Assembly: GCF_029590555.1 (NCBI RefSeq)
Contig: NZ_CP081001.1
Location: 1,116,001 to 1,180,000 of the forward strand
From: Sphingobium sp. V4
GTDB lineage: Bacteria > Pseudomonadota > Alphaproteobacteria > Sphingomonadales > Sphingomonadaceae
Direction: 5' to 3'
DNA: 64,000 nucleotides
Below are positions 1-64,000 of the stretch, piece by piece (the stretch's first letter is position 1; the number at the start of each line of letters is the position of its first letter). Position numbers and translations under genes: made by a program. The notes below the pieces were generated by a model, which saw only the letters and a list, made by a program, of their open reading frames with translations, ran no database searches and was not told the origin of the DNA.

Positions 1-1
1 T

Positions 2-211
2 TCGCGGCAAGCGGGGCGATCTGATCAACTCCTGTGGTGGGACGGCCAAGGCATGGTGCTGCACGCCAAGCGGCTAGAGCGGGGTCGGTTCACCTGGCCA
101 ACCACCGCCACCGGCGTTGCGGTGCTGACGCCGGCGCAACTTTCGATGCTCCTGGAGGGGGCGGACTGGCGGGTGCCGAAGCGGAGCGCCGAGCCGGAGT
201 TCGCGTGGTAA
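2..211 (+). pseudogene. tnpB: IS66-family accessory protein TnpB, 3' fragment
   Basis: The reading frame ending in TAA at 209-211 carries the LLWWDGQG and KRLERGRF segments typical of the IS66 TnpB (Orf2) protein, which IS66 elements need alongside the TnpC transposase. The gene enters from outside the window. The first residues of the family motif (RGKRGDLI) are read from base 3 in another frame. The sequence returns to the right frame only if one base is restored near position 28. This looks like a single-base deletion, so the copy is probably dead. It lies 60 bp before tnpC, the usual IS66 order. Confidence 0.75.
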
Positions 212-271
212 GAAGCGGCACTTTATGGCGGTTTTGCGTGCTTTGTTAGTGGCCTGGTGCTATGCTCGGGC

Positions 272-1576
272 ATGTCGCTCGACGTTGCATCTCTGCCCGA
301 CGATGCCGCCTTTCTGAAGGCGCTGCTGGTAGAGGTTGATGCCGATCGCAACGCGCACAAGCTGATCGCCGAGCGGCTCAAGATCCAGCTGGCGCGGCTC
401 CGCCGGATGCAGTTTGGCACCTCGTCGGAGAAGATCGAGCGCGAGATCGAGCAGCTGGAGCTGGCGCTTGAAGAGGTCGAGGCGGAGGCCGCTGCGACCG
501 TCGTCTCACCCGTGCGAGCCGATGTCGTGAAGCCCTTCCGCCAGCCGCTGCCCGAGCACCTTTCGCGCGACGAGGTCGCGCATGAGCCCGCCTGCATCTG
601 CCCCGACTGCGGCGGTCCGATGCGTCGCATCGGCGAGGATGTCACTGAGCAGCTGGATTATGTGCCCGCCTCGTTCCGCGTCATCCGCCACCTGCGCCCC
701 AAGCTCGGCTGTCGGACCTGCGACAGGATCGTTCAGGCGTCGCTCCCCAGCATGCCGATCGAGCGCGGCAGGCCAGGCGCTGGCCTGCTCGCTCATGTGC
801 TCGTCGCCAAGTACGCCGACCACCTGCCACTCTATCGCCAGTCGGAGATATACGCACGCGAAGGTGTCGATCTCGCCCGTTCCATCATGGCGGACTGGGT
901 TGGCCGCTCGGCGGCGCTGCTTGAGCCGCTGGTCGATGCGCTCGCTCGTCACGTCATGGCCGGCAGCACGCTGCACGCCGACGACACGCCTGTGCCCGTG
1001 CTCGCACCCGGTGCGGGGCGGACCAGGACGGGTCGGCTCTGGGTCTATGTGCGCGATGAGCGCGGCCACGGTGGCGAAGCGCCGCCTGCCGCGCTGTTCC
1101 GCTATGCGCCGGACCGCAAGGGCGAGCGCCCCGCAGCCCACCTCGGCGGCTTCTCAGGTCACATGCATGCCGACGGCTATGCCGGGTTCAACAAGCTCTA
1201 CGGCAACCGTATCGCCGAGGTGGCCTGCATGACGCACGTCCGGCGCAAGTTCTTCGACATCCATGCCGCCAATGGCTCGGCAGTCGCCCGTGAGGCGCTC
1301 GAACGGATCGCCGCTCTTTATGGCGTCGAGGACGCCATCCGCGGCGCGCCTCCAGACCAGCGTCGGAGCGAGCGGCAGGCACGCGCCGGGCCGCTCCACC
1401 AAGACCTGCGTGCGTGGCTGGAAGCGATGCTGCCAAAGCTCTCGCGCAAGTCCGACCTGGCGGTCGCCGTCCGCTACGCCCTGTCGCGTTGGCAGGCACT
1501 CGGCCATTACGTCGACGATGGTCGCCTCGAGATCGACAATAACGCCGCCGAGCGCGCGCTTCGCGGCGTCGCCATC
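272..1576 (+). pseudogene. tnpC: IS66 transposase TnpC, N-terminal part
   Basis: This is the DDE transposase of an IS66 element, recognised by its layout. There is an N-terminal coiled-coil helix (about residues 15-75), then a zinc-ribbon region with CICPDCGG and GCRTCDR, then the catalytic core with HADDTPVPV, HADGYAGF and the C-terminal IDNNAAERALRG. The start is ATG 272. The family sequence stops after residue 435 (..RALRGVAI), and what follows to the stop at 1819 is unrelated. The missing C-terminus is found at 5494-5687. The break is therefore an insertion, not simple decay, and the protein cannot be made whole. Confidence 0.85.
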
Positions 1577-1613
1577 TCGCAGACATTCTGCCCATGTCGG
1601 GCGCGACGTCGTT

Positions 1614-2057
1614 ATGTGGTATCGGTGGCATCCGTATTTCGAGCGCACGGTTCGATGCGAGTATACGGAGGATCGGGCGACCGGCAGAGTCGCTCATATC
1701 GTCGTGCGCCACGGCGAGGTGATTGTCGTTCCGGCGTGGATGCTGGATCGCGGCGTTTGCGAGGCGTTCAGCCTGGGCAGCCCTCGTGTCACCGTGGGTG
1801 CGCTCACCGATCTCCATAATCTCTTGATCGAAGCCGGTCTTCGACATGCGCTGCTGAGCGGATCGAACGCTCAGGAGGACATCGATGAAGCTCTTGCCCC
1901 CACCGACGCGGCTGCCGGCGCCACGCCAACTGATCATGCCACTCGACTCCAGAAGCCTGGACGGTCTGACGAGGGCCCAGCGCGACGTTGCGGTGGCAAG
2001 CCTCGCCAAGCTGCTGATGGCGGCCGCAGGCGTCTCGGACGAGGAGATGACCGATGA
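1614..2057 (+). CDS. conserved protein of serine-recombinase transposon, DUF5372-like
   Basis: This 147-residue protein of unknown function is the first of three overlapping genes ahead of a serine recombinase. The N-terminal half resembles small proteins (DUF5372-like) that I recall accompanying such recombinases, including a WYRWHPYF start and a VVPAWMLDRGVCEAF core. The C-terminal third is low-complexity and rich in Arg, Gly and Ala. It overlaps the 60-residue gene at 1885-2067, so its last part may be out of the ancestral frame. The start ATG 1614 is the first in-frame ATG after the IS66 junction. The role is not known to me. Confidence 0.5.
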   Translation: MWYRWHPYFERTVRCEYTEDRATGRVAHIVVRHGEVIVVPAWMLDRGVCEAFSLGSPRVTVGALTDLHNLLIEAGLRHALLSGSNAQEDIDEALAPTDAAAGATPTDHATRLQKPGRSDEGPARRCGGKPRQAADGGRRRLGRGDDR

Positions 2058-2067
2058 CCGCCGGTAA
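1885..2067 (+). CDS. small conserved protein between DUF5372-like gene and recombinase
   Basis: A 60-residue gene starting at ATG 1885 and overlapping both neighbours: the 3' end of the upstream gene by 173 bp and the recombinase start by 14 bp. The product has a Pro-rich first third and then an amphipathic helix (DGLTRAQRDVAVASLAKLLM). Nested overlaps of this kind argue for a translationally coupled unit. No function is known to me. Confidence 0.45.
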   Translation: MKLLPPPTRLPAPRQLIMPLDSRSLDGLTRAQRDVAVASLAKLLMAAAGVSDEEMTDDRR

Positions 2068-4121
2068 TCTTCTTCCCCTGGCCCTGCTGCGGCGCAAGGC
2101 CGTCGTCTACGTCCGACAGTCGACGCCCCAACAAGTGAACGCCAACCTTGAGAGCCAGCGCCGGCAGTACGAGCTGATCGATGTCGCTCGCCGTTGGGGA
2201 TTCCGTGATGTCGAGGTCATCGACGAAGATCTCGGCCGCAGCGCCAGCGGTGCAGTCGAGCGTCCCGGGTTTGAGCGTCTTGTCGAAGATCTGTGCACCG
2301 GTCATGTCGGCGCCGTCCTGTGCCTGGAGGCCTCGCGCCTCTCCCGCAACGGACCAGACTGGCACCGGCTTCTGGAGCTGTGCGGCCAGGTCGACGCCCG
2401 CGTCATCGATATCGATGGCATCTATGACCCTGCCAAGCCGAACGACCGGCTCTTGCTCGGCATGAAGGGCAACATCAGCGAGTTCGAGCTTTCGGTCATT
2501 CGCGCGCGCATGTACGAAGCTGCGCGGCAGAAAGCCCAGCGCGGCGAGCTGCGCATCAGCGTCCCGATCGGCTACATCTGGCATCGCGATTACGGCCTCA
2601 GCTTCGATCCGGATATTCGGGTGCAGGAGGCCATCAGGCACATCTTTGCGCGCTTCCGCGAGATTGGCAGCGCCCGGCAGGTGCTGACTCGCGCTCACTG
2701 CGGAAGGGATGCATTTCCCGCGGCCGTCCGACGGCAAGATGATGATCTCTTTTGACTGGGTGCCGATACGCTACCGCAACGTCATCAGCGTACTCAAGAA
2801 CCCGTTCTACGCCGGCGTCTATGTGTACGGGAAGACCGAGAAGCGCACCGAGATCATCGCTGGCCGGGTCCGCAAGAGCTATGGCCACCGCAAGTCTTAT
2901 GACGACTGGGGCGTCATGCTCAGGGACCATCATGCCGGCTATGTCGGCTGGGACGAGTTCGAGCGGAACCAGAAGATCCTCGCGACCAACGCCTATGGCA
3001 AGGCCGGCGGCGTAAAATCCGGCCGCGGCGGCAAGGCGCTCCTTGCTGGCATGCTTACCTGCGGTCATTGTGGTCGCCGCCTTTGCGTCGTTTATGTCGG
3101 TCGGCGCAGAGGCTATCATGTCTACCGCTGCGACCGTTCGAACCTCATGCTGGCCCGGCCACGATGTATGACCACCAATGGCGATCGAACCGATGCAGCG
3201 ATTTCGGAGGAAGTGCTTCGCGCTGTGGCCCCCATGGCGATCGAAGCGGCTTTGGAGGCGGAGCGCATGCATCTCGAGGGCGAAGCGCAAAGGCGACAGA
3301 TGGTCGAACTGGACCTCCAGCAGGCCCGCTACGAAGCCTCGCTGGCCGAACGGCGCTATGCTGCCTGTGATCCCGATAACAGATTGATTGCCGCGCAGCT
3401 CGAGAAGAGCTGGGAAGCGACGCTTCGCCGCGTCGAGGCCTGCGAGGCGCGGCTCAACGATCGACAAGCCGATCAGGGCGATATGCCTGACTTCGCGGGC
3501 CTGGCCCATGATCTCAAGGCAGCGTGGGCCGATCCCGATGTCGACATGCGCTTCCGGCAACGGCTTTTGCGCGCGCTGGTCAAAGATATCGTCGCAACCA
3601 CCGACAAAGATGCGCAGGAAGTTGAGCTCACCATCCATTGGCAGGGCGGGCAGCATTCGCAGGTCCGCATCCGCAAGCCCAAGTCTGTAGAGCACACCAA
3701 GAGCACGCCGGAAGAGGCCATGGCCATCATCCGCTCGATGGCCACACGCTGGTCCGACGCTGACGTCGCTGCCACGCTCAACCGCATGGGCATGCGCACT
3801 GGCCAAGGCAAGAGCTGGACCGGCCACCGCGTCAACTCGCTGCGCCGTGTCCACAAAATCGAGGGCTATAAATCAGCCGGTACAACCCGCGGCGAATGGC
3901 TCACAATGTTGGAAGCCGCTACAAAACTGGGCGTTACCAGCCACAAAATTCGGTGTGCTGTCGAAGCTGGGTTGCTTCCGACCGAGCAGATCATGCCCGG
4001 AGCACCTCATCAAATCCGCGCTGTTGACCTCGAAAAGCCCGAAATCCGCGCCGCGATCTCGCGAAAAGGTCCGTGTCGCGCTCACGACCAAAACCAGGAA
4101 TCCCTGTTTTCCGCCATTTGA
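2054..4121 (+). pseudogene. large serine recombinase, frameshifted
   Basis: The N-terminal part (2054 to about 2690) is a resolvase catalytic domain. It has VVYVRQSTPQ with the nucleophilic serine, then CLEASRLSRN and LLLGMKGNISEFELSVIRAR. The reading frame then jumps by +1 near 2680-2705 and continues to 4121 with EGMHFPRPSDG, a recombinase domain, a zinc ribbon (CGHCGRRL, then CDRSN and RPRC), a coiled-coil stretch rich in Arg and Glu, and a short C-terminal region resembling an excisionase-type helix-turn-helix. Together the two frames make a protein of about 690 residues, normal for large serine recombinases. Without frameshift correction the product would lack its DNA-binding half. Confidence 0.75.
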
Positions 4122-4142
4122 AAAGGAGCAGCACAATGATGA

Positions 4143-4155
4143 TGTGGACGCCCCC
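4143..4155 (+). repeat. left inverted repeat of IS1111-type element
   Basis: TGTGGACGCCCCC here is the exact reverse complement of 5472-5484. It precedes the transposase start by about 60 bp. Confidence 0.8.
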
Positions 4156-4216
4156 GCACTGACCGGCAATTGCTATGCTGTCGGTTGGTCAACCAAGAGG
4201 AAGAGGAGCGTTTACG

Positions 4217-5242
4217 ATGGCGATCACGACGATTGGGCTCGATCTGGCGAAGAGCGTTTTTCAGGCACACGGCATCGACGAGAGCGGTGCCACGGTGCTG
4301 GTAAAAAAGCTGCACCGCAAGCAGATGCTGCCTTTCTTCTCAAAGCTGTCGCCATGCCTGATCGGTGTGGAGGCATGCGGAACAGCGCATTATTGGGCGC
4401 GTACGCTCGCTGCGATGGGACACGAGGTGCGCCTGATTCCGCCGTCCTATGTGAAGGGCTATGTGAAACGCGGCAAGAGCGATGCGCTTGATGCCGAAGC
4501 GATCTGCGAGGCCGTTACCCGGCCAACCATGCGGTTCGTGCCGGTCAAGTCGATCGAACAGCAGGGCATTCTCATGGCCCATCGCGCCCGTTCACTGCTT
4601 GTGCGCCAACGCACCATGCTGGCCAATGCCGTGCGCGCGCATCTGGCGGAATTGGGCTTTGTTGCGAATCCCGGCATCGCCAACCTCGTGAAGCTGGCCG
4701 AGCAGGCACTTACCGACAGGAACGCTTTGCCAGCCTATGCCCGAACGGCACTGGAGGTACTGGTCCGGCAGGTCATGACAATCAGCGGCGAGATCACGGC
4801 GCTCGACCAGCAGTTGGCCGCTTGGCATGCCGACAGCGAGGCCAGTCGCAGGCTAGCCGCGATACCGGGCCTGGGTATAGTCACGGCCACAGCGATCGCT
4901 GCCACCGTCACCGATCCCGAACAGTTCCGTTCCGGCCGTCAGTTCGCCGCTTGGCTCGGCCTGACACCTCAGCAGCATTCCACCGGCGGCAAGGCCCGGC
5001 TCGGCGGCATCTCCAAGCAGGGAGATCGATACTTGCGCCGACTGCTCGTTGTCGGCCCGACTGCCGTCATGCGGCACGCCAAGGACAAGCCAACGCCCAT
5101 GGCCGACTGGATCAGGAAACTGTCGGAGAAGAAACCCTTCCGGCTCGTCTCCGTCGCCCTCGCCAACAAGCTGGCCCGGATCGCTTGGGTCGTGCTGACC
5201 CGAAAGGAAGCCTACAGACCGTATCAGCAACTCGCGGTCTGA
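4217..5242 (+). CDS. IS110/IS1111-family transposase
   Basis: An intact 341-residue RNA-guided recombinase of the IS110 family. The N-terminal RuvC-like DEDD domain starts with TIGLDLAKSVFQ and continues with IGVEACG and KSDALDAEAI, which supply the acidic residues. The C-terminal Tnp_20 domain carries IPGLGIVTATAI and the GLTPQQHSTGGKARLGGISKQG block that precedes the catalytic serine region. The start is ATG 4217, preceded by an AGGAG at about 4203; an upstream in-frame ATG at 4175 has no such site. Nothing in it looks broken, so the element may be active. Confidence 0.9.
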   Translation: MAITTIGLDLAKSVFQAHGIDESGATVLVKKLHRKQMLPFFSKLSPCLIGVEACGTAHYWARTLAAMGHEVRLIPPSYVKGYVKRGKSDALDAEAICEAVTRPTMRFVPVKSIEQQGILMAHRARSLLVRQRTMLANAVRAHLAELGFVANPGIANLVKLAEQALTDRNALPAYARTALEVLVRQVMTISGEITALDQQLAAWHADSEASRRLAAIPGLGIVTATAIAATVTDPEQFRSGRQFAAWLGLTPQQHSTGGKARLGGISKQGDRYLRRLLVVGPTAVMRHAKDKPTPMADWIRKLSEKKPFRLVSVALANKLARIAWVVLTRKEAYRPYQQLAV

Positions 5243-5484
5243 TAAGACACCCAACACCCGAATTGGCAGTGGCAGTCGATGATGAGTAACGATCGAGCCA
5301 ATGGTGAGGCCAACCCGTCTGATTCACTGCGCCTTACAAGCGCGTCACGTTGATCAGGGACCTCATCGGCGGATTTCCATCAGGGCCAGCGGCAAACACG
5401 GCGCCGCGCAAACAGGCCGGACACATGAAAGCAACCGATCAAATCCATCCCGACAAAAAGCCCTTGCCATAGGGGGCGTCCACA
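5243..5484 (+). ncRNA. candidate seekRNA/bridge RNA of the IS1111-type element
   Basis: IS1111-subgroup elements are known to encode a guide RNA in the noncoding DNA 3' of the transposase. Here the region has two short matches to its own insertion site in the expected opposite polarities. ATGATGA at 5279-5285 equals the top strand left of the element (4136-4142). CTGATTCA at 5319-5326 is the reverse complement of TGAATCAG right of the element (5487-5494). The order, left guide then right guide about 33 nt apart, fits a target-binding loop. The RNA ends and structure are inferred, and the left match is short and simple. Confidence 0.45.
5472..5484 (+). repeat. right inverted repeat of IS1111-type element
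   Basis: GGGGGCGTCCACA is the exact complement of the left repeat at 4143-4155. The flanking catgaatca at 5485-5493 belongs to the element tip or the host recombinase element. Confidence 0.8.
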
Positions 5485-5493
5485 CATGAATCA

Positions 5494-5687
5494 GGCAGCA
5501 AGAACTGGCTGTTTGCAGGCTCCGACAAAGGCGGTGAGCGTGCCGCCACCATCTACAGCCTCATCGAACGGCGAAGCTGAACAGCATCGATCCTGAGGCT
5601 TGGCTGAGCGACACCATCGCCCGTATCGCAGACCACCCGGCCCGCCGTATCGACGAGCTGCTGCCCTGGAACTATCGTCCCGCCTGA
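5494..5687 (+). pseudogene. tnpC: IS66 transposase TnpC, C-terminal part
   Basis: The bases encode GSKNWLFAGSDKGGERAATI and then, in a second frame, KLNSIDPEAWLSDTIARIAD followed by the typical IS66 ending LPWNY. One base is missing near 5572 (ATCGAACGGCG where ATCGAAACGGCG is expected), so the first frame stops early at TGA. This is the missing end of the gene that starts at 272. The frameshift means tnpC was damaged both by insertion and by point deletion. Confidence 0.8.
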
Positions 5688-5732
5688 ACGAAACCCGCCA
5701 CCGGACGCTTACGCAGCGTTCTCGGCGCTTAC

Positions 5733-5986
5733 ATTATTATGAAGCGCTTTCTCACGGCGATTAGGTTGAAAAGTTTCGCCAAGCCGTGTTTGGTGCGGTT
5801 AGAACCCTGCTGGGGGCTTGGCGCGGGTTGACTTCGCCTGGGTTTGCTGAAGGTCCAGGATTAGCCATATCGTCTGTTGCTCGGACCGCTTCTTGGCCAT
5901 TTGCGCTTCCTGTCAGCGGTGCGCCTCAGCATCGTCCGCCGGCCGTTCGGAGAAATGATGCCTACTTCAGGAAAACTTTGGCACTT
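5733..5986. other. no supported gene between IS66 end and amidase
   Basis: About 250 bp separate the IS66 right end from the stop codon of the amidase remnant. I see no convincing coding region, terminator or RNA. A short minus-strand frame from about 5904 starts MAKKRSEQQTIW but is only 33 residues long and not recognised. Confidence 0.5.
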
Positions 5987-6404
5987 TCACCTGAGCGCCG
6001 GGGTGTGGAGATGCCAGTTTGTCACGCGCTGAACGGTATGGCCGATGGCAATCAATGTCGCTTCATTGAACCGCCGTGCCACTAGTTGAAAGCCGACCGG
6101 CAATCCTCGACTATCCAAGCCACCTGGCAGTGCAATGGCTGGGCATCCCGAAATGTTTATAGGTAGTGTGAAGGTGCCGGATTCGCTCAACCTTCCACTG
6201 CCGCGTTTTTCAAGTTCACCAACTTTGGGAGTGATGAACGGCAGTACGGGCAGCAACAGCACATCGACCTGCTCGAAACAGGCGTCAATAATCCCGCTGA
6301 GAACATCGGCATGGTTCATCGCAGCAACCAAGTCCATGGCACTCAAGTCACGTCCGTGATCGAGCATCATAATCGCGCCCGGTCCATATTCCTCGACTTT
6401 CTTA
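5987..6404 (-). pseudogene. amidase (amidase-signature family), C-terminal part
   Basis: This frame encodes the last 138 residues or so of an amidase: KKVEEYGPGAIMMLDHG, then LLLPVLPFITP, then the family ending FTLPINISGCPAIALPGG and LPVGFQLVARR. It lost its N-terminus to the IS5 element at 6405-7358. If the IS and one TTA copy are removed, the frame reads straight from ..HRALYPK into KVEEYGP, giving a protein of about 460 residues, normal for the family. The stop is TGA at 5987-5989. Confidence 0.85.
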
Positions 6405-7358
6405 GAGCCCGATTCGAAATTATCGGCCGCGATATCAGAGTTTTGCGATACGCCGCGTGAGCAGCTGGACTGAGGCGATGAACAGCCAGGCGGTGGCCGA
6501 AGCAATAGTGTTTTCAAAGTCTTTGGCGAGACGGCGATTGCGGTTGAGCCATGCGAGTGTTCGTTCGACGACCCACCGGCGTGGTAGGATCTCGAAGCCT
6601 TTGGCGATGTCGGATCGCTTGACGATCTCGATGGTCCATCTGCTCATGGCGCGCAGTGCATCCTTGAGCTTGTCGCCTGCGTAGCCGCCATCGGCGAAGA
6701 CGTGCCGGAGCCAGGGGAAGCGCTGGATGATGGCTGATAGCACCAGCGGAGCACCGTCGCGGTCCTGAATATCGGCCCCGTGGATGACGGCATGGACGAG
6801 GTAACCTTGGGTATCGGTGAGGATGTGGCGCTTGCGTCCCTTGATCTTCTTGCCCGCATCGTAGCCGCGTGGACCGCCGGATTCCGTGGTTTTCACGCTT
6901 TGACTATCGATGACACCCGCGCTGGGCGAGGGCTCGCGACCCTGGAGTTCGCGCGCGATCATGAGCAGCATGTGGTTGATCGTCAGCCACAGGCCGTTGT
7001 CGCGCCACAGATAGAACCAGCGCCGAACGGTGGACACCGGAGGGAAGCAGGGTGGTAGCATCCGCCATGGAAGCCCGCCCCGCAGCAGATAAAGGATCGC
7101 CTCGACGATCCGGCGCATCGGCCATTTACGGGGGCGGCCCACCAGCGAAGGCGGAGGGAAGAACGGTTCCAGCACCCGCCACTCCGCATTCGTCAAATCC
7201 GTTGGCAAAGCCAACTCGCTTCGCGCATGCTGCGCGCGAGTGATATCGGTCCACATCGCTGTTCCTCGGAAGTTCTTCGCAAAACTCCAGAATCAGCGAC
7301 CGCCTTAGACGTCAAGCTAAGGCGCTGATATCACTCACCTTAATTTCGGATCGGCCTC
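6405..7358 (-). mobile_element. IS5-family element (IS1031-like), 954 bp
   Basis: The ends are GAGCCCGATTCGAAATTA (6405-6422) and the complement of GAGGCCGATCCGAAATTA (7341-7358), an 18-bp inverted repeat with two mismatches. TTA at 6402-6404 and 7359-7361 is the target duplication. A 3-bp duplication and ends starting GAG fit the IS1031 subgroup. The element carries one intact transposase and has landed inside the amidase gene. Confidence 0.9.
6435..7256 (-). CDS. IS5-family DDE transposase
   Basis: A 273-residue transposase that looks complete. It has an N-terminal DUF4096-type region (LTNAEWRVLEPFFPPPSLVGRPRKW), a first catalytic Asp in VIDSQSVKTTESGG, a second Asp in VFADGGYAG and the closing Glu in RRWVVERTLAWLNRNRRLAKDFE, the YREK-like signature. 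The start is ATG 7256 with GAGGAA just upstream. The gene lies in the same direction as the interrupted amidase and fills most of the IS. Confidence 0.92.
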   Translation of the reverse strand: MWTDITRAQHARSELALPTDLTNAEWRVLEPFFPPPSLVGRPRKWPMRRIVEAILYLLRGGLPWRMLPPCFPPVSTVRRWFYLWRDNGLWLTINHMLLMIARELQGREPSPSAGVIDSQSVKTTESGGPRGYDAGKKIKGRKRHILTDTQGYLVHAVIHGADIQDRDGAPLVLSAIIQRFPWLRHVFADGGYAGDKLKDALRAMSRWTIEIVKRSDIAKGFEILPRRWVVERTLAWLNRNRRLAKDFENTIASATAWLFIASVQLLTRRIAKL

Positions 7359-7361
7359 TTA

Positions 7362-8326
7362 GGGTAGAGTGCGCGGTGCGCCTGCGCCATGCCCGTTGTG
7401 ACCAAAGTCATCATTTGGGACATGTCTGGGCGCGGAAAGGTGATATTGACCAACCGGCCGCCCAATTCGGCAAGTATTTGCGCAGCCATTTCCATTGTCG
7501 CGATTGTTTCGTCATCGCAAATCTCTTCGATCAGGGCGCGGTCATATCCGATGATTGCGTCCCCAATGCCGGCCTCCAAGGAGAGCAGGTAATTAGGAGC
7601 AGCCCGGGGATGTGTGGTTGGATCAGCCGGATCGGGACCGGCAATCGCTGCCAGGACCGCAGCACAATCGGCTACAGAACGGGCTAGGGGGCCCAAGGTA
7701 TCGAGACGTTCGACCAAGGGAAATACCCCATGGCGTGAGACGCGACCCCAACTCGGCTTCAGACCGGTCAATCCGTTCATATTGGCCGGGATGCGGATGG
7801 AGCCACCGGTGTCGGAGCCGATGGCGGCCTGACAAAGACCGGACGCAGCGGCTACGCCCGACCCGCTCGACGAGAAGCCCGAACAATATCCTTCGTTCCA
7901 GGGGTTTGTCGGGGGCGGGACGCTGGGATGGTGGGCAATGGTTGCAGCTTCGGTCATCTGGGTTTTGCCGACGATGACCGCCCCGGCCCGTTTCAGTCGG
8001 GTGACAATCGTTGCGTCCTCTTTGGATATTTGATTAGCTAGCACGGTTGTGCCTGCAGCAGTAGCTTCCCCTTTTATCGACACGAGATCCTTGATCGCGA
8101 TCGGCACGCCATGCAACGGTCCGCGGTCCAAGCCCATGTGCAGTTCGGCGTCGGCTCTGTCTGCCCGTTCGCGCGCAGCATCGTGAAACACCGTTGCGTA
8201 GGCGCGCAGACGGGGCTGTGCCCTATCGATTGCGGCAAGTGTGGCCTCAACAGCCTCGCGCGAGGTGCACGTGCCGCTGTGAATGCGATGCGACAGTCCC
8301 ATCAAGCTCTCGAACGGCATATCCAT
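7362..8326 (-). pseudogene. amidase (amidase-signature family), N-terminal part
   Basis: This is the first 320 residues of an amidase that hydrolyses carboxamides with a Ser-cisSer-Lys triad. The Lys is in GVPIAIKDLVS. The glycine/serine-rich signature runs FSSSGSGVAAASGL, then AIGSDTGGSIRIPA with the nucleophilic Ser, then LTGLKPSWGR. The frame runs into the IS5 element at 7361 and picks up 8 foreign residues before a stop. The start is ATG 8326 (MDMPFESLMGL). It probably followed the hydrolase gene at 8594-9403 in one minus-strand operon. The catalytic core is complete, but the missing C-terminus makes activity unlikely. Confidence 0.87.
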
Positions 8327-8593
8327 CCCTTTCAGGTTTCAACGGAGGTCGTCATCGCCGACCTGAATGTCCTACATATCCATCAGTGTCGGACGTGCAT
8401 TAGCCGAGTTATCGCGCCACGATTGATGCTCGGTTCCACGCTAGCGCCGTCGAGAGCCATGCCGATAGTGAGTGCGGCCTTTGAAGCTCGACCTGCTGGG
8501 GCGACAGATCAGCAAGCAGGGCGGGACCGAGCGATCTTCGGCCTCGTGGCCCGGAATCCATTTCAGCAATCCTGGATCAACGATGAGGCGCCA
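8327..8593. other. 267-bp gap without a gene
   Basis: Between the amidase start and the end of the upstream hydrolase gene I see no supported coding region or strong hairpin. It may hold a promoter or be spacer within the minus-strand operon. Confidence 0.4.
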
Positions 8594-9403
8594 TCACATG
8601 GATGCCAGCGCATAGTGATCAAGTATGGCCTGAGCTCCCGCAGGGACCTTGGCCGGCGATGGATCGTACCTTGGCGTGAAAAGCTTGAGGACCTTTGGAA
8701 GCTGGAATGCGATCAGTTTCCTGCGGAATTTGCGTTCGCGCTCCAGCGAAAGCTTTCTTTCTGCGGGAGTCATGTCCGCTCGCTCATGCTCCATGATCTG
8801 CTGATAAATTCTTTTATTATGTCCACCCAAGTGCCGATAAGCAAAAATGATTGATTTTACGCGATAAAAATAGTCGCCATATATAGCCTGATAAACTTTG
8901 TGGCAGACGCTGCGATGCTCATATTCCTCGGCCAAGTGCCATTTCCACATATTCAAAGTGCGCTCGTCGGCTCCTTCGAGATATTCATCCGTTTCTTCGA
9001 AAAGGAAAACCGCCAGACTCAGTGCGAGTGTCTCGAAGGCGGCGCTGTATGCGCAATTAAACTTGTGTGACTTCGAGGCAAGGAACTGTCGATAATCGGC
9101 CCGTTTCGCCTCGTAACCCTCCCGCAGGAACGGGTAGGATTTGAAAATTTCAGCGTTATAAGCGTTGTGAATCTTGTAATGCTCGGTTTCCTGCTTGACG
9201 AAATTGTCGATGTCATCTTCCAGATGGCGGTGCTGCGGGGGCAACTTGGCCTTGGCTTGCGCCAGAACCTGATTCAGGAACGGTTCGACAGCAGGGGTCC
9301 CCGTGCTTCCCGCCAGGAAGAAGGCGCCGAACTCTATATTGTTGCACCAGTGACCGGGAACGCCTTCAAATTGCATATTGGGTTGGCGGTGAATGAGTGT
9401 CAT
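8594..9403 (-). CDS. predicted metal-dependent hydrolase (PF10118), ferritin-like
   Basis: A 269-residue, all-helical protein of the PF10118 family. Metal ligands can be read in EDDIDNFVKQETEHYKIHN (Glu and ExxH) and in HLAEEYEHRSVCHKVY (EExxH), as in carboxylate-bridged di-iron proteins. The biochemical role of the family is not established despite its name. ATG 9403 has GGGAG eight bases upstream and starts MTLIHRQPN; a longer frame to 9472 lacks such a site. It lies between the amidohydrolase and amidase genes. An oxygenase or hydrolase role on the same substrate is possible, but that is inference. Confidence 0.7.
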   Translation of the reverse strand: MTLIHRQPNMQFEGVPGHWCNNIEFGAFFLAGSTGTPAVEPFLNQVLAQAKAKLPPQHRHLEDDIDNFVKQETEHYKIHNAYNAEIFKSYPFLREGYEAKRADYRQFLASKSHKFNCAYSAAFETLALSLAVFLFEETDEYLEGADERTLNMWKWHLAEEYEHRSVCHKVYQAIYGDYFYRVKSIIFAYRHLGGHNKRIYQQIMEHERADMTPAERKLSLERERKFRRKLIAFQLPKVLKLFTPRYDPSPAKVPAGAQAILDHYALASM

Positions 9404-9479
9404 TTGAGTGACTCCCGAATATCTGAGGGCTTGCCTTTGATTTGCACAGCACTTGGTCAGGGTATCCCACAATTCGTCT

Positions 9480-11225
9480 CTAAGTTTCTAGAATGGCAGC
9501 TTCTGGCGCCCGTTGAGAGCCTCTGATCAGTTTCCCGGGGAGGGCGCCTGTGGGCTTTCCATCTTGTTCGATGATTATACCCCCCACCATTGTGGTGCGG
9601 TAGCCTTTAGCGCCTTGAAGGAAACGATGCCCTCCCGCCGGGAGATCGTCCACAATTGTCGGGGGATCAAGGGAGAGTGCATCATAGTCAATGACGTTGA
9701 TGTCCGCGCGATAGCCCGGCGCAATTCGACCGCGGTCATGCAGACCCGCCAAGGCTGCCGGTTCACTTGTCAGCAATCGCACTGCGTCGGCAAGCGCAAT
9801 CTTTTGGCCGTCTCGATCTCGTGTCCAGTATGAGAGAAGATATGTAGGGTAACTCGCATCACAGATCATGCCGTAATGCGCGCCTCCATCGCCTAGACCG
9901 ACTATTGCTGCTGGATGGCGCATCATTTCCAGCGCGGCGTTTAGATTCTGGTCCTCGAAATTAGCAATTGTGGCCAACATCAAGGCGCGCCCATCATTCT
10001 CCAGCAGCAGATCATAGGCTACTTGTTGCGGTGTCTTCCCGGTCTGCGAGGCGATGGCCGCCAGGCTGTCTGCGGCGTCCGGCGAATAGTTGCGGCCGTC
10101 GAACCGATAGATCCGGTCCCACATTCGGGTAAAACGGGCGATAGGGGATGTCGGTTGTGTCGGTAGTTCGGAAACCAGGCGTTCCCGGGTCGCCGGTTCC
10201 CGCATACGGTCCACCCGCTCGGCAAGCGGCAGATGTGCTATCGCTTGAAACGAGGGACACAGGGCAAACGGGTGGAGCGAGGCGCTCAGCGAGAAGAGCA
10301 TTCCGACCGGGCGGGGGAACACCTGGGGGCGGATGGATACGCCCGGCAATCTGTTAGCCTGTTCCACCAACCCTAGAACTTGTTTCCAATGGTTGGGCGC
10401 GAGCGAATTCTGGACGAGGGTAAACGTCGCGGTACAGTCGGCGTTCTTTGAAATCCTGGTAAGAAGATCGACCTCGGTGTCCTCTCCGGCCGATACGGGG
10501 GGGCGCACGTCAGGCACCATCTGGAAAAGAGCATTTCCCCCTCGCCGCGCGCCGCACATAATCGCCAAAAGTTCGTCAGATGCAGAATTGTAGCTCGGGA
10601 TATAGTTTCCGTGGGAGTCGCGATGCGAGTTCAGGCGGGAAGTCGCGAAACCGAGCGCACCGGCTCTAACGGCTTCGCAGGCAATGTCCGCCATTCGTTC
10701 GAGATCCTCCGAATTGGCCGGCTCCAACGCAAGGGCTCGCTCGCCCATCACGTATAGGCGAAGTGGACTATGCGGAAGAAAGAACGCGACGTCGATGTCG
10801 CGAGGTTGACGTTCGACGCAGTCAAGAAATTCGGGGAAGCTCTCCCAGTTCCAATCGAGACCGGCGGCCATGACGGCGCCGGGGATGTCCTCAACGCCTT
10901 CCATGGCGGAAACAAGGGCGTCATGATCGGCGTGGCGGCAGGGAGCAAATCCTACGCCGCAATTTCCCGCGACCACAGTCGTGACCCCGTGGGAAGAGGA
11001 CGGCTTCATCCGGGACGACCAGATCGCCTGCCCATCGTAATGCGTATGGGGATCGACGAATCCGGGGGTAACGATGCAGTCACCCGCATCAATGGTCTGG
11101 CGCGCCGGGCCGGGCACATCGCCGATTGCAGCAATCTTTCCGTTCAGTATCCCGACATCTGCGCGCCGGCCGGATGTTCCGCATCCGTCAAATACGGTCC
11201 CACCGCGTATGACGATATCGAGCAT
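9480..11225 (-). CDS. N-acyl-D-amino-acid deacylase / D-aminoacylase-like amidohydrolase
   Basis: A 581-residue member of the amidohydrolase superfamily, of the D-aminoacylase/dihydroorotase-like group that cleaves amide or cyclic imide bonds with one or two metal ions. The N-terminal beta sandwich starts MLDIVIRGGTVFDG. The metal site begins with GFVDPHTHYD at about residue 60, and GNCGVGFAP follows. GLGDGGAHYG near residue 440 supplies another ligand region, and GYRADINVIDYD closes the fold. The start ATG 11225 has GGGAG upstream. It lies 44 bp after an acyl-CoA dehydrogenase gene. Together with the amidase it suggests the operon handles a C-N bond. The exact substrate cannot be told. Confidence 0.8.
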   Translation of the reverse strand: MLDIVIRGGTVFDGCGTSGRRADVGILNGKIAAIGDVPGPARQTIDAGDCIVTPGFVDPHTHYDGQAIWSSRMKPSSSHGVTTVVAGNCGVGFAPCRHADHDALVSAMEGVEDIPGAVMAAGLDWNWESFPEFLDCVERQPRDIDVAFFLPHSPLRLYVMGERALALEPANSEDLERMADIACEAVRAGALGFATSRLNSHRDSHGNYIPSYNSASDELLAIMCGARRGGNALFQMVPDVRPPVSAGEDTEVDLLTRISKNADCTATFTLVQNSLAPNHWKQVLGLVEQANRLPGVSIRPQVFPRPVGMLFSLSASLHPFALCPSFQAIAHLPLAERVDRMREPATRERLVSELPTQPTSPIARFTRMWDRIYRFDGRNYSPDAADSLAAIASQTGKTPQQVAYDLLLENDGRALMLATIANFEDQNLNAALEMMRHPAAIVGLGDGGAHYGMICDASYPTYLLSYWTRDRDGQKIALADAVRLLTSEPAALAGLHDRGRIAPGYRADINVIDYDALSLDPPTIVDDLPAGGHRFLQGAKGYRTTMVGGIIIEQDGKPTGALPGKLIRGSQRAPEAAILET

Positions 11226-11269
11226 CTTCTCTCTCCCTCAGTCGGCTGCCGGTCGGCGTTGACGCGCTT

Positions 11270-12364
11270 TCACATGTCCCCCGAAAAGGCTGATCTTGCA
11301 TCGGTAGGCGCGTGATCGACGAAACGGTCTGCTATTTTACCGAGCAAGTCGTATTGCGAGCCCAAGCGGCCGTGGGCGGCAGCTGCACGGCGGTAATAGT
11401 GCTGCATGGGATATTCGCGGGTAATACCCATGCCGCCGTGGAACTGGCTGCCTGCGACCGCCGCCTCCTGCAGGGCTCGCTCAGCAAGCCAAGCCGCCAG
11501 GGCGCCGGCTGAAGGAATCTGTTCGCCATGTGCGATCCCGGAGACGCCCTCCCACACTGCGAGCCAGGCCGATTCGCTGTAAGCCTTGGCATTGGCCAAG
11601 CCGTGCTGCACGGCTTGGAAACTGCCGATCGCACGTCCGAACTGGAATCGTTCCTTCACGTAATTCGTGGTTAGGGCAATCGCGCCTTCGGCGGCCCCAT
11701 ATGCTTCGGCCGCACCCAGCAGGAGGCATTTTTCTCGCCACCGCTCCAGAACCTCTTCTGTCATGGCGGTGCTGATCAGTTTCGTCGGGACAACATCTTC
11801 GAGTGAAATCCAGGCACCGCGCAGATTGTCGATCAGGCTGGCTTCGCGGATGTGGGCACCCGGAGTTCCGGCTTCGACCAGTGAGATAGTGATGACACCG
11901 GCTTCCGAGATGGCTGGAACAAGGAATGCATCGGTCTGAGCTCCCCAGAGCACCAATTGGTCCGGCGATGTCAGGGACAGATTTTCGCCCGATTGCCTAG
12001 AGCGGCAATTTGGCAATGGCACGACGATCCGCTCGCCGGTTTCGATGCTGCGCCGAATTTCTTCCAGGGCCTCGCCATCCGCTGCGTCCTGCAGCAGCAG
12101 TATCGCAGCCACGGTTGCGAGAAGGGGCAGGGCGACGGCCGATCGCCCCGCTTCCTCCGCAAGAATGGCGAGGGTTTCCAAGTCGTCTTCGTTCGATGCC
12201 GCCGAAAGCCATTCGAGCTTTATGATTTCCTGCCAAAGGGCCTTGTCAAATCCGTCATCGGATTGTTCGGCCGTCAGACGGGCCTCATGGGAGACGTGGT
12301 CCGAAAAGACGACTTTGGCCGCTTCGCGAACCTGCTCCTGCTCGGATGAATATCGCAAATCCAT
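11270..12364 (-). CDS. acyl-CoA dehydrogenase, second subunit type
   Basis: A 364-residue acyl-CoA dehydrogenase-fold protein. The N-terminal helical part (DLRYSSEQEQVREAAK) and middle sheet are divergent. The C-terminal part keeps RFQFGRAIGSFQAVQHGLA and HGGMGITREYPMQHYYRR, which shape the FAD site. It lacks the usual substrate-loop motif seen in its neighbour. It follows the other dehydrogenase by 11 bp. In steroid-degrading actinobacteria such pairs form mixed alpha2beta2 enzymes, and this pair may do the same. ATG 12364 has AGGAG upstream; a TTG one codon earlier is less likely. Confidence 0.85.
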   Translation of the reverse strand: MDLRYSSEQEQVREAAKVVFSDHVSHEARLTAEQSDDGFDKALWQEIIKLEWLSAASNEDDLETLAILAEEAGRSAVALPLLATVAAILLLQDAADGEALEEIRRSIETGERIVVPLPNCRSRQSGENLSLTSPDQLVLWGAQTDAFLVPAISEAGVITISLVEAGTPGAHIREASLIDNLRGAWISLEDVVPTKLISTAMTEEVLERWREKCLLLGAAEAYGAAEGAIALTTNYVKERFQFGRAIGSFQAVQHGLANAKAYSESAWLAVWEGVSGIAHGEQIPSAGALAAWLAERALQEAAVAGSQFHGGMGITREYPMQHYYRRAAAAHGRLGSQYDLLGKIADRFVDHAPTDARSAFSGDM

Positions 12365-12375
12365 CAATGTGCTCC

Positions 12376-13557
12376 TTAGCGTGTCCGCGGTAGGCCCAAG
12401 CCGAATCCGGCTATCAGGTCGCGCTGCAATTCGTTGGTTCCGCCTCCGAACTTTACCGCCGGGGTCGACAGATAGGCCCTTGCCGGCCTGCCTCCAGCCA
12501 GCGCTTCTGGATCGCGATGGGCGAGCTGACCTTGCGAACCCATCAGTTTGAAGGCCTCGATCCCCAGTCGCTGGTGCGTTTCGGTGTTGATGATCTTGGA
12601 AATGCTGGCTTCGAGCTGGGAACCGGTGAAGCCGGAATCCATCATCCAGGCAGCTCTCATGGCCATTAGCCGGCTGACATGAATATCAGCTGCTAGCTTC
12701 GCAAGTTCGCGGCGCTGGAATTCGCGCTCGCCTTCGCTCACCCCTTCTTGCTTTCGCCACCAATCGACCAGCCGATAATGTTCATATAACATTTCAGCAT
12801 GGCAGAACACGCGCTCGAAGTTGAGCTGTCCGGTTATATATTTCCAGCCTTCGTTCTCCTCGCCCAGGCGCATCTCTTCGGGGAGGAACACATCGTCGAA
12901 GAAGACATCGTTGGTCCGTTCGTTCAGCTGGGTGATGATTGGACGGATCGTGATCCCTTTGAGATCGGCCGGGACGATGAACATCGAAATACCCTTGTGT
13001 CGGGATTCCGGTGTGCCGGTTCTCGCGGCAAGCCAAATGTGGGTTGCCGTGTGTGCATGGGAGCACCAGGTCTTGTGCCCGTTCAGGCGATAGCCACCGG
13101 CCACCGGTGCGGCCCGCGTCGATAGCGCAGCCAAGTCAGTGCCTGCGCCCGGCTCGGAATATCCGATCGCCATAAGCACCTCGCCCGAAAGGCATCGCGG
13201 AAGGAACTTTGCCTTGAGCTCCTCGGAAGCGAACAAAGTAAGGCTCGGAATCACCGCTTGGGTGAGCATGGAGCCCGTCGGAAGGCGCCGAAACATCAAT
13301 TCTTCGTGGAACAGCCACTGTTCGACGAAGCTGAGGCCTTGGCCGCCATATTCACGCGGAGTAGCCAGTCCCAGCCACCCATCGGTACCTAGACGGCGGA
13401 TAAATGCCCGTTCAGCAGGCCCGTAATCTCCGAACCGACCGCCATGGGATTGCGCAAGCGACTCAAGATCGATCTCGCCCCTTTCCGAAAGCTTGTTCAG
13501 ATAGTCACTGATACGACGAAGTGTCGCCCTATGCTTCGCTTCCAGGCGGAAATCCAA
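12376..13557 (-). CDS. acyl-CoA dehydrogenase
   Basis: A 393-residue flavoprotein that would introduce an alpha-beta double bond into an acyl-CoA and pass electrons to ETF (etfBA lie at 52798-54473). It shows the FAD/substrate signature AIGYSEPGAGTDLAAL, the KTWCSHAH sheet segment, the FFDDVFLPEE segment, and the ending KFGGGTNELQRDLI. The start appears to be TTG 13557, preceded by GGGAG and GGAGG; no ATG gives a better N-terminus. It is the first gene of a minus-strand operon running to the amidase. Two tandem copies of the 16-bp operator-like motif lie 76-107 bp upstream. Confidence 0.88.
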   Translation of the reverse strand: MDFRLEAKHRATLRRISDYLNKLSERGEIDLESLAQSHGGRFGDYGPAERAFIRRLGTDGWLGLATPREYGGQGLSFVEQWLFHEELMFRRLPTGSMLTQAVIPSLTLFASEELKAKFLPRCLSGEVLMAIGYSEPGAGTDLAALSTRAAPVAGGYRLNGHKTWCSHAHTATHIWLAARTGTPESRHKGISMFIVPADLKGITIRPIITQLNERTNDVFFDDVFLPEEMRLGEENEGWKYITGQLNFERVFCHAEMLYEHYRLVDWWRKQEGVSEGEREFQRRELAKLAADIHVSRLMAMRAAWMMDSGFTGSQLEASISKIINTETHQRLGIEAFKLMGSQGQLAHRDPEALAGGRPARAYLSTPAVKFGGGTNELQRDLIAGFGLGLPRTR

Positions 13558-13632
13558 CCCTCCACTCCCTTTTTTCCGTAGGTCGGACGCCTACAAACCA
13601 GCATCACGCTAAGTCGTCCCGCAGCCCTAGTC

Positions 13633-13664
13633 AACCGACCATTCGGTTAACCGTTTGACTGGCC
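13633..13664 (+). promoter_or_regulatory. operator-like motif, tandem pair, in the ACAD/TetR divergent region
   Basis: AACCGACCATTCGGTT (13633-13648) is a near-perfect inverted repeat AACCGA-N4-TCGGTT. A weaker copy, AACCGTTTGACTGGCC (13649-13664), follows directly. The pair lies between the minus-strand dehydrogenase operon and the plus-strand TetR gene, as expected for autoregulation plus control of the operon. The same motif recurs before many other genes in the window. Confidence 0.6.
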
Positions 13665-13966
13665 GAGCAGCACAGGTTGATCCGGCCGCCTTCACCAGTC
13701 GGTTCTCCTTCAAATGTCCAGCCGATACGGGGACATTGTCATCATTCCTCGCATTGGCTAACATGCGGACATACAGAGTGAGAATTCCGCACGTTTCGTT
13801 GTTCCAGGAGTGTCGTAGCCTATGCCGTAATATTTTCATTTTGGTGGCTGTGCCCATGTCGGCAGCGCTGCGATGGCGGATTCGGCAGATGGTCTGGTGT
13901 CAAACGGGTGACATTGCGAGACTGGACCGACTAAACCTATAACTTCTACGTTAAGGAATTGAATTG

Positions 13967-14734
13967 ATGGCTGAGCCTTTGGAAAAAATTGATAGAAAAG
14001 AAGCGGTGTTGAATGCCGCATCTCACTTGTTTGTAGCAAATGGCTATATGTCCACAACAATGGATGATATCGCGGCGACTGTTTCACTCAACAAGGGCAC
14101 ACTTTACTATTATTATGAAAGCAAGTCTGCAATCCTGTTTGACATTATCTATAGGGGCGAGGAGGGGCGTCTCGCAATGGCACGCGTGGCGAGCGATAGG
14201 GCCGCTGACGCAAATCCAAGCGATGCGTTGCGGCAGTTCATCGAGGAGACCGCAATCTATATCCTTGAGAATCCGGTGAGCTCAAGGATTTCAATGCAGG
14301 AATCTCCTTTCATCGATATGTGGCTGACCGACGAGCAGTTGAAGATCCTCAATGATTGCCATGAGGAATTTCAAGGCTACATGCTGTCGCAACTCGAACG
14401 GGGCATCGCGGAGGGGCTTTTTTCTGGCGTCGATCCGCGCGTGGCCGCTCAGGGCATTACCGGCGCGCTGAGTGCGCTGCCCCGCTGGTTTCGCAGCAAA
14501 GGCCCGCTTGGACCGGAAGAGGTCGCCCGAGATTTGGCAAATCTTATGCTCAACGGCGTGATGGGAGGGAAACCGGTGTCCGTTCCCCCTGCGATCAAAA
14601 CGAGGGCGAAGCGTGCGCTCAATGGGGAGGGGCCTGTGGCTGCGGTGAACAAGGCTCCGAAAAAGCCGCGAGCGCGGGACAAAGCGCAAGAGCGCCGGGC
14701 TCGCGCGGATGTTTTCAGCAAAGACCTAGGATAG
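13967..14734 (+). CDS. TetR-family transcriptional regulator
   Basis: A 255-residue repressor of the TetR type. The N-terminal helix-turn-helix (about residues 10-57) reads LNAASHLFVANGYMSTTMDD, then IAATVSLNKGTLYYYYESK with the usual YYY recognition-helix end. The ligand-binding part resembles acyl-CoA-responsive members. Unlike most family members it has a basic, Lys/Arg/Ala-rich tail of about 45 residues after residue 205. ATG 13967 has AAGGA upstream. The gene diverges from the dehydrogenase operon with a tandem operator-like motif between them, so it is the best candidate for the regulator of the window-wide motif. That link is inference. Confidence 0.85.
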   Translation: MAEPLEKIDRKEAVLNAASHLFVANGYMSTTMDDIAATVSLNKGTLYYYYESKSAILFDIIYRGEEGRLAMARVASDRAADANPSDALRQFIEETAIYILENPVSSRISMQESPFIDMWLTDEQLKILNDCHEEFQGYMLSQLERGIAEGLFSGVDPRVAAQGITGALSALPRWFRSKGPLGPEEVARDLANLMLNGVMGGKPVSVPPAIKTRAKRALNGEGPVAAVNKAPKKPRARDKAQERRARADVFSKDLG

Positions 14735-14806
14735 CGGCCCAAGGCAAGCCGGAGTCCGTTTTGACACCGACCTAGCATGCCGGCAGGAGAGAGGAGGACG
14801 CGCGCG

Positions 14807-15142
14807 TCATCCGGGATTTGCCGGCCGACATTGCGTGACGTAGCTCTGGATAAAGCCGTCCTCGTTCAAAAGCACGATTGCGACGGCTTCGATCCAACTG
14901 TCTCCTGCCTTCACGTTATAACGCATAGCGTTGCCGTTGATCAGGACGCCCGCCACCGGTGTACGGGGACGATTGGGTCTGGTAAAGTTGGCGTGGATTT
15001 CCTCGCGGCCAACGAAATGGCACTTGTCTCGCCCGACAAGCTTCATTCCACCATCAAAAAAATAGCCGTCTACAGCGAAAAGTTCGGATATCCTCTCGGG
15101 CTCGCTATCGAGATATTGCGCATATCGCTTCAGGACATTCAT
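14807..15142 (-). CDS. NTF2-like (SnoaL-type) protein
   Basis: A 111-residue protein of the cone-shaped NTF2/SnoaL fold, seen in YAQYLDSEPERISELFAVDG, then GREEIHANF and the closing strands. The fold serves small lyases and isomerases, including ketosteroid isomerase, as well as non-catalytic proteins, so the reaction is open. The ATG 15142 start has GGTGGAG six bases upstream; a GTG at 15154 is in frame but lies inside that site. It diverges from the hydratase/CoA-transferase/lyase operon with both operator types in the gap, and it converges on the TetR gene. Confidence 0.65.
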   Translation of the reverse strand: MNVLKRYAQYLDSEPERISELFAVDGYFFDGGMKLVGRDKCHFVGREEIHANFTRPNRPRTPVAGVLINGNAMRYNVKAGDSWIEAVAIVLLNEDGFIQSYVTQCRPANPG

Positions 15143-15194
15143 CTCGATCTCCACCTATTGTACATCCATACTATGTGGGTGGGCGCTCAGCGTC

Positions 15195-15210
15195 AACCAA
15201 ACGGACGTTT
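15195..15210 (+). promoter_or_regulatory. operator-like 16-bp motif, weak copy
   Basis: AACCAAACGGACGTTT matches the recurring AACCRACYNNWYGGTT motif at 12 of the constrained or semi-constrained positions but has GTTT instead of GGTT at its end. It lies in the divergent gap between 15142 and 15306. Confidence 0.35.
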
Positions 15211-15219
15211 GCACGACAA

Positions 15220-15237
15220 CAATTCCATATGGAATTG
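15220..15237 (+). promoter_or_regulatory. 18-bp palindrome, candidate IclR operator
   Basis: CAATTCCATATGGAATTG is a perfect 18-bp palindrome in the divergent promoter gap. Its core ATTCCATATGGAAT recurs as ATTCCATAAGGAAT at 20081-20094, on the other side of the IclR gene at 18336. IclR-family sites are often TGGAA/TTCCA palindromes, so this is a plausible operator for that regulator. Confidence 0.55.
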
Positions 15238-15305
15238 AAATTCGAATGTCTTAAGATTTTCTGTCGTTTTGACGTTTCCGATACTACCGGTTTGCCCAGA
15301 CCCAT

Positions 15306-16175
15306 ATGCTGGAAGGCGGAATGTATCAGGTGGATGGTGGAGACAGGAGAAATGATCCGGCCGTTGTTCGACGGACTGAGACCGACAGGATTTGCCTGCA
15401 GCTTTGTCAGCGCTTGGCCGCGCTGCTGGACGTCGATCCTGCGAGTTTGGTCGAAGGGCAGGAATTGCCGCTGGCTTGGACGTCAATCCTTTTCCCGACA
15501 GTTGTTGTCCAATCCGATCTTGGTCGGGATGGCCATGCGAACCGTGGAAGCTTCATTCCAGCCGGTTTGTCTCCCCGGCGCGTATTCGCTGGGCGAACAT
15601 TGACGCGGCTCGGCCCTTTGCGGATCGGGGACACCGTGGAGAGGAGTTCGGCAATAGCTAAGGTCGAGCACAAGCAAGGCAGGCGCGGGCCTTTTGAACT
15701 TGTCACCCTGCGGCATGAGGTTTCGAGCCCTGCTGGTCCAGGCTACGAAGAAATTCAGAAGATCATTTATCATGATGGCGTGGTCGCGGGCGGGCAGGCG
15801 GAAGGATCTGACGCAGGCATAGCTCCGAGTTGCTGGTCTCGGGAGATACGGATCGATGAGACGATGTTGTTCCGGTACTCTGCGTTGACGTTCAATTCCC
15901 ATCGCATCCACTATGATTTGCCCTATGCCACCGCGGTTGAGGGATATCCGGGTTTGGTCGTGAACGGGGGGCTTACGGCGCTGCTGTTGGCGCAATTCTC
16001 GCGCGAAGTCCTCTCCGCTCCTGCTCTTGAATATGAAATGCGTGCCGTTGGCCCGCTATATGCCGGACAGAATATATCTCTTAGAGGGCGCTCTACAGTA
16101 GAGGGCGGCGAGTTCGACGCGTTCGCGGAACACGGGGGCCTGGCGTTCTCAGTTCGCGTGAAGGTCGCAGGATGA
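15306..16175 (+). CDS. mesaconyl-C4-CoA/itaconyl-CoA hydratase-like MaoC protein
   Basis: A 289-residue double hot-dog hydratase that would add water across a C=C bond of an acyl-CoA. The N-terminal FAS1-like dehydratase domain includes LGRDGHANRGSFIPAGLSPR and FAGRTLTRLGPLRIGD. The C-terminal MaoC half has FRYSALTFNSHRIHYDLPYA, where Asn/His positions form the active site, and VNGGLTALLL. This layout is that of mesaconyl-C4-CoA hydratase and itaconyl-CoA hydratase. Its stop overlaps the start of the CoA-transferase gene (ATGA), and a CitE-type lyase follows. The start could be ATG 15306 or ATG 15321 (after AAGGCGG). Confidence 0.8.
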   Translation: MLEGGMYQVDGGDRRNDPAVVRRTETDRICLQLCQRLAALLDVDPASLVEGQELPLAWTSILFPTVVVQSDLGRDGHANRGSFIPAGLSPRRVFAGRTLTRLGPLRIGDTVERSSAIAKVEHKQGRRGPFELVTLRHEVSSPAGPGYEEIQKIIYHDGVVAGGQAEGSDAGIAPSCWSREIRIDETMLFRYSALTFNSHRIHYDLPYATAVEGYPGLVVNGGLTALLLAQFSREVLSAPALEYEMRAVGPLYAGQNISLRGRSTVEGGEFDAFAEHGGLAFSVRVKVAG

Positions 16176-17386
16176 GCGGCGGTGTACTCGAGGGTGTGCG
16201 CGTTGTCGATTTGACGAGCGTGGTGGTCGGTCCCGTGGCCACCATGAATCTCGGCGATCACGGCGCCGATGTGATCAAGGTCGAAAGTCCCGATGGCGAC
16301 CTGCTGCGTCGTCTGGGCGGAATGTCGCGGTGCGGGCAACTCTCCCCGAAATTCCTGCACATGAACCGAAACAAACGTTCGATTGCCCTCGATCTCAAAC
16401 GACCGCGTGCACGACAGGCTTTGGAACGGTTGATCGCCAGCGCCGACATCTGCGTCAGCAATATGCGGGAGGCGGCCATGGAGCGGCTGGGGTTGGGGAG
16501 GGATGCTCTCGAAGCCGCTTATCCCCGGCTCATTCACTGCCGCCTCGTGGGATTTGGTGATGGAGGTCGATATGCGGCACGCCCGGCCTATGACGGAATT
16601 ATTCAAGGCATGGGAGGAATGACGGCGATATTCGAGGAGGCGGACGGTCGACCGCGTTTCGTGCCGATGACAATCGCCGACCACGTCGTTGGGTTAGTCG
16701 CCGTGCAGCAGATCCTCTATCAACTCTATCGGCGCGAGCGGACTGGAAAGGGGGGCACGCTGAGCGTGCCGATGTTCGAGAACCTGGCTGCGTTCGTCAT
16801 GTCGGAGCACATGGGCCAGCTCACGTTCGAACCGAAGAGGGGCGAACCGGGTGACAGGCGGGTGCTTGATCCCGGAACGCAGCCGATCCCCACCAAAGAT
16901 GGCTACATTTGCATTTCCGCGAACACCGATCATCAGGCGCACGCCCTTTTTCGTGCGATCGGAAGGCCCGAGCTGTGCGAGGATCCCCGCTTTGCAACCG
17001 TTCAGGCACGCTATGCGAACGTGTCGCAATATTTCAGCCTGCGCAATGCGGCGCTCGGTGAGCGAACGACACAGGAGTGGCTGGATATTCTGGGTGCCGC
17101 CGATGTGCCGGCCGGCCCAAGCCATAGCCTGATGTCGCTTCTCGATGATCCGCACCTTTCGGACGTGTCGCTCTTCGAGTTGCGGGAGCATCCGTACGAG
17201 GGTATGATCCGCAATATTGCCCTGCCCGGCCGTGCAGCGGACCTCGCAAGATCCGATTATCTGCCCCCCCCATTGCTGGGGGAGCATGGTCGCGAAATCC
17301 TGTCCGACGCCGGACTTCGTCCCGAAGAGATCGACGCGATGGTGGCGGCCAGAGAACTTGTGACGCCAGAGCATGGTTTGTCGTGA
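16172..17386 (+). CDS. family III CoA-transferase (CaiB/BaiF type)
   Basis: A 404-residue enzyme that moves CoA between carboxylic acids without ATP. N-terminal GVRVVDLTSVVVGPVATMNL is followed by NRNKRSIALDLK. The catalytic Asp sits in PAYDGIIQGMGGM at about residue 150, and the C-terminal part has DVPAGPSHSL and the LGEHGREIL ending. Overlap with the hydratase upstream and 14-bp spacing to the lyase downstream indicate one operon. By analogy with itaconate degradation or the 3-hydroxypropionate bicycle it could activate a C5 dicarboxylate or shift its CoA. The substrate is inferred, not shown. Confidence 0.85.
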   Translation: MSGGVLEGVRVVDLTSVVVGPVATMNLGDHGADVIKVESPDGDLLRRLGGMSRCGQLSPKFLHMNRNKRSIALDLKRPRARQALERLIASADICVSNMREAAMERLGLGRDALEAAYPRLIHCRLVGFGDGGRYAARPAYDGIIQGMGGMTAIFEEADGRPRFVPMTIADHVVGLVAVQQILYQLYRRERTGKGGTLSVPMFENLAAFVMSEHMGQLTFEPKRGEPGDRRVLDPGTQPIPTKDGYICISANTDHQAHALFRAIGRPELCEDPRFATVQARYANVSQYFSLRNAALGERTTQEWLDILGAADVPAGPSHSLMSLLDDPHLSDVSLFELREHPYEGMIRNIALPGRAADLARSDYLPPPLLGEHGREILSDAGLRPEEIDAMVAARELVTPEHGLS

Positions 17387-17399
17387 GGAGAGGCCGGGC

Positions 17400-18308
17400 A
17401 TGATGTTCGACAATCCGGTGTCGTCTTGGAGATCGCTGCTCTACGTCCCGGCGCATGTCAGCAAATATGTCGACAGCGCGATACGGTCTGGCGCCGACGC
17501 CGTCGTCCTCGACCTGGAAGACGGCGTACCGTCAGGCGCGAAGCAAGACGCACGTGCGGGCATCAGGGATGCGGCTGAGAAGGTGGCGAGAGCGGGAATC
17601 GATGTGGTTGTGCGGATCAACCGGCCGCTCGGCCTAGCCGTGCGCGACATCGAGCGGAGCGTCGGACGGTTCGTCGCCGCGCTGGCGCTACCGAAGGTCG
17701 AGTCTGCCGAGCAGGTCCGGCTGCTCGCAGAAGTTATCACAGAGACGGAAGCGGGATTGGGCCTGCCGTCCGGTCGGACGAGGATTATCACCCTCGTCGA
17801 AACGGCTGACGCTTGGTTCGGGATGCGCGCGATCGCGACGGCGGATGCGCGCGTCTCGGCCATGCTGCTCGGCGGTGAGGATCTGGCTTCCCAAGTGGGA
17901 ATGGAGCCCAGCGCCGAGAACCTTCTGTCGCTTAAGCAGACCATGATCATGGCGTCGGCGGCCGCGCGCATTGTCCCGCTGGGACTGGTCGGCAGCTTCG
18001 CCAACTTTCGCGATCTGGACGCTTTCCGGACGATGGTGCATCGATCCCGTTCCCTGGGGTTTCAGGGATCGACATGCATACACCCGACCCAGGTTGCTAT
18101 CCTGAATGAGGTGTTCACGCCTAGCCAGGCAGAGTGCGAAGAGGCCATCGCTATTGTGAACGCCTTCGAGCAATCGCAGTCTGCCGGCTTTGCCGTGGCC
18201 GGGAACGGAGGCGCAATGGTCGATCTGCCGGTGGCGGAACGAGCGCGCCAACTCATCAGACGGCATGAGCGCATCATTGCAAAGCGGCAGGAGCGGGGAT
18301 TTGGCTAG
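17400..18308 (+). CDS. HpcH/HpaI-CitE family CoA lyase (malyl/citramalyl-CoA lyase-like)
   Basis: A 302-residue TIM-barrel lyase that would split a beta-hydroxy or malyl-type CoA ester. Family motifs are LLYVPAHVSKYVDSAIRSGA, DAVVLDLEDGVP (metal ligand region), VVVRINRP, ALPKVESAEQV, ITLVETADAW, LLGGEDLASQVG and the GFQGSTCIHPTQV motif near the C-terminus. ATG 17400 has GAGGAGAGG upstream; a second ATG follows directly. It completes the hydratase/CoA-transferase/lyase trio and precedes the IclR gene by 27 bp. The trio resembles itaconate degradation (hydratase, transferase, citramalyl-CoA lyase), though related substrates are equally possible. Confidence 0.82.
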   Translation: MMFDNPVSSWRSLLYVPAHVSKYVDSAIRSGADAVVLDLEDGVPSGAKQDARAGIRDAAEKVARAGIDVVVRINRPLGLAVRDIERSVGRFVAALALPKVESAEQVRLLAEVITETEAGLGLPSGRTRIITLVETADAWFGMRAIATADARVSAMLLGGEDLASQVGMEPSAENLLSLKQTMIMASAAARIVPLGLVGSFANFRDLDAFRTMVHRSRSLGFQGSTCIHPTQVAILNEVFTPSQAECEEAIAIVNAFEQSQSAGFAVAGNGGAMVDLPVAERARQLIRRHERIIAKRQERGFG

Positions 18309-18335
18309 AATCGCAAAGAAGGTATTTAGTGTGGA

Positions 18336-19076
18336 ATGACCGAGATTAAGTCAGCGAGGCGCGCGCTATCGATTTTGGAGGCGCTGTCGGATTTTCAGCG
18401 GCCGGTTCGGGTCTCGGAATTGCAAGGCGCGCTCGGTATACCGCAGTCGAGTATGTCGAAGTTGCTTCGCTGTCTCGCCGACATTGGCTATCTGCACTAT
18501 AGTCCGGAAGACCGGACCTACTTTCCAACATTGCGCGTGTCGTTGCTTGGGAGTTGGCTACAGGACAAGTCGTTCGGTCGTGGCAGTTTGCTTGCCAGAA
18601 TGGAGGCCTTTCGCGACCGCTGGGAAACGAGCGTATTGCTGGGCGTGCAGAACGACATGCATGTCCTCTATATTCTGGCTCTTCCAGCGCTGCGTGCGCC
18701 ACGGCCTCCACTGGGCTCTGGCGCGCTGCGCCCACTGTGCCGCGCGGCGGTGGGCAAGGCTCTGTTGATGCTCAAAACGGACCAGGAGATCGGCCTTATT
18801 GTTCGGCGTATTAATGCGGAACAGCCAGATCCGCGTAGTCGGATCAATTTGACGGAGTTGCTGGCCGACGTCGGACACAGCCGTGAGCGGGGATTTGCGA
18901 GGAGCAATGGGGAGGTCGTCCCAAACACGGGAGTGATCGCGATGCCTCTTGCCGAGATTGCTGGGCAACCGAGTATCGCGATCGGTGCAGGTGCCTCGTT
19001 GGATTGGCTCAACGAACATGGTGAGCCCCTAAGTGAGGCGCTTGCGGCTGAAGTTCGCGCGATGGCGCTTGACTAG
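18336..19076 (+). CDS. IclR-family transcriptional regulator
   Basis: A 246-residue regulator with an N-terminal winged helix (ARRALSILEALSDFQRPVRV, then LGIPQSSMSKLLRCLADIGY) and a C-terminal effector-binding domain (ALRPLCRAAVGKALLM, ERGFARSNGEVVPNTGVIAM). It ends the hydratase/CoA-transferase/lyase operon, 27 bp after the lyase, so it is likely local. Matching palindromes at 15220-15237 and 20081-20094 flank the locus and are candidate binding sites. Effectors of this family are often the pathway carboxylates. Confidence 0.88.
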   Translation: MTEIKSARRALSILEALSDFQRPVRVSELQGALGIPQSSMSKLLRCLADIGYLHYSPEDRTYFPTLRVSLLGSWLQDKSFGRGSLLARMEAFRDRWETSVLLGVQNDMHVLYILALPALRAPRPPLGSGALRPLCRAAVGKALLMLKTDQEIGLIVRRINAEQPDPRSRINLTELLADVGHSRERGFARSNGEVVPNTGVIAMPLAEIAGQPSIAIGAGASLDWLNEHGEPLSEALAAEVRAMALD

Positions 19077-19185
19077 CGCATGGGTAAGGCGGGAGGTTGG
19101 ACCGGAATTTTTTTGCAATTACCACGTCGAGTCCAGCGCTCTCGCCAATATGCGGTCAGTATCGGATGGAGAACTGGATCGGTGC

Positions 19186-20001
19186 TTAGCCGGACGGATC
19201 GCTGCGACCGAAAGACGTCTTTCCGGACGCCTGAGCTTTTTTGCGCTCCTCGCGTACCTTGTTGTATTCGAAACTGGTATGCGAAAGTTGATGAGTGTCG
19301 AAATGCGCCTGAAGGGCGGTGCGAAAGCCCTGGGCTTCGCGGGTTCTGTTCAATGAGCGCTTAAGGATGCGCAGCGCGAACGGAGGCGCGGCGGCAATTC
19401 GTTCAGCCAGTTGCAGCGTTTCGGCTTCAAGTTGCGCGCGCGGAACGACGCGGTTGACCATTCCCAGTTCCAGACCATCCATTGCCGACAGGCGTTGACC
19501 CGTGAACAGGAATTCCTTGGCCTTTCGCAGACCAAGGACATAGGGATGGATCAACATTTCGACCGCGGCTGCGCCAAGCGTATGGGCCGTGGGATCGGAG
19601 AAGGAGGCGTCGTCCGCAGCGACCATGAGATCGCACATGTTCGCAACCATGAATCCGGCGGCGATGCATGCGCCCTGGACCTGAGCGATCGTCGGCTTGG
19701 ACGTGTCGTAGATGCGCAGACAGTAGTCGTAGAAATGCTCGAGCTCGTAGTCGAATCGTTCCTCGACGGTAGGATTGGGCCGAGCAACGACCCCTTCCTT
19801 AAGGTCGTGACCGGCTGAAAAATGATCGCCCACGCCGGCGAGGACAATGACCCTTATCTCCGGGTCGCGATCGGCGTGAACGACTGCGTGATCGAGCTCT
19901 TCCAGTAATTGCCGGCCTTGCGCATTGCGTTTTTGCGGCCGATTATGCGAAATGCGCGCCACTGGGCCGATACGTTCGTACAAGATGTCCTGATAGTCCA
20001 T
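19186..20001 (-). CDS. enoyl-CoA hydratase/isomerase (crotonase family)
   Basis: A 271-residue crotonase-fold protein. ARISHNRPQKRNAQ begins the fold, GVGDHFSAGHDLKEG forms the first oxyanion-hole strand, and QGACIAAGFMVANMCDLMVA the second. At the position of the usual second catalytic Glu it has ASFSDPTAHTLG, so it may be an isomerase or hydrolase rather than a plain hydratase. ATG 20001 (MDYQDILYERIG) fits the family start better than the longer frame to 20067. The ATTCCATAAGGAAT palindrome lies 80 bp upstream, and it converges with the IclR gene. Confidence 0.82.
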   Translation of the reverse strand: MDYQDILYERIGPVARISHNRPQKRNAQGRQLLEELDHAVVHADRDPEIRVIVLAGVGDHFSAGHDLKEGVVARPNPTVEERFDYELEHFYDYCLRIYDTSKPTIAQVQGACIAAGFMVANMCDLMVAADDASFSDPTAHTLGAAAVEMLIHPYVLGLRKAKEFLFTGQRLSAMDGLELGMVNRVVPRAQLEAETLQLAERIAAAPPFALRILKRSLNRTREAQGFRTALQAHFDTHQLSHTSFEYNKVREERKKAQASGKTSFGRSDPSG

Positions 20002-20080
20002 GACGTTTCCCGGCTTATGCTTCATGATGATTGCAATGCTGAGGTTAGCGCGCCGAGGCCCCGGCACATAGCGACAAGAT

Positions 20081-20094
20081 ATTCCATAAGGAAT
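20081..20094 (+). promoter_or_regulatory. candidate IclR operator, second copy
   Basis: ATTCCATAAGGAAT is an inverted repeat (ATTCC-N4-GGAAT) that matches the core of the 15220-15237 palindrome in 13 of 14 bases. It lies in the 103-bp gap upstream of the enoyl-CoA hydratase gene. Confidence 0.5.
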
Positions 20095-20104
20095 TCATGG
20101 CTGA

Positions 20105-21664
20105 TCAACCGCTATTTGCGACAGCACTGGACCGATTCAACGTGATGCCGACAGCTTCCCTGTCCCAGTGGGCCGGACCTGCAGGCCGTTCCTTGAGAAG
20201 GAACTTCTGCACTTTCATCGTTGGAGTCCGCGGCAGCTCATCGATTCGCTCGAAAAATCTTGGGATCATGAAATATGGCAGTCGCCCATCGAGGTGACGC
20301 ACCAGATCTCCGAAATCGATCTCGCCGGCAATGACCAGGAAAGCCTTGATCTCCTCATCCCCCTGAAATGCGCCCTGGACGGCCACGCATGCTGACTCGA
20401 GGACCCCCGGGTACAGGTTGATTTCGCGTTCGACTTCCTGGCTAGATACGTTTTCCCCCCGGCGTCTGATGCTGTCCTTGAGCCGGTCTCGCCAGAAGAA
20501 GTTGCCCTCTGCATCGCGCTCGAAAAGGTCGCCAGTCCGGTACCAACCATCATGCCACGCCTCTGCCGTCGCTTCTGGATTATTGAAATATCCGAGCGAC
20601 ATCTGTGTACGGCGGGTGGTACGGATCAGCAATTCGCCGCGCTCGCCGTCGGCCACATCGTTGAAATCTTCATCGACGATTCTCAACTCATAGCCTTTGC
20701 GCTGTTGGCCGCAGCTGCCGGTCACAACCGGCTGGCCAAGCGGCTTGCACAGCGCGGTCGAAGTTTCAGTGGACCCAAACCCCGTGCAAAGACCCTCGAG
20801 TCCAAATCGCTCCACGAACTTGGCTGGATCGGGCGGAAGAGGCGAAGAGAGGAAAAAGCGCATCTTGTGATCGCGGTCTGCCGGAGAGGGCGGATCCTGC
20901 ATCAGCTTCGCGGCCATCGAGGAAACCAGTACACCGAAGGTGGTTTCGCAGTCCCGCGCAATTTCCCAGTATCGGGACAAGGAAGGCCGGGTACGCAGGG
21001 CGATGCTGCCACCGACGCGCATCATGAGCGTGAAATTCCCGAGCGCCGCCATGTGGAACAACGGCAGGTCGCCCATGAACCGGTCCGATTCCCCGACATC
21101 TCCGCTTTCCGCCATCCAGAAGCTTTGGTTGATGACGTGAAAGTTCGATGTAAGCGAACCCTTGGATCGCCCTGTGGTGCCGGATGTAAAGATGATCACA
21201 TGCGGGCTGTCGCCATTGATCTCACTCAGGATCGGGGGCGTATCGGACGGCACCGCGAGGGACGCGGGAGAGATATACCGCGACTTTGCAGGGGCTTCCG
21301 AGACGGGGCTGCTTGCGATCACAAAGCTTGGGTCTGTGGTTTCCAGCAGTTCCTCCAGAATCCGGCCAACGAAGCTCGGGTTGAACGGAACAACAATGGC
21401 TCCGAGCAAAGCCGCCCCCCACCAGGCGCGTAGCCAATCCGGCCCGTTCGGGAGAATTACGCAAACCCGGTCGCCAGCGCGAACCCCCTCACGTTGCATC
21501 GCGGCGGCAGCGCTCAGCGCGACCTCGAGCGCGTCCCGGCGCGACCAAACCCCCCAGTCTTCGAAAAGGACGAAGGGACGATCGGGCCAATCCCTGGCGC
21601 CGGATACAAGCAATCCGCGCACTGTTTCCGGGTTAGCGTCCATCGTGTCGATCAAGTCTTTCAA
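20105..21664 (-). CDS. AMP-forming acyl-CoA synthetase
   Basis: A 519-residue adenylate-forming enzyme that activates a carboxylic acid to its CoA ester. The P-loop-like motif is IIFTSGTTGRSKGS, followed by TGFGSTETS and GWYRTGDLFERDAEGNFFWRDR, with RRRGENVSSQEVE as the hinge region and PRTPTMKVQKFLL carrying the usual C-terminal Lys. The start is probably TTG 21664, which has AGGAGAGG seven bases upstream; ATG 21643 is the alternative. It diverges from the SDR-MaoC-ALDH operon. The operator-like motif at 21752-21767 lies 87 bp before this start. Confidence 0.88.
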   Translation of the reverse strand: MKDLIDTMDANPETVRGLLVSGARDWPDRPFVLFEDWGVWSRRDALEVALSAAAAMQREGVRAGDRVCVILPNGPDWLRAWWGAALLGAIVVPFNPSFVGRILEELLETTDPSFVIASSPVSEAPAKSRYISPASLAVPSDTPPILSEINGDSPHVIIFTSGTTGRSKGSLTSNFHVINQSFWMAESGDVGESDRFMGDLPLFHMAALGNFTLMMRVGGSIALRTRPSLSRYWEIARDCETTFGVLVSSMAAKLMQDPPSPADRDHKMRFFLSSPLPPDPAKFVERFGLEGLCTGFGSTETSTALCKPLGQPVVTGSCGQQRKGYELRIVDEDFNDVADGERGELLIRTTRRTQMSLGYFNNPEATAEAWHDGWYRTGDLFERDAEGNFFWRDRLKDSIRRRGENVSSQEVEREINLYPGVLESACVAVQGAFQGDEEIKAFLVIAGEIDFGDLVRHLDGRLPYFMIPRFFERIDELPRTPTMKVQKFLLKERPAGPAHWDREAVGITLNRSSAVANSG

Positions 21665-21751
21665 GTCACCTCTCCTGGGCGCAATCGCATCCTGTCGGAC
21701 CCGGCGGTCGCTCACAAACCAACAAGACGGGATTCGAAAAGCGATTGATCC

Positions 21752-21767
21752 AACCGAATGGATGGTT
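21752..21767 (+). promoter_or_regulatory. operator-like motif before the acyl-CoA synthetase gene
   Basis: AACCGAATGGATGGTT fits the recurring consensus (AACCGA-N4-ATGGTT). It is 87 bp from the TTG start at 21664 and pairs with the copy at 21845-21860, which faces the divergent SDR operon. Confidence 0.6.
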
Positions 21768-21844
21768 GATACGGCCCGAAGCATTGCGCGCAACATGCCT
21801 TATATTCGGCCAGTTCCCGAAGGGCAAGAGATTGCGAAACGTGA

Positions 21845-21860
21845 AACCAACTAATCGGTT
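21845..21860 (+). promoter_or_regulatory. operator-like motif before the SDR-MaoC-ALDH operon
   Basis: AACCAACTAATCGGTT (AACCAA-N4-TCGGTT) lies 87 bp before ATG 21948, the same distance as the companion site has to the divergent gene. Confidence 0.6.
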
Positions 21861-21947
21861 GACCGAGCTGGAGGCAGTCGCCATTCTGCATTCACGGGAC
21901 TTGATTCCCCGCGGCAAACTGGCCGGTCACGCGAGGGGAGGCAAGCT

Positions 21948-22802
21948 ATGCAGATCAATCATTCAACGGCAATCGTCACTGGAGGCGCAAGCGGAATCGG
22001 TCGGGGAATGGCCCTGGCCCTGGCGGAGCAAGGCGCCCGGTTGGTTGTCGCCGATATCGACCTCGCCGGAGCTCAGCAGGTTGCCGAGGAAATCAACGGC
22101 TCCAGTGGGGACAAGGCGATCGCGGTGCACCTTGACGCGCGTGATGCCGAATCCTGGAAGCAAGTGGCTGATCGGGCAGAAGAGGCATTCGGCAAGATTC
22201 ATATCCTTTGCTCAAATGCGGGGGTGGCCGCTGGTCGGGGCAATGTCGAAGATCGAACATTGGAAGATCTCGATTGGGTTTGGTCGGTCAACGCAAGGGG
22301 GATGTTCATTGGCGTAAAGGAAGTTTTGCCGCGCATTCGTCGACATGGAGAAGGCGGTCATATTGTGATCACCTCCTCGATGATGGGGTTGTTCGCTTCA
22401 CCGGGAACATCGCTCTATGTGATGTCCAAATACGCTGCGGCCGGGCTTGGGGAGGTTCTTTTCCTTGAGCTGAAAAACACCAATATCGGTGTATCTATCT
22501 TGTGCCCGGGTGTCGTCAACACATCGCTTTTGTCGAACGTCCAAAAAAACATGCCCTCCCAACGCGGAAATGATCGAAACGTTGAAACGGTCGCCTTTTT
22601 GGAGGCCGGCGCGGACGCAGTGGATGTTGGCAATCAAGTCGTCAAAGGCATTTCCAACAACGACTTCTATATTTTCAGCCACCCCGAGTACAAGCCGTTG
22701 GTTGAGGAACGATTTGATCTTGTCCTTTCGGCTTTTTGCGACAGGGCCACGCCTGACAAGCAGGATGATCTTTCCTACTATTCCGTGACATATAAGTCCT
22801 GA
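21948..22802 (+). CDS. short-chain dehydrogenase/reductase
   Basis: A 284-residue classical SDR that uses NAD(P)(H). It has TGGASGIGRGMALAL as the cofactor loop, DIDLAGAQ (an Asp after strand 2, favouring NAD), LCSNAGVAAG for the NAG motif, SSMMGLF for the catalytic Ser, YVMSKYAAAG for YxxxK, and CPGVVNT. It opens an operon with a MaoC hydratase (8-bp gap) and an aldehyde dehydrogenase. A 3-hydroxyacyl-CoA or alcohol oxidation fits, but the substrate cannot be read from sequence. ATG 21948 has AGGGGAGG upstream. Confidence 0.88.
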   Translation: MQINHSTAIVTGGASGIGRGMALALAEQGARLVVADIDLAGAQQVAEEINGSSGDKAIAVHLDARDAESWKQVADRAEEAFGKIHILCSNAGVAAGRGNVEDRTLEDLDWVWSVNARGMFIGVKEVLPRIRRHGEGGHIVITSSMMGLFASPGTSLYVMSKYAAAGLGEVLFLELKNTNIGVSILCPGVVNTSLLSNVQKNMPSQRGNDRNVETVAFLEAGADAVDVGNQVVKGISNNDFYIFSHPEYKPLVEERFDLVLSAFCDRATPDKQDDLSYYSVTYKS

Positions 22803-22809
22803 TTGCATC

Positions 22810-23313
22810 ATGCTATACGTCAACTATCGCCCGTTCGCCGAAATTCGTGCCATGATCGGGGAGGACCTCGGAGCCTCGGACTGGATTCTCATTGATCAGG
22901 AACGAATCGATCGATTTGCTGCTGCGACAGATGATTTCAACGACGTTCATGTGGATCCCGAGGTTGGCCGGGCGGGGCCGTTCGGTACGACCATAGCGCA
23001 TGGGCTGCTGACAATGGCCCTCGTCACGCGCATGGCATCGACAATCGTGCCTGTGCCAAAGGAGATGACCAGCGGCTATTATTACGGGTTTGACAATGTC
23101 CGCCTGATCCGGCCCGTGCTCTGCGGCAGCGAGTTGCGCGGTCGGTTCAAGCTGCTCGATTACTTTGAGCGCGCTCCTGGTCAGTGGATGCGTGTGGTCG
23201 AAGCGGTTGTCGAGGTCCGCGGCCAGGACAAGCCGGCGCTTACTGCCGAAACGCGCGCCGTGCACTTTTTGCCCCCCGGCTTGGGCGAGGGCGAGCCAAG
23301 TCTGTACTTCTGA
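22810..23313 (+). CDS. MaoC-family (R)-enoyl-CoA hydratase-like protein
   Basis: A 167-residue single hot-dog protein. The hydratase-2 signature is clear: FAAATDDFNDVHVDPEVG with the Asp and His pair, then GTTIAHGLLTMALV. Family members hydrate trans-2-enoyl-CoAs to (R)-3-hydroxyacyl-CoAs. It lies between the SDR and the aldehyde dehydrogenase, which together could hydrate and then oxidise an acyl-CoA and release an aldehyde product. It is of normal length. Confidence 0.87.
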   Translation: MLYVNYRPFAEIRAMIGEDLGASDWILIDQERIDRFAAATDDFNDVHVDPEVGRAGPFGTTIAHGLLTMALVTRMASTIVPVPKEMTSGYYYGFDNVRLIRPVLCGSELRGRFKLLDYFERAPGQWMRVVEAVVEVRGQDKPALTAETRAVHFLPPGLGEGEPSLYF

Positions 23314-23375
23314 TTATCTCGAGCCAGGAAGCACCGGCGACCTGGGTGAGCAAGTGGATTGCTAGGAGGTCCCGG

Positions 23376-24872
23376 TTGGTCGAGTACCATGCATCGTTAA
23401 GCGCCGAAGCTTCGGCCTTTCTATCCGGCGAGCACCGTTTGTACATTGACGGATGCTGGGTCGAGCCGATGAAGGAAGGCGTTCTCCATGTCCAGGATCC
23501 GGCAAAGGGTAGTGAAATCAGTCGTGTTGCCGAGGGGCGGGCGGCAGATATCGATCGCGCTGTAATCGCGGCGCGTCGAGCGTTTGAGAATGGACCTTGG
23601 CACGCCATGAAGCCTTCCGGACGCGCGTCGATCATGCTTGCGCTCGCCGACCTGATTGATCGACAGGCGCAAGTCTTGGCAGAAATTGAGACAATGGAGA
23701 CAGGCAAGCCGCTGGCATTTGCCCTTGGTTCGGTCCGAAGCGCTGCCAATATGCTGCGCTATTATGCCGGGTGGGCATCCAATCTGGGAGGGCGCGAGGT
23801 TCCCCTCTCTTCAGCTGGCGAATGGCACGCATATACAAGGCGCGAGCCGGTAGGCGTGGTCGGGCAGGTGATCCCTTGGAACTTTCCTCTCAGTATGGCC
23901 GTCTGGAAGATCGCGCCCGTCCTGGCAACTGGCTGCACATCTGTGCTAAAGCCGGCTGAACAGACGCCACTCGGCGCGCTCCGGTTAGCGGCGTTGTTCG
24001 AGGAAGCTGGCGTTCCGGCAGGTGTCCTGAATGTAGTGCCCGGCTATGGAGGAGATGCTGGCGCTCGCCTTGCGGCCCATCCGGACGTGGACAAGATCGC
24101 CTTTACCGGTTCGGCAGAAACGGGCCGGTCGATCGTGCAGGCGGCGCTTGGGAATCTCAAGCGGGTAACACTCGAGCTAGGTGGGAAGAGCCCGGTGATT
24201 GTTCTGCCTGACGCCGATATGGAAAGAGCCGTACCCGGTGCTGCCAACGCGATCTTTTTCAACTCCGGTCAGGTCTGCGCCGCAGGGTCGCGTCTGTTTG
24301 TCCACAGGAAGGTTTTTGACAATTTTGTAGCCGATGTCGCGGTGCAGGGTGCGAAAATGAAAATGGGGCATGGCCTTGATGAAAGCTCGAGGGTCGGCCC
24401 CCTGATTTCTGCGCGACAACGCGCCCGGGTTCAATCCATGATCGAGCAGGGACTGGCCGAGGGTGCCACCATCGTCGGTGAAACGGCACCGATCCCCGAT
24501 GGCAAAGGCTATTTTGTGGCGCCGCATGTGCTTGCAGACACTAACCCCGATATGTCTGTCATAAGAGATGAGATATTCGGGCCGGTGGTTTGCGCGATAC
24601 CGTTTGGCGACGAGGATATAGATGCGATCGCCAAAGCTGCTAATCATACTTCGTACGGCCTTGCGGCAAGCATATGGACCCAAAATTTGAGCGCCGCCCA
24701 TCGATTGTCTAACCGTATTCGTTCTGGCAATGTAGCGGTTAACTCTCATGCGATCGCGGACGTCGAATTGCCGTTTGGGGGATATAAGGAGTCGGGCTGG
24801 GGGCGCGAACGCGGCAGCGAAGTCCTTAACCATTACACGGAAACAAAATCCGTGGCAATTCGTCTCGACTGA
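23376..24872 (+). CDS. NAD(P)-dependent aldehyde dehydrogenase
   Basis: A 498-residue aldehyde dehydrogenase that oxidises an aldehyde to the acid. Motifs are VVGQVIPWNFPLSMAVWKIA, the Glu-bearing VTLELGGKSPVI, and the catalytic Cys in FNSGQVCAAGSR, then EIFGPVV and LPFGGYKESGWGRE. Start choice: TTG 23376 is in frame with AGGAGGT seven bases upstream, while the longer frame to 23184 runs through the MaoC gene. It is the third gene of the SDR-MaoC-ALDH operon. A second ALDH lies at 29106-30578. Confidence 0.88.
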   Translation: MVEYHASLSAEASAFLSGEHRLYIDGCWVEPMKEGVLHVQDPAKGSEISRVAEGRAADIDRAVIAARRAFENGPWHAMKPSGRASIMLALADLIDRQAQVLAEIETMETGKPLAFALGSVRSAANMLRYYAGWASNLGGREVPLSSAGEWHAYTRREPVGVVGQVIPWNFPLSMAVWKIAPVLATGCTSVLKPAEQTPLGALRLAALFEEAGVPAGVLNVVPGYGGDAGARLAAHPDVDKIAFTGSAETGRSIVQAALGNLKRVTLELGGKSPVIVLPDADMERAVPGAANAIFFNSGQVCAAGSRLFVHRKVFDNFVADVAVQGAKMKMGHGLDESSRVGPLISARQRARVQSMIEQGLAEGATIVGETAPIPDGKGYFVAPHVLADTNPDMSVIRDEIFGPVVCAIPFGDEDIDAIAKAANHTSYGLAASIWTQNLSAAHRLSNRIRSGNVAVNSHAIADVELPFGGYKESGWGRERGSEVLNHYTETKSVAIRLD

Positions 24873-25211
24873 GCCGTGGATCTGTCTTTGGCATTGTCAT
24901 TTCCTGTCGTTGCTAGCGTATTCAGATGGCCATCGGCACCAAATGGAAGGTCAGCTGCGACAAGTCTCGAACAGGCTCCAAGGATTCTTCAGTTCGCCGC
25001 AATCCCGGCCCGGAAGCGGGGTGGCGCTGTTGGAATGCAAATAAACCATCCGTATGGATGACAGGGGATTTACTGCGTGATAGCGTGAAAAATGACCCTC
25101 GATGTGAGGCGTAGGAGCGGGCATGCGCGGGGTGCAGTCAGCTGGGCGGCGGAGTTTGTCCTGGAAGGTTGCAGGGACGTTTGAAGCCCGAAATTTGGTG
25201 GAGGCGCTGTT
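24873..25211. other. 339-bp intergenic promoter region
   Basis: No coding region is supported here. It holds the operator-like motif at 25044-25059 and a GGAGG ribosome-binding site (25199-25203) for the TTG-started gene at 25212. Confidence 0.5.
25044..25059 (+). promoter_or_regulatory. operator-like motif before the APH-MFS operon
   Basis: AACCATCCGTATGGAT shares 11 of 16 bases with AACCGACCATTCGGTT at 13633-13648 and 14 of 16 with the copy at 34648-34663. It lies 152 bp upstream of the phosphotransferase start. Confidence 0.5.
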
Positions 25212-26636
25212 TTGGCGGATACTATAGCTTATTTGAAAGGCATCAAGAATCTCTTTGAGGTCGATCAATCAACATGGTTCCAGCCGCGCAATCGCGAGCA
25301 TGCGGCGCGGGCGATTATATCGTCGTTGATTGTGGAAGCGGGGAAGGCGGCTCCGCTACGGGAGCGTGCGGCTAAAGCCAGGTTGGCCGGCCTGAAGGCT
25401 CTCCACGGCGAGCTGGCGGGCAGTCCTCTGTCTTCCGACGAGCAGTTGGTTCTCGAGGAGCTTGGGGAGCTCCTTGTCGCTGAGAAGGTCGACGAGAGCC
25501 GGATCGAGGCGATTGCGGCAACGCTGATCGGGACGCTCTGCGGCAATCCTCGGGCTGAGCCCTTTCTGAAGCAGATCGCCGTGGCCGAGGCAAAATACAA
25601 CGAAGATTTCTGGTCCTGCTTCGAAGAGGAAACCGCATCCGAGGACAGTGCTTCGCCCGCCGCAGTTAGGTCTCGCGCAGTCATCGGCGCGGACGCGATC
25701 CTGTCCGGCATGGCCGCTGGCGGGGCTCCGGTTGATGGCGCCACGATTGAGAATATCGAGGTCGTTCTCGGCGGCTTTTCCAAACAGACCCTCGTCTGCA
25801 ATTTGGAGAAGCCAGCGTCCTTTGGCCAGCGCTTCGTGGTTCGCGCGGACATGGGGGCGAGCTACGTGGGGGCTTCCATCGCTGACGAGTTCGACACGGC
25901 GAACGCCCTCTTCCGCAACGGCGTAAAGGTTCCGCAGCCGATCGTTTATGTGCCGCCGCGAGATGGCCAACCACAGTTCATGGTCATGCACTGGGCCGAT
26001 GGCGCAATGATGGGATGGACTCCGACGTTCCGCGACGAGGTTCTCTGCCGCGAATGCGGCTATCAGCTCGGACTCGTTCATGGGATTCCGGTCGAGCAGT
26101 TTCCCCATGTGCCGGGTGCCAACAGCAAGACGTCGGAGCAGTTGCTTCTCGACATCGAGATTCGCGAAAAGAAGTGGCGAGACTCCGGTGGCACCGATGC
26201 GATCATCGCCTATGGCCTGAACTGGTTGCGGCAGCGCATTGCGCTGTCCGACGGGCCACGCTCGGTCGTGCATGGCGATTATCGCGGTCACAACATCCTA
26301 CAGAAGGAGGGGGTTATCACCGCCATCCTAGATTGGGAGCACGCCCGGATCGCCAATCCTGCTCACGATTTTGGCTATCTTGGCGATTTTCCCGATGCGC
26401 TGGGAAGCTGGAAGATGTTCGTTGAAGGCTATGTCGATGCTGGCGGCATTGTCCCGGACGATGAGATTCTTCATTTCTACGGCGTCTACGCGACCGTCTT
26501 CACTCTGGTCGTGCTCACGGAAATCCGCGGAGGCTACAGTGGCTTACCGCAACAACAGCTGGCGACGGCCGCGGCGGTTCTCTACCGCCGACCCTTGGAA
26601 ATGAAACGACTGGCTAAGCTGATCGGCCTGGAGTGA
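25212..26636 (+). CDS. phosphotransferase-family protein (APH fold), possible hydroxyacyl-CoA kinase
   Basis: A 474-residue protein. Residues 1 to about 165 form a helical extension of unknown role. The rest is an aminoglycoside-phosphotransferase-like kinase, with the catalytic loop SVVHGDYRGHNIL and the metal-binding ITAILDWEHARI. Relatives in catabolic clusters (LvaA in levulinate use, the kinase domains of ACAD10/ACAD11) phosphorylate hydroxyacyl-CoAs to allow dehydration. I infer that role rather than drug resistance because every neighbour is a CoA-ester enzyme. The start is TTG 25212 with GGAGG eight bases upstream. An MFS gene follows after 105 bp. Confidence 0.78.
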   Translation: MADTIAYLKGIKNLFEVDQSTWFQPRNREHAARAIISSLIVEAGKAAPLRERAAKARLAGLKALHGELAGSPLSSDEQLVLEELGELLVAEKVDESRIEAIAATLIGTLCGNPRAEPFLKQIAVAEAKYNEDFWSCFEEETASEDSASPAAVRSRAVIGADAILSGMAAGGAPVDGATIENIEVVLGGFSKQTLVCNLEKPASFGQRFVVRADMGASYVGASIADEFDTANALFRNGVKVPQPIVYVPPRDGQPQFMVMHWADGAMMGWTPTFRDEVLCRECGYQLGLVHGIPVEQFPHVPGANSKTSEQLLLDIEIREKKWRDSGGTDAIIAYGLNWLRQRIALSDGPRSVVHGDYRGHNILQKEGVITAILDWEHARIANPAHDFGYLGDFPDALGSWKMFVEGYVDAGGIVPDDEILHFYGVYATVFTLVVLTEIRGGYSGLPQQQLATAAAVLYRRPLEMKRLAKLIGLE

Positions 26637-26741
26637 TGACTCTCGTCCAGCCGATCTGCGCATCGCGTTGTCGGCGTCGCAAGACATTTCAGAAAATCCG
26701 ACATTAATGTTGTCAGGCAATGGATAATATAAGGACCAAGC

Positions 26742-27971
26742 ATGGGTGAGGCGCTTCGCGAATGGCGGGTGAACTGGGGCATCGGGATCACCTCCTTGGT
26801 GGGTGCTATAATATCAGTAGGACACATTTTCAGCCTGGGTATCCTCATGCCCATGATCGAGCGGGATACTGGCTGGTCCCGCTCGGCGGTCAGTGCGAGC
26901 CTGCTCGTGGTGGCGATCGTCGTGGCAGTGTTCTCGCCCATTGTCGGACGCCTCGTCGACAAAGGGCGCTCGCGCGTCTGCGTCCTCGCCGGAGCGACCT
27001 TGTATAGCATTGCGCTGATCATGCTTGGTCTGGTGCCTTTGCCCTATTTGGTCTGGATGGGCGTCTGGGTGCTGGTCGCGACCGGTGCGTCGGCCTTCAC
27101 GATCACAGTGTGGACTGCGCAGATTACCCGGCGGTTCGTGGCCAGCCGTGGGCTTTCGCTGGCGATCGTGATGTGTGGGGCCGGCGTCGCGGGCTTTATT
27201 TATCCAGTGGCGGCCAGTGCCCTGCTCTCCATCATGAGCTGGCGACATGTCTATGTGGTGCTCGGCATGTTCGCGGCGGTTGCGACGCTTCCCGCTTTCT
27301 TCCTGTGGGTTCATGAGGACGCCACGAGCAGTCCCGCACCGTTGGGGCAAATGGTAACGGCCTCATCCGGAAGCGTTTTCAAGACTTTAGCTTTCGCCAA
27401 GCTGGCTTTCATCGCGCTGGTTCTGACCTCGGCCTTGGTAGGTCTCCAAGTTCATTTCGCACCCGCCCTGATGTCCATGGGCAGTAATTCGGCGGCGTCG
27501 GCGCAGGTCGCGTCCCTGCTCGGGATCGGCGCGATCGTTTCGCGCCTCGTGATAGGTCTTATCATCGATCGCAAGGACTATCGGCCTGTCGGAGCAGCGG
27601 TTTTCCTGGCCCCCGCGCTGGGCGTGTTCCTTCTCGCCTATACCGCCGGCGTGTCCTCTATCGTGAATATCTTTGTGGCGCTGTTAATCGGCGCGGGGCT
27701 TGGCGGTCAGGCAATGCTGGTGGCCTTCGTGACGGGCCGAATTTTCGGAGTCGCGCGGTTCGGAAGCGTCTGGGGCGTCCTGATCTCGCTGATGTCGATC
27801 GCCTCTGGTATCGGACCTGTTGTCGCCGGGGAAGTATTCGACCGTTGGCACGAATACTCCTTCTATCTTTACGGGGCAGGCCTGATTTTCGTGGTCAGTG
27901 CGTTGATGATCCTGAGTCTCCGTCCGGAGGCGCTCACGGGACGGGTAGCTTCGGACCTTAAGTCCGCCTGA
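26742..27971 (+). CDS. MFS transporter
   Basis: A 409-residue inner-membrane protein with about 12 hydrophobic helices. It resembles monocarboxylate-type major facilitators: GIGITSLVGAIISVGHIFS at the start, VVGRLVDKGRSR-like loop (IVGRLVDKGRSRV) between helices 2 and 3, and RLVIGLIIDRKDYR in the second half. It probably moves an organic acid or degradation product. ATG 26742 has AAGGA six bases upstream. Its stop overlaps by 14 bp the stop region of the convergent CoA-transferase gene. Confidence 0.85.
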   Translation: MGEALREWRVNWGIGITSLVGAIISVGHIFSLGILMPMIERDTGWSRSAVSASLLVVAIVVAVFSPIVGRLVDKGRSRVCVLAGATLYSIALIMLGLVPLPYLVWMGVWVLVATGASAFTITVWTAQITRRFVASRGLSLAIVMCGAGVAGFIYPVAASALLSIMSWRHVYVVLGMFAAVATLPAFFLWVHEDATSSPAPLGQMVTASSGSVFKTLAFAKLAFIALVLTSALVGLQVHFAPALMSMGSNSAASAQVASLLGIGAIVSRLVIGLIIDRKDYRPVGAAVFLAPALGVFLLAYTAGVSSIVNIFVALLIGAGLGGQAMLVAFVTGRIFGVARFGSVWGVLISLMSIASGIGPVVAGEVFDRWHEYSFYLYGAGLIFVVSALMILSLRPEALTGRVASDLKSA

Positions 27972-29103
27972 TCCGGCCTTCGCCGCAGATCCGGTCGGTA
28001 TCTTCGCCTAGCGCCGGCGCACCCCGAAAGATCGGTGGACGTTTGCCATCGATTGAGAACGGAGCGCCAACAATCTTGCCTCCGCTGCCCGGGGACTCCT
28101 GAAAGATGCCCAAGGCTTCGACCTGGGGGTGATGGCGAGCTTCGTTGACCGGGAGAACGGCGGAGCAGGGCACTCCGGCCTGCGTCAGCAGGGCGATGAT
28201 TTCGTCGCGGCCTCGGGTCTTCAGCATGGCGCTGATCTGGGGTTCGAGCAGGGCGCGATTGGCGACCCTGTCGCGGTTGCGGCGAAAGAGGGGATCTTCT
28301 GCCCAGTCTGGCCGCCCTAGCGCCAGCGACAAGGACTGGAACAAGCGATCATTGCCACACATGAGAAGAATATAGCCGTCGACGGTCTCGAAACAGTCCG
28401 CCGGAACGATGGATGGCGCGCGGCTCCCATGCCTCTGTGGCGCATCGCCAGACGCTTCGAATTGCGCGGCCTGCGTATTAACGAAGAACAGCGCCGTTTC
28501 AAGCAGCGAGGTTTCGATGAGCGAGCCTTGCCCTGTCCGCTCACGCCGGAACAGGGCAGCGTTGACCGCCATGGCGAGCCACATCGCGGCGCCCTTGTCG
28601 ACCACTCCACCCGCGGCGACTGACGGCTTGCTATCAGGCTCGCCGTTGATCGATGCGAGGCCTGCCAGGCCTTGAGCCATGCCATCATATCCAGGCAAGT
28701 CGCGCAGCGGACCGCGCGCTCCATACCCTGATATGACCCCATAGATCAGGCGCGGATTGAGAGCGCGTGCTTGATCTGGACCCAGTCCGTAGCCCTCGAC
28801 TACTCCGGGACGCATGTTGTGGAGGAACACGTCGGCATCCGCGACGAGGTCCCGAAGCTGAGCCAATTGATCGGCCTGCTTGAGATCGAGCACGATCGAT
28901 GACTTGTTGCGGTTGACCGCCGTGAACGTCGCGCCATGCTCACCGAGGAACGGCGGAGCAAAGCGCCTGGCATCGTCGCCCTCGGGGCGTTCGACCTTGA
29001 TAACCTCGGCACCGAGGTCAGCCAGGATGGTCCCCGCAACGGGCCCTGCGAGGTTCGAACAGGCTTCGATCACTCGAATCCCGCGCAGTAGGTCGTCGGA
29101 CAT
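27958..29103 (-). CDS. family III CoA-transferase (CaiB/BaiF type)
   Basis: A 381-residue CoA-transferase. GIRVIEACSNLAGPVAGTIL forms the N-terminal CoA-binding fold, NRNKSSIVLDLKQ follows, and PGYDGMAQGLAGL holds the catalytic Asp at about residue 160. AGVPCSAVLPVNEA and the LGEDTDRI ending are typical. It is the last gene of the minus-strand operon racemase-synthetase-ALDH-transferase, 2 bp after the aldehyde dehydrogenase stop. It likely activates the acid made by that dehydrogenase, which is an inference from order. It overlaps the convergent MFS gene at its 3' end. Confidence 0.87.
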   Translation of the reverse strand: MSDDLLRGIRVIEACSNLAGPVAGTILADLGAEVIKVERPEGDDARRFAPPFLGEHGATFTAVNRNKSSIVLDLKQADQLAQLRDLVADADVFLHNMRPGVVEGYGLGPDQARALNPRLIYGVISGYGARGPLRDLPGYDGMAQGLAGLASINGEPDSKPSVAAGGVVDKGAAMWLAMAVNAALFRRERTGQGSLIETSLLETALFFVNTQAAQFEASGDAPQRHGSRAPSIVPADCFETVDGYILLMCGNDRLFQSLSLALGRPDWAEDPLFRRNRDRVANRALLEPQISAMLKTRGRDEIIALLTQAGVPCSAVLPVNEARHHPQVEALGIFQESPGSGGKIVGAPFSIDGKRPPIFRGAPALGEDTDRICGEGRIRRT

Positions 29104-29105
29104 CC

Positions 29106-30578
29106 CTAGTTGATCTTTGCCTGCACGTTCTTGACGTGCACGAACTCGAGCAGGCCTTCATGCCCGCCTTCGCGTCCGAAGCCGCTTTCCTTGATCCCGC
29201 CGAATGGAACGGCCGGATGGAGCAGGCCATAGGTGTTGATCGAGAGAAACCCGGTTTCGACCCGGGATGCCATCCGGTGCGCGCGCCCGAAATTCTCTGT
29301 AAACACATAGCCCGCGAGCCCGAGATTGGTGTTGTTGGCGATCGCCACGGCCTCGTCTTCATCTTCGAACGGAATTATCGAAAGGACAGGACCGAAAATC
29401 TCCTTTTGCGCGAGTTCGCTATGAGGCGCTACGTCGGCGAACAGGGTCGGGGTGACGAACGCGCCAGCGGCGAATTCACCCTCGAGCGGCGTTCCCCCCA
29501 CGAGCTTCCGGCCGTCGCCACGCGCGCCCGCCGCAGTAACCACATCGAGCACCCGCTGCTGGTGGAACTTGCTGATAACCGGACCCATCTGGGTATCGTC
29601 GAGCATGGGGTCACCCTGCCGGATCGATCCGGTCGCCGCCACCGCGCGCTCGAGCACCTCATCATAAATCCCGCGCTGGACCAGCAGGCGTGTGCCGGAA
29701 AGGCAGACCTGGCCGCTCATGAGCGAAAGCGCCGGGAGCACCGCGGTTGGAACGGCTGTGTTGAGGTCGCAATCGTCAAACAGGATCGTCGCAGATTTCC
29801 CTCCCAGTTCCATCGCCGTGGGGGTGAGGTTCTTCGCCGCGATCTCAAGAATCGCCCGCGCCGTTCCGCCACCGCCAGTGAAGGATATCTTCGCAATGCC
29901 CGGCTGTCCTGCGAGCAGGGCCCCGGTCCTGCCGTCACCCGTCACAATGTTGATCACGCCAGCGGGGATTCCGGCGGCTTCGCAAAGCTCGCCGAACAAA
30001 AGCACGTTCCATGACGCGAGCTCGGAGGGCTTTATGACCAATGTGTTGCCCGCAGCCAAGGCTGGCGCTGCTTTGAACCCGAGGAAGCTCATTGGGCCAT
30101 TGAACGCGAGGAGCAGGGCGATCACGCCCATCGGCTCGACGATGGTGTAGTCGAGCGTGCCCTCTCCGATCGGAATCTGTCGACCCTCGATCTTGTCGCA
30201 CCAACCCGCATAGTAGCGGAACCAGCCGGCGGGTCCGGCTACGCAGCCGCGTCGGTTGAACGCGATCGGGCCACCATTTTCAATCGCTCCGGTTTGCGCG
30301 AGGCGTTCGCCATTTTCCTCGATGAGATCGGCAAGTCGAAGCAGCATGGCTCGGCGTTCGACCGCCGGGAGCTTGCGCCAGGCAGGGAATGCCGCTCGAG
30401 CTGCCCCGACGGCTGCATCGACTTCATCCTTGCCGGCGACCGGGAACGTTCCTGTGGTGGCTCCAGTGGTCGGGTCGATGTGCGTCACCTCTCCAAGCGA
30501 GCCGGTCGAAACCCGTCTTCCACCGATCAGCAACTCGCCTTTCGGAAGCGCCGAATAGTCACGAGTAAGAATTACCAT
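29106..30578 (-). CDS. NAD(P)-dependent aldehyde dehydrogenase
   Basis: A 490-residue aldehyde dehydrogenase. The active-site Glu is in TAMELGGKSATI and the nucleophilic Cys in LMSGQVCLSGTRL. IFGPVLSIIPFEDEDE and VPFGGIKESGFGREGG complete the family pattern. Unusually for the family the NWP motif region reads LLAFNGPMSFLGFKA. ATG 30578 (MVILTRDYS) has GGAG six bases upstream; the longer frame to 30674 is not needed. It lies 65 bp after the acyl-CoA synthetase and 2 bp before the CoA-transferase. Confidence 0.87.
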   Translation of the reverse strand: MVILTRDYSALPKGELLIGGRRVSTGSLGEVTHIDPTTGATTGTFPVAGKDEVDAAVGAARAAFPAWRKLPAVERRAMLLRLADLIEENGERLAQTGAIENGGPIAFNRRGCVAGPAGWFRYYAGWCDKIEGRQIPIGEGTLDYTIVEPMGVIALLLAFNGPMSFLGFKAAPALAAGNTLVIKPSELASWNVLLFGELCEAAGIPAGVINIVTGDGRTGALLAGQPGIAKISFTGGGGTARAILEIAAKNLTPTAMELGGKSATILFDDCDLNTAVPTAVLPALSLMSGQVCLSGTRLLVQRGIYDEVLERAVAATGSIRQGDPMLDDTQMGPVISKFHQQRVLDVVTAAGARGDGRKLVGGTPLEGEFAAGAFVTPTLFADVAPHSELAQKEIFGPVLSIIPFEDEDEAVAIANNTNLGLAGYVFTENFGRAHRMASRVETGFLSINTYGLLHPAVPFGGIKESGFGREGGHEGLLEFVHVKNVQAKIN

Positions 30579-30643
30579 GTCACTCTCCGTAATATTGAAT
30601 ATTTCTGATAAAGCACGAAGGGGTTTGTCAGACGAATTCCATT

Positions 30644-32227
30644 TTAGTTTATTCGGCGCTCTCGGCCTGCCCAATAGGGGTCGGAAAGGACCCGGCGCAG
30701 CACTTTGCCCGCGGCGTTTCGAGGAAGTGTCTCACGAAATATGACCGACTTTGGCGCCTTGAAGCCAGCAATTTTGGATTTGGCAAAGCGGATCAAATCT
30801 GCCTCGGTGGCGCTACTGCCCGGCTTGAGTACGACGATAGCTGTCACCGCCTCGCCCCAGCGCTCGTCGGGGATGCCAATGACAGCCACCTCCTGCACGT
30901 CCGGATGTGCGAAAAGAGCATTCTCGACTTCGGCGGGATAGACGTTCTCCGCTCCTGTCACGATCATGTCTTTGATGCGATCGCACAGGAACAGATAGCC
31001 ATCTTCATCCAGATAGCCGGCATCGCCGGTCCGATAGTATCCCTCGTCGGAGAATGCGGCTGCCGTCTCTGCCGGCAGGTTCCAGTAGCCATGCATTATC
31101 GCCCGGGTCCTGACCTGGATTTCCCCTACGATGCCTGGTTCACACGATTCTCCTTCAGAAGAAACGATGCGCACGCCCACGCCCGGCAATGGTTTGCCCA
31201 CCGACTTCATTCGGCTGATGTGGATCCTGGAATGATCCTCCGGGGGCAATGTCGCAACCGTACCGCCTGCTTCTGTCATTCCGTAAACCTGGACGAAATC
31301 ACAGCCGAAAACATCCAGCCCTCGTTGAAGTAGTTCGAGCGGGATAGGTGCTGCGCCATATTGAATGATCTTGACCGAACTGGTGTCAATCTCTTGTATC
31401 TGCGGCGCTTCCACAAGCTGCTGCAACGTGCTGGGGACGACCGTCAATCTGCTGACGCGATATTTCGAGACAGCCTCTAATACGTCCATCGGCTTGAACT
31501 CGCGAAGGATGACCGCATGGGCGCCCGAAAAAAACGCACGTGCAAAAGTGACCAGGCCGCCCACATGGCTGATCGTCAATGACACGAGCAGTACGTCGTC
31601 CGGCACCTGACAGTCGCATTCCACCTGAGCTGTCTCGCTGGCGGCACGTTGCCAGAAAATGCTGTCGTGACTGAGGAGAACGCCCTTGGGACGACCTGTT
31701 GTCCCTGAAGTGTAGAGCTGGATGGCGATAGCCTCATTACCGGGAAGGGGCAGTTTCGCGACATCGGCGGCACTGGAACGCCAATGCGCGAACCCGCGGG
31801 GGCCGGCCGAACTGCAGTGCACTGTCCACTCAATTTGTGGCAACGCTCCGAGCAATTGGTCTTCGGCAACAACATAGTCCGGGTCGAGGAAGAGGCATTT
31901 GGCTTCCGCATCGTGAATGATGTCAATCGCCTCTTCGATCGTTAGACGCCAATTCAACGGGACCACCACAGCTCCAACGAGCGACGCGCCGGCCCACAGG
32001 AAGGCGAAATCCGCAGCGTTCTTCCCAAGGTAGGCGACCCGATCACCGCTCGATATACCCGACTGGCGAAGCGCGCTGGCGACCTCTTCCATTGCCGTGG
32101 CGAAATCGAGATAGGTCCACGTAGTGCCTTCGAAAGAAAGAGCTGGCGCAGATCCTCGCGTGGATGCGTGGTTGTAGATCAATCCGGGAAGGTTGCGGAT
32201 TTCGGCTATGTCCTCGATTAAGGGCAT
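30644..32227 (-). CDS. AMP-forming acyl-CoA synthetase (long-chain/FadD-like)
   Basis: A 527-residue acid-CoA ligase. Motifs are QLYTSGTTGRPKGVLL, VYGMTEAGGTVA, YYRTGDAGYLDEDGYLFLCDR and DMIVTGAENVYPAEVE, ending in LPRNAAGKVLRRVL with the catalytic Lys. The ATG 32227 start fits the family; the frame continues to 32266 inside the upstream gene. It follows the racemase-like gene by 7 bp, so the two are probably translated together and act on the same branched acid. Confidence 0.88.
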   Translation of the reverse strand: MPLIEDIAEIRNLPGLIYNHASTRGSAPALSFEGTTWTYLDFATAMEEVASALRQSGISSGDRVAYLGKNAADFAFLWAGASLVGAVVVPLNWRLTIEEAIDIIHDAEAKCLFLDPDYVVAEDQLLGALPQIEWTVHCSSAGPRGFAHWRSSAADVAKLPLPGNEAIAIQLYTSGTTGRPKGVLLSHDSIFWQRAASETAQVECDCQVPDDVLLVSLTISHVGGLVTFARAFFSGAHAVILREFKPMDVLEAVSKYRVSRLTVVPSTLQQLVEAPQIQEIDTSSVKIIQYGAAPIPLELLQRGLDVFGCDFVQVYGMTEAGGTVATLPPEDHSRIHISRMKSVGKPLPGVGVRIVSSEGESCEPGIVGEIQVRTRAIMHGYWNLPAETAAAFSDEGYYRTGDAGYLDEDGYLFLCDRIKDMIVTGAENVYPAEVENALFAHPDVQEVAVIGIPDERWGEAVTAIVVLKPGSSATEADLIRFAKSKIAGFKAPKSVIFRETLPRNAAGKVLRRVLSDPYWAGRERRIN

Positions 32228-32234
32228 GGCGTGC

Positions 32235-33413
32235 TCAGACCTGCCAAGGTCCGTCAATAGCGCCATGCTCGTGCAAGGCAGCTATTTCGTGGCTCGAGTA
32301 GCCCATCTCCCTTAGCACATCGTCAGTGTGTTCGCCCATGACACACGGATCTTTGAAAATAACCGGGTCCTGACCGATATGCCGCCCTGCGCGAGCGACG
32401 TGGACGCGCCCATCGATCTCGACCGCTGTCTTCCTATTCGCCAGATGCTCGTTACCGGCCAACTCCGTGGGCTCAAGAACCGGGAAAACGCACGTCTCAT
32501 GCAGGGAAAGCAATTGAGTCCAGTCGTCCCGGGTTCTGCTCCGAAATGTTTCGCTCAGTACGATCTTCATATCAGGCCAATGACTTCGGTCGTATTGGTT
32601 TTGAAGAGCGGAGTGATCGGCGAGTCCCAGCCGATGCAGCATATTTGTATAGAATTTAGGTTCTATGCAGCCCACGCTGATCCATTTGTCATCAGCGCAT
32701 TGATATGTCCTGTAGAAAGGCGCCGTGCCATTTAGCAGTTCTCGCATGTGGATGCCTGATTCGCGTGGCTTCGCTGCGACGAGAGAGTGCACGAGCATTG
32801 CGGCGCCATCGGCGATGTTAGTGTCGATTACCGCGCCAGCGCCGGTCCGATCACGTTCCCGGAGGGCGGACAAAATGTTGATCGCTGCGACAAGAGAGCC
32901 CGCCGAAAAATCGCCCAGGAGCGCCAAGGGCGGTATCGGCTGATCGATACCGATCTGCGATAAGGCACCTCCGACCCCGATATAATTAATGTCATGACCG
33001 GGTTCGCCCGCATATGGTCCGGTTTGTCCCCAGCCGGTCATTCGCACATAGATGAGGCCGGGGTTCGCCTTCATCAGCTCGTCCGGACCCAGGCCGAGCC
33101 TCTCCATGACGCCAGGCCGGAAGCCCTCCATAATCACGTCGGCACCCGCAGAAAGACGACGCACAAGAGCCTTGCCTTCGTCCGATTTGAGATTGATTCG
33201 AACCGATCTCTTTCCGCAGTTATGATGCGAACTCTCTGTAGTGAGATCCGGTCGTCCGGTTCGCGAAACATGAATTACATCAGCACCGAAACCCGCAAGA
33301 ATGAGGGTACAAAACGGACCTGGCCCGGCGACGCACAAGTCAAGCACGCGAACACCATCTAATCCTCCGCCGCCAGTTTTTCGTGTGCTTGCGGGCCAAT
33401 TCGTTTCAGACAT
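32235..33413 (-). CDS. alpha-methylacyl-CoA racemase-like protein
   Basis: A 392-residue member of CoA-transferase family III with the racemase pattern. RMTGWGQTGPYAGEPGHDIN followed by YIGVGGALSQIG matches alpha-methylacyl-CoA racemases, in which a His and the Asp of GHDINY carry the proton. N-terminal GVRVLDLCVAGPGPFCTLIL and CGKRSVRINLKSDEGK agree. Racemases of this type make the (S)-2-methylacyl-CoA that acyl-CoA dehydrogenases need for branched isoprenoid and sterol side chains. It is the first gene of the operon, and an operator-like motif lies 24 bp before its ATG. Ordinary CoA-transfer activity cannot be excluded. Confidence 0.8.
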   Translation of the reverse strand: MSETNWPASTRKTGGGGLDGVRVLDLCVAGPGPFCTLILAGFGADVIHVSRTGRPDLTTESSHHNCGKRSVRINLKSDEGKALVRRLSAGADVIMEGFRPGVMERLGLGPDELMKANPGLIYVRMTGWGQTGPYAGEPGHDINYIGVGGALSQIGIDQPIPPLALLGDFSAGSLVAAINILSALRERDRTGAGAVIDTNIADGAAMLVHSLVAAKPRESGIHMRELLNGTAPFYRTYQCADDKWISVGCIEPKFYTNMLHRLGLADHSALQNQYDRSHWPDMKIVLSETFRSRTRDDWTQLLSLHETCVFPVLEPTELAGNEHLANRKTAVEIDGRVHVARAGRHIGQDPVIFKDPCVMGEHTDDVLREMGYSSHEIAALHEHGAIDGPWQV

Positions 33414-33437
33414 TGTCTCATTCTCCGTCTTCTAGCC

Positions 33438-33453
33438 AACCAACTGGATGGTT
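33438..33453 (+). promoter_or_regulatory. operator-like motif before the racemase operon
   Basis: AACCAACTGGATGGTT (AACCAA-N4-ATGGTT) sits 24 bp upstream of ATG 33413, close enough to overlap the promoter or leader. Confidence 0.6.
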
Positions 33454-33640
33454 TGAGATGGCCAGTCAAGTGCAACCCCCAAATTCTGGGATCCAGAAGT
33501 GGCTTTCCCGCTTGCGCAGGCATTCGATCCCGAGCGTCGCGGACTGCGAAGGAGGGCGTTGGCCTCCAGGGACAGAACAGCGACCATAGGGCCGACAGAT
33601 AAGGTCGATTGGTGCCTGCACAGCAGAAAGCCCGAATTCT

Positions 33641-34453
33641 TCAAACGTCGATTCCGCTACGTTGCAACTCCCAGGCATGGTTTGCATTCATGGCGAGTAC
33701 GATTGGTTCGATTTTCTCAGCGAAGCCCCGGCCAACGACGATCCGCTGCGGCGGGTCCGGGTCCAATGCTGCCGCAAGGACGGCATTCACCACCGATGTA
33801 AGATCCGTCTCCGCGGCGGCGGCATGACCGCTATTCGCGGCGAAGCCGGCCTCGATCGCTGCATAGGCTGCGGAAACCTGCTTGATGAGTGCGTTGTCAC
33901 GGATCGCGGTTACGAAGAAGCCTGGCAACACCGTTGGGGCACGGATACCGAACGCACGCCCTTCAATGTCGAAGACCGCGGCGGCGGCATCGATGGCATG
34001 TTTCGATGCACTATAGGCGCCGCGCAGCGCGGGAGTGGAAACGGATGCAACGGAACTGACGGTGATCATTCTTCCGGCGCGTTGCGTTCGCATGACCGGC
34101 AGCGCGAGTTGCATCAGGGCAACAGGTCCAAAATAGTTTGTCTCGAAGATGGATCGATGAACATCTTCGGGAAGTTCCTCGAGGGGCGCTGTCCCGCTGA
34201 CACCGGCATTGTTCACGAGCACATCGAGTTGCCCAAAGCGTGCCAGAACCAATTCGATAATGGCTTCGCGCGACCTGGCGTCTGCGACATCGAGAGGTTC
34301 GACTATGAGATTTGGCCCGAACCCGGTCAGTTCTGCACGTGCCTGCTCCGGCCGCCTCATTGTCGCGATAACGGTGTCACCGCGGCTGGCGAAGCCTAGC
34401 GCTATTGCCTGCCCAAATCCGGAACTGCAGCCGGTGACCAGCACCACACTCAT
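33641..34453 (-). CDS. short-chain dehydrogenase/reductase
   Basis: A 270-residue classical SDR. The cofactor loop is VLVTGCSSGFGQAIAL, followed by ATMRRPEQ (Arg residues after strand 2, suggesting NADP), LVNNAGVSGTAPLEEL, the catalytic Ser in ITVSSVASV, YSASKHAID for YxxxK, and VLPGFFVT. Proteins of this type include hydroxysteroid and retinol dehydrogenases, but substrate cannot be assigned. It stands alone, 227 bp before the racemase operon on the same strand. An operator-like motif lies 195 bp upstream. Confidence 0.87.
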   Translation of the reverse strand: MSVVLVTGCSSGFGQAIALGFASRGDTVIATMRRPEQARAELTGFGPNLIVEPLDVADARSREAIIELVLARFGQLDVLVNNAGVSGTAPLEELPEDVHRSIFETNYFGPVALMQLALPVMRTQRAGRMITVSSVASVSTPALRGAYSASKHAIDAAAAVFDIEGRAFGIRAPTVLPGFFVTAIRDNALIKQVSAAYAAIEAGFAANSGHAAAAETDLTSVVNAVLAAALDPDPPQRIVVGRGFAEKIEPIVLAMNANHAWELQRSGIDV

Positions 34454-34647
34454 CGCCTTCTCTCCCTTGTCTGATCAGCTCGCAGAAGCTGATCCTTTGA
34501 ATCCGGACAAAATCCGGTCAGCGTGAGCGGCCTCTTTCCTGATCGCCCGGCCATGGGTCAGGTTTCTCGTTGACCGACGCGGGGGCTGGCGGGAGAAGTT
34601 AGCGCTTCTGCTCGATGGCATTCGTAAGACTCGCTGTCACTGTAGTC

Positions 34648-34663
34648 AACCGACCGTATGGAT
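34648..34663 (+). promoter_or_regulatory. operator-like motif upstream of the SDR
   Basis: AACCGACCGTATGGAT fits the recurring motif. It is 195 bp before ATG 34453. It is also upstream of the candidate small RNA at 34940, so either may be the target. Confidence 0.5.
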
Positions 34664-34939
34664 AGGAGACGCAAAAGCCTCGCGAGGCTTTGTCCACACC
34701 TTTTCTCCCTTGAGACGCCGGCATTCCACGAGCCCGGACAGGCGTGGCGTGCACCTTGGGTAAGCTGATGGAATCGACCGGAAGGAAAGCACGCACCTTC
34801 GCTGCCCAAATCAATCGCGATGCCTTGCCTTCCTGACTGCTCCACACGACACTGCTTATATAACGATTCAACCCAACGGTCAGATAAAATGCTCAGCGCG
34901 TACTTTTGCATTGCAAAATGATTGCTGCGCTGCGATACG

Positions 34940-35003
34940 GGAGATGCCTTTCAGGCATCCTCTCCCAACTAATATGGCCAGCCTGACGGGCTGGCCTTTT
35001 TTT
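34940..35003 (+). ncRNA. candidate small RNA with two hairpins
   Basis: The plus strand holds a stem GGGAG..ATGCC / GGCAT..CTCCC (34940-34967) with a CCU bulge and UUUCA loop. A single-stranded AACUAAUAU follows, then a strong intrinsic terminator (34976-35003). No plus-strand gene precedes the terminator: the gene upstream reads away on the minus strand. An independent short transcript of about 64 nt is the simplest reading. Its CCUCUCCC stretch could pair with Shine-Dalgarno sequences, as known alphaproteobacterial small RNAs do. The promoter (TTGCAA near 34911, GATACG 17 bp later) is weak evidence. Confidence 0.4.
34976..35003 (+). terminator. intrinsic terminator, plus strand
   Basis: GGCCAGCC / GGCTGGCC form a perfect 8-bp stem with loop TGACG, followed by seven T. 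The T tract exists only on the plus strand, so it stops plus-strand transcription. Confidence 0.8.
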
Positions 35004-35551
35004 GATCGAGGTACCGGGGCAGACTCTGAAAGCGCCTCGTTTCAGGGGACGGGAATAGCGGACAGGCAGATCTGATCCGGGCCCGGCGGAAGAAAATTGG
35101 CGGGCCGCGATAAGCTGCTCTGGCGGGCATGTTCCGTGGAGATTTATGCGTGAAGTGGGCCAGGTTCGTTCTTGATCTTTTCATAGCCCGCAGCTGCCTA
35201 GACGTGCGTGCCGCCTGGCGTTCTCATATTTCTCGCGCCTGGTTCCTCATCGCGGCTCTGGATGTAAGCCGGGCAGCAGATCAAGATCGCGGTTCGGCTC
35301 AATTCTCACACTCGGCAGATTAGGCTCTTTCTGAGCTTCGAAGCCGTTTACTTCGTTAGAAGGTGAGGATCGGGCGATCACCGAAAGAACCGGTTCACCG
35401 GACCTACACCTGCCTTGACCGCGAGGCACGCATTGCACCAATGGCGCATGTCGTTTCAGCCCGCGCAAGATCGGTCCGTTCTCTTGCCACCTATCTCTCG
35501 ATTCGGCATCGTAAGAGTTTGCAAGCGGATGATCGGCAACAAGGTCATAGA

Positions 35552-36232
35552 ATGAGTGGTTTGTTAGAAGAGAGCGGAAGGTCCCGAGCGGCCAGAGCAG
35601 CCGCGACGCGGGATTCGCTGTTACGAGTAGCAAGAACCCTGTTCGAGGAACGGGGTTATTTCGAGATCGGCACGCCAGAATTAGTCGTCGCGGCGGGTGT
35701 CACGCGAGGAGCACTGTATCATCATTTCGGGAACAAGTTTGAAATATTCAAGGAAGTTTTTCTTATCGTCGAGCAGGAACTCTTCGAGGAAGCGCTGAGT
35801 TTGTTCGAGCCAAGCTGGATTACGCACAGGACGCGGCTGCGCGACGGTTCGAGAGCCTATCTCACGGCTGTGGCGGGCTCGGCCGCCAGGCAGAGGATCA
35901 TGCTCATCGATGGCCCAGCCGTGCTCGGCTGGGAGAAGTGGCGCTACATGCAATCCGCCAGCTTTCGGGATCTACACGAGCGCAATATCCGCTCACTGAT
36001 GGATTCGGGGGAAATGCGACCGGCCGAACCACAGTTTGTCTCGAGGCTGCTCATCGCAGCTTTGAACGAAGCGGCGTTGGCCATCGCCCACGCCCAGCCG
36101 GCCGAGCGCGACGCGGTTCGCATCGGAGTGACAGACTCGGTTATGCTGCTGATCGATGGGCTTCTGCTCTCTCCACCTCCAACAGGGGAACAAGACCCTG
36201 TGACCGGCAAGGCGTCGATGCGCGCTCCCTGA
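35552..36232 (+). CDS. TetR-family transcriptional regulator
   Basis: A 226-residue repressor. The DNA-binding domain reads ATRDSLLRVARTLFEERGYF, then LVVAAGVTRGALYHHFGNKFEIF (about residues 14-60), a clean TetR helix-turn-helix. The C-terminal part has the LIDGPAVLGWEKWR segment of the TetR_C_33-like group. ATG 35552 (MSGLLEESGRS) has AAGG upstream and fits the family; a frame open from 35363 is noncoding leader. The Rieske oxygenase gene follows on the same strand after 265 bp that include a 21-bp inverted repeat, a candidate operator. Confidence 0.87.
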   Translation: MSGLLEESGRSRAARAAATRDSLLRVARTLFEERGYFEIGTPELVVAAGVTRGALYHHFGNKFEIFKEVFLIVEQELFEEALSLFEPSWITHRTRLRDGSRAYLTAVAGSAARQRIMLIDGPAVLGWEKWRYMQSASFRDLHERNIRSLMDSGEMRPAEPQFVSRLLIAALNEAALAIAHAQPAERDAVRIGVTDSVMLLIDGLLLSPPPTGEQDPVTGKASMRAP

Positions 36233-36350
36233 AATCCGCCGAATTGTGGCGTGTGACGACAGTTCCCGCAACGGCCGTCCGATCGCGTACGTTACTGCGT
36301 GAAGTGGTCCGGAGGCGGTGCCGTCTTTTGCAACAGATATTTGCCGATGA

Positions 36351-36371
36351 TCACATACATGCTGTATGTGA
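36351..36371 (+). promoter_or_regulatory. 21-bp inverted repeat upstream of the Rieske gene
   Basis: TCACATACA-TGC-TGTATGTGA is a perfect 9-bp inverted repeat. It lies 127 bp before ATG 36498 and 119 bp after the TetR stop. It does not match the AACCRA motif, so it may bind a different regulator, perhaps the adjacent TetR. Confidence 0.45.
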
Positions 36372-36497
36372 GATGGGAGATGCCAGCCGATTCGAGGCGT
36401 AACTACCGCAGGATCAAACTTCTGTCGCATGCGTCTGAACGAACCAATGTTCCGGCCACGAGGCGATTGAAGGCAAAACTGAGAGGATGAGCCGCAC

Positions 36498-37643
36498 ATG
36501 ACCAACCTTCCTGAACTCGTAAGCCGACTGCAGGAGCAACTGACTAGCCAGATGCCCGATTGTGCCGAAGCAGTCATGCATCTTCCATCGGCAGTTTACA
36601 CCTCGGAAGACAGGTTCCAGCGCGAGCGCAAGGCGTTGTTCCGGCAATTGCCGCTATTCGTGGGTTTCTCGGCGGAACTCCCGGAGCCCAACAGCTTCCG
36701 CACCATGACCATCGACAGTGTTCGTATCCTGTTGACCCGCGATAAAGCGGGAACATTACGAGCGTTTCGCAATTCGTGCCGCCATCGCGGCATGGCCGTG
36801 ACGGAAAAGTCCGAAGGATGCGCAAAGCGTTTCACCTGCCCATTCCACGGCTGGACTTTCGGCAATGATGGCAGCCTGATAGGCATTGCGCAGGCACAGC
36901 ATTTTCCTGGCGTGGACAAGAAGGATTACGGATTGTCACCGATCGCCGTCGCCGAAAAATACGGACTCATGTTCCTGCAGATCGAAGGCGATGGGCCGAT
37001 CGATATCGACGCGCATCTGGGCGGACTGGAAAAAGACCTTTCGGAGCCAGGATTTCAGAACTGGCGCCTCGGCGGGCGTAACGAGCATCGTGCCAACGTC
37101 AACTGGAAGCTGTTCATGGACGGCTTCTGCGAAGGATATCATTTCAATACGATCCACCCGAACACGTTAGGCGCCGTGGTGGTGCCGAACACCCACGTAG
37201 TGGATATTTTCGGTCTGCATGCGCGTGAGCTGTTCGCTAATAAGGGGCTGCAGGAATTCACCGCCCGAGGCGGCGGGCGGCCGATCAGCATGGGCGGTGA
37301 TGTGGCGCTGATTTACTTGATATGCCCTAACCTCATCTTGATCGCGCTTCATTCGGGTGGTTGGCACGCCATATCTATCTGGCCGGACGGTGCGATCGAC
37401 CGCACACTGGTCAGCCAGACAATTCTGGTTTCGGATCGGGCAACCGCAGAGGAGCAGATGGATTACATTGCCCGCGCCAACTACATCTGGGAGGAGGTCA
37501 TCAAGGCCGAGGATTTCGCCGTGTCGGAGAGCATCTGGTCTGCGCTCAAGGGCGGCGATCTACCCGACATGGTGCTTGGTCGTAACGAATATCCCGTCCA
37601 GCACTTCCATCGCCAGTTCAACAGGTTGGCGGGTCCCGCGTGA
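36498..37643 (+). CDS. Rieske non-haem iron oxygenase, alpha subunit
   Basis: A 381-residue ring-hydroxylating oxygenase large subunit. The Rieske [2Fe-2S] ligands are CRHRG at about residue 94 and CPFHGW at about 113. The mononuclear iron site is in DGFCEGYHFNTIHPN (two His), with a distal Asp expected near EDFAVSE. The catalytic domain is complete. No beta subunit, reductase or ferredoxin lies next to it, so it must borrow electrons, perhaps through the ferredoxin at 52440. ATG 36498 has a GAGG upstream. Aromatic, demethylating or steroid substrates are all possible. Confidence 0.88.
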   Translation: MTNLPELVSRLQEQLTSQMPDCAEAVMHLPSAVYTSEDRFQRERKALFRQLPLFVGFSAELPEPNSFRTMTIDSVRILLTRDKAGTLRAFRNSCRHRGMAVTEKSEGCAKRFTCPFHGWTFGNDGSLIGIAQAQHFPGVDKKDYGLSPIAVAEKYGLMFLQIEGDGPIDIDAHLGGLEKDLSEPGFQNWRLGGRNEHRANVNWKLFMDGFCEGYHFNTIHPNTLGAVVVPNTHVVDIFGLHARELFANKGLQEFTARGGGRPISMGGDVALIYLICPNLILIALHSGGWHAISIWPDGAIDRTLVSQTILVSDRATAEEQMDYIARANYIWEEVIKAEDFAVSESIWSALKGGDLPDMVLGRNEYPVQHFHRQFNRLAGPA

Positions 37644-38101
37644 CAGCGCGATCGGCGACGCCATGCGCGCCTTTGGCTGCAATGGCCTTTACGCTGGGAC
37701 ACCGGAAAGATTAGTGAGGGCGTGAACATCCTCCAATCCCACCCATTTTCGGCAAACGGTCGAAACGGCGGCCGAATTTCATGACGCTGGGGAGAGTAGA
37801 ATGGTTCAGTGGCCAGCGGCAGGTTGGATAGCGCCATGCCGTCGATCACGGGGCGGTCAGCAAGCCGCCGTTGCAGGGCATCGGTGATGAGGCGGTCCGC
37901 TGATAGATGCTGGTCCTGAGCAATCAAATAGTCCCATTAAAACCATCTTCCAAACGCGCGTCGCTTTTGTCAGCGGTTTCGTTTGAATCCAAAGGATCAC
38001 AAATCCTCTGAGATGATGTCACGCTGGCTCTCTATTATGGCCGATCCCGCCGCCGTCTTCGTTCATCGATTTCGCGACAGGCCATGGCAGCAGGAGGTAT
38101 C
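37644..38101. other. intergenic stretch with an unrecognised minus-strand frame
   Basis: No gene is convincing. A minus-strand frame from about 37927 (MIAQDQHLSADRLITDALQR..) runs into the end of the Rieske gene and shows protein-like composition only in its first 80 residues. It matches nothing I recognise and could be a gene relic. The promoter region of the 38219 gene follows. Confidence 0.3.
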
Positions 38102-38117
38102 GACCGGGTAGTCGGTT
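38102..38117 (-). promoter_or_regulatory. operator-like motif before the lipocalin-MaoC operon
   Basis: Read on the minus strand this is AACCGACTACCCGGTC, matching the recurring motif except for its last base. It lies 101 bp upstream of ATG 38219. Confidence 0.5.
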
Positions 38118-38218
38118 GACTGGTTGGATGCACTCAACTACGCCTGCAGGGGTACGCCACGGCATGCGCTCAAGGGAGCGTGTTTTCGAGTTCAAATGGC
38201 AAGCTGCAGGAGAGATGG

Positions 38219-39211
38219 ATGTCGCGCACGTTGACGTTTCCCGATGGGACGCCGATTACAAATTATTCCTTCGAGGACGAGCATACACACGAGCCAGGAC
38301 CGGAAGAAAACTGGCAGGAAAGTGTCGCTATGTGGTGGTGGGATCCGGTTTCGCAATGCACTGGGTTCATGCGGATAGGTCATGAGCCCGTCCTGGAAGA
38401 CGGAAACATGACGTTGTGGTCGTTCATCCGGACGCCGTCATGGGCCTCACAGCACATGGAGCAATTTCCCAAGCAGCCGGGCTGCATTACGCCGGACGCG
38501 ATGATAGCTGGCGGTGGCAAGGGCACGTACCGCTATGACGGTAAAAATACATATTGGGGCGTGGACCTCCCCGATGCGAGTCTCGAGCTGAAGCTTGATC
38601 CCCTGCATCAGCCGATCGGCCTATGGCCCGTAATTCATGCGGAGTATGCCAAGAACATTGGTGCCAAGCACTTTGAGCTGGCCGACCGGGTCGAGGGGGT
38701 ACTCACGCTGAAGGGCGAGCGGTTCGAAATCAAGGGCTACGCCTATCGCGACCATAGCTGGGGTCCCCGAAATTGGGGCAACCTCAAGGTACACCGCTGG
38801 ACCAATGGCCTGATCGGGGAGGATTTCGGTTTCGGATTCTCAAATTACATGGTTGAAGGCGCGGAGATCAACAAGCGCGGCTTCATTCGCGAGGGTAACA
38901 TCATGCATTATACGCGGCAGGTCGATATCTTGCCGCTGATGGAATGCGACGGGGCCACCCACCGTGGCGGCGTCGTTCAAGCTACGCTGACCGATGGGCG
39001 GACCTTCCGTTTTGACCTGACGCCCACTGGGCGCGGCTTCATGGGCGGAAAGCGCGGCAGCAGCTGCCAGGACACGCTATGTCGTGTCGCCAATGGCACC
39101 CAGACCGGTTTCGGCATACTTGAGGTGAGCGAGAATCCGCGCGGGGGGACTGGCTGGTTCAAAACGCTGGTCAACGCCTATTCCGAGAATGGAATCTATC
39201 CGCAACCCTGA
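38219..39211 (+). CDS. AttH/CrtC-type lipocalin-like protein (DUF7064-like)
   Basis: A 330-residue beta-rich protein. It has the hallmark GYAYRDHSWGPRNWGN and HRWTNGLIGEDFGF blocks of the AttH/hydroxyneurosporene-synthase-like (DUF7064/DUF7065) group, and VDLPDASLELKLDP in the first lipocalin barrel. Members of the wider group hydrate or bind isoprenoids; for the DUF7064 proteins the role is unknown. No signal peptide is seen. ATG 38219 has GGAG upstream and fits better than the earlier frame start. Two small MaoC genes follow. I infer a hydrophobic substrate-binding or hydration role. Confidence 0.7.
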   Translation: MSRTLTFPDGTPITNYSFEDEHTHEPGPEENWQESVAMWWWDPVSQCTGFMRIGHEPVLEDGNMTLWSFIRTPSWASQHMEQFPKQPGCITPDAMIAGGGKGTYRYDGKNTYWGVDLPDASLELKLDPLHQPIGLWPVIHAEYAKNIGAKHFELADRVEGVLTLKGERFEIKGYAYRDHSWGPRNWGNLKVHRWTNGLIGEDFGFGFSNYMVEGAEINKRGFIREGNIMHYTRQVDILPLMECDGATHRGGVVQATLTDGRTFRFDLTPTGRGFMGGKRGSSCQDTLCRVANGTQTGFGILEVSENPRGGTGWFKTLVNAYSENGIYPQP

Positions 39212-39225
39212 AGACAGGTCGATTG

Positions 39226-39246
39226 GGCCGGCCGCGTACGCCGGCC
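39226..39246 (+). repeat. GC-rich inverted repeat between 38219 and 39265 genes
   Basis: GGCCGGC-N7-GCCGGCC forms a 7-bp stem in the 53-bp gap between two genes of the same operon. Without a T tract it may be a transcript stabiliser or simple GC-rich spacer. Confidence 0.35.
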
Positions 39247-39264
39247 GGCCGGAGATTGCTTGAA

Positions 39265-39756
39265 ATGGCCGAAGCAGAATATACGATCACGGTTGGCACC
39301 GAAGAGGAGGGCCGTAGACTCATTGGCACGTCCACGCCGCCCCGCAAGGGCGGGGTGGCCGTCAATGATGGCATGATACGACTGCTGTGCTCATCCGTTG
39401 AAGATGGAAATCCGCGCTATTGGGGCGGTGGAGAGTGTCCGCCGGGAATGCTTTATACCTGGATCCAGGAAATGCCCTGGGCGCCTGGGCAGGCCGTGCG
39501 CGGACGAGTCATGGCTGTGACAATCCCACTGCCGGGAAATCAGGTCGTGAACGCCGGGCAGAAAGTCGAATTTCACGAAACGATCCGGGTCGGCGATACT
39601 TTGTCTATCGTCGAGACGTTGGAATCGATCAGCGAAGAGAAAAGCACGCCGCTTGGAAGGGGGCACTTCGTGGTGACCCGCGCGGATATTTCGCGTGAGG
39701 ACGGCACGATCGTGGCATCCGTTGTCAATAATCTTTTCAGGTACCGCGCATCATGA
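39265..39756 (+). CDS. MaoC N-terminal (FAS1-like) hydratase subunit
   Basis: A 163-residue single hot-dog protein of the MaoC_dehydrat_N type, with PPGMLYTWIQEMPWAPGQ and the FHETIRVGDTLSIVETLE core strand. It overlaps the next MaoC-like gene by ATGA. Two such small subunits resemble the ChsH1-ChsH2 hydratase of cholesterol side-chain degradation, in which the halves come from two chains. ATG 39265 (MAEAEYTITV) is preferred to an earlier frame start because a GGAG precedes it. Its partner thiolase/DUF35 pair lies just downstream on the other strand. Confidence 0.75.
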   Translation: MAEAEYTITVGTEEEGRRLIGTSTPPRKGGVAVNDGMIRLLCSSVEDGNPRYWGGGECPPGMLYTWIQEMPWAPGQAVRGRVMAVTIPLPGNQVVNAGQKVEFHETIRVGDTLSIVETLESISEEKSTPLGRGHFVVTRADISREDGTIVASVVNNLFRYRAS

Positions 39757-40169
39757 CCAGTTATGCAATAGGGCAGACTTTGCCAGATGTCCCGTTTGAG
39801 CCCAATAGTCTGGCCGTCATTGCCGCGAATGTTGCGACGGTGGATTTCTTTCCGGGGCTGATCGATCCCGATTATGCTCGCAAGGTCGGTCACAAGACGG
39901 TTTTTATGAACACCATGACCTTGCTGAGCCTGATGGATCGTTTCGTTCTTGACTGGGCACCGGAGGGGCGGGTGAAGTCCCATGAACTGGTGATGCGCAA
40001 ACCCGCCTATGCGGGCATGGCGGTTACCGTTCAGGGCGAGGTAACCGGGGTCTCGCCGTTCGCCGGATCGAACATCGCCGGACCCGGTACGGAAATTGAG
40101 GTGTCCATCAAGATCGTCGGGGAAGACCAGCTCTGCACGACCGGCAAAGTGAATATCGTGGTCCCGTGA
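39753..40169 (+). CDS. MaoC-like hydratase, second subunit
   Basis: A 138-residue hot-dog protein with VATVDFFPGLIDPDYARKVG and VKSHELVMRKPAYAGMAVTV. It lacks the classic D-x-N-x-x-H hydratase motif, although TVDFFPGLIDPDYA occupies that place. It would therefore need its overlapping partner to make a full active site. The ATGA overlap with the preceding gene implies fixed stoichiometry. The gene converges with the thiolase gene across a hairpin. Confidence 0.72.
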   Translation: MTSYAIGQTLPDVPFEPNSLAVIAANVATVDFFPGLIDPDYARKVGHKTVFMNTMTLLSLMDRFVLDWAPEGRVKSHELVMRKPAYAGMAVTVQGEVTGVSPFAGSNIAGPGTEIEVSIKIVGEDQLCTTGKVNIVVP

Positions 40170-40184
40170 GACAGGCGCTGACGG

Positions 40185-40213
40185 CCCGCGAGCGGCTCAA
40201 TGCTGCTCGCGGG
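40185..40213. terminator. convergent hairpin between MaoC and thiolase genes
   Basis: CCCGCGAGC and GCTCGCGGG pair perfectly across an 11-nt loop in the junction of two convergent genes, overlapping the thiolase stop codon. There is no T tract, so terminator function is uncertain. Confidence 0.35.
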
Positions 40214-41387
40214 TCAGCAGCAGCGCGGAGCCTCCCCAAAGCGGCCCCAGCGTCGCGACGGCGCTGCGTGCGCCTTCGATCTGGCAGGGGCCGGCGCGCC
40301 CTGCCACCTGCAGGATCGAGTCCATCAACTGGGGCACGCCGTGCATTCGGCCGCAGCCAAGATTGCCGCCTGTCGGATTGATCGGCAGCGAGCCTGAGGG
40401 CGCGATCCTGTCATCGGCAATGAAGGAAAAACCCTCCCCGGCGCCACAAAAGCCCAATGCTTCGAGCCAGAGAATCGCGATGATCGAGAAGCCGTCGTAG
40501 AGATTTGCAATGTCGACATCGGCTGGCCGCATGCCCGACTGCGTCCAGAGAGTGGAGGCGACATGGCGTCCCCATGTCTCCTCGCGATCGAGCACGATGT
40601 CCTCGACACGGCTGAAGCGCGTGGCGAGCGGATAGACATTGCCTGCAACATAGGCAGGCGGCTGGCGAAGATCACGTGCCCGCTCGGCCGTCGTGATAAT
40701 GAACGCCGCCGCGCCCTGAACCGGAATATCGCAATCGTAGATCGACAGGGGAAGGCTCACCGGGCGGGCGTTGAGATATTCGTCAAGATCGGGTGGCTTC
40801 GTGCCGGACTGTCGCCAGTAGGAGTGTGGAGCGCGAAATCCGTTCTCGCGCAACTGCAGGACCAGTCGGGCCATCTCCTCCCGGCTACCGCTGCCATATC
40901 TGTCGCGATAGCGCGTCCATAACTGGGCGAAGACAGCCGGGGTGAAGAGTCCGTAGGGCAGGCTATACTGATCGATGCCGGTCGCATCCGAAGATTGGAT
41001 CACGCCATAGCGTGCACGAGGGGAATGCAGCGCCCGGAAAACCACGACATGCCGGCACCGTCCCGATTCCACTGCGCTGATCGCTTCCGCCACCGAACGG
41101 CTCAGCATGTTCGCGGTGTTGACGCAGTAGGTGGGCATCACCCCCAGTCTTTCCATCACGAAATCGGCGGAGAGATAGTCGATACCGTTCCATTGCGTGC
41201 CTTCGGTATCGAAGGGCTGGCCATCGACGCAGCAGATCCCGTCGATATCGGATTCCGCAAGGCCCGCATCGGCGATCGCGAGCCTGACCGCCTCCATGCC
41301 CAGGACGGCCAGCGGCACGTCATCGTGCCGGAAGATGCGCGAATGACCCACGCCCGCAAAGGCCGCCCTGTTCGCACGGGCGCTCAC
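40197..41387 (-). CDS. thiolase-fold lipid-transfer/aldolase protein (Ltp2-like)
   Basis: A 396-residue protein of the SCP2-thiolase family. Features are AAFAGVGHSRIFRHDD, GICCVDGQ, VNTANMLSRSVAEAISAVES, the NLYDGFSIIAILWLEALGFC segment and LPINPTGGNLGCGRMHG. It lacks the CGHP motif of true thiolases, as do the Ltp2-like retro-aldolases that remove the last side-chain unit of sterols. The next gene on this strand, overlapping by ATGA, is a DUF35 protein, the partner known to be needed by Ltp2. I infer a retro-aldolase; a degradative thiolase is the alternative. Confidence 0.82.
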   Translation of the reverse strand: MSARANRAAFAGVGHSRIFRHDDVPLAVLGMEAVRLAIADAGLAESDIDGICCVDGQPFDTEGTQWNGIDYLSADFVMERLGVMPTYCVNTANMLSRSVAEAISAVESGRCRHVVVFRALHSPRARYGVIQSSDATGIDQYSLPYGLFTPAVFAQLWTRYRDRYGSGSREEMARLVLQLRENGFRAPHSYWRQSGTKPPDLDEYLNARPVSLPLSIYDCDIPVQGAAAFIITTAERARDLRQPPAYVAGNVYPLATRFSRVEDIVLDREETWGRHVASTLWTQSGMRPADVDIANLYDGFSIIAILWLEALGFCGAGEGFSFIADDRIAPSGSLPINPTGGNLGCGRMHGVPQLMDSILQVAGRAGPCQIEGARSAVATLGPLWGGSALLLTREQH

Positions 41388-41872
41388 GATGGATCCTCCG
41401 CGACAAGGCGGAATTGCGGCATGGCGAGATCGTCGGGGCCCTTCTCGAAAACGACTTCGACCGCCTTGCCGACCCGCAGATCCTCGATCGTCGCGCCCGG
41501 AAAATTGGTGTAGAGGAACAACTCGTCTTGTTCGACCAGTTCGACCAGGCCCACAAGATAGGGGGTCACCTTGGCGAAAGCAGGATGACGGGCGCCCGTC
41601 ACCGTCTGCGTGTAGCTGTAGATCCGGCCCCGTCCTGACACGGCTTCAAACGCCAGATCGGTGGCGAGGCAGCGCTGGCATAGCGGCGCCGGCGGATGTT
41701 GCCATGCCCGGCAATGGCAACAACGCTGGACATGGAGTTTGCCGTCCGGATGACGCCGCCAGAACTCTGCCGAGAGGCTGTCGGGAACAGGGACCGGCTT
41801 GCCGGATCGCTCTCCATACATGCTTGCTATCGCATCCACTTTTTGATCATCCCTTCGAAATGTATCAATCAC
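41384..41872 (-). CDS. DUF35 Zn-ribbon/OB-fold protein, partner of the thiolase-fold enzyme
   Basis: A 162-residue protein with a zinc ribbon (QRCCHCRAWQHPPAPLCQRC: CxxC then CxxC) and an OB fold (GRGRIYSYTQTVTGARHPAF, then YLVGLVEL). DUF35 proteins bind acyl-CoA and dock on thiolase-fold enzymes; in actinobacteria the DUF35 domain of ChsH2 holds Ltp2. Its stop overlaps the start of the thiolase-fold gene. The start is unsure: GTG 41872 gives the full frame, and an in-frame ATG at 41821 (MYGERSG) is another option. Confidence 0.8.
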   Translation of the reverse strand: MIDTFRRDDQKVDAIASMYGERSGKPVPVPDSLSAEFWRRHPDGKLHVQRCCHCRAWQHPPAPLCQRCLATDLAFEAVSGRGRIYSYTQTVTGARHPAFAKVTPYLVGLVELVEQDELFLYTNFPGATIEDLRVGKAVEVVFEKGPDDLAMPQFRLVAEDPS

Positions 41873-41920
41873 ATAAATGGTCGAACATTGGCCATGCCGG
41901 TTGAACCGGATCCAAGCGCC

Positions 41921-42412
41921 TCAGCTATCCAGATTGATGTCGTACGACGCATCGTCGCGGTTTGGCTGCGATGTTCCGAGGACGACATCAACTTCGCGGA
42001 CAATGCTGAAACTTCGTACATAGCGCCGCCGATCGACCGCCCAACGTCCCCCGCGTTCCGACCATCGGTCGAGATAGCGGCCGTGACTGGTGGTCAGAAT
42101 GTGTTTGTCGCCTTCACGTCGCATGAGGTTGACTTCGACATAGGTTTCGCTCGTGGCAACCTGGCCTGCCACACGGATTGAGACGTTGAAAATCTCATGG
42201 CTGGTCACAACAAGCCCCCGGTGGAACTCGGCCACCCATTCGCAAAAGCCTTCGCCGGTCCCTTCGAAAATGCCCTCATACAGTGCTTCCCCACCAGGGT
42301 GCCAAAGAGCCCGGGCAAGATCGTCATCAATGCGGTCCATGCCTCGGCAGTAGTCACGTAGCCTTTGGCCAATCGCGTCTTTCGCAAGCAGCACTGCGAT
42401 ATCATTCGACAT
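41921..42412 (-). CDS. NTF2-like (SnoaL-type) protein
   Basis: A 163-residue protein of the SnoaL_4-like group. It has RDYCRGMDRIDDDLARALWH at the N-terminus and EGTGEGFCEWVAEFHRGLVV, then the sheet TSETYVEVNLMRR and the ending DRRRYVRSFSIVRE. The fold includes ketosteroid isomerase and small dehydratases. The Asp and His residues in the pocket are compatible with catalysis but the reaction is unknown. ATG 42412 has GGAG upstream; the longer frame to 42706 overlaps the next gene and is not believed. Confidence 0.72.
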   Translation of the reverse strand: MSNDIAVLLAKDAIGQRLRDYCRGMDRIDDDLARALWHPGGEALYEGIFEGTGEGFCEWVAEFHRGLVVTSHEIFNVSIRVAGQVATSETYVEVNLMRREGDKHILTTSHGRYLDRWSERGGRWAVDRRRYVRSFSIVREVDVVLGTSQPNRDDASYDINLDS

Positions 42413-42474
42413 GGCTCGGGACTCTCCATTATTGTGATGATTGTCGGCCGGACCTTGGGGCGCAAAAGACATTT

Positions 42475-43560
42475 CTAATGAGGGAGCCACTTGCGGGCCC
42501 TCATCTCCGCAAACTGCGCACGCAACATTTCCTCGGTATCGATACAGTCCTGGAACCCATGCGTTCGGGCCTTGATCGTCGACAGGATCGAATGTTGCGG
42601 CGTGACGCTGCCGTGCCGAAGCGCGAAATCGATGAACTGCCAGGATGGGACGATCTGTTCGTATGCGATGTCCGCCAACCCGTGTTTCCGAACGATCCGG
42701 TCCCACGCGTCGGCATGATCCGGCATCACGCTCGCCAGCGGGAAGGGCTGGTGGATCCCGACTTCGACGTCAAACTCCTTCGCAAGCAGGGGCCAGATGA
42801 ATGGCCAGGAGAAAATGTCGCCGTTGGCGATGTTGTAGGTCTCCCCGGCACAGCGCGGTTCGTGGCCAGCCCAATAGATCGCCCGGGCAAGCAGGCGTGC
42901 GTCCGTGGCCTGCTGAAAACAGGGGACGCCGCCGGGGAAACGAAGGGGCTGACCCAATTCCTGGCAAATCGCGGCATAGACGCCCAGTCCTGCGACGCAA
43001 TTCATCGCGTTGCCGATGCCGATGCCGCATAGCAATTGGGGCCGCAGAACAGTGAACTCCCAATCCCGCTCGCTACTTCTCGCGCGGACAAGATTCTCCT
43101 GCTCGAAATAGAAGTTCGGGGCGAAGAACGGTGGATCGGATTCTCGGGCAGGCATCTTTGGCGGACTGAACTGAATGCCGTAGGCCTTGCCGCCCTGGAT
43201 AAGCGAGAGATGGCCAAATTCAACGCCGACGATGTCGAGCGCATCCAGCAGGTTGGTCAGCATCAGGAGGTTCGTTTCGATCTGGTGCTTGGACGACCAG
43301 CCCGCGACAATGTCCGGTTCCTCAAAGAGAGCTGCGTAGACAATCTGCTCGATCCGGTCATGGCCCTTGAGCGCTTCGATCAGACTATCGCGATCCAGGA
43401 GATCGCCGCGCAGGAACCGCATGTTCTCTGTAGGCTGCTCAAGTGGGCGTCGCGCCATCCCCAGCGCCAGCCAGTCCGGGCTCGCGGCAAAATGATCTAT
43501 CGCCGCGCGACCCACCATGCCGCCGCAGCCAACGATCAACGCTTTTCTTGTCTGGGCCAT
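42475..43560 (-). CDS. PRISE-type enone reductase (progesterone 5-beta-reductase/iridoid synthase family)
   Basis: A 361-residue NADPH-dependent member of the atypical SDR group. The cofactor loop is ALIVGCGGMVGRAAI, followed by MARRPLE. The family catalytic motifs are visible: HLSLIQGGKAYGI with the Lys, and FYFEQENLV where the Tyr stands in the NFYYxxED-like motif. PRISE enzymes reduce activated C=C bonds such as the 4-ene of 3-ketosteroids and open-chain enones. It heads the SnoaL, DUF35 and thiolase genes on the minus strand. ATG 43560 has AGGAGG 12 bases upstream. Confidence 0.82.
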   Translation of the reverse strand: MAQTRKALIVGCGGMVGRAAIDHFAASPDWLALGMARRPLEQPTENMRFLRGDLLDRDSLIEALKGHDRIEQIVYAALFEEPDIVAGWSSKHQIETNLLMLTNLLDALDIVGVEFGHLSLIQGGKAYGIQFSPPKMPARESDPPFFAPNFYFEQENLVRARSSERDWEFTVLRPQLLCGIGIGNAMNCVAGLGVYAAICQELGQPLRFPGGVPCFQQATDARLLARAIYWAGHEPRCAGETYNIANGDIFSWPFIWPLLAKEFDVEVGIHQPFPLASVMPDHADAWDRIVRKHGLADIAYEQIVPSWQFIDFALRHGSVTPQHSILSTIKARTHGFQDCIDTEEMLRAQFAEMRARKWLPH

Positions 43561-43760
43561 TACGCGATCCTGCCTCCTTGAAAGCTCATTACGACGCGTG
43601 CCTGCAAGTTTGGATTGTCGCGTTTCCCCGGCAGGCGGCGTCCTCCAGATCTATCGAACGACCTCAACGTCTGCCTGAGTGATGTGCAGGCAACGCGCCA
43701 CCCCCAAGACGTTTCGGATCGAATTTGCCTTTCGGACCCCGATCGAGCCGGCATATGCTG

Positions 43761-44540
43761 TTACGAGTCGATCACCTTGCGTCCGCCACTCACGGGAATG
43801 TTGATCCCCGTGTTCCACGCGCCAGCGCGTGAGCAGAAGAAAATCACGGCGCCGGCAATGTCTTCCGGCGTGCCGACGCGCGCAAGGAAGGGGGACGCTA
43901 CAGCAGCCAGAAAATCGGGGTCCGACAGCGAGTCGGCCGTGAGTTTCGAAGGGAAATATCCGGGCGAGACAGCGTTCACCGAAATGTTGTCCTGCGCTAG
44001 GGCGCGGGCGAGGTGCTCGGTCAACATGAGCAGTCCTGCCTTGCTCGAGCTATAGGAGAAATGCGGGATGCTTCCGGCGCGCATTCCGACGAGCGATGCG
44101 ATGTTGACGACGCGTGCGGGATCTTCCGGTGTTGCCGAGGCTTTCAGGAGCGGCAGCAGGGCCTGTGTGAGCATAAATGGTGCGGTCAGGTTAAGATCCA
44201 CCACACTTTCGAACGACGACCGGGGAAATGAACCGAGCGGATGCTCCACGGAAGTTCCCGCATTGTTTACGAGAATGTCGAGCTTGCCAAGGGGGGCGAG
44301 CTGTGCGACGAGTTCGGCTATTCCCTCATCCGTGCTGACGTCGGCGCGAATTGCGTGGACTTCCCCGAATTTGCTCAACGCCCTCGTCGCGGCATCGAGT
44401 TGTTCCTGCTTGCGCCCGCATATCCAGACCTTCGCACCGGCGCTGGCAAGGCCCTCCGCAATCATTTCACCGATACCGGCCGTTCCGCCCGTCACCAGCG
44501 CCATCTTGTCGCTTATGCCGAAAAGACTGCTAACATCCAT
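43761..44540 (-). CDS. short-chain dehydrogenase/reductase
   Basis: A 259-residue classical SDR. ALVTGGTAGIGEMIAEGLAS is the cofactor loop, ICGRKQEQ (Arg after strand 2) suggests NADP use, and LVNNAGTSVEHPLG, VNIASLVGM and YSSSKAGLLM follow with catalytic Ser, Tyr and Lys. VSPGYFPSKLT is typical of the C-terminal part. It resembles beta-ketoacyl reductase and hydroxyacyl/hydroxysteroid dehydrogenase types. It precedes the PRISE gene by 200 bp on the same strand. ATG 44540 has AGGATG upstream. Confidence 0.87.
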   Translation of the reverse strand: MDVSSLFGISDKMALVTGGTAGIGEMIAEGLASAGAKVWICGRKQEQLDAATRALSKFGEVHAIRADVSTDEGIAELVAQLAPLGKLDILVNNAGTSVEHPLGSFPRSSFESVVDLNLTAPFMLTQALLPLLKASATPEDPARVVNIASLVGMRAGSIPHFSYSSSKAGLLMLTEHLARALAQDNISVNAVSPGYFPSKLTADSLSDPDFLAAVASPFLARVGTPEDIAGAVIFFCSRAGAWNTGINIPVSGGRKVIDS

Positions 44541-44707
44541 AATTTCATCCTATCGAGGCGGTGATGGGCTTTACTCTCAAGCGGGCGGCCGTGGCGCTCG
44601 GATCAGGGCAATGCTGATTCAAAGGCCGCGGTCACATTTTATTATGCTGTGCCAATGATCGATGGAGAGCCATGGGTGACGGCGATCCGCTATCGTTAAA
44701 ACGGACG

Positions 44708-44740
44708 AAGGCCGGCGCGATGCGAGATCGCGCCGGCCTT
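44708..44740 (-). terminator. hairpin after the TonB receptor gene
   Basis: AAGGCCGGCGCGA pairs perfectly (13 bp) with TCGCGCCGGCCTT across a 7-nt loop. It starts 7 bp beyond the receptor stop codon, as expected for a terminator. The T tract is short. Confidence 0.6.
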
Positions 44741-44747
44741 CTTGGTA

Positions 44748-47219
44748 TTAGAACCGGGCGGTTAGCTGAAGGCTGATTTCCCGAGGACGGTTGAAGTATG
44801 CGTTATACTGGCCTTCCGAAGGCTGCCGTGGGAAATCCAGGGCGTACCAAGCCTTGTATGCATCGGTAAGATTTCGCACGTTCAACGCCAGTTCGTACTT
44901 ATCATCCGAAGTGGAAACCGCGACTGACGTGTTGACCCGCCAGTATCCCTTTACAAACATACGCGGGTCGAGACCGTCGGTGACATTCTGTCCGCCCGTG
45001 TAGATCGCATTTGCGCCAAGCCGTCCCTTGAACGAGGAACCGAGTTCCTTCTCGTACGTGAAACCAAAGGAGCCGGCCCATTTGGGCGAGCGGGGCAAAG
45101 TCTTACCGCTGAGGTCCTGCACACCGGCAGCAGAACCAACCGGCGTAACGCAGCCGGTGCCGATCGTGGCCTGTCCGGTATAGCAGGTTGCATTGGGGAA
45201 GCTCTTATAATGCGTATCGTTGTAGCCAATTGCCGCATCAAAGCTGAGGTCAGGGGTGACCTGGTAGGAAAGGCTGCCTTCCACGCCCTGCTGGAGCGAA
45301 GAAGCCGCGTTGGCAACGAGGAAGGTGAATACGCCATTGACCTCAACCAGCGCGGACACCTGCTGGTTCGTGATCTTGTAGCGATAGGCCGTCGCTTCCA
45401 CACGCAGCTTGCGGTCCAGCAACTGGGCCTTGTAGCCGATCTCGAAGCCGCGGGTCTTTTCCGGAGCGAACTCGGTATTCTCCGGTGTAAAGATCGAACT
45501 GAACACCGGCGGTGCCGAGAAGCCGCCCGACTTATAGCCGGTCTTGTAAGCGCCGTAAATTGTCTGATTCTGGCTCGGATGCCAGGTCAGCGTCGCTTCA
45601 GGCGATACGTTGTAGTAGTATTTCGAACGATCGAAATACTGCCCCGCGGGGTAGACGCTCGTCACCAGCGGGTGGCGCCAGGAGTTGCCCGAGTGGTCGC
45701 TATTATTCTCGGCCGTCCAACGCGCGCCGGCATCGAACTCGAGAGTATCCAGGATTTTCCAGCGAGCCTGACCGAACAGCGAGAAGGTCTCGGTACCTTG
45801 GTTGATGTCGCGGGTGTAATTGTAATAGCGGCCCGTCGCAGGATCCTGCGCCTGGAAGGTCTGCAGCGAGTTCGAGATGTTGGTCTGGTGCTGCTTGGAA
45901 TAGTATCCGCCGACAACGAAGTTGATTGGCATGTCGAACTTGGTGGTGATTCGCGCTTCCTGCGAGAACCCCCAGGCGTCTTCGGAGTTGCTGGTCAGGT
46001 TCGCGCCGAGATCGTTAAAGTAGGAGTTGCCCGAACCCGCATAATTGAGATCATAATAGCCGCTGATCAGGCTGACATCCAGATGATCGGTTGTGTAGCC
46101 GATCTCCAGTGAGGCGATCTGTGCGTCCGTAGTGATGTAAGGGATGCCGCCATTGGCGCCCGGCATGTTGGTCGCGAGCAGCGGCGGCACGCCCGAAAGC
46201 AGATTGTGCTGGTCGCCCTTGCAGTTGGTGTGAGTCATGGGAACGCCGATGCTGACCGGTGTGGTCGCGCCGTTCACGCAGACGCTTTCAGAGATGCCCG
46301 TGTCGCTGCCTCCGTCGCGGTGATAGTGCAGCCGCGAATATTTGCCTTTGAAGCTCAATTCCGGGGTGGGCTTCCACACCACCGTGATGCGGCCGCCCTG
46401 ATTGCTGTCAACCGGGCCGCGGGGGTGGATGGCGCCCGGGACGGGGAGGTTGAGGTTTCCGAAAGCGTTGGTATAGCCAGTGCCCGGGGCGCCGGTTCCA
46501 TTGGCATTGGTGCCGAAATAGGGGTTCACCGCATAGCCGACGGCATCGTTGACCAGATAGCCATCCATCTTGTTGATGCGGCCCGCCAGCCGAACCGAGA
46601 GGTTATCGGTCAACGGTATCGAAACAGCGCCTTCCACGGTCCGCTCGCGCGCGTTGAACTCATAGGAGCCGCGCACGAATCCGGTCAGCGCCGAACCCGG
46701 ATCCACCGTGCTGATCGAAACCACGCCAGCCGGGCTATTCTTGCCGTAGAACAGGGCCTGGGGTCCCTTGAGCACCTCGACCTGGCTGATGTCGAACATC
46801 CCGAGCGGGATCATACGGCCGCGCGCGAGGAACACGTTGTCCATGTTCATCAGCACGGTCTGCTTGATGCCGACGTCAGTTGCCGTGGTTCCGATACCGC
46901 GGATGACGAAGCCGCCGCCGTTGCCGCTCGAGGACTGGTTCACCGTCACGAACGGGATGTTCTCGGAGATCTTGGAAATATCGGTCGCGTTTGCCCGCGC
47001 GAGCGATTCTCCGCTGACGACGTTGACCTGAACTGGCACGTCCAGCAACCGTTCAGTTGAACGGCGAGCGGTCACGACGATATCGCCCACTCCCTGTTCG
47101 GATTCGGCTTGTCCTGAATTCGCGGCCGCCTGATCCGCTTCCGCGGCAACAGCGGGCGCAGACAGGCTCGCCAGAGCCGTTGAGCACGCCAATAGCAACC
47201 GCCGCGAATATCCCCTCAT
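44748..47219 (-). CDS. TonB-dependent outer-membrane receptor
   Basis: An 823-residue receptor for active uptake through the outer membrane. Residues 1 to about 25 form a signal peptide (MRGYSRRLLLACSTALAS). A TonB-box-like DIVVTARRSTERL follows. The plug domain includes VPVQVNVVSG, VIRGIGTTATDVG and EVLKGPQALFYGKNSPAGVV, and the rest is a beta barrel ending in RPREISLQLTARF with the usual terminal Phe. ATG 47219 has GGGAG upstream. An operator-like motif lies 56 bp before it, so the uptake gene appears to be co-regulated with the catabolic genes. Ligand unknown; receptors of this group in sphingomonads often serve hydrophobic or aromatic substrates. Confidence 0.92.
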   Translation of the reverse strand: MRGYSRRLLLACSTALASLSAPAVAAEADQAAANSGQAESEQGVGDIVVTARRSTERLLDVPVQVNVVSGESLARANATDISKISENIPFVTVNQSSSGNGGGFVIRGIGTTATDVGIKQTVLMNMDNVFLARGRMIPLGMFDISQVEVLKGPQALFYGKNSPAGVVSISTVDPGSALTGFVRGSYEFNARERTVEGAVSIPLTDNLSVRLAGRINKMDGYLVNDAVGYAVNPYFGTNANGTGAPGTGYTNAFGNLNLPVPGAIHPRGPVDSNQGGRITVVWKPTPELSFKGKYSRLHYHRDGGSDTGISESVCVNGATTPVSIGVPMTHTNCKGDQHNLLSGVPPLLATNMPGANGGIPYITTDAQIASLEIGYTTDHLDVSLISGYYDLNYAGSGNSYFNDLGANLTSNSEDAWGFSQEARITTKFDMPINFVVGGYYSKQHQTNISNSLQTFQAQDPATGRYYNYTRDINQGTETFSLFGQARWKILDTLEFDAGARWTAENNSDHSGNSWRHPLVTSVYPAGQYFDRSKYYYNVSPEATLTWHPSQNQTIYGAYKTGYKSGGFSAPPVFSSIFTPENTEFAPEKTRGFEIGYKAQLLDRKLRVEATAYRYKITNQQVSALVEVNGVFTFLVANAASSLQQGVEGSLSYQVTPDLSFDAAIGYNDTHYKSFPNATCYTGQATIGTGCVTPVGSAAGVQDLSGKTLPRSPKWAGSFGFTYEKELGSSFKGRLGANAIYTGGQNVTDGLDPRMFVKGYWRVNTSVAVSTSDDKYELALNVRNLTDAYKAWYALDFPRQPSEGQYNAYFNRPREISLQLTARF

Positions 47220-47275
47220 AATCCACTCCCTTTGTAGAGGCGGCAACAGTTGCCGCAAGACCACGCCGCGCGTTC

Positions 47276-47291
47276 AACCGCCCGGTCAGTT
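47276..47291 (+). promoter_or_regulatory. operator-like motif before the TonB receptor
   Basis: AACCGCCCGGTCAGTT fits the recurring motif with changes at positions 6 and 13. It is 56 bp before ATG 47219. Confidence 0.5.
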
Positions 47292-47816
47292 AAAACCGCA
47301 ATACGCAGGGGACGAATAGTCTGTCAAGGCTGCTAGGAAATCGGTTGCATAGCCTGATCGTCCGCGCTGACCCAGCCAGCCTCCGCCTTTCACAGGCCGC
47401 CAGTCTCCGACGCGCCCAAGTGCCAAATCCCATTGGCACCTATGGCGATGCTCGCGCAAAACGGCGCGCCGAAACTCACTGCAACTTGTTTAAGGCAATT
47501 GCTCTTCGGGGCGAGGCCGCAAGATTGGGCTTATCCTTCCCTCCGGGGAGCGTCCCAGAAATTGGGTTGGAAGCTGATCTGGATAGAAGTTCTCGAATCA
47601 AAAGAGAAATTTCCCAGGCATTCACATTTCTCTATCCGAGAACGTCGGGTCGAACATGCGTAATGCGATCAGCTTTTCGGTGTCAAATTAGATGTTCTAT
47701 TCTGGAACGTGGCTTTGTACCTTGGGTGCCTGGGAAATTCTTGTTTCGTTAGATTCGCGGAATGCGGCCGCGCTCAGGCCCTGATGCGCCGGGTGAGCAT
47801 GTTCCCAGCCACGAGT
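47292..47816. other. 525-bp divergent intergenic region without a supported gene
   Basis: Frames of 76-135 residues exist but lack recognisable motifs and ribosome-binding sites. I read the stretch as promoter and spacer DNA between the divergent receptor and the dehydrogenase operon. Confidence 0.4.
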
Positions 47817-47832
47817 AGCCATATGGTTGGTT
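47817..47832 (-). promoter_or_regulatory. operator-like motif before the fused dehydrogenase operon
   Basis: On the minus strand this reads AACCAACCATATGGCT, matching the recurring consensus except for the C in the last half-site. It is 81 bp before ATG 47914. Confidence 0.55.
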
Positions 47833-47913
47833 GACAAATCGCAAAGTTTGGCGAAGTGGAATGAAGGCCCGAAGCGGTAAGGGCTTTGACATTCGACTAG
47901 GGAAATGCGGTCA

Positions 47914-50283
47914 ATGAGTGAAAATCAGACAGATGAGCAGCGGTTACTCCAGGATACGGTATCGCGCTTTTTTTCTGATAATTACGTTTTTGATGAACGG
48001 CGCACTATGGATTCGGAGCGCCAGGCATTCGATCCGGCCGTCTGGAATTCCATGGTGGAAATGGGCCTTATGGGTCTCCCGTTTCCGGAGGATCTTGGCG
48101 GGTTCTCTGGCAGTCTGCTAGACGTCCAAATCGTCACGCAGGCGTTGGGGCGGTCTCTTGTCAGGGAGCCGTGGCTGGCCTCTACAGTCTTGTCCGGCCG
48201 CGTGGTGGTCGAGGTCGCTAATCCCGAGCAGCAACGTGAGATTATCCCTGCAATCGCCAGCGGCGAACGTCGCTTGTCGTTTGGATATCAGGAGGGGCGT
48301 AGCCGCTGGAATCACGCGAATGTCGGAATGCGTGCCGAGCCCCGCGATGGGGGGTGGCGACTCAACGGGAGCAAGGCGCTCGTCACGGGCGCGCAGGGAG
48401 CGGATTCTCTTCTGCTGACAGTTCGCACCGACGGCGGACAATGCGACCGGGATGGCATCTCCCTTTTCCTGGTTGATACCGACACTCCTGGAATCACTCG
48501 GCGGGATTACTACACGATTGACGGCGCGTCGGCATCCGACATCACTTTGTGCGATGTCGACATCCCGGCTGCCGCCTTGCTTGGTGAGCGCGGCAAAGCG
48601 CTTGATGGTGTTGAGCGTGCCCTCGATTATGCAATTCTGGCGTTGTGCGGTGACGCTGTAGGCGCCATGCAGGCGATGCTCGAAAAGACGATAGAGTATG
48701 CCAAGACGCGAATCGCCTTCGGTGTATCGCTCTCTCAACAGCAGATTATTCGACATCGGCTGGTCGATATGGCGGTCGAGATTGAACACGCGGCTGCAAT
48801 CTCCGAAGCGGCGGCAAAAGCATTGATCCACGGCAGCCCGCGGGGTCGGCTGCTGGTGGCTGCGGCCAAGGCGCTTGTGGGTCGGGAGAGCCGGTCGGTC
48901 GCGCAGTGGGCCGTCCAGTTGCACGGAGCGATCGGTTACACCGATGAGCTTGATATCGGGCATTATTTCCGTCGCCTTACCCAGTTCGATATCCAGTTCG
49001 GCAACCGCGACTATCACCTCCGCAGATATGCTCATCTTCGTAAATCGGCGGGTGAAGATGGTCGAGCGATGTTCCAGCTTGATGAATTGACCGGAGAGGA
49101 TCTGGCTTTTCGGGACGAAGTTCGGGCGTTCCTCACCGAAGCGGTTACCCCCGAAATGAAAATCGCCCGGGAACGGACGATGTGGGCCTTCTCGGAATTT
49201 GAGCTTTCCCGGGCATGGCAGAAAAAGCTGGCCAAGCGGGGCTGGGCCGTTCCCAACTGGCCGACTGAGTATGGTGGTACAGGCTGGTCGACGAACCAGC
49301 ATCTGATATGGTCGCTGGAGAGTGCTCGCGCCAAGGCTCCGCTTTGGGTGAACATGGGGCAGACTCTGTGTGCACCCTGCATTATGGCGTTCGGCAGCGA
49401 TGCTCAGAAAGATGAGTTCCTGCCGCGCATTCGCGATGGAGAAGATTGCTGGGCTCAAGGCTATTCCGAGCCAGGCGCGGGATCTGATTTGGCGAATTTG
49501 CAGTTGCGGGCCGTCGCCGACGGCGATGATTACATCCTCAACGGATCGAAAATCTGGACGACCCAGGCACATAACGCGAATAGAATATTTTGCTTGGTAC
49601 GCACATCAACCGAAGCGCGAAAGCAGCAGGGGATCACGTTCCTGCTTGTGGATCGCGACACCCCGGGCATCACCGTCAGGCCAATTTTGAACCTGGCGGG
49701 AGAGCATGATTTCAATCAGGTGTTCTTCGATGATGTCAGGGTTCCCAAGTCGCGCCGGCTTGGGGAGGAGGGAGAAGGCTGGACTGTCGCGAGGCACCTT
49801 CTTAAATTTGAACATGGCGGCAATATGAACGTCGTGTTCGAGTTGGAGAGCCGGGTGGCGCGTCTTGAGGCCGTCGGACGCGCTGAAAGCGATGGACGTG
49901 GCGCTTCGCTGCTGGACGACTCGGATTTCGAACTTCGCTTTGCAGAAGTGGCCGTGGACGCAGAAGCTGTGCTTGCGGCCGCCAAGCGGACGATCGATAC
50001 GGCTCGAAGCGGCGGCGCGCCCGGCGCTCTACCCGAACTGCGCAATATTCGCCTGCGAGAGGTAAGCATGCGTCTCACTGAAATGATACTGGATGCTGTC
50101 GGTCCCTATGGCTTGGCCGAGCAGGGCGAGGCCAGGAATGCGTTGTCATCGACTCCCGCGATCGGGGCCGAACACCACCGTATGCCGACCGGCTTCTACA
50201 TGGCGCAGCGGGCGGCGACGATCGCGGGCGGAACGCCGGAAATTCATCGCAATAATCTGGCCAAGCATTTGCTCGGACTCTAG
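47914..50283 (+). CDS. fused double acyl-CoA dehydrogenase (FadE34-like architecture)
   Basis: A 789-residue protein made of two acyl-CoA dehydrogenase units. Unit 1 (about 1-370) is divergent: no SEPGAGS motif, but QQQIIRHRLVDMAVEIEHA and QLHGAIGYTDELDIGHYFRR are present. Unit 2 (about 395-789) has QGYSEPGAGSDLANLQLRA, the KIWTTQAH segment, the FFDDVRVPKSRR segment and the closing IAGGTPEIHRNNLAKHLLGL. Such tandem proteins replace the alpha2beta2 pairs of sterol side-chain oxidation; FadE34 is a known fused example. ATG 47914 is preferred over ATG 47905 because AGGG sits ten bases before it. It leads the operon to sucD. Confidence 0.88.
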   Translation: MSENQTDEQRLLQDTVSRFFSDNYVFDERRTMDSERQAFDPAVWNSMVEMGLMGLPFPEDLGGFSGSLLDVQIVTQALGRSLVREPWLASTVLSGRVVVEVANPEQQREIIPAIASGERRLSFGYQEGRSRWNHANVGMRAEPRDGGWRLNGSKALVTGAQGADSLLLTVRTDGGQCDRDGISLFLVDTDTPGITRRDYYTIDGASASDITLCDVDIPAAALLGERGKALDGVERALDYAILALCGDAVGAMQAMLEKTIEYAKTRIAFGVSLSQQQIIRHRLVDMAVEIEHAAAISEAAAKALIHGSPRGRLLVAAAKALVGRESRSVAQWAVQLHGAIGYTDELDIGHYFRRLTQFDIQFGNRDYHLRRYAHLRKSAGEDGRAMFQLDELTGEDLAFRDEVRAFLTEAVTPEMKIARERTMWAFSEFELSRAWQKKLAKRGWAVPNWPTEYGGTGWSTNQHLIWSLESARAKAPLWVNMGQTLCAPCIMAFGSDAQKDEFLPRIRDGEDCWAQGYSEPGAGSDLANLQLRAVADGDDYILNGSKIWTTQAHNANRIFCLVRTSTEARKQQGITFLLVDRDTPGITVRPILNLAGEHDFNQVFFDDVRVPKSRRLGEEGEGWTVARHLLKFEHGGNMNVVFELESRVARLEAVGRAESDGRGASLLDDSDFELRFAEVAVDAEAVLAAAKRTIDTARSGGAPGALPELRNIRLREVSMRLTEMILDAVGPYGLAEQGEARNALSSTPAIGAEHHRMPTGFYMAQRAATIAGGTPEIHRNNLAKHLLGL

Positions 50284-50332
50284 ACGAGCCGCATGGTCGA
50301 CGGATTGACATATCTGGTTGGCATCGTTTATC

Positions 50333-50348
50333 AAACAACCAGTTGGCT
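50333..50348 (+). promoter_or_regulatory. operator-like motif before the KshA-like gene
   Basis: AAACAACCAGTTGGCT is a degenerate copy of the recurring motif, 26 bp before ATG 50375. Its CAACCAG also pairs with CTGGTTG at 50314-50320, so a hairpin is an alternative reading. Confidence 0.4.
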
Positions 50349-50374
50349 GATACATCCTCTGGGGAGAAGCAAGA

Positions 50375-51463
50375 ATGAAACTGGTCTCAACATTTCCGAA
50401 AGATCCATACCCCACCGGGTGGTTCATTATTGGCCGTTCGCATGAACTTGTGGCCGGCAACGTTCAGGCCGTCGAGTATTTCGGCGAGAAACTGGTGATC
50501 TGGCGCGGCAAGAAGTCGGGAAAGGTCTATTGCCAGGATGCGTTCTGCCTCCATATGGGAGCCCATCGCGGCGTCCGCGGATGGGTCACGGGGGACGATC
50601 TGGCATGCCCATGGCATGGATGGGAATGGGACGGTGAGGGCCGGAACAGCTGCATTCCTTACGGCTCGAAGCAGGCCAAGAAGGGCGTCAAGATCCGCAC
50701 CTATCCGGTGGTGGAATGGTGCGGCAATATCATGGTCTGGTATGCGCCCGAAGAGGGCGAACCGGCCTGGCAACTGCCCGAGGTTTCCGAATATGGCCGC
50801 GAAGGGTGGTATTCGCCCGAGATGCGGACATGGGATGTCAAGTGCCATCCGCAGCATCCTGTTGAGAATGCTTGTGATTTTGCGCACATTCATTATATCC
50901 ATGGCTCCTCGGAACCGGCCCGCCAGGATTACTTCCGTACATTCAAGCACCTGTTCTTCTCCAAGATTGATGTACTTTACGGTGGGGGTAAGGACGCTAA
51001 CTTCCTCACTCCGGCTGGAGGGAAGATCGCGAGTTTCCGGACAGTCCATGCCGGCCTTCCGATCGCTATCATCCGGTGGGACGACGGGCTGTGGCCGACC
51101 GCTCTGATCACTTGCTTCACGCCGATCGACGACAAGCGCATCCGCTATTTCTTCCAGCTCATGTCCAAGCGTGGCGAGGGCGAGGTTGGCGATGCATGGC
51201 AGGGACGTGCCGCGCGTATGTTGCAGCTTCAGCTGAAGGTGGCTGAGGAGGATTTCTTCATCTGGGAAAATATGAAGACCATGGATGCGCCGGCCTACGA
51301 GATGACGGAGACCGGGCCATATACCGATCTGCGGCATTGGGCGTCGCAATTCTATCCGTCGACCGCGGCGAGTTATGTGCCGGATCCGAACAACGCTCTC
51401 CAGGAAGGAGAGGGTGATGAGAATACCGGCAGGATCGCGCTCCGGGAAAAAAATGCAGCATAA
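50375..51463 (+). CDS. Rieske oxygenase, KshA/cholesterol-desaturase-like
   Basis: A 362-residue Rieske monooxygenase of the KshA/DAF-36 type. It begins YPTGWFIIGRSHEL. The Rieske ligands are FCLHMGAHRG (about residue 58) and CPWHGWEWDGEG (about 77). The mononuclear iron ligands lie in VENACDFAHIHYIHG, where the two His residues are visible. KshA hydroxylates C9 of 3-ketosteroids, and related enzymes desaturate sterols at C7. The protein is normal in length and needs a reductase; none is in the window, though a [2Fe-2S] ferredoxin lies two genes on. The steroid assignment is a family-level inference. Confidence 0.85.
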   Translation: MKLVSTFPKDPYPTGWFIIGRSHELVAGNVQAVEYFGEKLVIWRGKKSGKVYCQDAFCLHMGAHRGVRGWVTGDDLACPWHGWEWDGEGRNSCIPYGSKQAKKGVKIRTYPVVEWCGNIMVWYAPEEGEPAWQLPEVSEYGREGWYSPEMRTWDVKCHPQHPVENACDFAHIHYIHGSSEPARQDYFRTFKHLFFSKIDVLYGGGKDANFLTPAGGKIASFRTVHAGLPIAIIRWDDGLWPTALITCFTPIDDKRIRYFFQLMSKRGEGEVGDAWQGRAARMLQLQLKVAEEDFFIWENMKTMDAPAYEMTETGPYTDLRHWASQFYPSTAASYVPDPNNALQEGEGDENTGRIALREKNAA

Positions 51464-51537
51464 TAAAATTGCATGAACTTTTGAAGATCCCCATCGTCGC
51501 GCCCAGCGGCGATGCGGACTGCTAGCTCGCAATTTTC

Positions 51538-51583
51538 ACATGCCGCCAGCCTGGCGGCATGTTGCTTGGACATGTTGCTTGGA
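51538..51583 (+). repeat. 12-bp hairpin plus 13-bp tandem duplication
   Basis: ACATGCCGCCAG (51538-51549) and CTGGCGGCATGT (51551-51562) form a perfect 12-bp stem with a one-base loop. Overlapping its 3' arm, CATGTTGCTTGGA occurs twice in tandem (51558-51570 and 51571-51583). The structure lies in the 137-bp gap inside the operon, just before the enoyl-CoA hydratase. It could be an attenuator, an RNA-processing site or a replication-slippage scar. Confidence 0.55.
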
Positions 51584-51600
51584 TAAGATGAGGATGCCCT

Positions 51601-52416
51601 ATGACTACGGCCGCCGAATGGAAACCGGAAACCTATACCACGTTCGATTTGAAGATTGACGGCCACGTTGCGGAGATCGTCCTCAACCGGCCTGAACTGC
51701 TTAATCGTGCCGACGATCCGCAACTCAAAGAACTCTCCGGCGTATTCCGCTCGCTTGCCACCAACCGTGAGATCCGCGCGGTGGTCCTTGCCTCGACGGG
51801 GAAGGTTTTTTCGGCGGGCGGCGATTTCGAGTTGATGAAGAAATCTCACGAGGACTTCATTGCGCGCATGGACTCTTTCGCGCGCGGGAAGGAGCTCGTC
51901 AACAGCATCCTCGATCTGCCGGCGCCGATCGTCGTTGCCCTGCATGCGGATGTTATCGGAGTCGGTTCGACGATTGTCCTGTGCTGCGATCTTGTTGTTG
52001 CTTCGAAGAACGCGCGTATTTCCGATCCGCATGTGAAGATCGGCCATGTGGCGGGAGATGGCGGCTGTGTGGCTTGGCCGGCGGCCGCGGGTATTCTCAA
52101 GGCGAGGCGCTATCTTCTGACGGGTGATCCTGTACCCGCGGAAGATGCCTACACGTTCGGGCTGGTGACGGATCTGGTCGAGGCGCCAGAAGATACGCTG
52201 CCGGCGGCAAGGGCTCTTGCCCAAAAGATTGCGAAACTCGCGCCTCTTGCCGTGCAAGGCACGAAGCGATCCCTCAGCCGCCTGATGCGGGCGCGGGTTT
52301 ATGAGGTACTAGATTATTCATTTGAGATGGAAGGCATTACGTCACAAAGCGAAGATCTTATCGAGGCGATTAATGCGTTTAAAGAAAAGCGGGAGCCTGT
52401 GTTCAAGGGGCGCTGA
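51601..52416 (+). CDS. enoyl-CoA hydratase/isomerase (crotonase family)
   Basis: A 271-residue crotonase. HVAEIVLNRPELLNRADDPQ begins the fold. GKVFSAGGDFELMKKS and ADVIGVGSTIVLCCDLVVAS build the oxyanion hole, and ARISDPHVKIGHVAGDGG covers the second catalytic position, which is His/Asp-rich here rather than Glu, so an isomerase or lyase role is possible. ATG 51601 has GAGGAT upstream. It sits between the KshA-like oxygenase and the ferredoxin in the operon. Confidence 0.85.
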   Translation: MTTAAEWKPETYTTFDLKIDGHVAEIVLNRPELLNRADDPQLKELSGVFRSLATNREIRAVVLASTGKVFSAGGDFELMKKSHEDFIARMDSFARGKELVNSILDLPAPIVVALHADVIGVGSTIVLCCDLVVASKNARISDPHVKIGHVAGDGGCVAWPAAAGILKARRYLLTGDPVPAEDAYTFGLVTDLVEAPEDTLPAARALAQKIAKLAPLAVQGTKRSLSRLMRARVYEVLDYSFEMEGITSQSEDLIEAINAFKEKREPVFKGR

Positions 52417-52439
52417 AAGCGACGGTCATATCATCGATT

Positions 52440-52760
52440 ATGGCAAACATCACCTTTGTGGACGCCGCTGGCGAAAGTAGGACCGTCTCGATTGCCGAAG
52501 AGACGACCCTCATGGAGGGGGCCGTCCTTGCCGGGATAAACGGCATTGATGCCGATTGCGGTGGCGCAGGAATTTGCGCCACATGCCAGGTTGTGGTCGA
52601 TAATCGCTGTGCGTCGCTCTTGCCGCCTCCAACAGCGGCGGAAGTGGACTTGCTGGATATGGCCAAGGACCCTCAGGTCAACTCGCGTCTAGCCTGCTTT
52701 ATAAAGGTTGCGCCGAGTTACGATGGGCTTGTGGTGCATATTCCTTCTTCGCAACGATAG
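52440..52760 (+). CDS. [2Fe-2S] ferredoxin, adrenodoxin/putidaredoxin type
   Basis: A 106-residue soluble electron carrier. Cluster ligands are Cys40, Cys46, Cys49 ([10 protein letters not shown]) and Cys86 (RLACFI), the spacing of vertebrate-type ferredoxins that feed cytochromes P450 and some Rieske oxygenases. It could serve the KshA-like protein in the same operon, the Rieske protein at 36498 or the P450 at 62847. No ferredoxin reductase gene is present in the window. It lies 23 bp after the enoyl-CoA hydratase. Confidence 0.88.
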
Positions 52761-52797
52761 GCGTCCATCGAATTGCGTAATAGATGAGGATTTTACG

Positions 52798-53547
52798 ATG
52801 AGAATTATGGTGCCCGTCAAGCGGGTGATCGACTATAATGTCAAGCCGCGGGTGAAGTCGGACGGCACGGGCGTGGACTTGGCCAACGTCAAGATGAGCA
52901 TGAACCCTTTCGACGAAATTGCCGTCGAAGAAGCGATCCGGCTCAAGGAAAAGGGCGTCGCGACTGAAATCGTCGCGGTCTCCGTTGGTCCTGCCAAGGC
53001 CCAGGAAACACTGCGCACCGCGCTCGCCATGGGCGCCGACCGCGCGATCCTTGTCACCGTTGAGGAAGACATCGAGCCGCTGGCCGTCGCCAAGATTCTT
53101 AAGGCCATCATGGCCGAAGAGACCCCCGGTCTCGTCATTCTCGGTAAGCAGGCGATCGACGACGACTGCAACCAGACTGGCCAGATGCTCGCCGCGCTGA
53201 CGGGACGTCCGCAGGGCACTTTCGCTTCGGAAGTCGCCCTCGACGGCGCGACGGTCACGGTCAAGCGCGAAGTCGACGGCGGTCTCGAAACCGTGAAGTT
53301 GGCCCTGCCTGCGATCATCACCACCGACCTCAGACTCAACGAGCCGCGCTATGCTTCGCTGCCCAACATCATGAAGGCGAAGTCCAAGCCGCTCGCGTCC
53401 AAGACGCCGACCGACTACGGCGTCGATACAGCCCCGCGCCTCAAGACGCTCAAGGTTTCCGAACCGCCCGTGCGAAGTGCCGGCATCAAGGTAGCCGATG
53501 TCGACGCGCTGGTCGGCAAACTCAAGGAAATGGGAATCGCCGCATGA
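52798..53547 (+). CDS. etfB: electron transfer flavoprotein, beta subunit
   Basis: A 249-residue ETF beta chain, which with EtfA carries electrons from acyl-CoA dehydrogenases to ETF-ubiquinone oxidoreductase. Family features are [48 protein letters not shown], and [18 protein letters not shown], which binds AMP/FAD phosphate. Near the C-terminus [18 protein letters not shown] is the recognition loop that docks on dehydrogenases. ATG 52798 has GAGGA upstream; an earlier in-frame start overlaps the ferredoxin. Its stop overlaps etfA by ATGA. Confidence 0.95.
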
Positions 53548-54472
53548 CCGTTCTCGTCTACGCAGAGCATGACAACGCTTCACTGAAGGACGCCACGCTT
53601 GCCGTCGTCACCGCCGCCGCCCAGCTGGGCGACGTGCATGTCCTCGTCGCGGGCAGCGGCGCTGCCGCCGTGGCCGACCCGGCGGCCAAGATCGCCGGCG
53701 TCGCCAAGGTGCTGCTGGCCGATGACGCCGCCTATGCCAACCAGCTGGCCGAGAACGTCGCGCCGCTGGTGGCCGGGCTGATGGTCGGCTACGACGCCTT
53801 CCTCGCGCCCGCCACGGCGCACGGCAAGAACATTGCCCCACGCGTCGCCGCGACGCTCGACGTGATGCAGATCAGCGACATCCTCTCGGTCGAGAGCGCC
53901 GATACCTTTACGCGCCCGATCTATGCGGGCAATGCCATCGCCACAGTCCAGTCGGTCGATGCCAAGAAAGTCATCACCGTGCGCGGCACGGCCTTCGCCA
54001 AGGCAGACGCCAATGGCGGTTCGGCCACCGTCGAGACGGTTTCGGGTGTGGGTGACGCCGGCATCTCGAGCTTCGCCGGCGCCGAGATCGCCAAGCTGGA
54101 TCGCCCCGAGCTGACCAGCGCGAAGATCATCATCTCAGGCGGTCGCGCGCTCAAGGATGGCTCGACTTTCGAGCAGGTCATCTTCCCGCTCGCCGACAAA
54201 CTTGGCGCTGCCGTAGGTGCCAGCCGCGCCGCGGTCGACGCCGGCTATGTGCCCAACGACTATCAGGTCGGCCAGACCGGCAAGATCGTCGCTCCCGAAG
54301 TCTACATCGCGGTCGGCATCTCGGGCGCGATCCAGCATCTCGCCGGCATGAAGGATTCGAAGACCATCATCGCCATCAACAAGGACGAGGACGCGCCGAT
54401 CTTTCAGGTTGCGGACATCGGCCTCGTCGCCGACCTGTTCACGGCGGTCCCCGAGCTGACTGGCAAACTCTG

Positions 54473-54473
<1 letters not shown>
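53544..54473 (+). CDS. etfA: electron transfer flavoprotein, alpha subunit
   Basis: A 309-residue ETF alpha chain that binds FAD in its C-terminal domain. Motifs are [68 protein letters not shown] and DIGLVADLF. It overlaps etfB by four bases and sucC by one base, so translation is coupled. It serves the three acyl-CoA dehydrogenase genes in the window. Whether it is an extra, island-borne copy or the only one in the genome cannot be told. Confidence 0.95.
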
Positions 54474-55672
<1,199 letters not shown>

Positions 55673-55717
55673 CTGGGGCTATTCCCCACTGGATATAAAT
55701 TCAGCAAGGCTAATCTA

Positions 55718-56599
55718 ATGTCCATTCTCGTCGATAAAAGCACCAAGGTCATCACCCAGGGGATGACTGGCGCGACCGGCAGCTTTCATACGCAGGCCGC
55801 GCTCGATTATGGCACGCAGATGGTTGCAGGTGTCACTCCCGGCAAGGGCGGCAGCGACCATCTGGGCCTGCCCCAGTTCAACACTGTGCATGAAGCCAAG
55901 GCTACAACAGGCGCGACGGCTTCCTGTATCTATGTCCCGCCGGCGGGTGCCGCAGATGCTATCCTCGAGGCGATCGACGCCGAGATCCAGCTTATCATCT
56001 GCATCACCGAAGGGATCCCGGTGCTCGACATGGTTCGCGTGAAACGCGCTCTGCAAGGCTCGAAGTCGCGTCTGATCGGACCGAACTGCCCCGGCGTGCT
56101 GACGCCCGGCGAATGCAAGATCGGCATCATGCCCGGCAACATCTTCTCCAACGGTTCCGTCGGCGTCGTCAGCCGTTCGGGCACGCTCACTTATGAGGCG
56201 GTGTTCCAGACGACCAACGCCGGCCTCGGTCAGACCACTGCGGTCGGCATCGGTGGCGATCCAGTGAACGGCACCAATTTCATCGATGTGCTGGAACTGT
56301 TCCTGGCGGACGATGCCACCAAGTCGATCATCATGATCGGCGAAATCGGCGGCTCCGCCGAGGAAGAAGCCGCCCAGTTCCTGAAGGACGAGGCCAAGCG
56401 CGGGCGCAAGAAGCCGATGGCCGGCTTCATTGCCGGGCGCACGGCCCCGCCGGGACGTCGTATGGGGCACGCCGGTGCGATCGTCTCGGGCGGCCAGGGA
56501 GGTGCCGAGGGCAAGATCGCGGCGATGGAAGAAGCCGGCATCCGTGTCTCGCCTTCCCCCTCGCTGCTCGGCGAAACGCTCGTCGAGTTGCTGAAATAA
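55718..56599 (+). CDS. sucD: succinyl-CoA synthetase, alpha subunit
   Basis: A 293-residue alpha chain that binds CoA and carries the phosphohistidine. It begins [40 protein letters not shown] and [14 protein letters not shown] follow, and the active His lies in [20 protein letters not shown]. It follows sucC by 45 bp and is the last gene of the operon, converging on an acyl-CoA synthetase. It is complete and normal. Confidence 0.95.
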
Positions 56600-56632
56600 G
56601 TCGCAACACCGAATCCATCTTTGTGGCACTGC

Positions 56633-56664
56633 CAGCGAGGGGAGGGTATCCGTACCGCTCGCTG
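56633..56664. terminator. weak hairpin between convergent sucD and acyl-CoA synthetase
   Basis: CAGCGAG and CTCGCTG (7 bp) flank an 18-nt loop in the 66-bp gap between convergent genes. There is no T tract on either side, so a bidirectional terminator is only a suggestion. Confidence 0.3.
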
Positions 56665-56665
56665 A

Positions 56666-58186
56666 TCACTGTTGCAGATATCGATCCCGCAGCAGACGTT
56701 TGTGCAGCTTACCCGTCGGTTGGCGAGGCATTTCGGTTACAAAATCAACGGATCGCGGTGCCTTGATGGGGCTGATACGTTCGCGCGTCCACGCGATCAA
56801 CTCTTCGGCAAACTCCGATGTTGCTATCGCAGGATCGACCGGCAGCACAACTGCCTTGACCTCCTCGCCCAGATCAGTGTTCGGCACCCCTATGACCGCC
56901 ACGTCCGCCACGCTAGGGTGGGTGGCCAGAACGTTTTCCGTCTCCTGCGGATAGACATTCACGCCACCCGTGACGATCATGAAGCTGCGGCGATCGGTCA
57001 GGTAAAGAAAGCCCTCTTCATCGGTCCAACCGACGTCACCGTAGGTCCGCCAGCCGTGGGTGTTGGTAACTTCCGCGTCCTTTTCGGGCGCATTGTGATA
57101 CACCGTGGCTGGTCCGCCTTCGAAATAAACGACGCCCTCGGATCCCGACGGCAGGGGATTGTCATTTTCATCGCAAATCCGAATCTCCCCGAGGATGCTC
57201 CTGCCGACGCTCCCCGGTTTCGCCAGCCACTCTTCCGGGCTGATCGCTGTCATGCCGAACGCCTCCGTGCCCGAATAATATTCGTGTATGATGGGTCCCC
57301 ACCAGTCGAGCATTTGCCGCTTTATCTCGACCGGGCAGGGAGCTGCCGCATGAAATACCGCACGCAGGGAATCGTGCGCGTAGCGCGACCTCGTCGCTTC
57401 TGGCAGACGCAATAGCCGGACGAAATGGGTCGGAACCCATTGTGCATGGGTGACGCGATGCCGATCGATCAAGCCAAGCGCCAATTCGGCGTCGAAATGC
57501 TCCATCGCAATGCAGGTTCCACCAATTCGCATAACCCCCATGCACCAACGCAGTGGCGCTGCATGGTAAAGTGGCGCGGGACTGAGGAAAACGGTGGCTT
57601 CGTTCATTCCATACAAACTGCCGCCGAGTTCGCTATGACGTGTCGGTGCAAATATCGAGGCATAATCAAGAGGGGGCTTGACCCCCTTTGGCCTGCCCGT
57701 CGTACCTGACGAATAGAGTAGGTCCGAGCCCGCGCATTCGTTCGCAGGCCGGCCTTCAGGCATGTCATCAAGTTTGGGCATGTAAGGAGGAACGCCATGA
57801 GCATTCGGCCCCGTCGACCATAATGCTAAGGAGGGAAGGGGGGTGATGGCGGATACCGCCACTTCGCAAAGGGACGAAGATGCGAACAGCAGGACGGCGC
57901 CGCTGTCCGCGAGCATATAGGTGATCTCTGACGATGTGAGGCGTGTTGGTACGCAGACATAATAAACGCCGATGCGTTGCGCTGCCCATGTCAGTTCGAA
58001 AAGAGCGGGTTCATTTTCAAGCAGCAATGCAACGACATCCCCTTTTCCCAGCCCGAGGCTACGAAAAAAATGCGCAAGCTGGGCCGACCTGCTGTCCAGG
58101 TCGCGATAGGTCAGCGATCTGCCAGAAGGTTCAAACCTGACGGCAATCGCATCAGGTCGAGTCTCGGCATGGCAACTGGGATGCAT
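56666..58186 (-). CDS. AMP-forming acyl-CoA synthetase
   Basis: A 506-residue acid-CoA ligase. It carries LLYSSGTTGRPKGVKPPLDY, a YYSGTEAFGMTAIS segment at the A5 position, RTYGDVGWTDEEGFLYLTDR, FMIVTGGVNVYPQETE and PRQPTGKLHKRLL with the C-terminal Lys. ATG 58186 has GGAG nine bases upstream; a TTG three codons earlier is possible. It is the third ligase of this type in the window. A 7-bp inverted repeat lies 38 bp upstream and differs from the AACCRA motif, so this gene may be under separate control. Confidence 0.88.
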   Translation of the reverse strand: MHPSCHAETRPDAIAVRFEPSGRSLTYRDLDSRSAQLAHFFRSLGLGKGDVVALLLENEPALFELTWAAQRIGVYYVCVPTRLTSSEITYMLADSGAVLLFASSSLCEVAVSAITPLPSLALWSTGPNAHGVPPYMPKLDDMPEGRPANECAGSDLLYSSGTTGRPKGVKPPLDYASIFAPTRHSELGGSLYGMNEATVFLSPAPLYHAAPLRWCMGVMRIGGTCIAMEHFDAELALGLIDRHRVTHAQWVPTHFVRLLRLPEATRSRYAHDSLRAVFHAAAPCPVEIKRQMLDWWGPIIHEYYSGTEAFGMTAISPEEWLAKPGSVGRSILGEIRICDENDNPLPSGSEGVVYFEGGPATVYHNAPEKDAEVTNTHGWRTYGDVGWTDEEGFLYLTDRRSFMIVTGGVNVYPQETENVLATHPSVADVAVIGVPNTDLGEEVKAVVLPVDPAIATSEFAEELIAWTRERISPIKAPRSVDFVTEMPRQPTGKLHKRLLRDRYLQQ

Positions 58187-58223
58187 TGAAAACAACTCCG
58201 GTGAATTTGGCTGTTGCCGGCAA

Positions 58224-58242
58224 AATCCGACAGTATCGGATT
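58224..58242 (+). promoter_or_regulatory. inverted repeat before the third acyl-CoA synthetase
   Basis: AATCCGA-CAGTA-TCGGATT is a perfect 7-bp inverted repeat with a 5-base spacer, 38 bp upstream of ATG 58186. The size and position suit a TetR-type operator; the TetR at 62124 is a candidate. Confidence 0.4.
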
Positions 58243-58446
58243 AGATGCCTGATCCTGAAGTGGAATAATGTGGTTGACGTCAATATTGATGCTTCCCATG
58301 TTCATCCTAAGAGTTGAACCTTTAAAGTGTTCGCGATCACAGGTCTTGACATGTCCCACAGCAAGTTCGAAAAGATTCGCCGGCAGGTGCGAAACCGTCG
58401 GCGAGGAAGTCCCTGATCGCCGGATCAACCGGCTATATCTCTCTAT

Positions 58447-60900
58447 CTACTGCCGAATCGAAAGCGTCAGGCCATAGGTTGCGGGCAGACCGGTCCAGGC
58501 GACAACAGTGTCATTTGCCGCTTGGATGGACTGCCGGTAATATTTATTGGTGACATTTCGTCCCCAAATGTCAACGCGCCACTGCCCCGATGGCGCTTGA
58601 ATGCCTAGGCGCAGATCCAAAGTCGCGTAGCCATCAATCCGGTATATTCTGTTTGGATCGTTGGTTCCCAGTGCTGGCCGGGAGCCCAATTGCGATGGCG
58701 TAGAGGAGCGTGCGTTGACGGTACCGCCCCAAAAGACCTCCAGCCGGTCCGATAGAGGAAGTGTGTAGAGAGCGTCGACGACCCCTGACCATTGAGGGGC
58801 ATTGGGAAACACGTCTCCCGTCAGTCGCACAACCTGCCCAAAGCTGTCGAAATTATAGAATCCGTCCGGCAAACAGCCTACAGTGGCTCCCTGGAGAGGG
58901 TTGGAACACTCATCGATTCTCGTTTTGAGATAGGTGACTCCGCCGTTGATCACCATACGCTCGGTCGGGCGCCAATTCATTTGTAGTTCAGCTCCAAGAA
59001 CGTGCGATTTCGGAATATTTAGCGTCTTCTGAAGCGCTCCGTAAATGGGATCTTGGAAATAACCAGTAATCTGCTTGTCCTTATAATCATAATAAAACAC
59101 AGCACCGTTCAGCTGCAATGATCGGTTGAACAACCCGGTCTTGAAGCCACCTTCATAAGCAAGCAATTCTTCCTGTTTTGCCGCCTCGGTCTGGAGCATC
59201 GTCGATGAATTTATGACAGGGAAGCTGCCGCCCTTGAAGCCTCGGCTGATATTTGCGTATAGCAACGTATTGGGTGTTACCTCCCAGTCGAGACCGACGC
59301 GGAATGGCACTCCCTTCTCCTTGAAACTATTTCGGGCAATCCCGGGTTCGAACAGCGCATTGACGTTGATGCAGCCGCCCGGCGGGATCGTGACCGGACC
59401 GAGGCCCAGGACCAGGCCGCGCAGGTAGGAATTGAGCGCTCCGAAACCTGCGGCGCCGTTGCCTCCTGGAATGTCATAGCTGCAGCCTTCGTCATGCGCT
59501 TTCGTCCGGGAATAGCGGATGCCGGCATGCGCCGTCAGGGTGTCGGTCAGCTCATAGTCAATATTCGCGAATGCGGAGATCGTCCGATACCGGGCATTAT
59601 AGAAAAGGCCGTTTCCTTCATAGCCAGCCCCTATGAACGGCAGAGTGATGCTGGCAGCGGTGCCGTAGGGAAACGTGCTAATCTGCCTTTCATCGGCGCG
59701 ATACCATGCGTAAGATCCGCCAAGGATATAAGATAGGCGATTTGCCAATTTGCCGCTAAGGCGCATCTCCTGAGATATATTTTCCTGGAAAACCATCACG
59801 TCCGCGTCGGTGTTGCGAAGAACGGTGCCGTCGGGATCGATCGTGGAGCTCCCCCGCAGCCTGGTATACGCCGTGAGAGATGTAAGGGTAGTGTTGGCCC
59901 CTACATCGAAATCCAGCCGAAGAGACGCTTGGCGGAATCGCAGATCGGCTCGGTAGTCGTGACGCGGCGAAGCGGGTGCGCTTGGGGTGGTAGAAAACTG
60001 GGACGGGATCGGTGTCCAATCCGCTAAGCGGTTGTTCCTCGATGTCGGCGTCAATGCGCTCAGAAGGGGGAACAGGGGCGCCCCGTCGGGAATCCGGGGC
60101 ACAACAGCTACGATCTGCGCCATTTGCGCTTCGGACCTGTCGTTCCAGCCGTTAAGATTGAGTTCTACCTTAAATCCTGGCGCCGGATTCCAGTCCGTAA
60201 TCAAACGCAGACTTGTCCGGTTCGTCTCCCCAATCTCATCGTCCCGCGAGGTGCTCTTCTGCCAGTCCCCGCCGAACTGATGGCGCCCCGCCAGGCGAAT
60301 GCGCAGCGTATCGGATAACGGACCGCCGACATAGGCTTCGGCCTCGCCCTGCGCGAAACGTCCGAAGGTCATATGACCGCCCCATTGCAGTTGATCGGTC
60401 GGCTTGGCGGCAATGTAGTTGACAAGGCCTCCAGTGGCGTTTTGGCCAAACAGTGTCCCCTGCGGCCCTTTCAACACCTCCACTCGTTCAAGATCGAATG
60501 CGATGCCGCGCGCCATGATCGCGAACGGCAATTCGACCTGGTCCTGGTAAATTCCAATTGTTGGCCGTGCGCCCATCGCACCATCGAAGAATCCGATGCC
60601 CCGAAGAGTGTAGACCGGCGCGCCGGTGAAATTCTGCGACACCGAGAAACTGGGAACGATCTTTCCGAGCTCAGCCGTGCTCGATATTCCGGCTGCTTGA
60701 AGTTGATCGCCGGTCGCGGCCGTAATCGACATCGGAACCTTATTGATATTTTCCGATCGCTTCTGGGCGGTGACGATGATTTCGTCGACCGCTTGGCTCG
60801 CGGCGTTCGGTGCCTGTTCGGCTGCAAGGGCCGGTGAGATACCGGTCGTGACGGAGAGAACAGCTGCGCATGACAATGTATATCTTATTCTTTTATCCAT
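58447..60900 (-). CDS. TonB-dependent outer-membrane receptor
   Basis: An 817-residue receptor. Residues 1-27 are a signal peptide (MDKRIRYTLSCAAVLSVTTG). The TonB-box-like DEIIVTAQKRSENINKVPMS follows, then the plug (AELGKIVPSFSV, YTLRGIGFFDG, EVLKGPQGTLFGQNATGGLV) and a barrel with WNPAPGFKVELNLNGW and IYRIDGYATLDLRLGI. The last residues are GLTLSIRQ, so the usual terminal aromatic residue for barrel assembly is absent. ATG 60900 has GGAGG six bases upstream. It lies in the minus-strand group with the P450, TetR and alcohol dehydrogenase. Confidence 0.92.
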   Translation of the reverse strand: MDKRIRYTLSCAAVLSVTTGISPALAAEQAPNAASQAVDEIIVTAQKRSENINKVPMSITAATGDQLQAAGISSTAELGKIVPSFSVSQNFTGAPVYTLRGIGFFDGAMGARPTIGIYQDQVELPFAIMARGIAFDLERVEVLKGPQGTLFGQNATGGLVNYIAAKPTDQLQWGGHMTFGRFAQGEAEAYVGGPLSDTLRIRLAGRHQFGGDWQKSTSRDDEIGETNRTSLRLITDWNPAPGFKVELNLNGWNDRSEAQMAQIVAVVPRIPDGAPLFPLLSALTPTSRNNRLADWTPIPSQFSTTPSAPASPRHDYRADLRFRQASLRLDFDVGANTTLTSLTAYTRLRGSSTIDPDGTVLRNTDADVMVFQENISQEMRLSGKLANRLSYILGGSYAWYRADERQISTFPYGTAASITLPFIGAGYEGNGLFYNARYRTISAFANIDYELTDTLTAHAGIRYSRTKAHDEGCSYDIPGGNGAAGFGALNSYLRGLVLGLGPVTIPPGGCINVNALFEPGIARNSFKEKGVPFRVGLDWEVTPNTLLYANISRGFKGGSFPVINSSTMLQTEAAKQEELLAYEGGFKTGLFNRSLQLNGAVFYYDYKDKQITGYFQDPIYGALQKTLNIPKSHVLGAELQMNWRPTERMVINGGVTYLKTRIDECSNPLQGATVGCLPDGFYNFDSFGQVVRLTGDVFPNAPQWSGVVDALYTLPLSDRLEVFWGGTVNARSSTPSQLGSRPALGTNDPNRIYRIDGYATLDLRLGIQAPSGQWRVDIWGRNVTNKYYRQSIQAANDTVVAWTGLPATYGLTLSIRQ

Positions 60901-60999
60901 TTCAGACCTCCACTCTCCAAATCAAGTGATATTTTATCTATAGATTGCAGGCAATTAATGTTGATATGCTAGGAATAGGTACTCTGTAGTAAATGTGTT

Positions 61000-62091
61000 C
61001 TAGAAATTCGTTATTACGGATCGCGCAATGGCACCGCTTTCTATCAATTCATAAGCGTCGTTGATCTCATCCAGGGAGATGGTCTGGGACACAAGGTCAT
61101 CCAGGTTGAACCGGCCTTGCAGGTAGAGATCGGCGTAGGCGGGTATATCGCGCTTGATGTTCGCCCCTCCCATGAATACGCCTTTGATCGTGCGTTGGGG
61201 ACCGATGATGTCGGTTAAGACATCGATGTTCACGGTGCTGCCGGGCCTATGCGCGCCGATCAGGTAGACCGAACCGCCAACCCGGGAAATGCGGACCGCC
61301 TGGAGCGTGGTGTCCGCTTGTCCGACCATCTCGAAGGCATGGTCTACGCCGCCGGGAACGATGTCGGATATTGAGTCCATTAAATCCGGCGTGGCGCCAT
61401 CGATGAAATGCGTGGCGCCGAACTTGCGCGAAAGCGCTTCCTTGGAGGGGTGGATGTCGATCGCGATGATCACCCGTGCGCCCGACAGACGCGCGCCTGT
61501 GATGGCATTGAGTCCCACGCCGCCAACCCCTATGATTGCGACCGTGTCACCTGGACGAACGCGGGCGCTGTTAATGACAGCGCCCGCGCCGGTTATGCAT
61601 CCGCAGCCGAGGATAGCGGCCTGGGGGAAGGGGAGTTCACTGGGAATTGCGGCCAGTTGATGCTCATGGATGAGCACCTTTTCGGCGAACCCGCCCATCC
61701 CGAAAGCTTGCGTCAAGGGAGAGCCATTTCGGCTGAGGCGCGGCGCGTCGGCCGGGTCGCGCAAAGTCGCTTCGGGATGACCGCAGCGAAATGTCTGCCC
61801 GCTCCGGCAGGTATCGCAAACCCCGCAGAACTGGACCAACGATCCCACAACATGATCGCCGACCCCGAACTCTGTCACCAACGGTCCTACGGCTCGCACA
61901 ACGCCGGCCACTTCGTGTCCCAACACAGCGGGAAGTGGGACACCGAAGTCATGATTGGCGAGATGTAGGTCCGAGTGGCACAGTCCGGAGGCTCTGACGT
62001 CCACGAGCACTTCATGACCGATCGGCTCGTCTATCTCGACTTCCTCGATGGCGAAACGGCCGGTAAGGGCGTTGACAACCGCTGCTTTCAT
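61000..62091 (-). CDS. zinc-dependent alcohol dehydrogenase (MDR superfamily)
   Basis: A 363-residue medium-chain dehydrogenase. The catalytic zinc ligands are in ASGLCHSDLHL and VLGHEVAGVV; the structural zinc site is FCGVCDTCRSGQTFRC. The NAD-binding turn is VAIIGVGGVGLNAI, with AIDIHP (Asp after strand 2, so NAD). It resembles class III-like and aryl/alkyl alcohol dehydrogenases that oxidise primary alcohols to aldehydes. It would fit the oxidation of an alcohol formed by the neighbouring P450. It is 32 bp after the TetR gene, so the two probably share a transcript. Confidence 0.88.
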   Translation of the reverse strand: MKAAVVNALTGRFAIEEVEIDEPIGHEVLVDVRASGLCHSDLHLANHDFGVPLPAVLGHEVAGVVRAVGPLVTEFGVGDHVVGSLVQFCGVCDTCRSGQTFRCGHPEATLRDPADAPRLSRNGSPLTQAFGMGGFAEKVLIHEHQLAAIPSELPFPQAAILGCGCITGAGAVINSARVRPGDTVAIIGVGGVGLNAITGARLSGARVIIAIDIHPSKEALSRKFGATHFIDGATPDLMDSISDIVPGGVDHAFEMVGQADTTLQAVRISRVGGSVYLIGAHRPGSTVNIDVLTDIIGPQRTIKGVFMGGANIKRDIPAYADLYLQGRFNLDDLVSQTISLDEINDAYELIESGAIARSVITNF

Positions 62092-62123
62092 TGACTTTTA
62101 ACCTCTTGAGTTATGGCCTTCTT

Positions 62124-62717
62124 TTAGATTGCGAAGTCGATCTCGATGGTATCGAGGAGCAGATCGACATTGCGTGGAGCGGGAGTACGCAGCCAGGCTT
62201 CGATGGCGGCGGCCACGCCATGGCCGCGGAAGGCGGCATAGATCGGGATGATCGCTTCGTTCTCGAACTGCAGGTTCAGGACACCCATGCGGATCAACCA
62301 GAGAGTCGACTGCTCGATATGTTCGGCAACGATGCGCAGGGCTAGACGCGAGGATGCTTGCCCATTTTTGTATACCCGCTCGTAGCGAAGAACATGCTCG
62401 ATCACCTCGCTCATGCCCGCACGGCGTACATCGTGGAATCGGTCAGGGTTCTTCTCGATTTCCCGCAATTTGTTGATGCGGGCGGTATCGAGTTCGACGC
62501 ACAATATCCTGGTCAGCAAATCGACGGGCGACTGGGCATATTGGTAGAAAGTGGAGCGGCTGATCCCTGCACGCCGCGCGATCTCCGCTACCGATGCCTT
62601 GCCGATGTCATGTTCGGCGGCGAACGCCAGAACACTTTGCTTCAGGTTGGCAAGTGTCCGCTTCACGCGGACGTCTTGATCATCCGCATCGGCGAACAAG
62701 GTGTCAGAAATCTTCAT
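62124..62717 (-). CDS. TetR-family transcriptional regulator
   Basis: A 197-residue regulator. The DNA-binding part reads LANLKQSVLAFAAEHDIGKA, then VAEIARRAGISRSTFYQYAQ (about residues 20-66). The effector part has FHDVRRAGMSEVIEHVLRY. ATG 62717 has AAAGGA upstream. It lies between the P450 and alcohol dehydrogenase genes on the same strand, which suggests local control of the oxidation genes. Its operator is not identified; the inverted repeat at 58224-58242 is one possibility. Confidence 0.85.
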   Translation of the reverse strand: MKISDTLFADADDQDVRVKRTLANLKQSVLAFAAEHDIGKASVAEIARRAGISRSTFYQYAQSPVDLLTRILCVELDTARINKLREIEKNPDRFHDVRRAGMSEVIEHVLRYERVYKNGQASSRLALRIVAEHIEQSTLWLIRMGVLNLQFENEAIIPIYAAFRGHGVAAAIEAWLRTPAPRNVDLLLDTIEIDFAI

Positions 62718-62846
62718 GGTAATCCTTTGGCGATTTGGCCTTCGGTGATTTGGAAGCCGCTTGCATTGCAGTCGCAGGACGCCTCAGTCGGGCAAAGGCC
62801 GCAGCCTTTCGCCGGCGAGAGGCAGGATCCAGTGCTGTCATATCGG

Positions 62847-64000
62847 TCACGCCACCGCGTCGAAGGCAATTTCGAGCTTTTGCAATCGGTAGATAAAATA
62901 ATGTTCCGCCCGCGATGCGGAGGACGGTCCGTTCGCCAGGCGAAAATTGCAATATTTGCGCAGAAGTTGCTCGAAGGCGATCCGCAACTCGGCACGTCCA
63001 AGCTGGTTGCCGATGCAAAAGTGGATGCCGGTGCCGAAAGCCAGATGGTTTCTGATATTGGGACGATGGAGATCAACCTCGGCGGGGAAGGCGAAGCGCT
63101 TTGCGTCCCGATTGCCCGCCCCCCAGCGCAGGACAACCACGGAACGCGCGGGAATGGGCACACCACTCAGCGTCACGTCCTTGGTCGTCATCCGGAACAT
63201 GCCCTGAAGGGGCGAATCGAGCCGCAATACCTCCTCGATATAAGAACTGATCAGGCCGGGCTCCTCCCGGAGTTGGCCTTCAAGGCCCGGCGTCTGAATC
63301 AGGCGGAGCATTGCGTGCGCCATCGTGTTCGTTGTCGTCTCATGCCCGGCAACGAATATCTGCTCCATCAGGGAGACAAGTTCGGGGTCGCTGAGCCTCA
63401 AGCCGTTGACCTCGGCATTTGCCACATCGCTCAGCAAATTGTCGGCCGGCTCGATCCGGAAGCGCCGGGCTTGCTCGAGAATGAACTGCTGGAGCTGGCA
63501 AGCCTCCGTCACAGCATCGAGGATTGTATTCTGGTCCAGACTGGGGTCGACGCCGGCCGCCGAAGCATCGGACCAGCGCTTGATATCCTGCACCATGTCC
63601 CTGCTAGCGCCGATTAAGTCGGCGACAACGAATACTGGAACCATGACAGCGAATTGGGATACGAACTCCACGCTGGGCTGGTCCGCCAGGCTCGTCGCAA
63701 GATCGGCGACCACCTCCGTCAGATAGCCTTCGAGCTTTCGTACACGCGAGGGGGAGAAGGCTTTCTCCACGAACCTGCGATGAAATGTATGCCGGGGAGG
63801 GTCGGTGACGAGCAGAGCTGGCTCCAGATGGATGCCGTGATCGGCTTGAATGCGCCTGATCTCTTCCCCAATTTCTCCGGATCTGACCTGAAGCACGCCG
63901 GTATCGCTGGAATAGGTCAACGAATCACCAGCGACTTCGCGCAAGAGATCGTAATCAAGCACCACGTAGAAGCCGGTGGTTGGGTCTTTGTATACGGGAT
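62847..64000 (-). CDS. cytochrome P450, partial (start beyond the window)
   Basis: A bacterial soluble P450 that lacks only its N-terminus; the frame stays open to the window end (..DPTTGFYVVLDYDLL). Motifs are the oxygen-binding I-helix IFVAGHETTTNTMA, the ExxR helix EEVLRLDSPLQGMFRMT, and the haem loop LAFGTGIHFCIGNQLGRAEL with the thiolate Cys. It hydroxylates an unactivated carbon and needs a ferredoxin such as the one at 52440 and a reductase not found here. CYP families with a similar haem loop include steroid and terpene hydroxylases, but the family number cannot be set by eye. Confidence 0.9.
   Translation of the reverse strand, partial: PVYKDPTTGFYVVLDYDLLREVAGDSLTYSSDTGVLQVRSGEIGEEIRRIQADHGIHLEPALLVTDPPRHTFHRRFVEKAFSPSRVRKLEGYLTEVVADLATSLADQPSVEFVSQFAVMVPVFVVADLIGASRDMVQDIKRWSDASAAGVDPSLDQNTILDAVTEACQLQQFILEQARRFRIEPADNLLSDVANAEVNGLRLSDPELVSLMEQIFVAGHETTTNTMAHAMLRLIQTPGLEGQLREEPGLISSYIEEVLRLDSPLQGMFRMTTKDVTLSGVPIPARSVVVLRWGAGNRDAKRFAFPAEVDLHRPNIRNHLAFGTGIHFCIGNQLGRAELRIAFEQLLRKYCNFRLANGPSSASRAEHYFIYRLQKLEIAFDAVA

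Follow-up and report, generated by a model that had tools for sequence, protein, structure and literature searches.

AibR is a sensor of CoA-esters, and the KstR regulon comprises 83 genes. KstR2 also senses CoA-esters, and EdcR of Caenibius tardaugens is an alphaproteobacterial TetR repressor of a steroid catabolic cluster whose operator lies over a promoter box, with TnnCnnTACnAnTnGTAnnGnnA as the proposed operator, a TetR_C_11 C-terminal domain and four promoter regions (both from the accessible part of PMC8700777). According to the available text of PMC10636190, DarR binds a 20-bp site as overlapping dimers, with ATACT-N4-AGTAT as operator and c-di-AMP as ligand. For PfmR (TTHB023, Thermus thermophilus HB8), the accessible portion of PMC7022988 gives an earlier published site, TACCGACCGNTNGGTN, an in-vitro selected consensus, CTGACCGATCGGTCAG, and nine sites kept of 96 occurrences.

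These systems were compared with a locus of Sphingobium sp. V4, of which the window (the whole stretch first read, 64,000 nucleotides) is a part. It carries an array of a 20-bp palindrome, TCAACCRAYYRRTYGGTTGA, probably a very large case of an already familiar type of gene regulation. The half-site and centre of TACCGACCGNTNGGTN are the same as in the array motif, and CTGACCGATCGGTCAG has the GACC/GGTC steps in common with it but differs in centre spacing; the PfmR sites in the available print are far fewer. The motif lacks the CAAG-N2-CTTG core of the KstR2 operator (AnCAAGnnCTTGnT, 14 bp, as given in the source excerpts) and differs from TnnCnnTACnAnTnGTAnnGnnA. At 83 genes, the predicted array regulon is comparable in size to that of KstR. 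Two parallels were rejected: PheR of Sphingobium is IclR-type in the accessible part of PMC13273656, and that of PMC12882949 proposes other palindromes for the C. tardaugens bsd I TetR. A search of partly accessible literature did not find the array operator reported for a sphingomonad or other alphaproteobacterium.

When dyads with every 4-5-base half-site and spacers of 0-14 were counted, AACC-N8-GGTT ranked first in intergenic DNA, and hard refinement gave the 20-bp palindrome; both were taken in place of a soft EM run, which blurred to ~796 sites. A sequence-only reading of the window had claimed a 16-bp inverted repeat; the palindrome was real but its length nearer 20 bp, with TCA/TGA ends. 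All 11 sites it had noted were found at their positions. The 16-bp pattern with at most 3 mismatches had 69 matches in the window (a count in which one palindrome can score on both strands), compared with a mean of 30.0 and a maximum of 44 in 100 shuffles. For a held-out test, a matrix built from 34 sites outside the window was applied to the window, where the 11 sites scored 11.3-23.4 and took ranks 1-9, 11 and 17. Scores of at least 12 were reached at 12 of 8,484 intergenic versus 2 of 55,494 coding positions (Fisher p = 2e-9), and scores of at least 10 at 15 intergenic positions (mean 0.98, maximum 7 with 300 column-permuted matrices) and 6 coding positions. By its own account the reading would have been overturned by a motif just as dense inside coding regions or in the rest of the genome; the density was unequal, in its favour. 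Because the dyad count put AACC-N8-GGTT first and the held-out matrix found all 11 sites, the motif was judged real. Its predicted role as an operator-type motif before most catabolic operons, as the reading had proposed, is supported.

The candidate operators in the window are given below, with scores from the outside-trained matrix.

13631..13650, candidate operator TCAACCGACCATTCGGTTAA, overlapping second copy at 13645; 21.1 and 8.9 (23.5 and 11.1 with the full refined matrix)
15193..15212, candidate operator between 14807-15154(-) and 15306(+); 18.3, rank 8
21750..21769, candidate operator, alternative reading 4 bp earlier (21748); 23.4, rank 1
21843..21862, candidate operator; 18.4, rank 7
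25042..25061, candidate operator preceding the APH-MFS operon; 19.7, rank 5
33436..33455, candidate operator ~30 bp 5' of the CoA-transferase III gene 33413(-), measured from its longest-ORF start; 20.5, rank 4
34646..34665, candidate operator preceding the SDR gene 34453(-); 16.4, rank 11
34868..34887, candidate operator; 17.2, rank 10
38100..38119, candidate operator, overlapping copy at 38114; 11.3 and 9.4
41865..41884, weaker candidate operator preceding the ChsH2-type OB-fold gene 41641(-); 12.8
47274..47293, candidate operator preceding the TonB receptor gene 47219(-); 19.2, rank 6
47815..47834, candidate operator preceding the double acyl-CoA dehydrogenase gene 47914(+), its end reading into TTGACA; 17.7, rank 9
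50331..50350, candidate operator, centre 34 bp 5' of the KshA-like gene 50375(+); 22.1, rank 2

The sites at 34870 and 41867 and the second copies at 13645 and 38114 were absent from the earlier list. That list had called 50333 degenerate and 15195 weak; they rank 2nd and 8th in the window, and the weakest of the eleven is 38102. At 25 one-sided sites, the gene-side operator end was closer to TTGACA than the far side (p = 0.001). The -10 match toward the gene was not significant at the one-sided sites (p = 0.07). At the 50331 site, TTGACA and TATCAA hexamers place the operator at the -10 end.

The array extends well past the window on both sides, with 45 non-overlapping intergenic sites across 173 kb (C1:1031862-1204657) heading 44 predicted units with 83 genes; at the chosen threshold, some 1.5 of these sites should be false positives. 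No site occurred in the outer 47 kb of the examined 220 kb. A single motif-tied set had been proposed earlier with 11 sites and about 25 genes; the multi-operon array stood, and that size was too small. With so many predicted units and genes under one motif, the catabolic region of 173 kb may be one regulon. Of the 15 genome-wide matches to the 20-bp pattern, 14 fell inside the array stretch (control pattern, 1 match), and among 249 family genomes this genome had the highest count (15; control 1). A regulon common to same-family relatives was rejected, as matches in the next four genomes (13, 12, 11 and 10) were scattered and mostly had 3 mismatches. Four congeners had 0-1 matches to the 20-bp pattern. 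Across this genome and the four congeners, the left flank gene of the array was found in 5/5 and the right in 2/5 (this genome and the congener G144, where they are ~211 kb apart in a different relative order).

The operator-headed units and genes in the window are as follows.

8594..13557, minus strand, unit g088-g085: two acyl-CoA dehydrogenase genes, amidohydrolase, PF10118 hydrolase
15306..19076, plus strand, unit g091-g094: FAS1-type dehydratase, CoA-transferase III, HpcH/HpaI lyase, IclR
19186..21664, minus strand, unit g096-g095: AMP-ligase, enoyl-CoA hydratase (named by eye)
21948..24872, plus strand, unit g097-g099: SDR, MaoC, ALDH (names from the earlier reading)
25212..27971, plus strand, APH-MFS unit: APH (PF01636), MFS
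27958..33413, minus strand, unit g105-g102: head gene CoA-transferase III (domain scan of the head gene only)
33641..34453, minus strand, g106: SDR gene (name from the earlier reading)
38219..40169, plus strand: DUF7065/DUF7064 protein, FAS1_DH-type and MaoC-like (below cut-off) dehydratases
40197..41641, minus strand: ChsH2-type OB-fold protein, lipid-transfer-type thiolase
44748..47219, minus strand: TonB-dependent receptor gene (by eye and from the earlier reading)
47914..51463, plus strand: double acyl-CoA dehydrogenase and KshA-type Rieske oxygenase (PF19298)
51601..56599, plus strand, genes that may extend the KshA unit: hydratase, ferredoxin-like, EtfBA-like, SucC-like and SucD-like genes (named by eye)

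The last group, 138 bp from the KshA gene, was left out of the 83 genes; the genome holds another copy of its SucC-like gene at a different place. The gene previously called a racemase matches family III CoA-transferases (PF02515), and the supposed lipocalin matches DUF7065/DUF7064. LysR-like genes (by eye) and one IclR gene lie within the array region. An NCBIfam scan yielded no usable pathway names. With the KshA-type oxygenase and the ChsH2/thiolase pair, the substrate may be a steroid.

The genome has 24 PF00440 genes, only three of them within the examined 220 kb.

13967..14734, plus strand, g089: TetR repressor gene (PF00440 and PF17932), most likely regulator of the array
35552..36232, plus strand, g107: TetR gene with a PF21351 C-terminal domain, disfavoured
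62124..62717, minus strand, g129: TetR gene downstream of a site-bearing P450-type gene, disfavoured (one relative locus examined)

Motif scores across the 24 TetR loci were highest at g089 (23.4), followed by g107 (18.2) and C1:368100 (12.6). The g089 protein has a TetR_N DNA-binding domain and a TetR fold, with KstR2 and AibR among its neighbours by fold. By sequence, the solved structure that it matched best was PfmR (3vpr, E = 9.9e-24), at 34% identity over 75% of g089; the PF17932 C-terminal domain scored 68.2 bits in g089 and 124.2 in PfmR (cut-off 26.4). The recognition helices differ (LNKGTLYYYY in g089, LSKAALYHHF in PfmR), and the Lys-Gly and Tyr-Tyr of g089 also occur in that of DarR (available text of PMC10636190). 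Against the NCBIfam KstR equivalog, g089 scored 22.8 bits versus a cut-off of 280, and its PF17932 domain sets it apart from EdcR as described in the accessible text. The TetR at 13967 had been placed beside a tandem copy of the motif; it is the best regulator candidate, but the operator pair is 326 and 314 bp upstream of the gene start and nearer the divergent acyl-CoA dehydrogenase gene, at 84 and 96 bp. PfmR, by comparison, has its own two sites close before its gene.

The two best matrix matches in the 12.5-kb PfmR locus fell within ~170 bp before pfmR, whose promoter carries the same palindrome as the array; this ACCRACY-type palindrome is present at predicted target promoters of the array. 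A match of at least 12 within 400 bp upstream was found at 12 of the 29 best g089-type loci (6 of the 12 being near-identical Bacillota MAGs and 2 more alike) versus 0 of 8 g107-type loci. Some distant g089 relatives in other phyla have the palindrome beside their TetR gene, and the motif is linked to the TetR type of g089 at family level. Among the plasmid loci with g089-type TetRs (7 read of 20 matches listed) only that of PfmR had the motif, and among weaker g089-type genome loci only 2 of 51. Some relative loci had multiple sites, with more matches than permuted matrices gave (L044, 10 versus 0.59; L046, 7 versus 0.49; L059, 5 versus 0.54). L046, a Phenylobacterium MAG and the one relative locus checked for gene content, has two TetRs with PF17932 amid gene kinds like those of the array. 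Besides this MAG, several sites each were seen in Nocardia vinacea, a Pseudomonadales MAG and two MAGs of alphaproteobacteria. No site of at least 11 lay within 400 bp before the TetR in the multi-site loci L039, L043, L044, L046 and L059. Relatives of g089 with 47-59% identity exist at the level of protein sequence.

Control by g107 would fit the two sites found 674 and 896 bp from it in its upstream gap, its weak match to PfmR (E = 1.6e-11) and, with a GC-corrected background, a site scoring 14.5 in its plasmid relative L147. That site, ACATACCGACTGTATGTATGTA, is itself CATAC-type, however, and among the g107 plasmid relatives (8 read of 15 matches listed, 37-51% identity) a CATAC-type palindrome lay at most 180 bp from the HTH match in 6/8 (weakly in L152), while the array motif at a score of at least 10 with the g089 background was found in 0/8. 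With its PF21351 domain as well, g107 is a very improbable regulator of the array.

If g129 regulated the array, the 13967 TetR would do another job, a reading we regard as quite unlikely. The gene is encoded in the array region, and the preceding P450-type gene carries two sites, at 1180179 and 1180249. A 45% relative on an Agrobacterium plasmid lies ~1.4 kb from one motif-like site; this site is 26 bp upstream of a hydratase gene, and its score is reached by 0.01 of 200 permuted matrices in 12.5 kb. This relative has no site before its own gene, however, and its 40.5-kb locus, the single one examined, showed no enrichment (2 matches versus 1.79 permuted); at the E-value limits used, no g129 relatives were found in 248 other family or 384 other class genomes.

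The sites could also be shared by at least two regulators (two TetRs, or a TetR with a LysR or IclR), in which case the array would not be a single regulon. In Thermus, sites of PfmR overlap those of SbtR (accessible portion of PMC7022988), and the region has the LysR-like and IclR genes noted above, but the window sites fit the matrix built from the flanks and the IclR motif types in the available part of PMC13273656 differ from the array motif; we consider this unlikely. The array motif is read as probably the operator recognised by a single TetR-family repressor, with the PfmR-type g089 as the likeliest candidate.

The g089 protein would bind the array operators as a homodimer, or as two overlapping dimers, on the 20-bp palindrome. 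The gene-proximal operator end would often double as the -35 box, so that bound repressor would keep RNA polymerase out; release would probably be by a CoA-thioester from the pathway. Repression, binding by g089, the CoA-thioester ligand and dimer stacking are what we infer; given the likeness of the gene-side operator end to a -35 box, the best model is repression that a CoA-ester lifts.

We lean slightly towards the broader view that one PfmR-type TetR controls ~45 operators and at least 83 genes in a 173-kb region, perhaps with a second succinyl-CoA synthetase and a dedicated ETF among them, and that the same regulator type and operator in other bacteria mark a recurring single-switch architecture for TonB-receptor/CoA-ester catabolic islands. 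If one repressor rules the set, the operator-headed genes, including those for DUF7065/DUF7064 proteins, would form one physiological programme, and the substrate could be sought with an inducer screen on a single operator-reporter. The operator may also serve as a tracer for similar islands in unannotated genomes.

All 4- and 5-base half-sites with spacers of 0-14 were counted between the genes of a 220-kb stretch (C1:1020001-1240000, with the window at C1:1116001-1180000) before the pattern from the sequence-only reading was used, to avoid fitting that reading's idea. The top dyad was AACC-N8-GGTT, with 8 intergenic occurrences versus 0.52 expected and one in the coding DNA of the stretch, though the latter is ~6-fold larger. 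Hard refinement yielded 45 intergenic sites without overlap, of which ~1.5 are expected to be false at the threshold used; their symmetric consensus is TCAACCRAYYRRTYGGTTGA (16.7 bits). At scores of at least 12, the refined matrix matched 45 positions between genes (141 per 100 kb, with overlapping registers included in the count) and 3 within coding sequence (1.6 per 100 kb).

The sequence-only reading had described eleven 16-bp pseudo-palindromes before catabolic operons and proposed a TetR regulon; all eleven operator-like sites were found where it had placed them. Because the refined matrix was trained on these sites, the fair test was a matrix trained solely outside the window (34 sites). 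With this held-out matrix, 10 of the eleven fell within ranks 1-11 of all window positions, and site 38102 came at rank 17; six coding positions in the window also reached a score of at least 10. The recurrence of the motif was confirmed and is more extensive than claimed, with 45 intergenic sites versus eleven.

The sites extend from 1031862 to 1204657, and none was found in the outer 47 kb of the 220 kb fetched. When up to 3 mismatches are allowed, the 20-bp pattern occurs at 15 places in the whole 4.54-Mb genome, 14 of them within the site-bearing stretch (reversed control, 1 place genome-wide). Genome-wide, the 16-bp pattern of the sequence-only reading gave 98 forward and 81 reverse matches at 2 or fewer mismatches (control, 61 and 63). 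Units were defined by heuristic gene calls and operon rules, counting sites up to 350 bp upstream. The 44 operator-headed predicted units used 44 of the 45 sites as heads and held 83 of the 142 genes of the stretch (30 of 53 in the window), with approximate gene starts: the CoA-transferase start at 33413 was shortened by the gene caller, and if the AMP-ligase gene begins at its longest-ORF start, 21796, site 21752 falls within it. The other 59 genes lack a site; among them are transposase-like genes and, judged by eye, several of catabolic appearance (g057-g060, g126-g128). Window 53-7256, within the predicted regulon, contains a run of genes that by eye resemble transposases and recombinases, and the amidase at 7343-8320 looks truncated, aligning solely to positions 1-295 of 445 of PF01425. 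An IclR gene (g094, window 18336-19076) and a gene that looks LysR-like by eye (g024; locus L002, 7373-8329) are themselves members of operator-headed units, possibly forming a second regulatory layer.

Pfam was run on 30 proteins of this genome, besides TetR rescans; other names were assigned by eye or by the sequence-only reading. Matches included acyl-CoA dehydrogenases, CoA-transferases III, an amidohydrolase, FAS1/MaoC-type dehydratases, APH, MFS, DUF7065/DUF7064 proteins, a KshA-type Rieske oxygenase, and a ChsH2-type OB-fold protein with a lipid-transfer-type thiolase. DUF7065/DUF7064 proteins recur at operator-linked genes (window 38219-39211 and locus L003, 307-1272). The KshA gene is followed by:

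Window 51601-56599: hydratase, ferredoxin-like, EtfBA-like and SucCD-like genes (by eye)

The SucC-like gene here has a second copy at C1:616805 (79% identity between the two); each of four congeners has a single copy. The gene set would fit a CoA-ester route degrading a large alicyclic compound.

Of the 24 PF00440 genes in the genome, three lie within the 220 kb: the TetR genes g089 (13967), g107 (35552) and g129 (62124). g089 carries PF17932. The solved structure that it matches best in sequence is 3vpr (E 9.9e-24), which is PfmR (TTHB023), a TetR-family repressor of Thermus thermophilus HB8. Excerpts of PMC7022988 give two PfmR sites. The earlier, TACCGACCGNTNGGTN, has the same half-site and centre as the Sphingobium motif; the in-vitro selected consensus, CTGACCGATCGGTCAG, shares the GACC/GGTC steps but differs in centre spacing. 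The two best matrix matches in the 12.5-kb PfmR locus fall within ~170 bp before the PfmR gene, and both are built like the Sphingobium motif.

From 99 g089-type loci in genome contigs, 80 were kept. Matrix matches of at least 12 within 400 bp upstream were found at 12 of the best 29, whose identity across the matched segment is 24-43%, at 2 of the 51 weaker ones and at 1 of 7 plasmid loci, that one being PfmR. Six of the 12 come from Bacillota MAGs that are nearly identical, and another two are alike, so independent cases are fewer. The six (L041, L042, L045, L047, L050, L051) have TTCGACCGACCAGTCGGTTGAA 31 bp before the TetR's HTH match. Column-permuted matrices were run on 14 loci, chosen partly for already having matches. 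Five had at least 4 sites (L044, 10; L046, 7; L059, 5; L043 and L039, 4 each) against permuted means of 0.49-0.78, although some permutations reached the 4 of L039 and L043; the other nine had 0-3. All five lack a site immediately upstream of the TetR. L046, a Phenylobacterium MAG, encodes two TetRs, both with PF17932, near TonB receptor, MFS, SDR, ADH, CoA-transferase III, hydratase, AMP-ligase and thiolase genes.

The motif was absent at scores of at least 10 from all 8 plasmid relatives of g107, 6 of which have CATAC-type palindromes; under a GC-corrected background, relative L147 scored 14.5 through such a site. In L145, L147 and L148-L152, CATAC faces GTATG or GCATG, no more than 180 bp from the HTH match. 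The CATAC-type palindrome is the likely operator of g107-type TetRs at these plasmid loci. For g129, one relative was testable; a motif-like site lies ~1.4 kb from it, and the surrounding 40.5 kb showed no motif enrichment.

The regulon interpretation was supported in part, the comparison with relatives adding support for g089 as the candidate regulator. Since the four congeners searched have 0-1 matches to the 20-bp pattern, and a g089 search at E 1e-20 found no relative in them, the regulon looks accessory in this sample of the genus. This kind of system is already known from PfmR and from KstR, an actinobacterial TetR-type regulator with a large regulon; what is new is how large the array is and that the same operator turns up again in an unrelated catabolic cluster.
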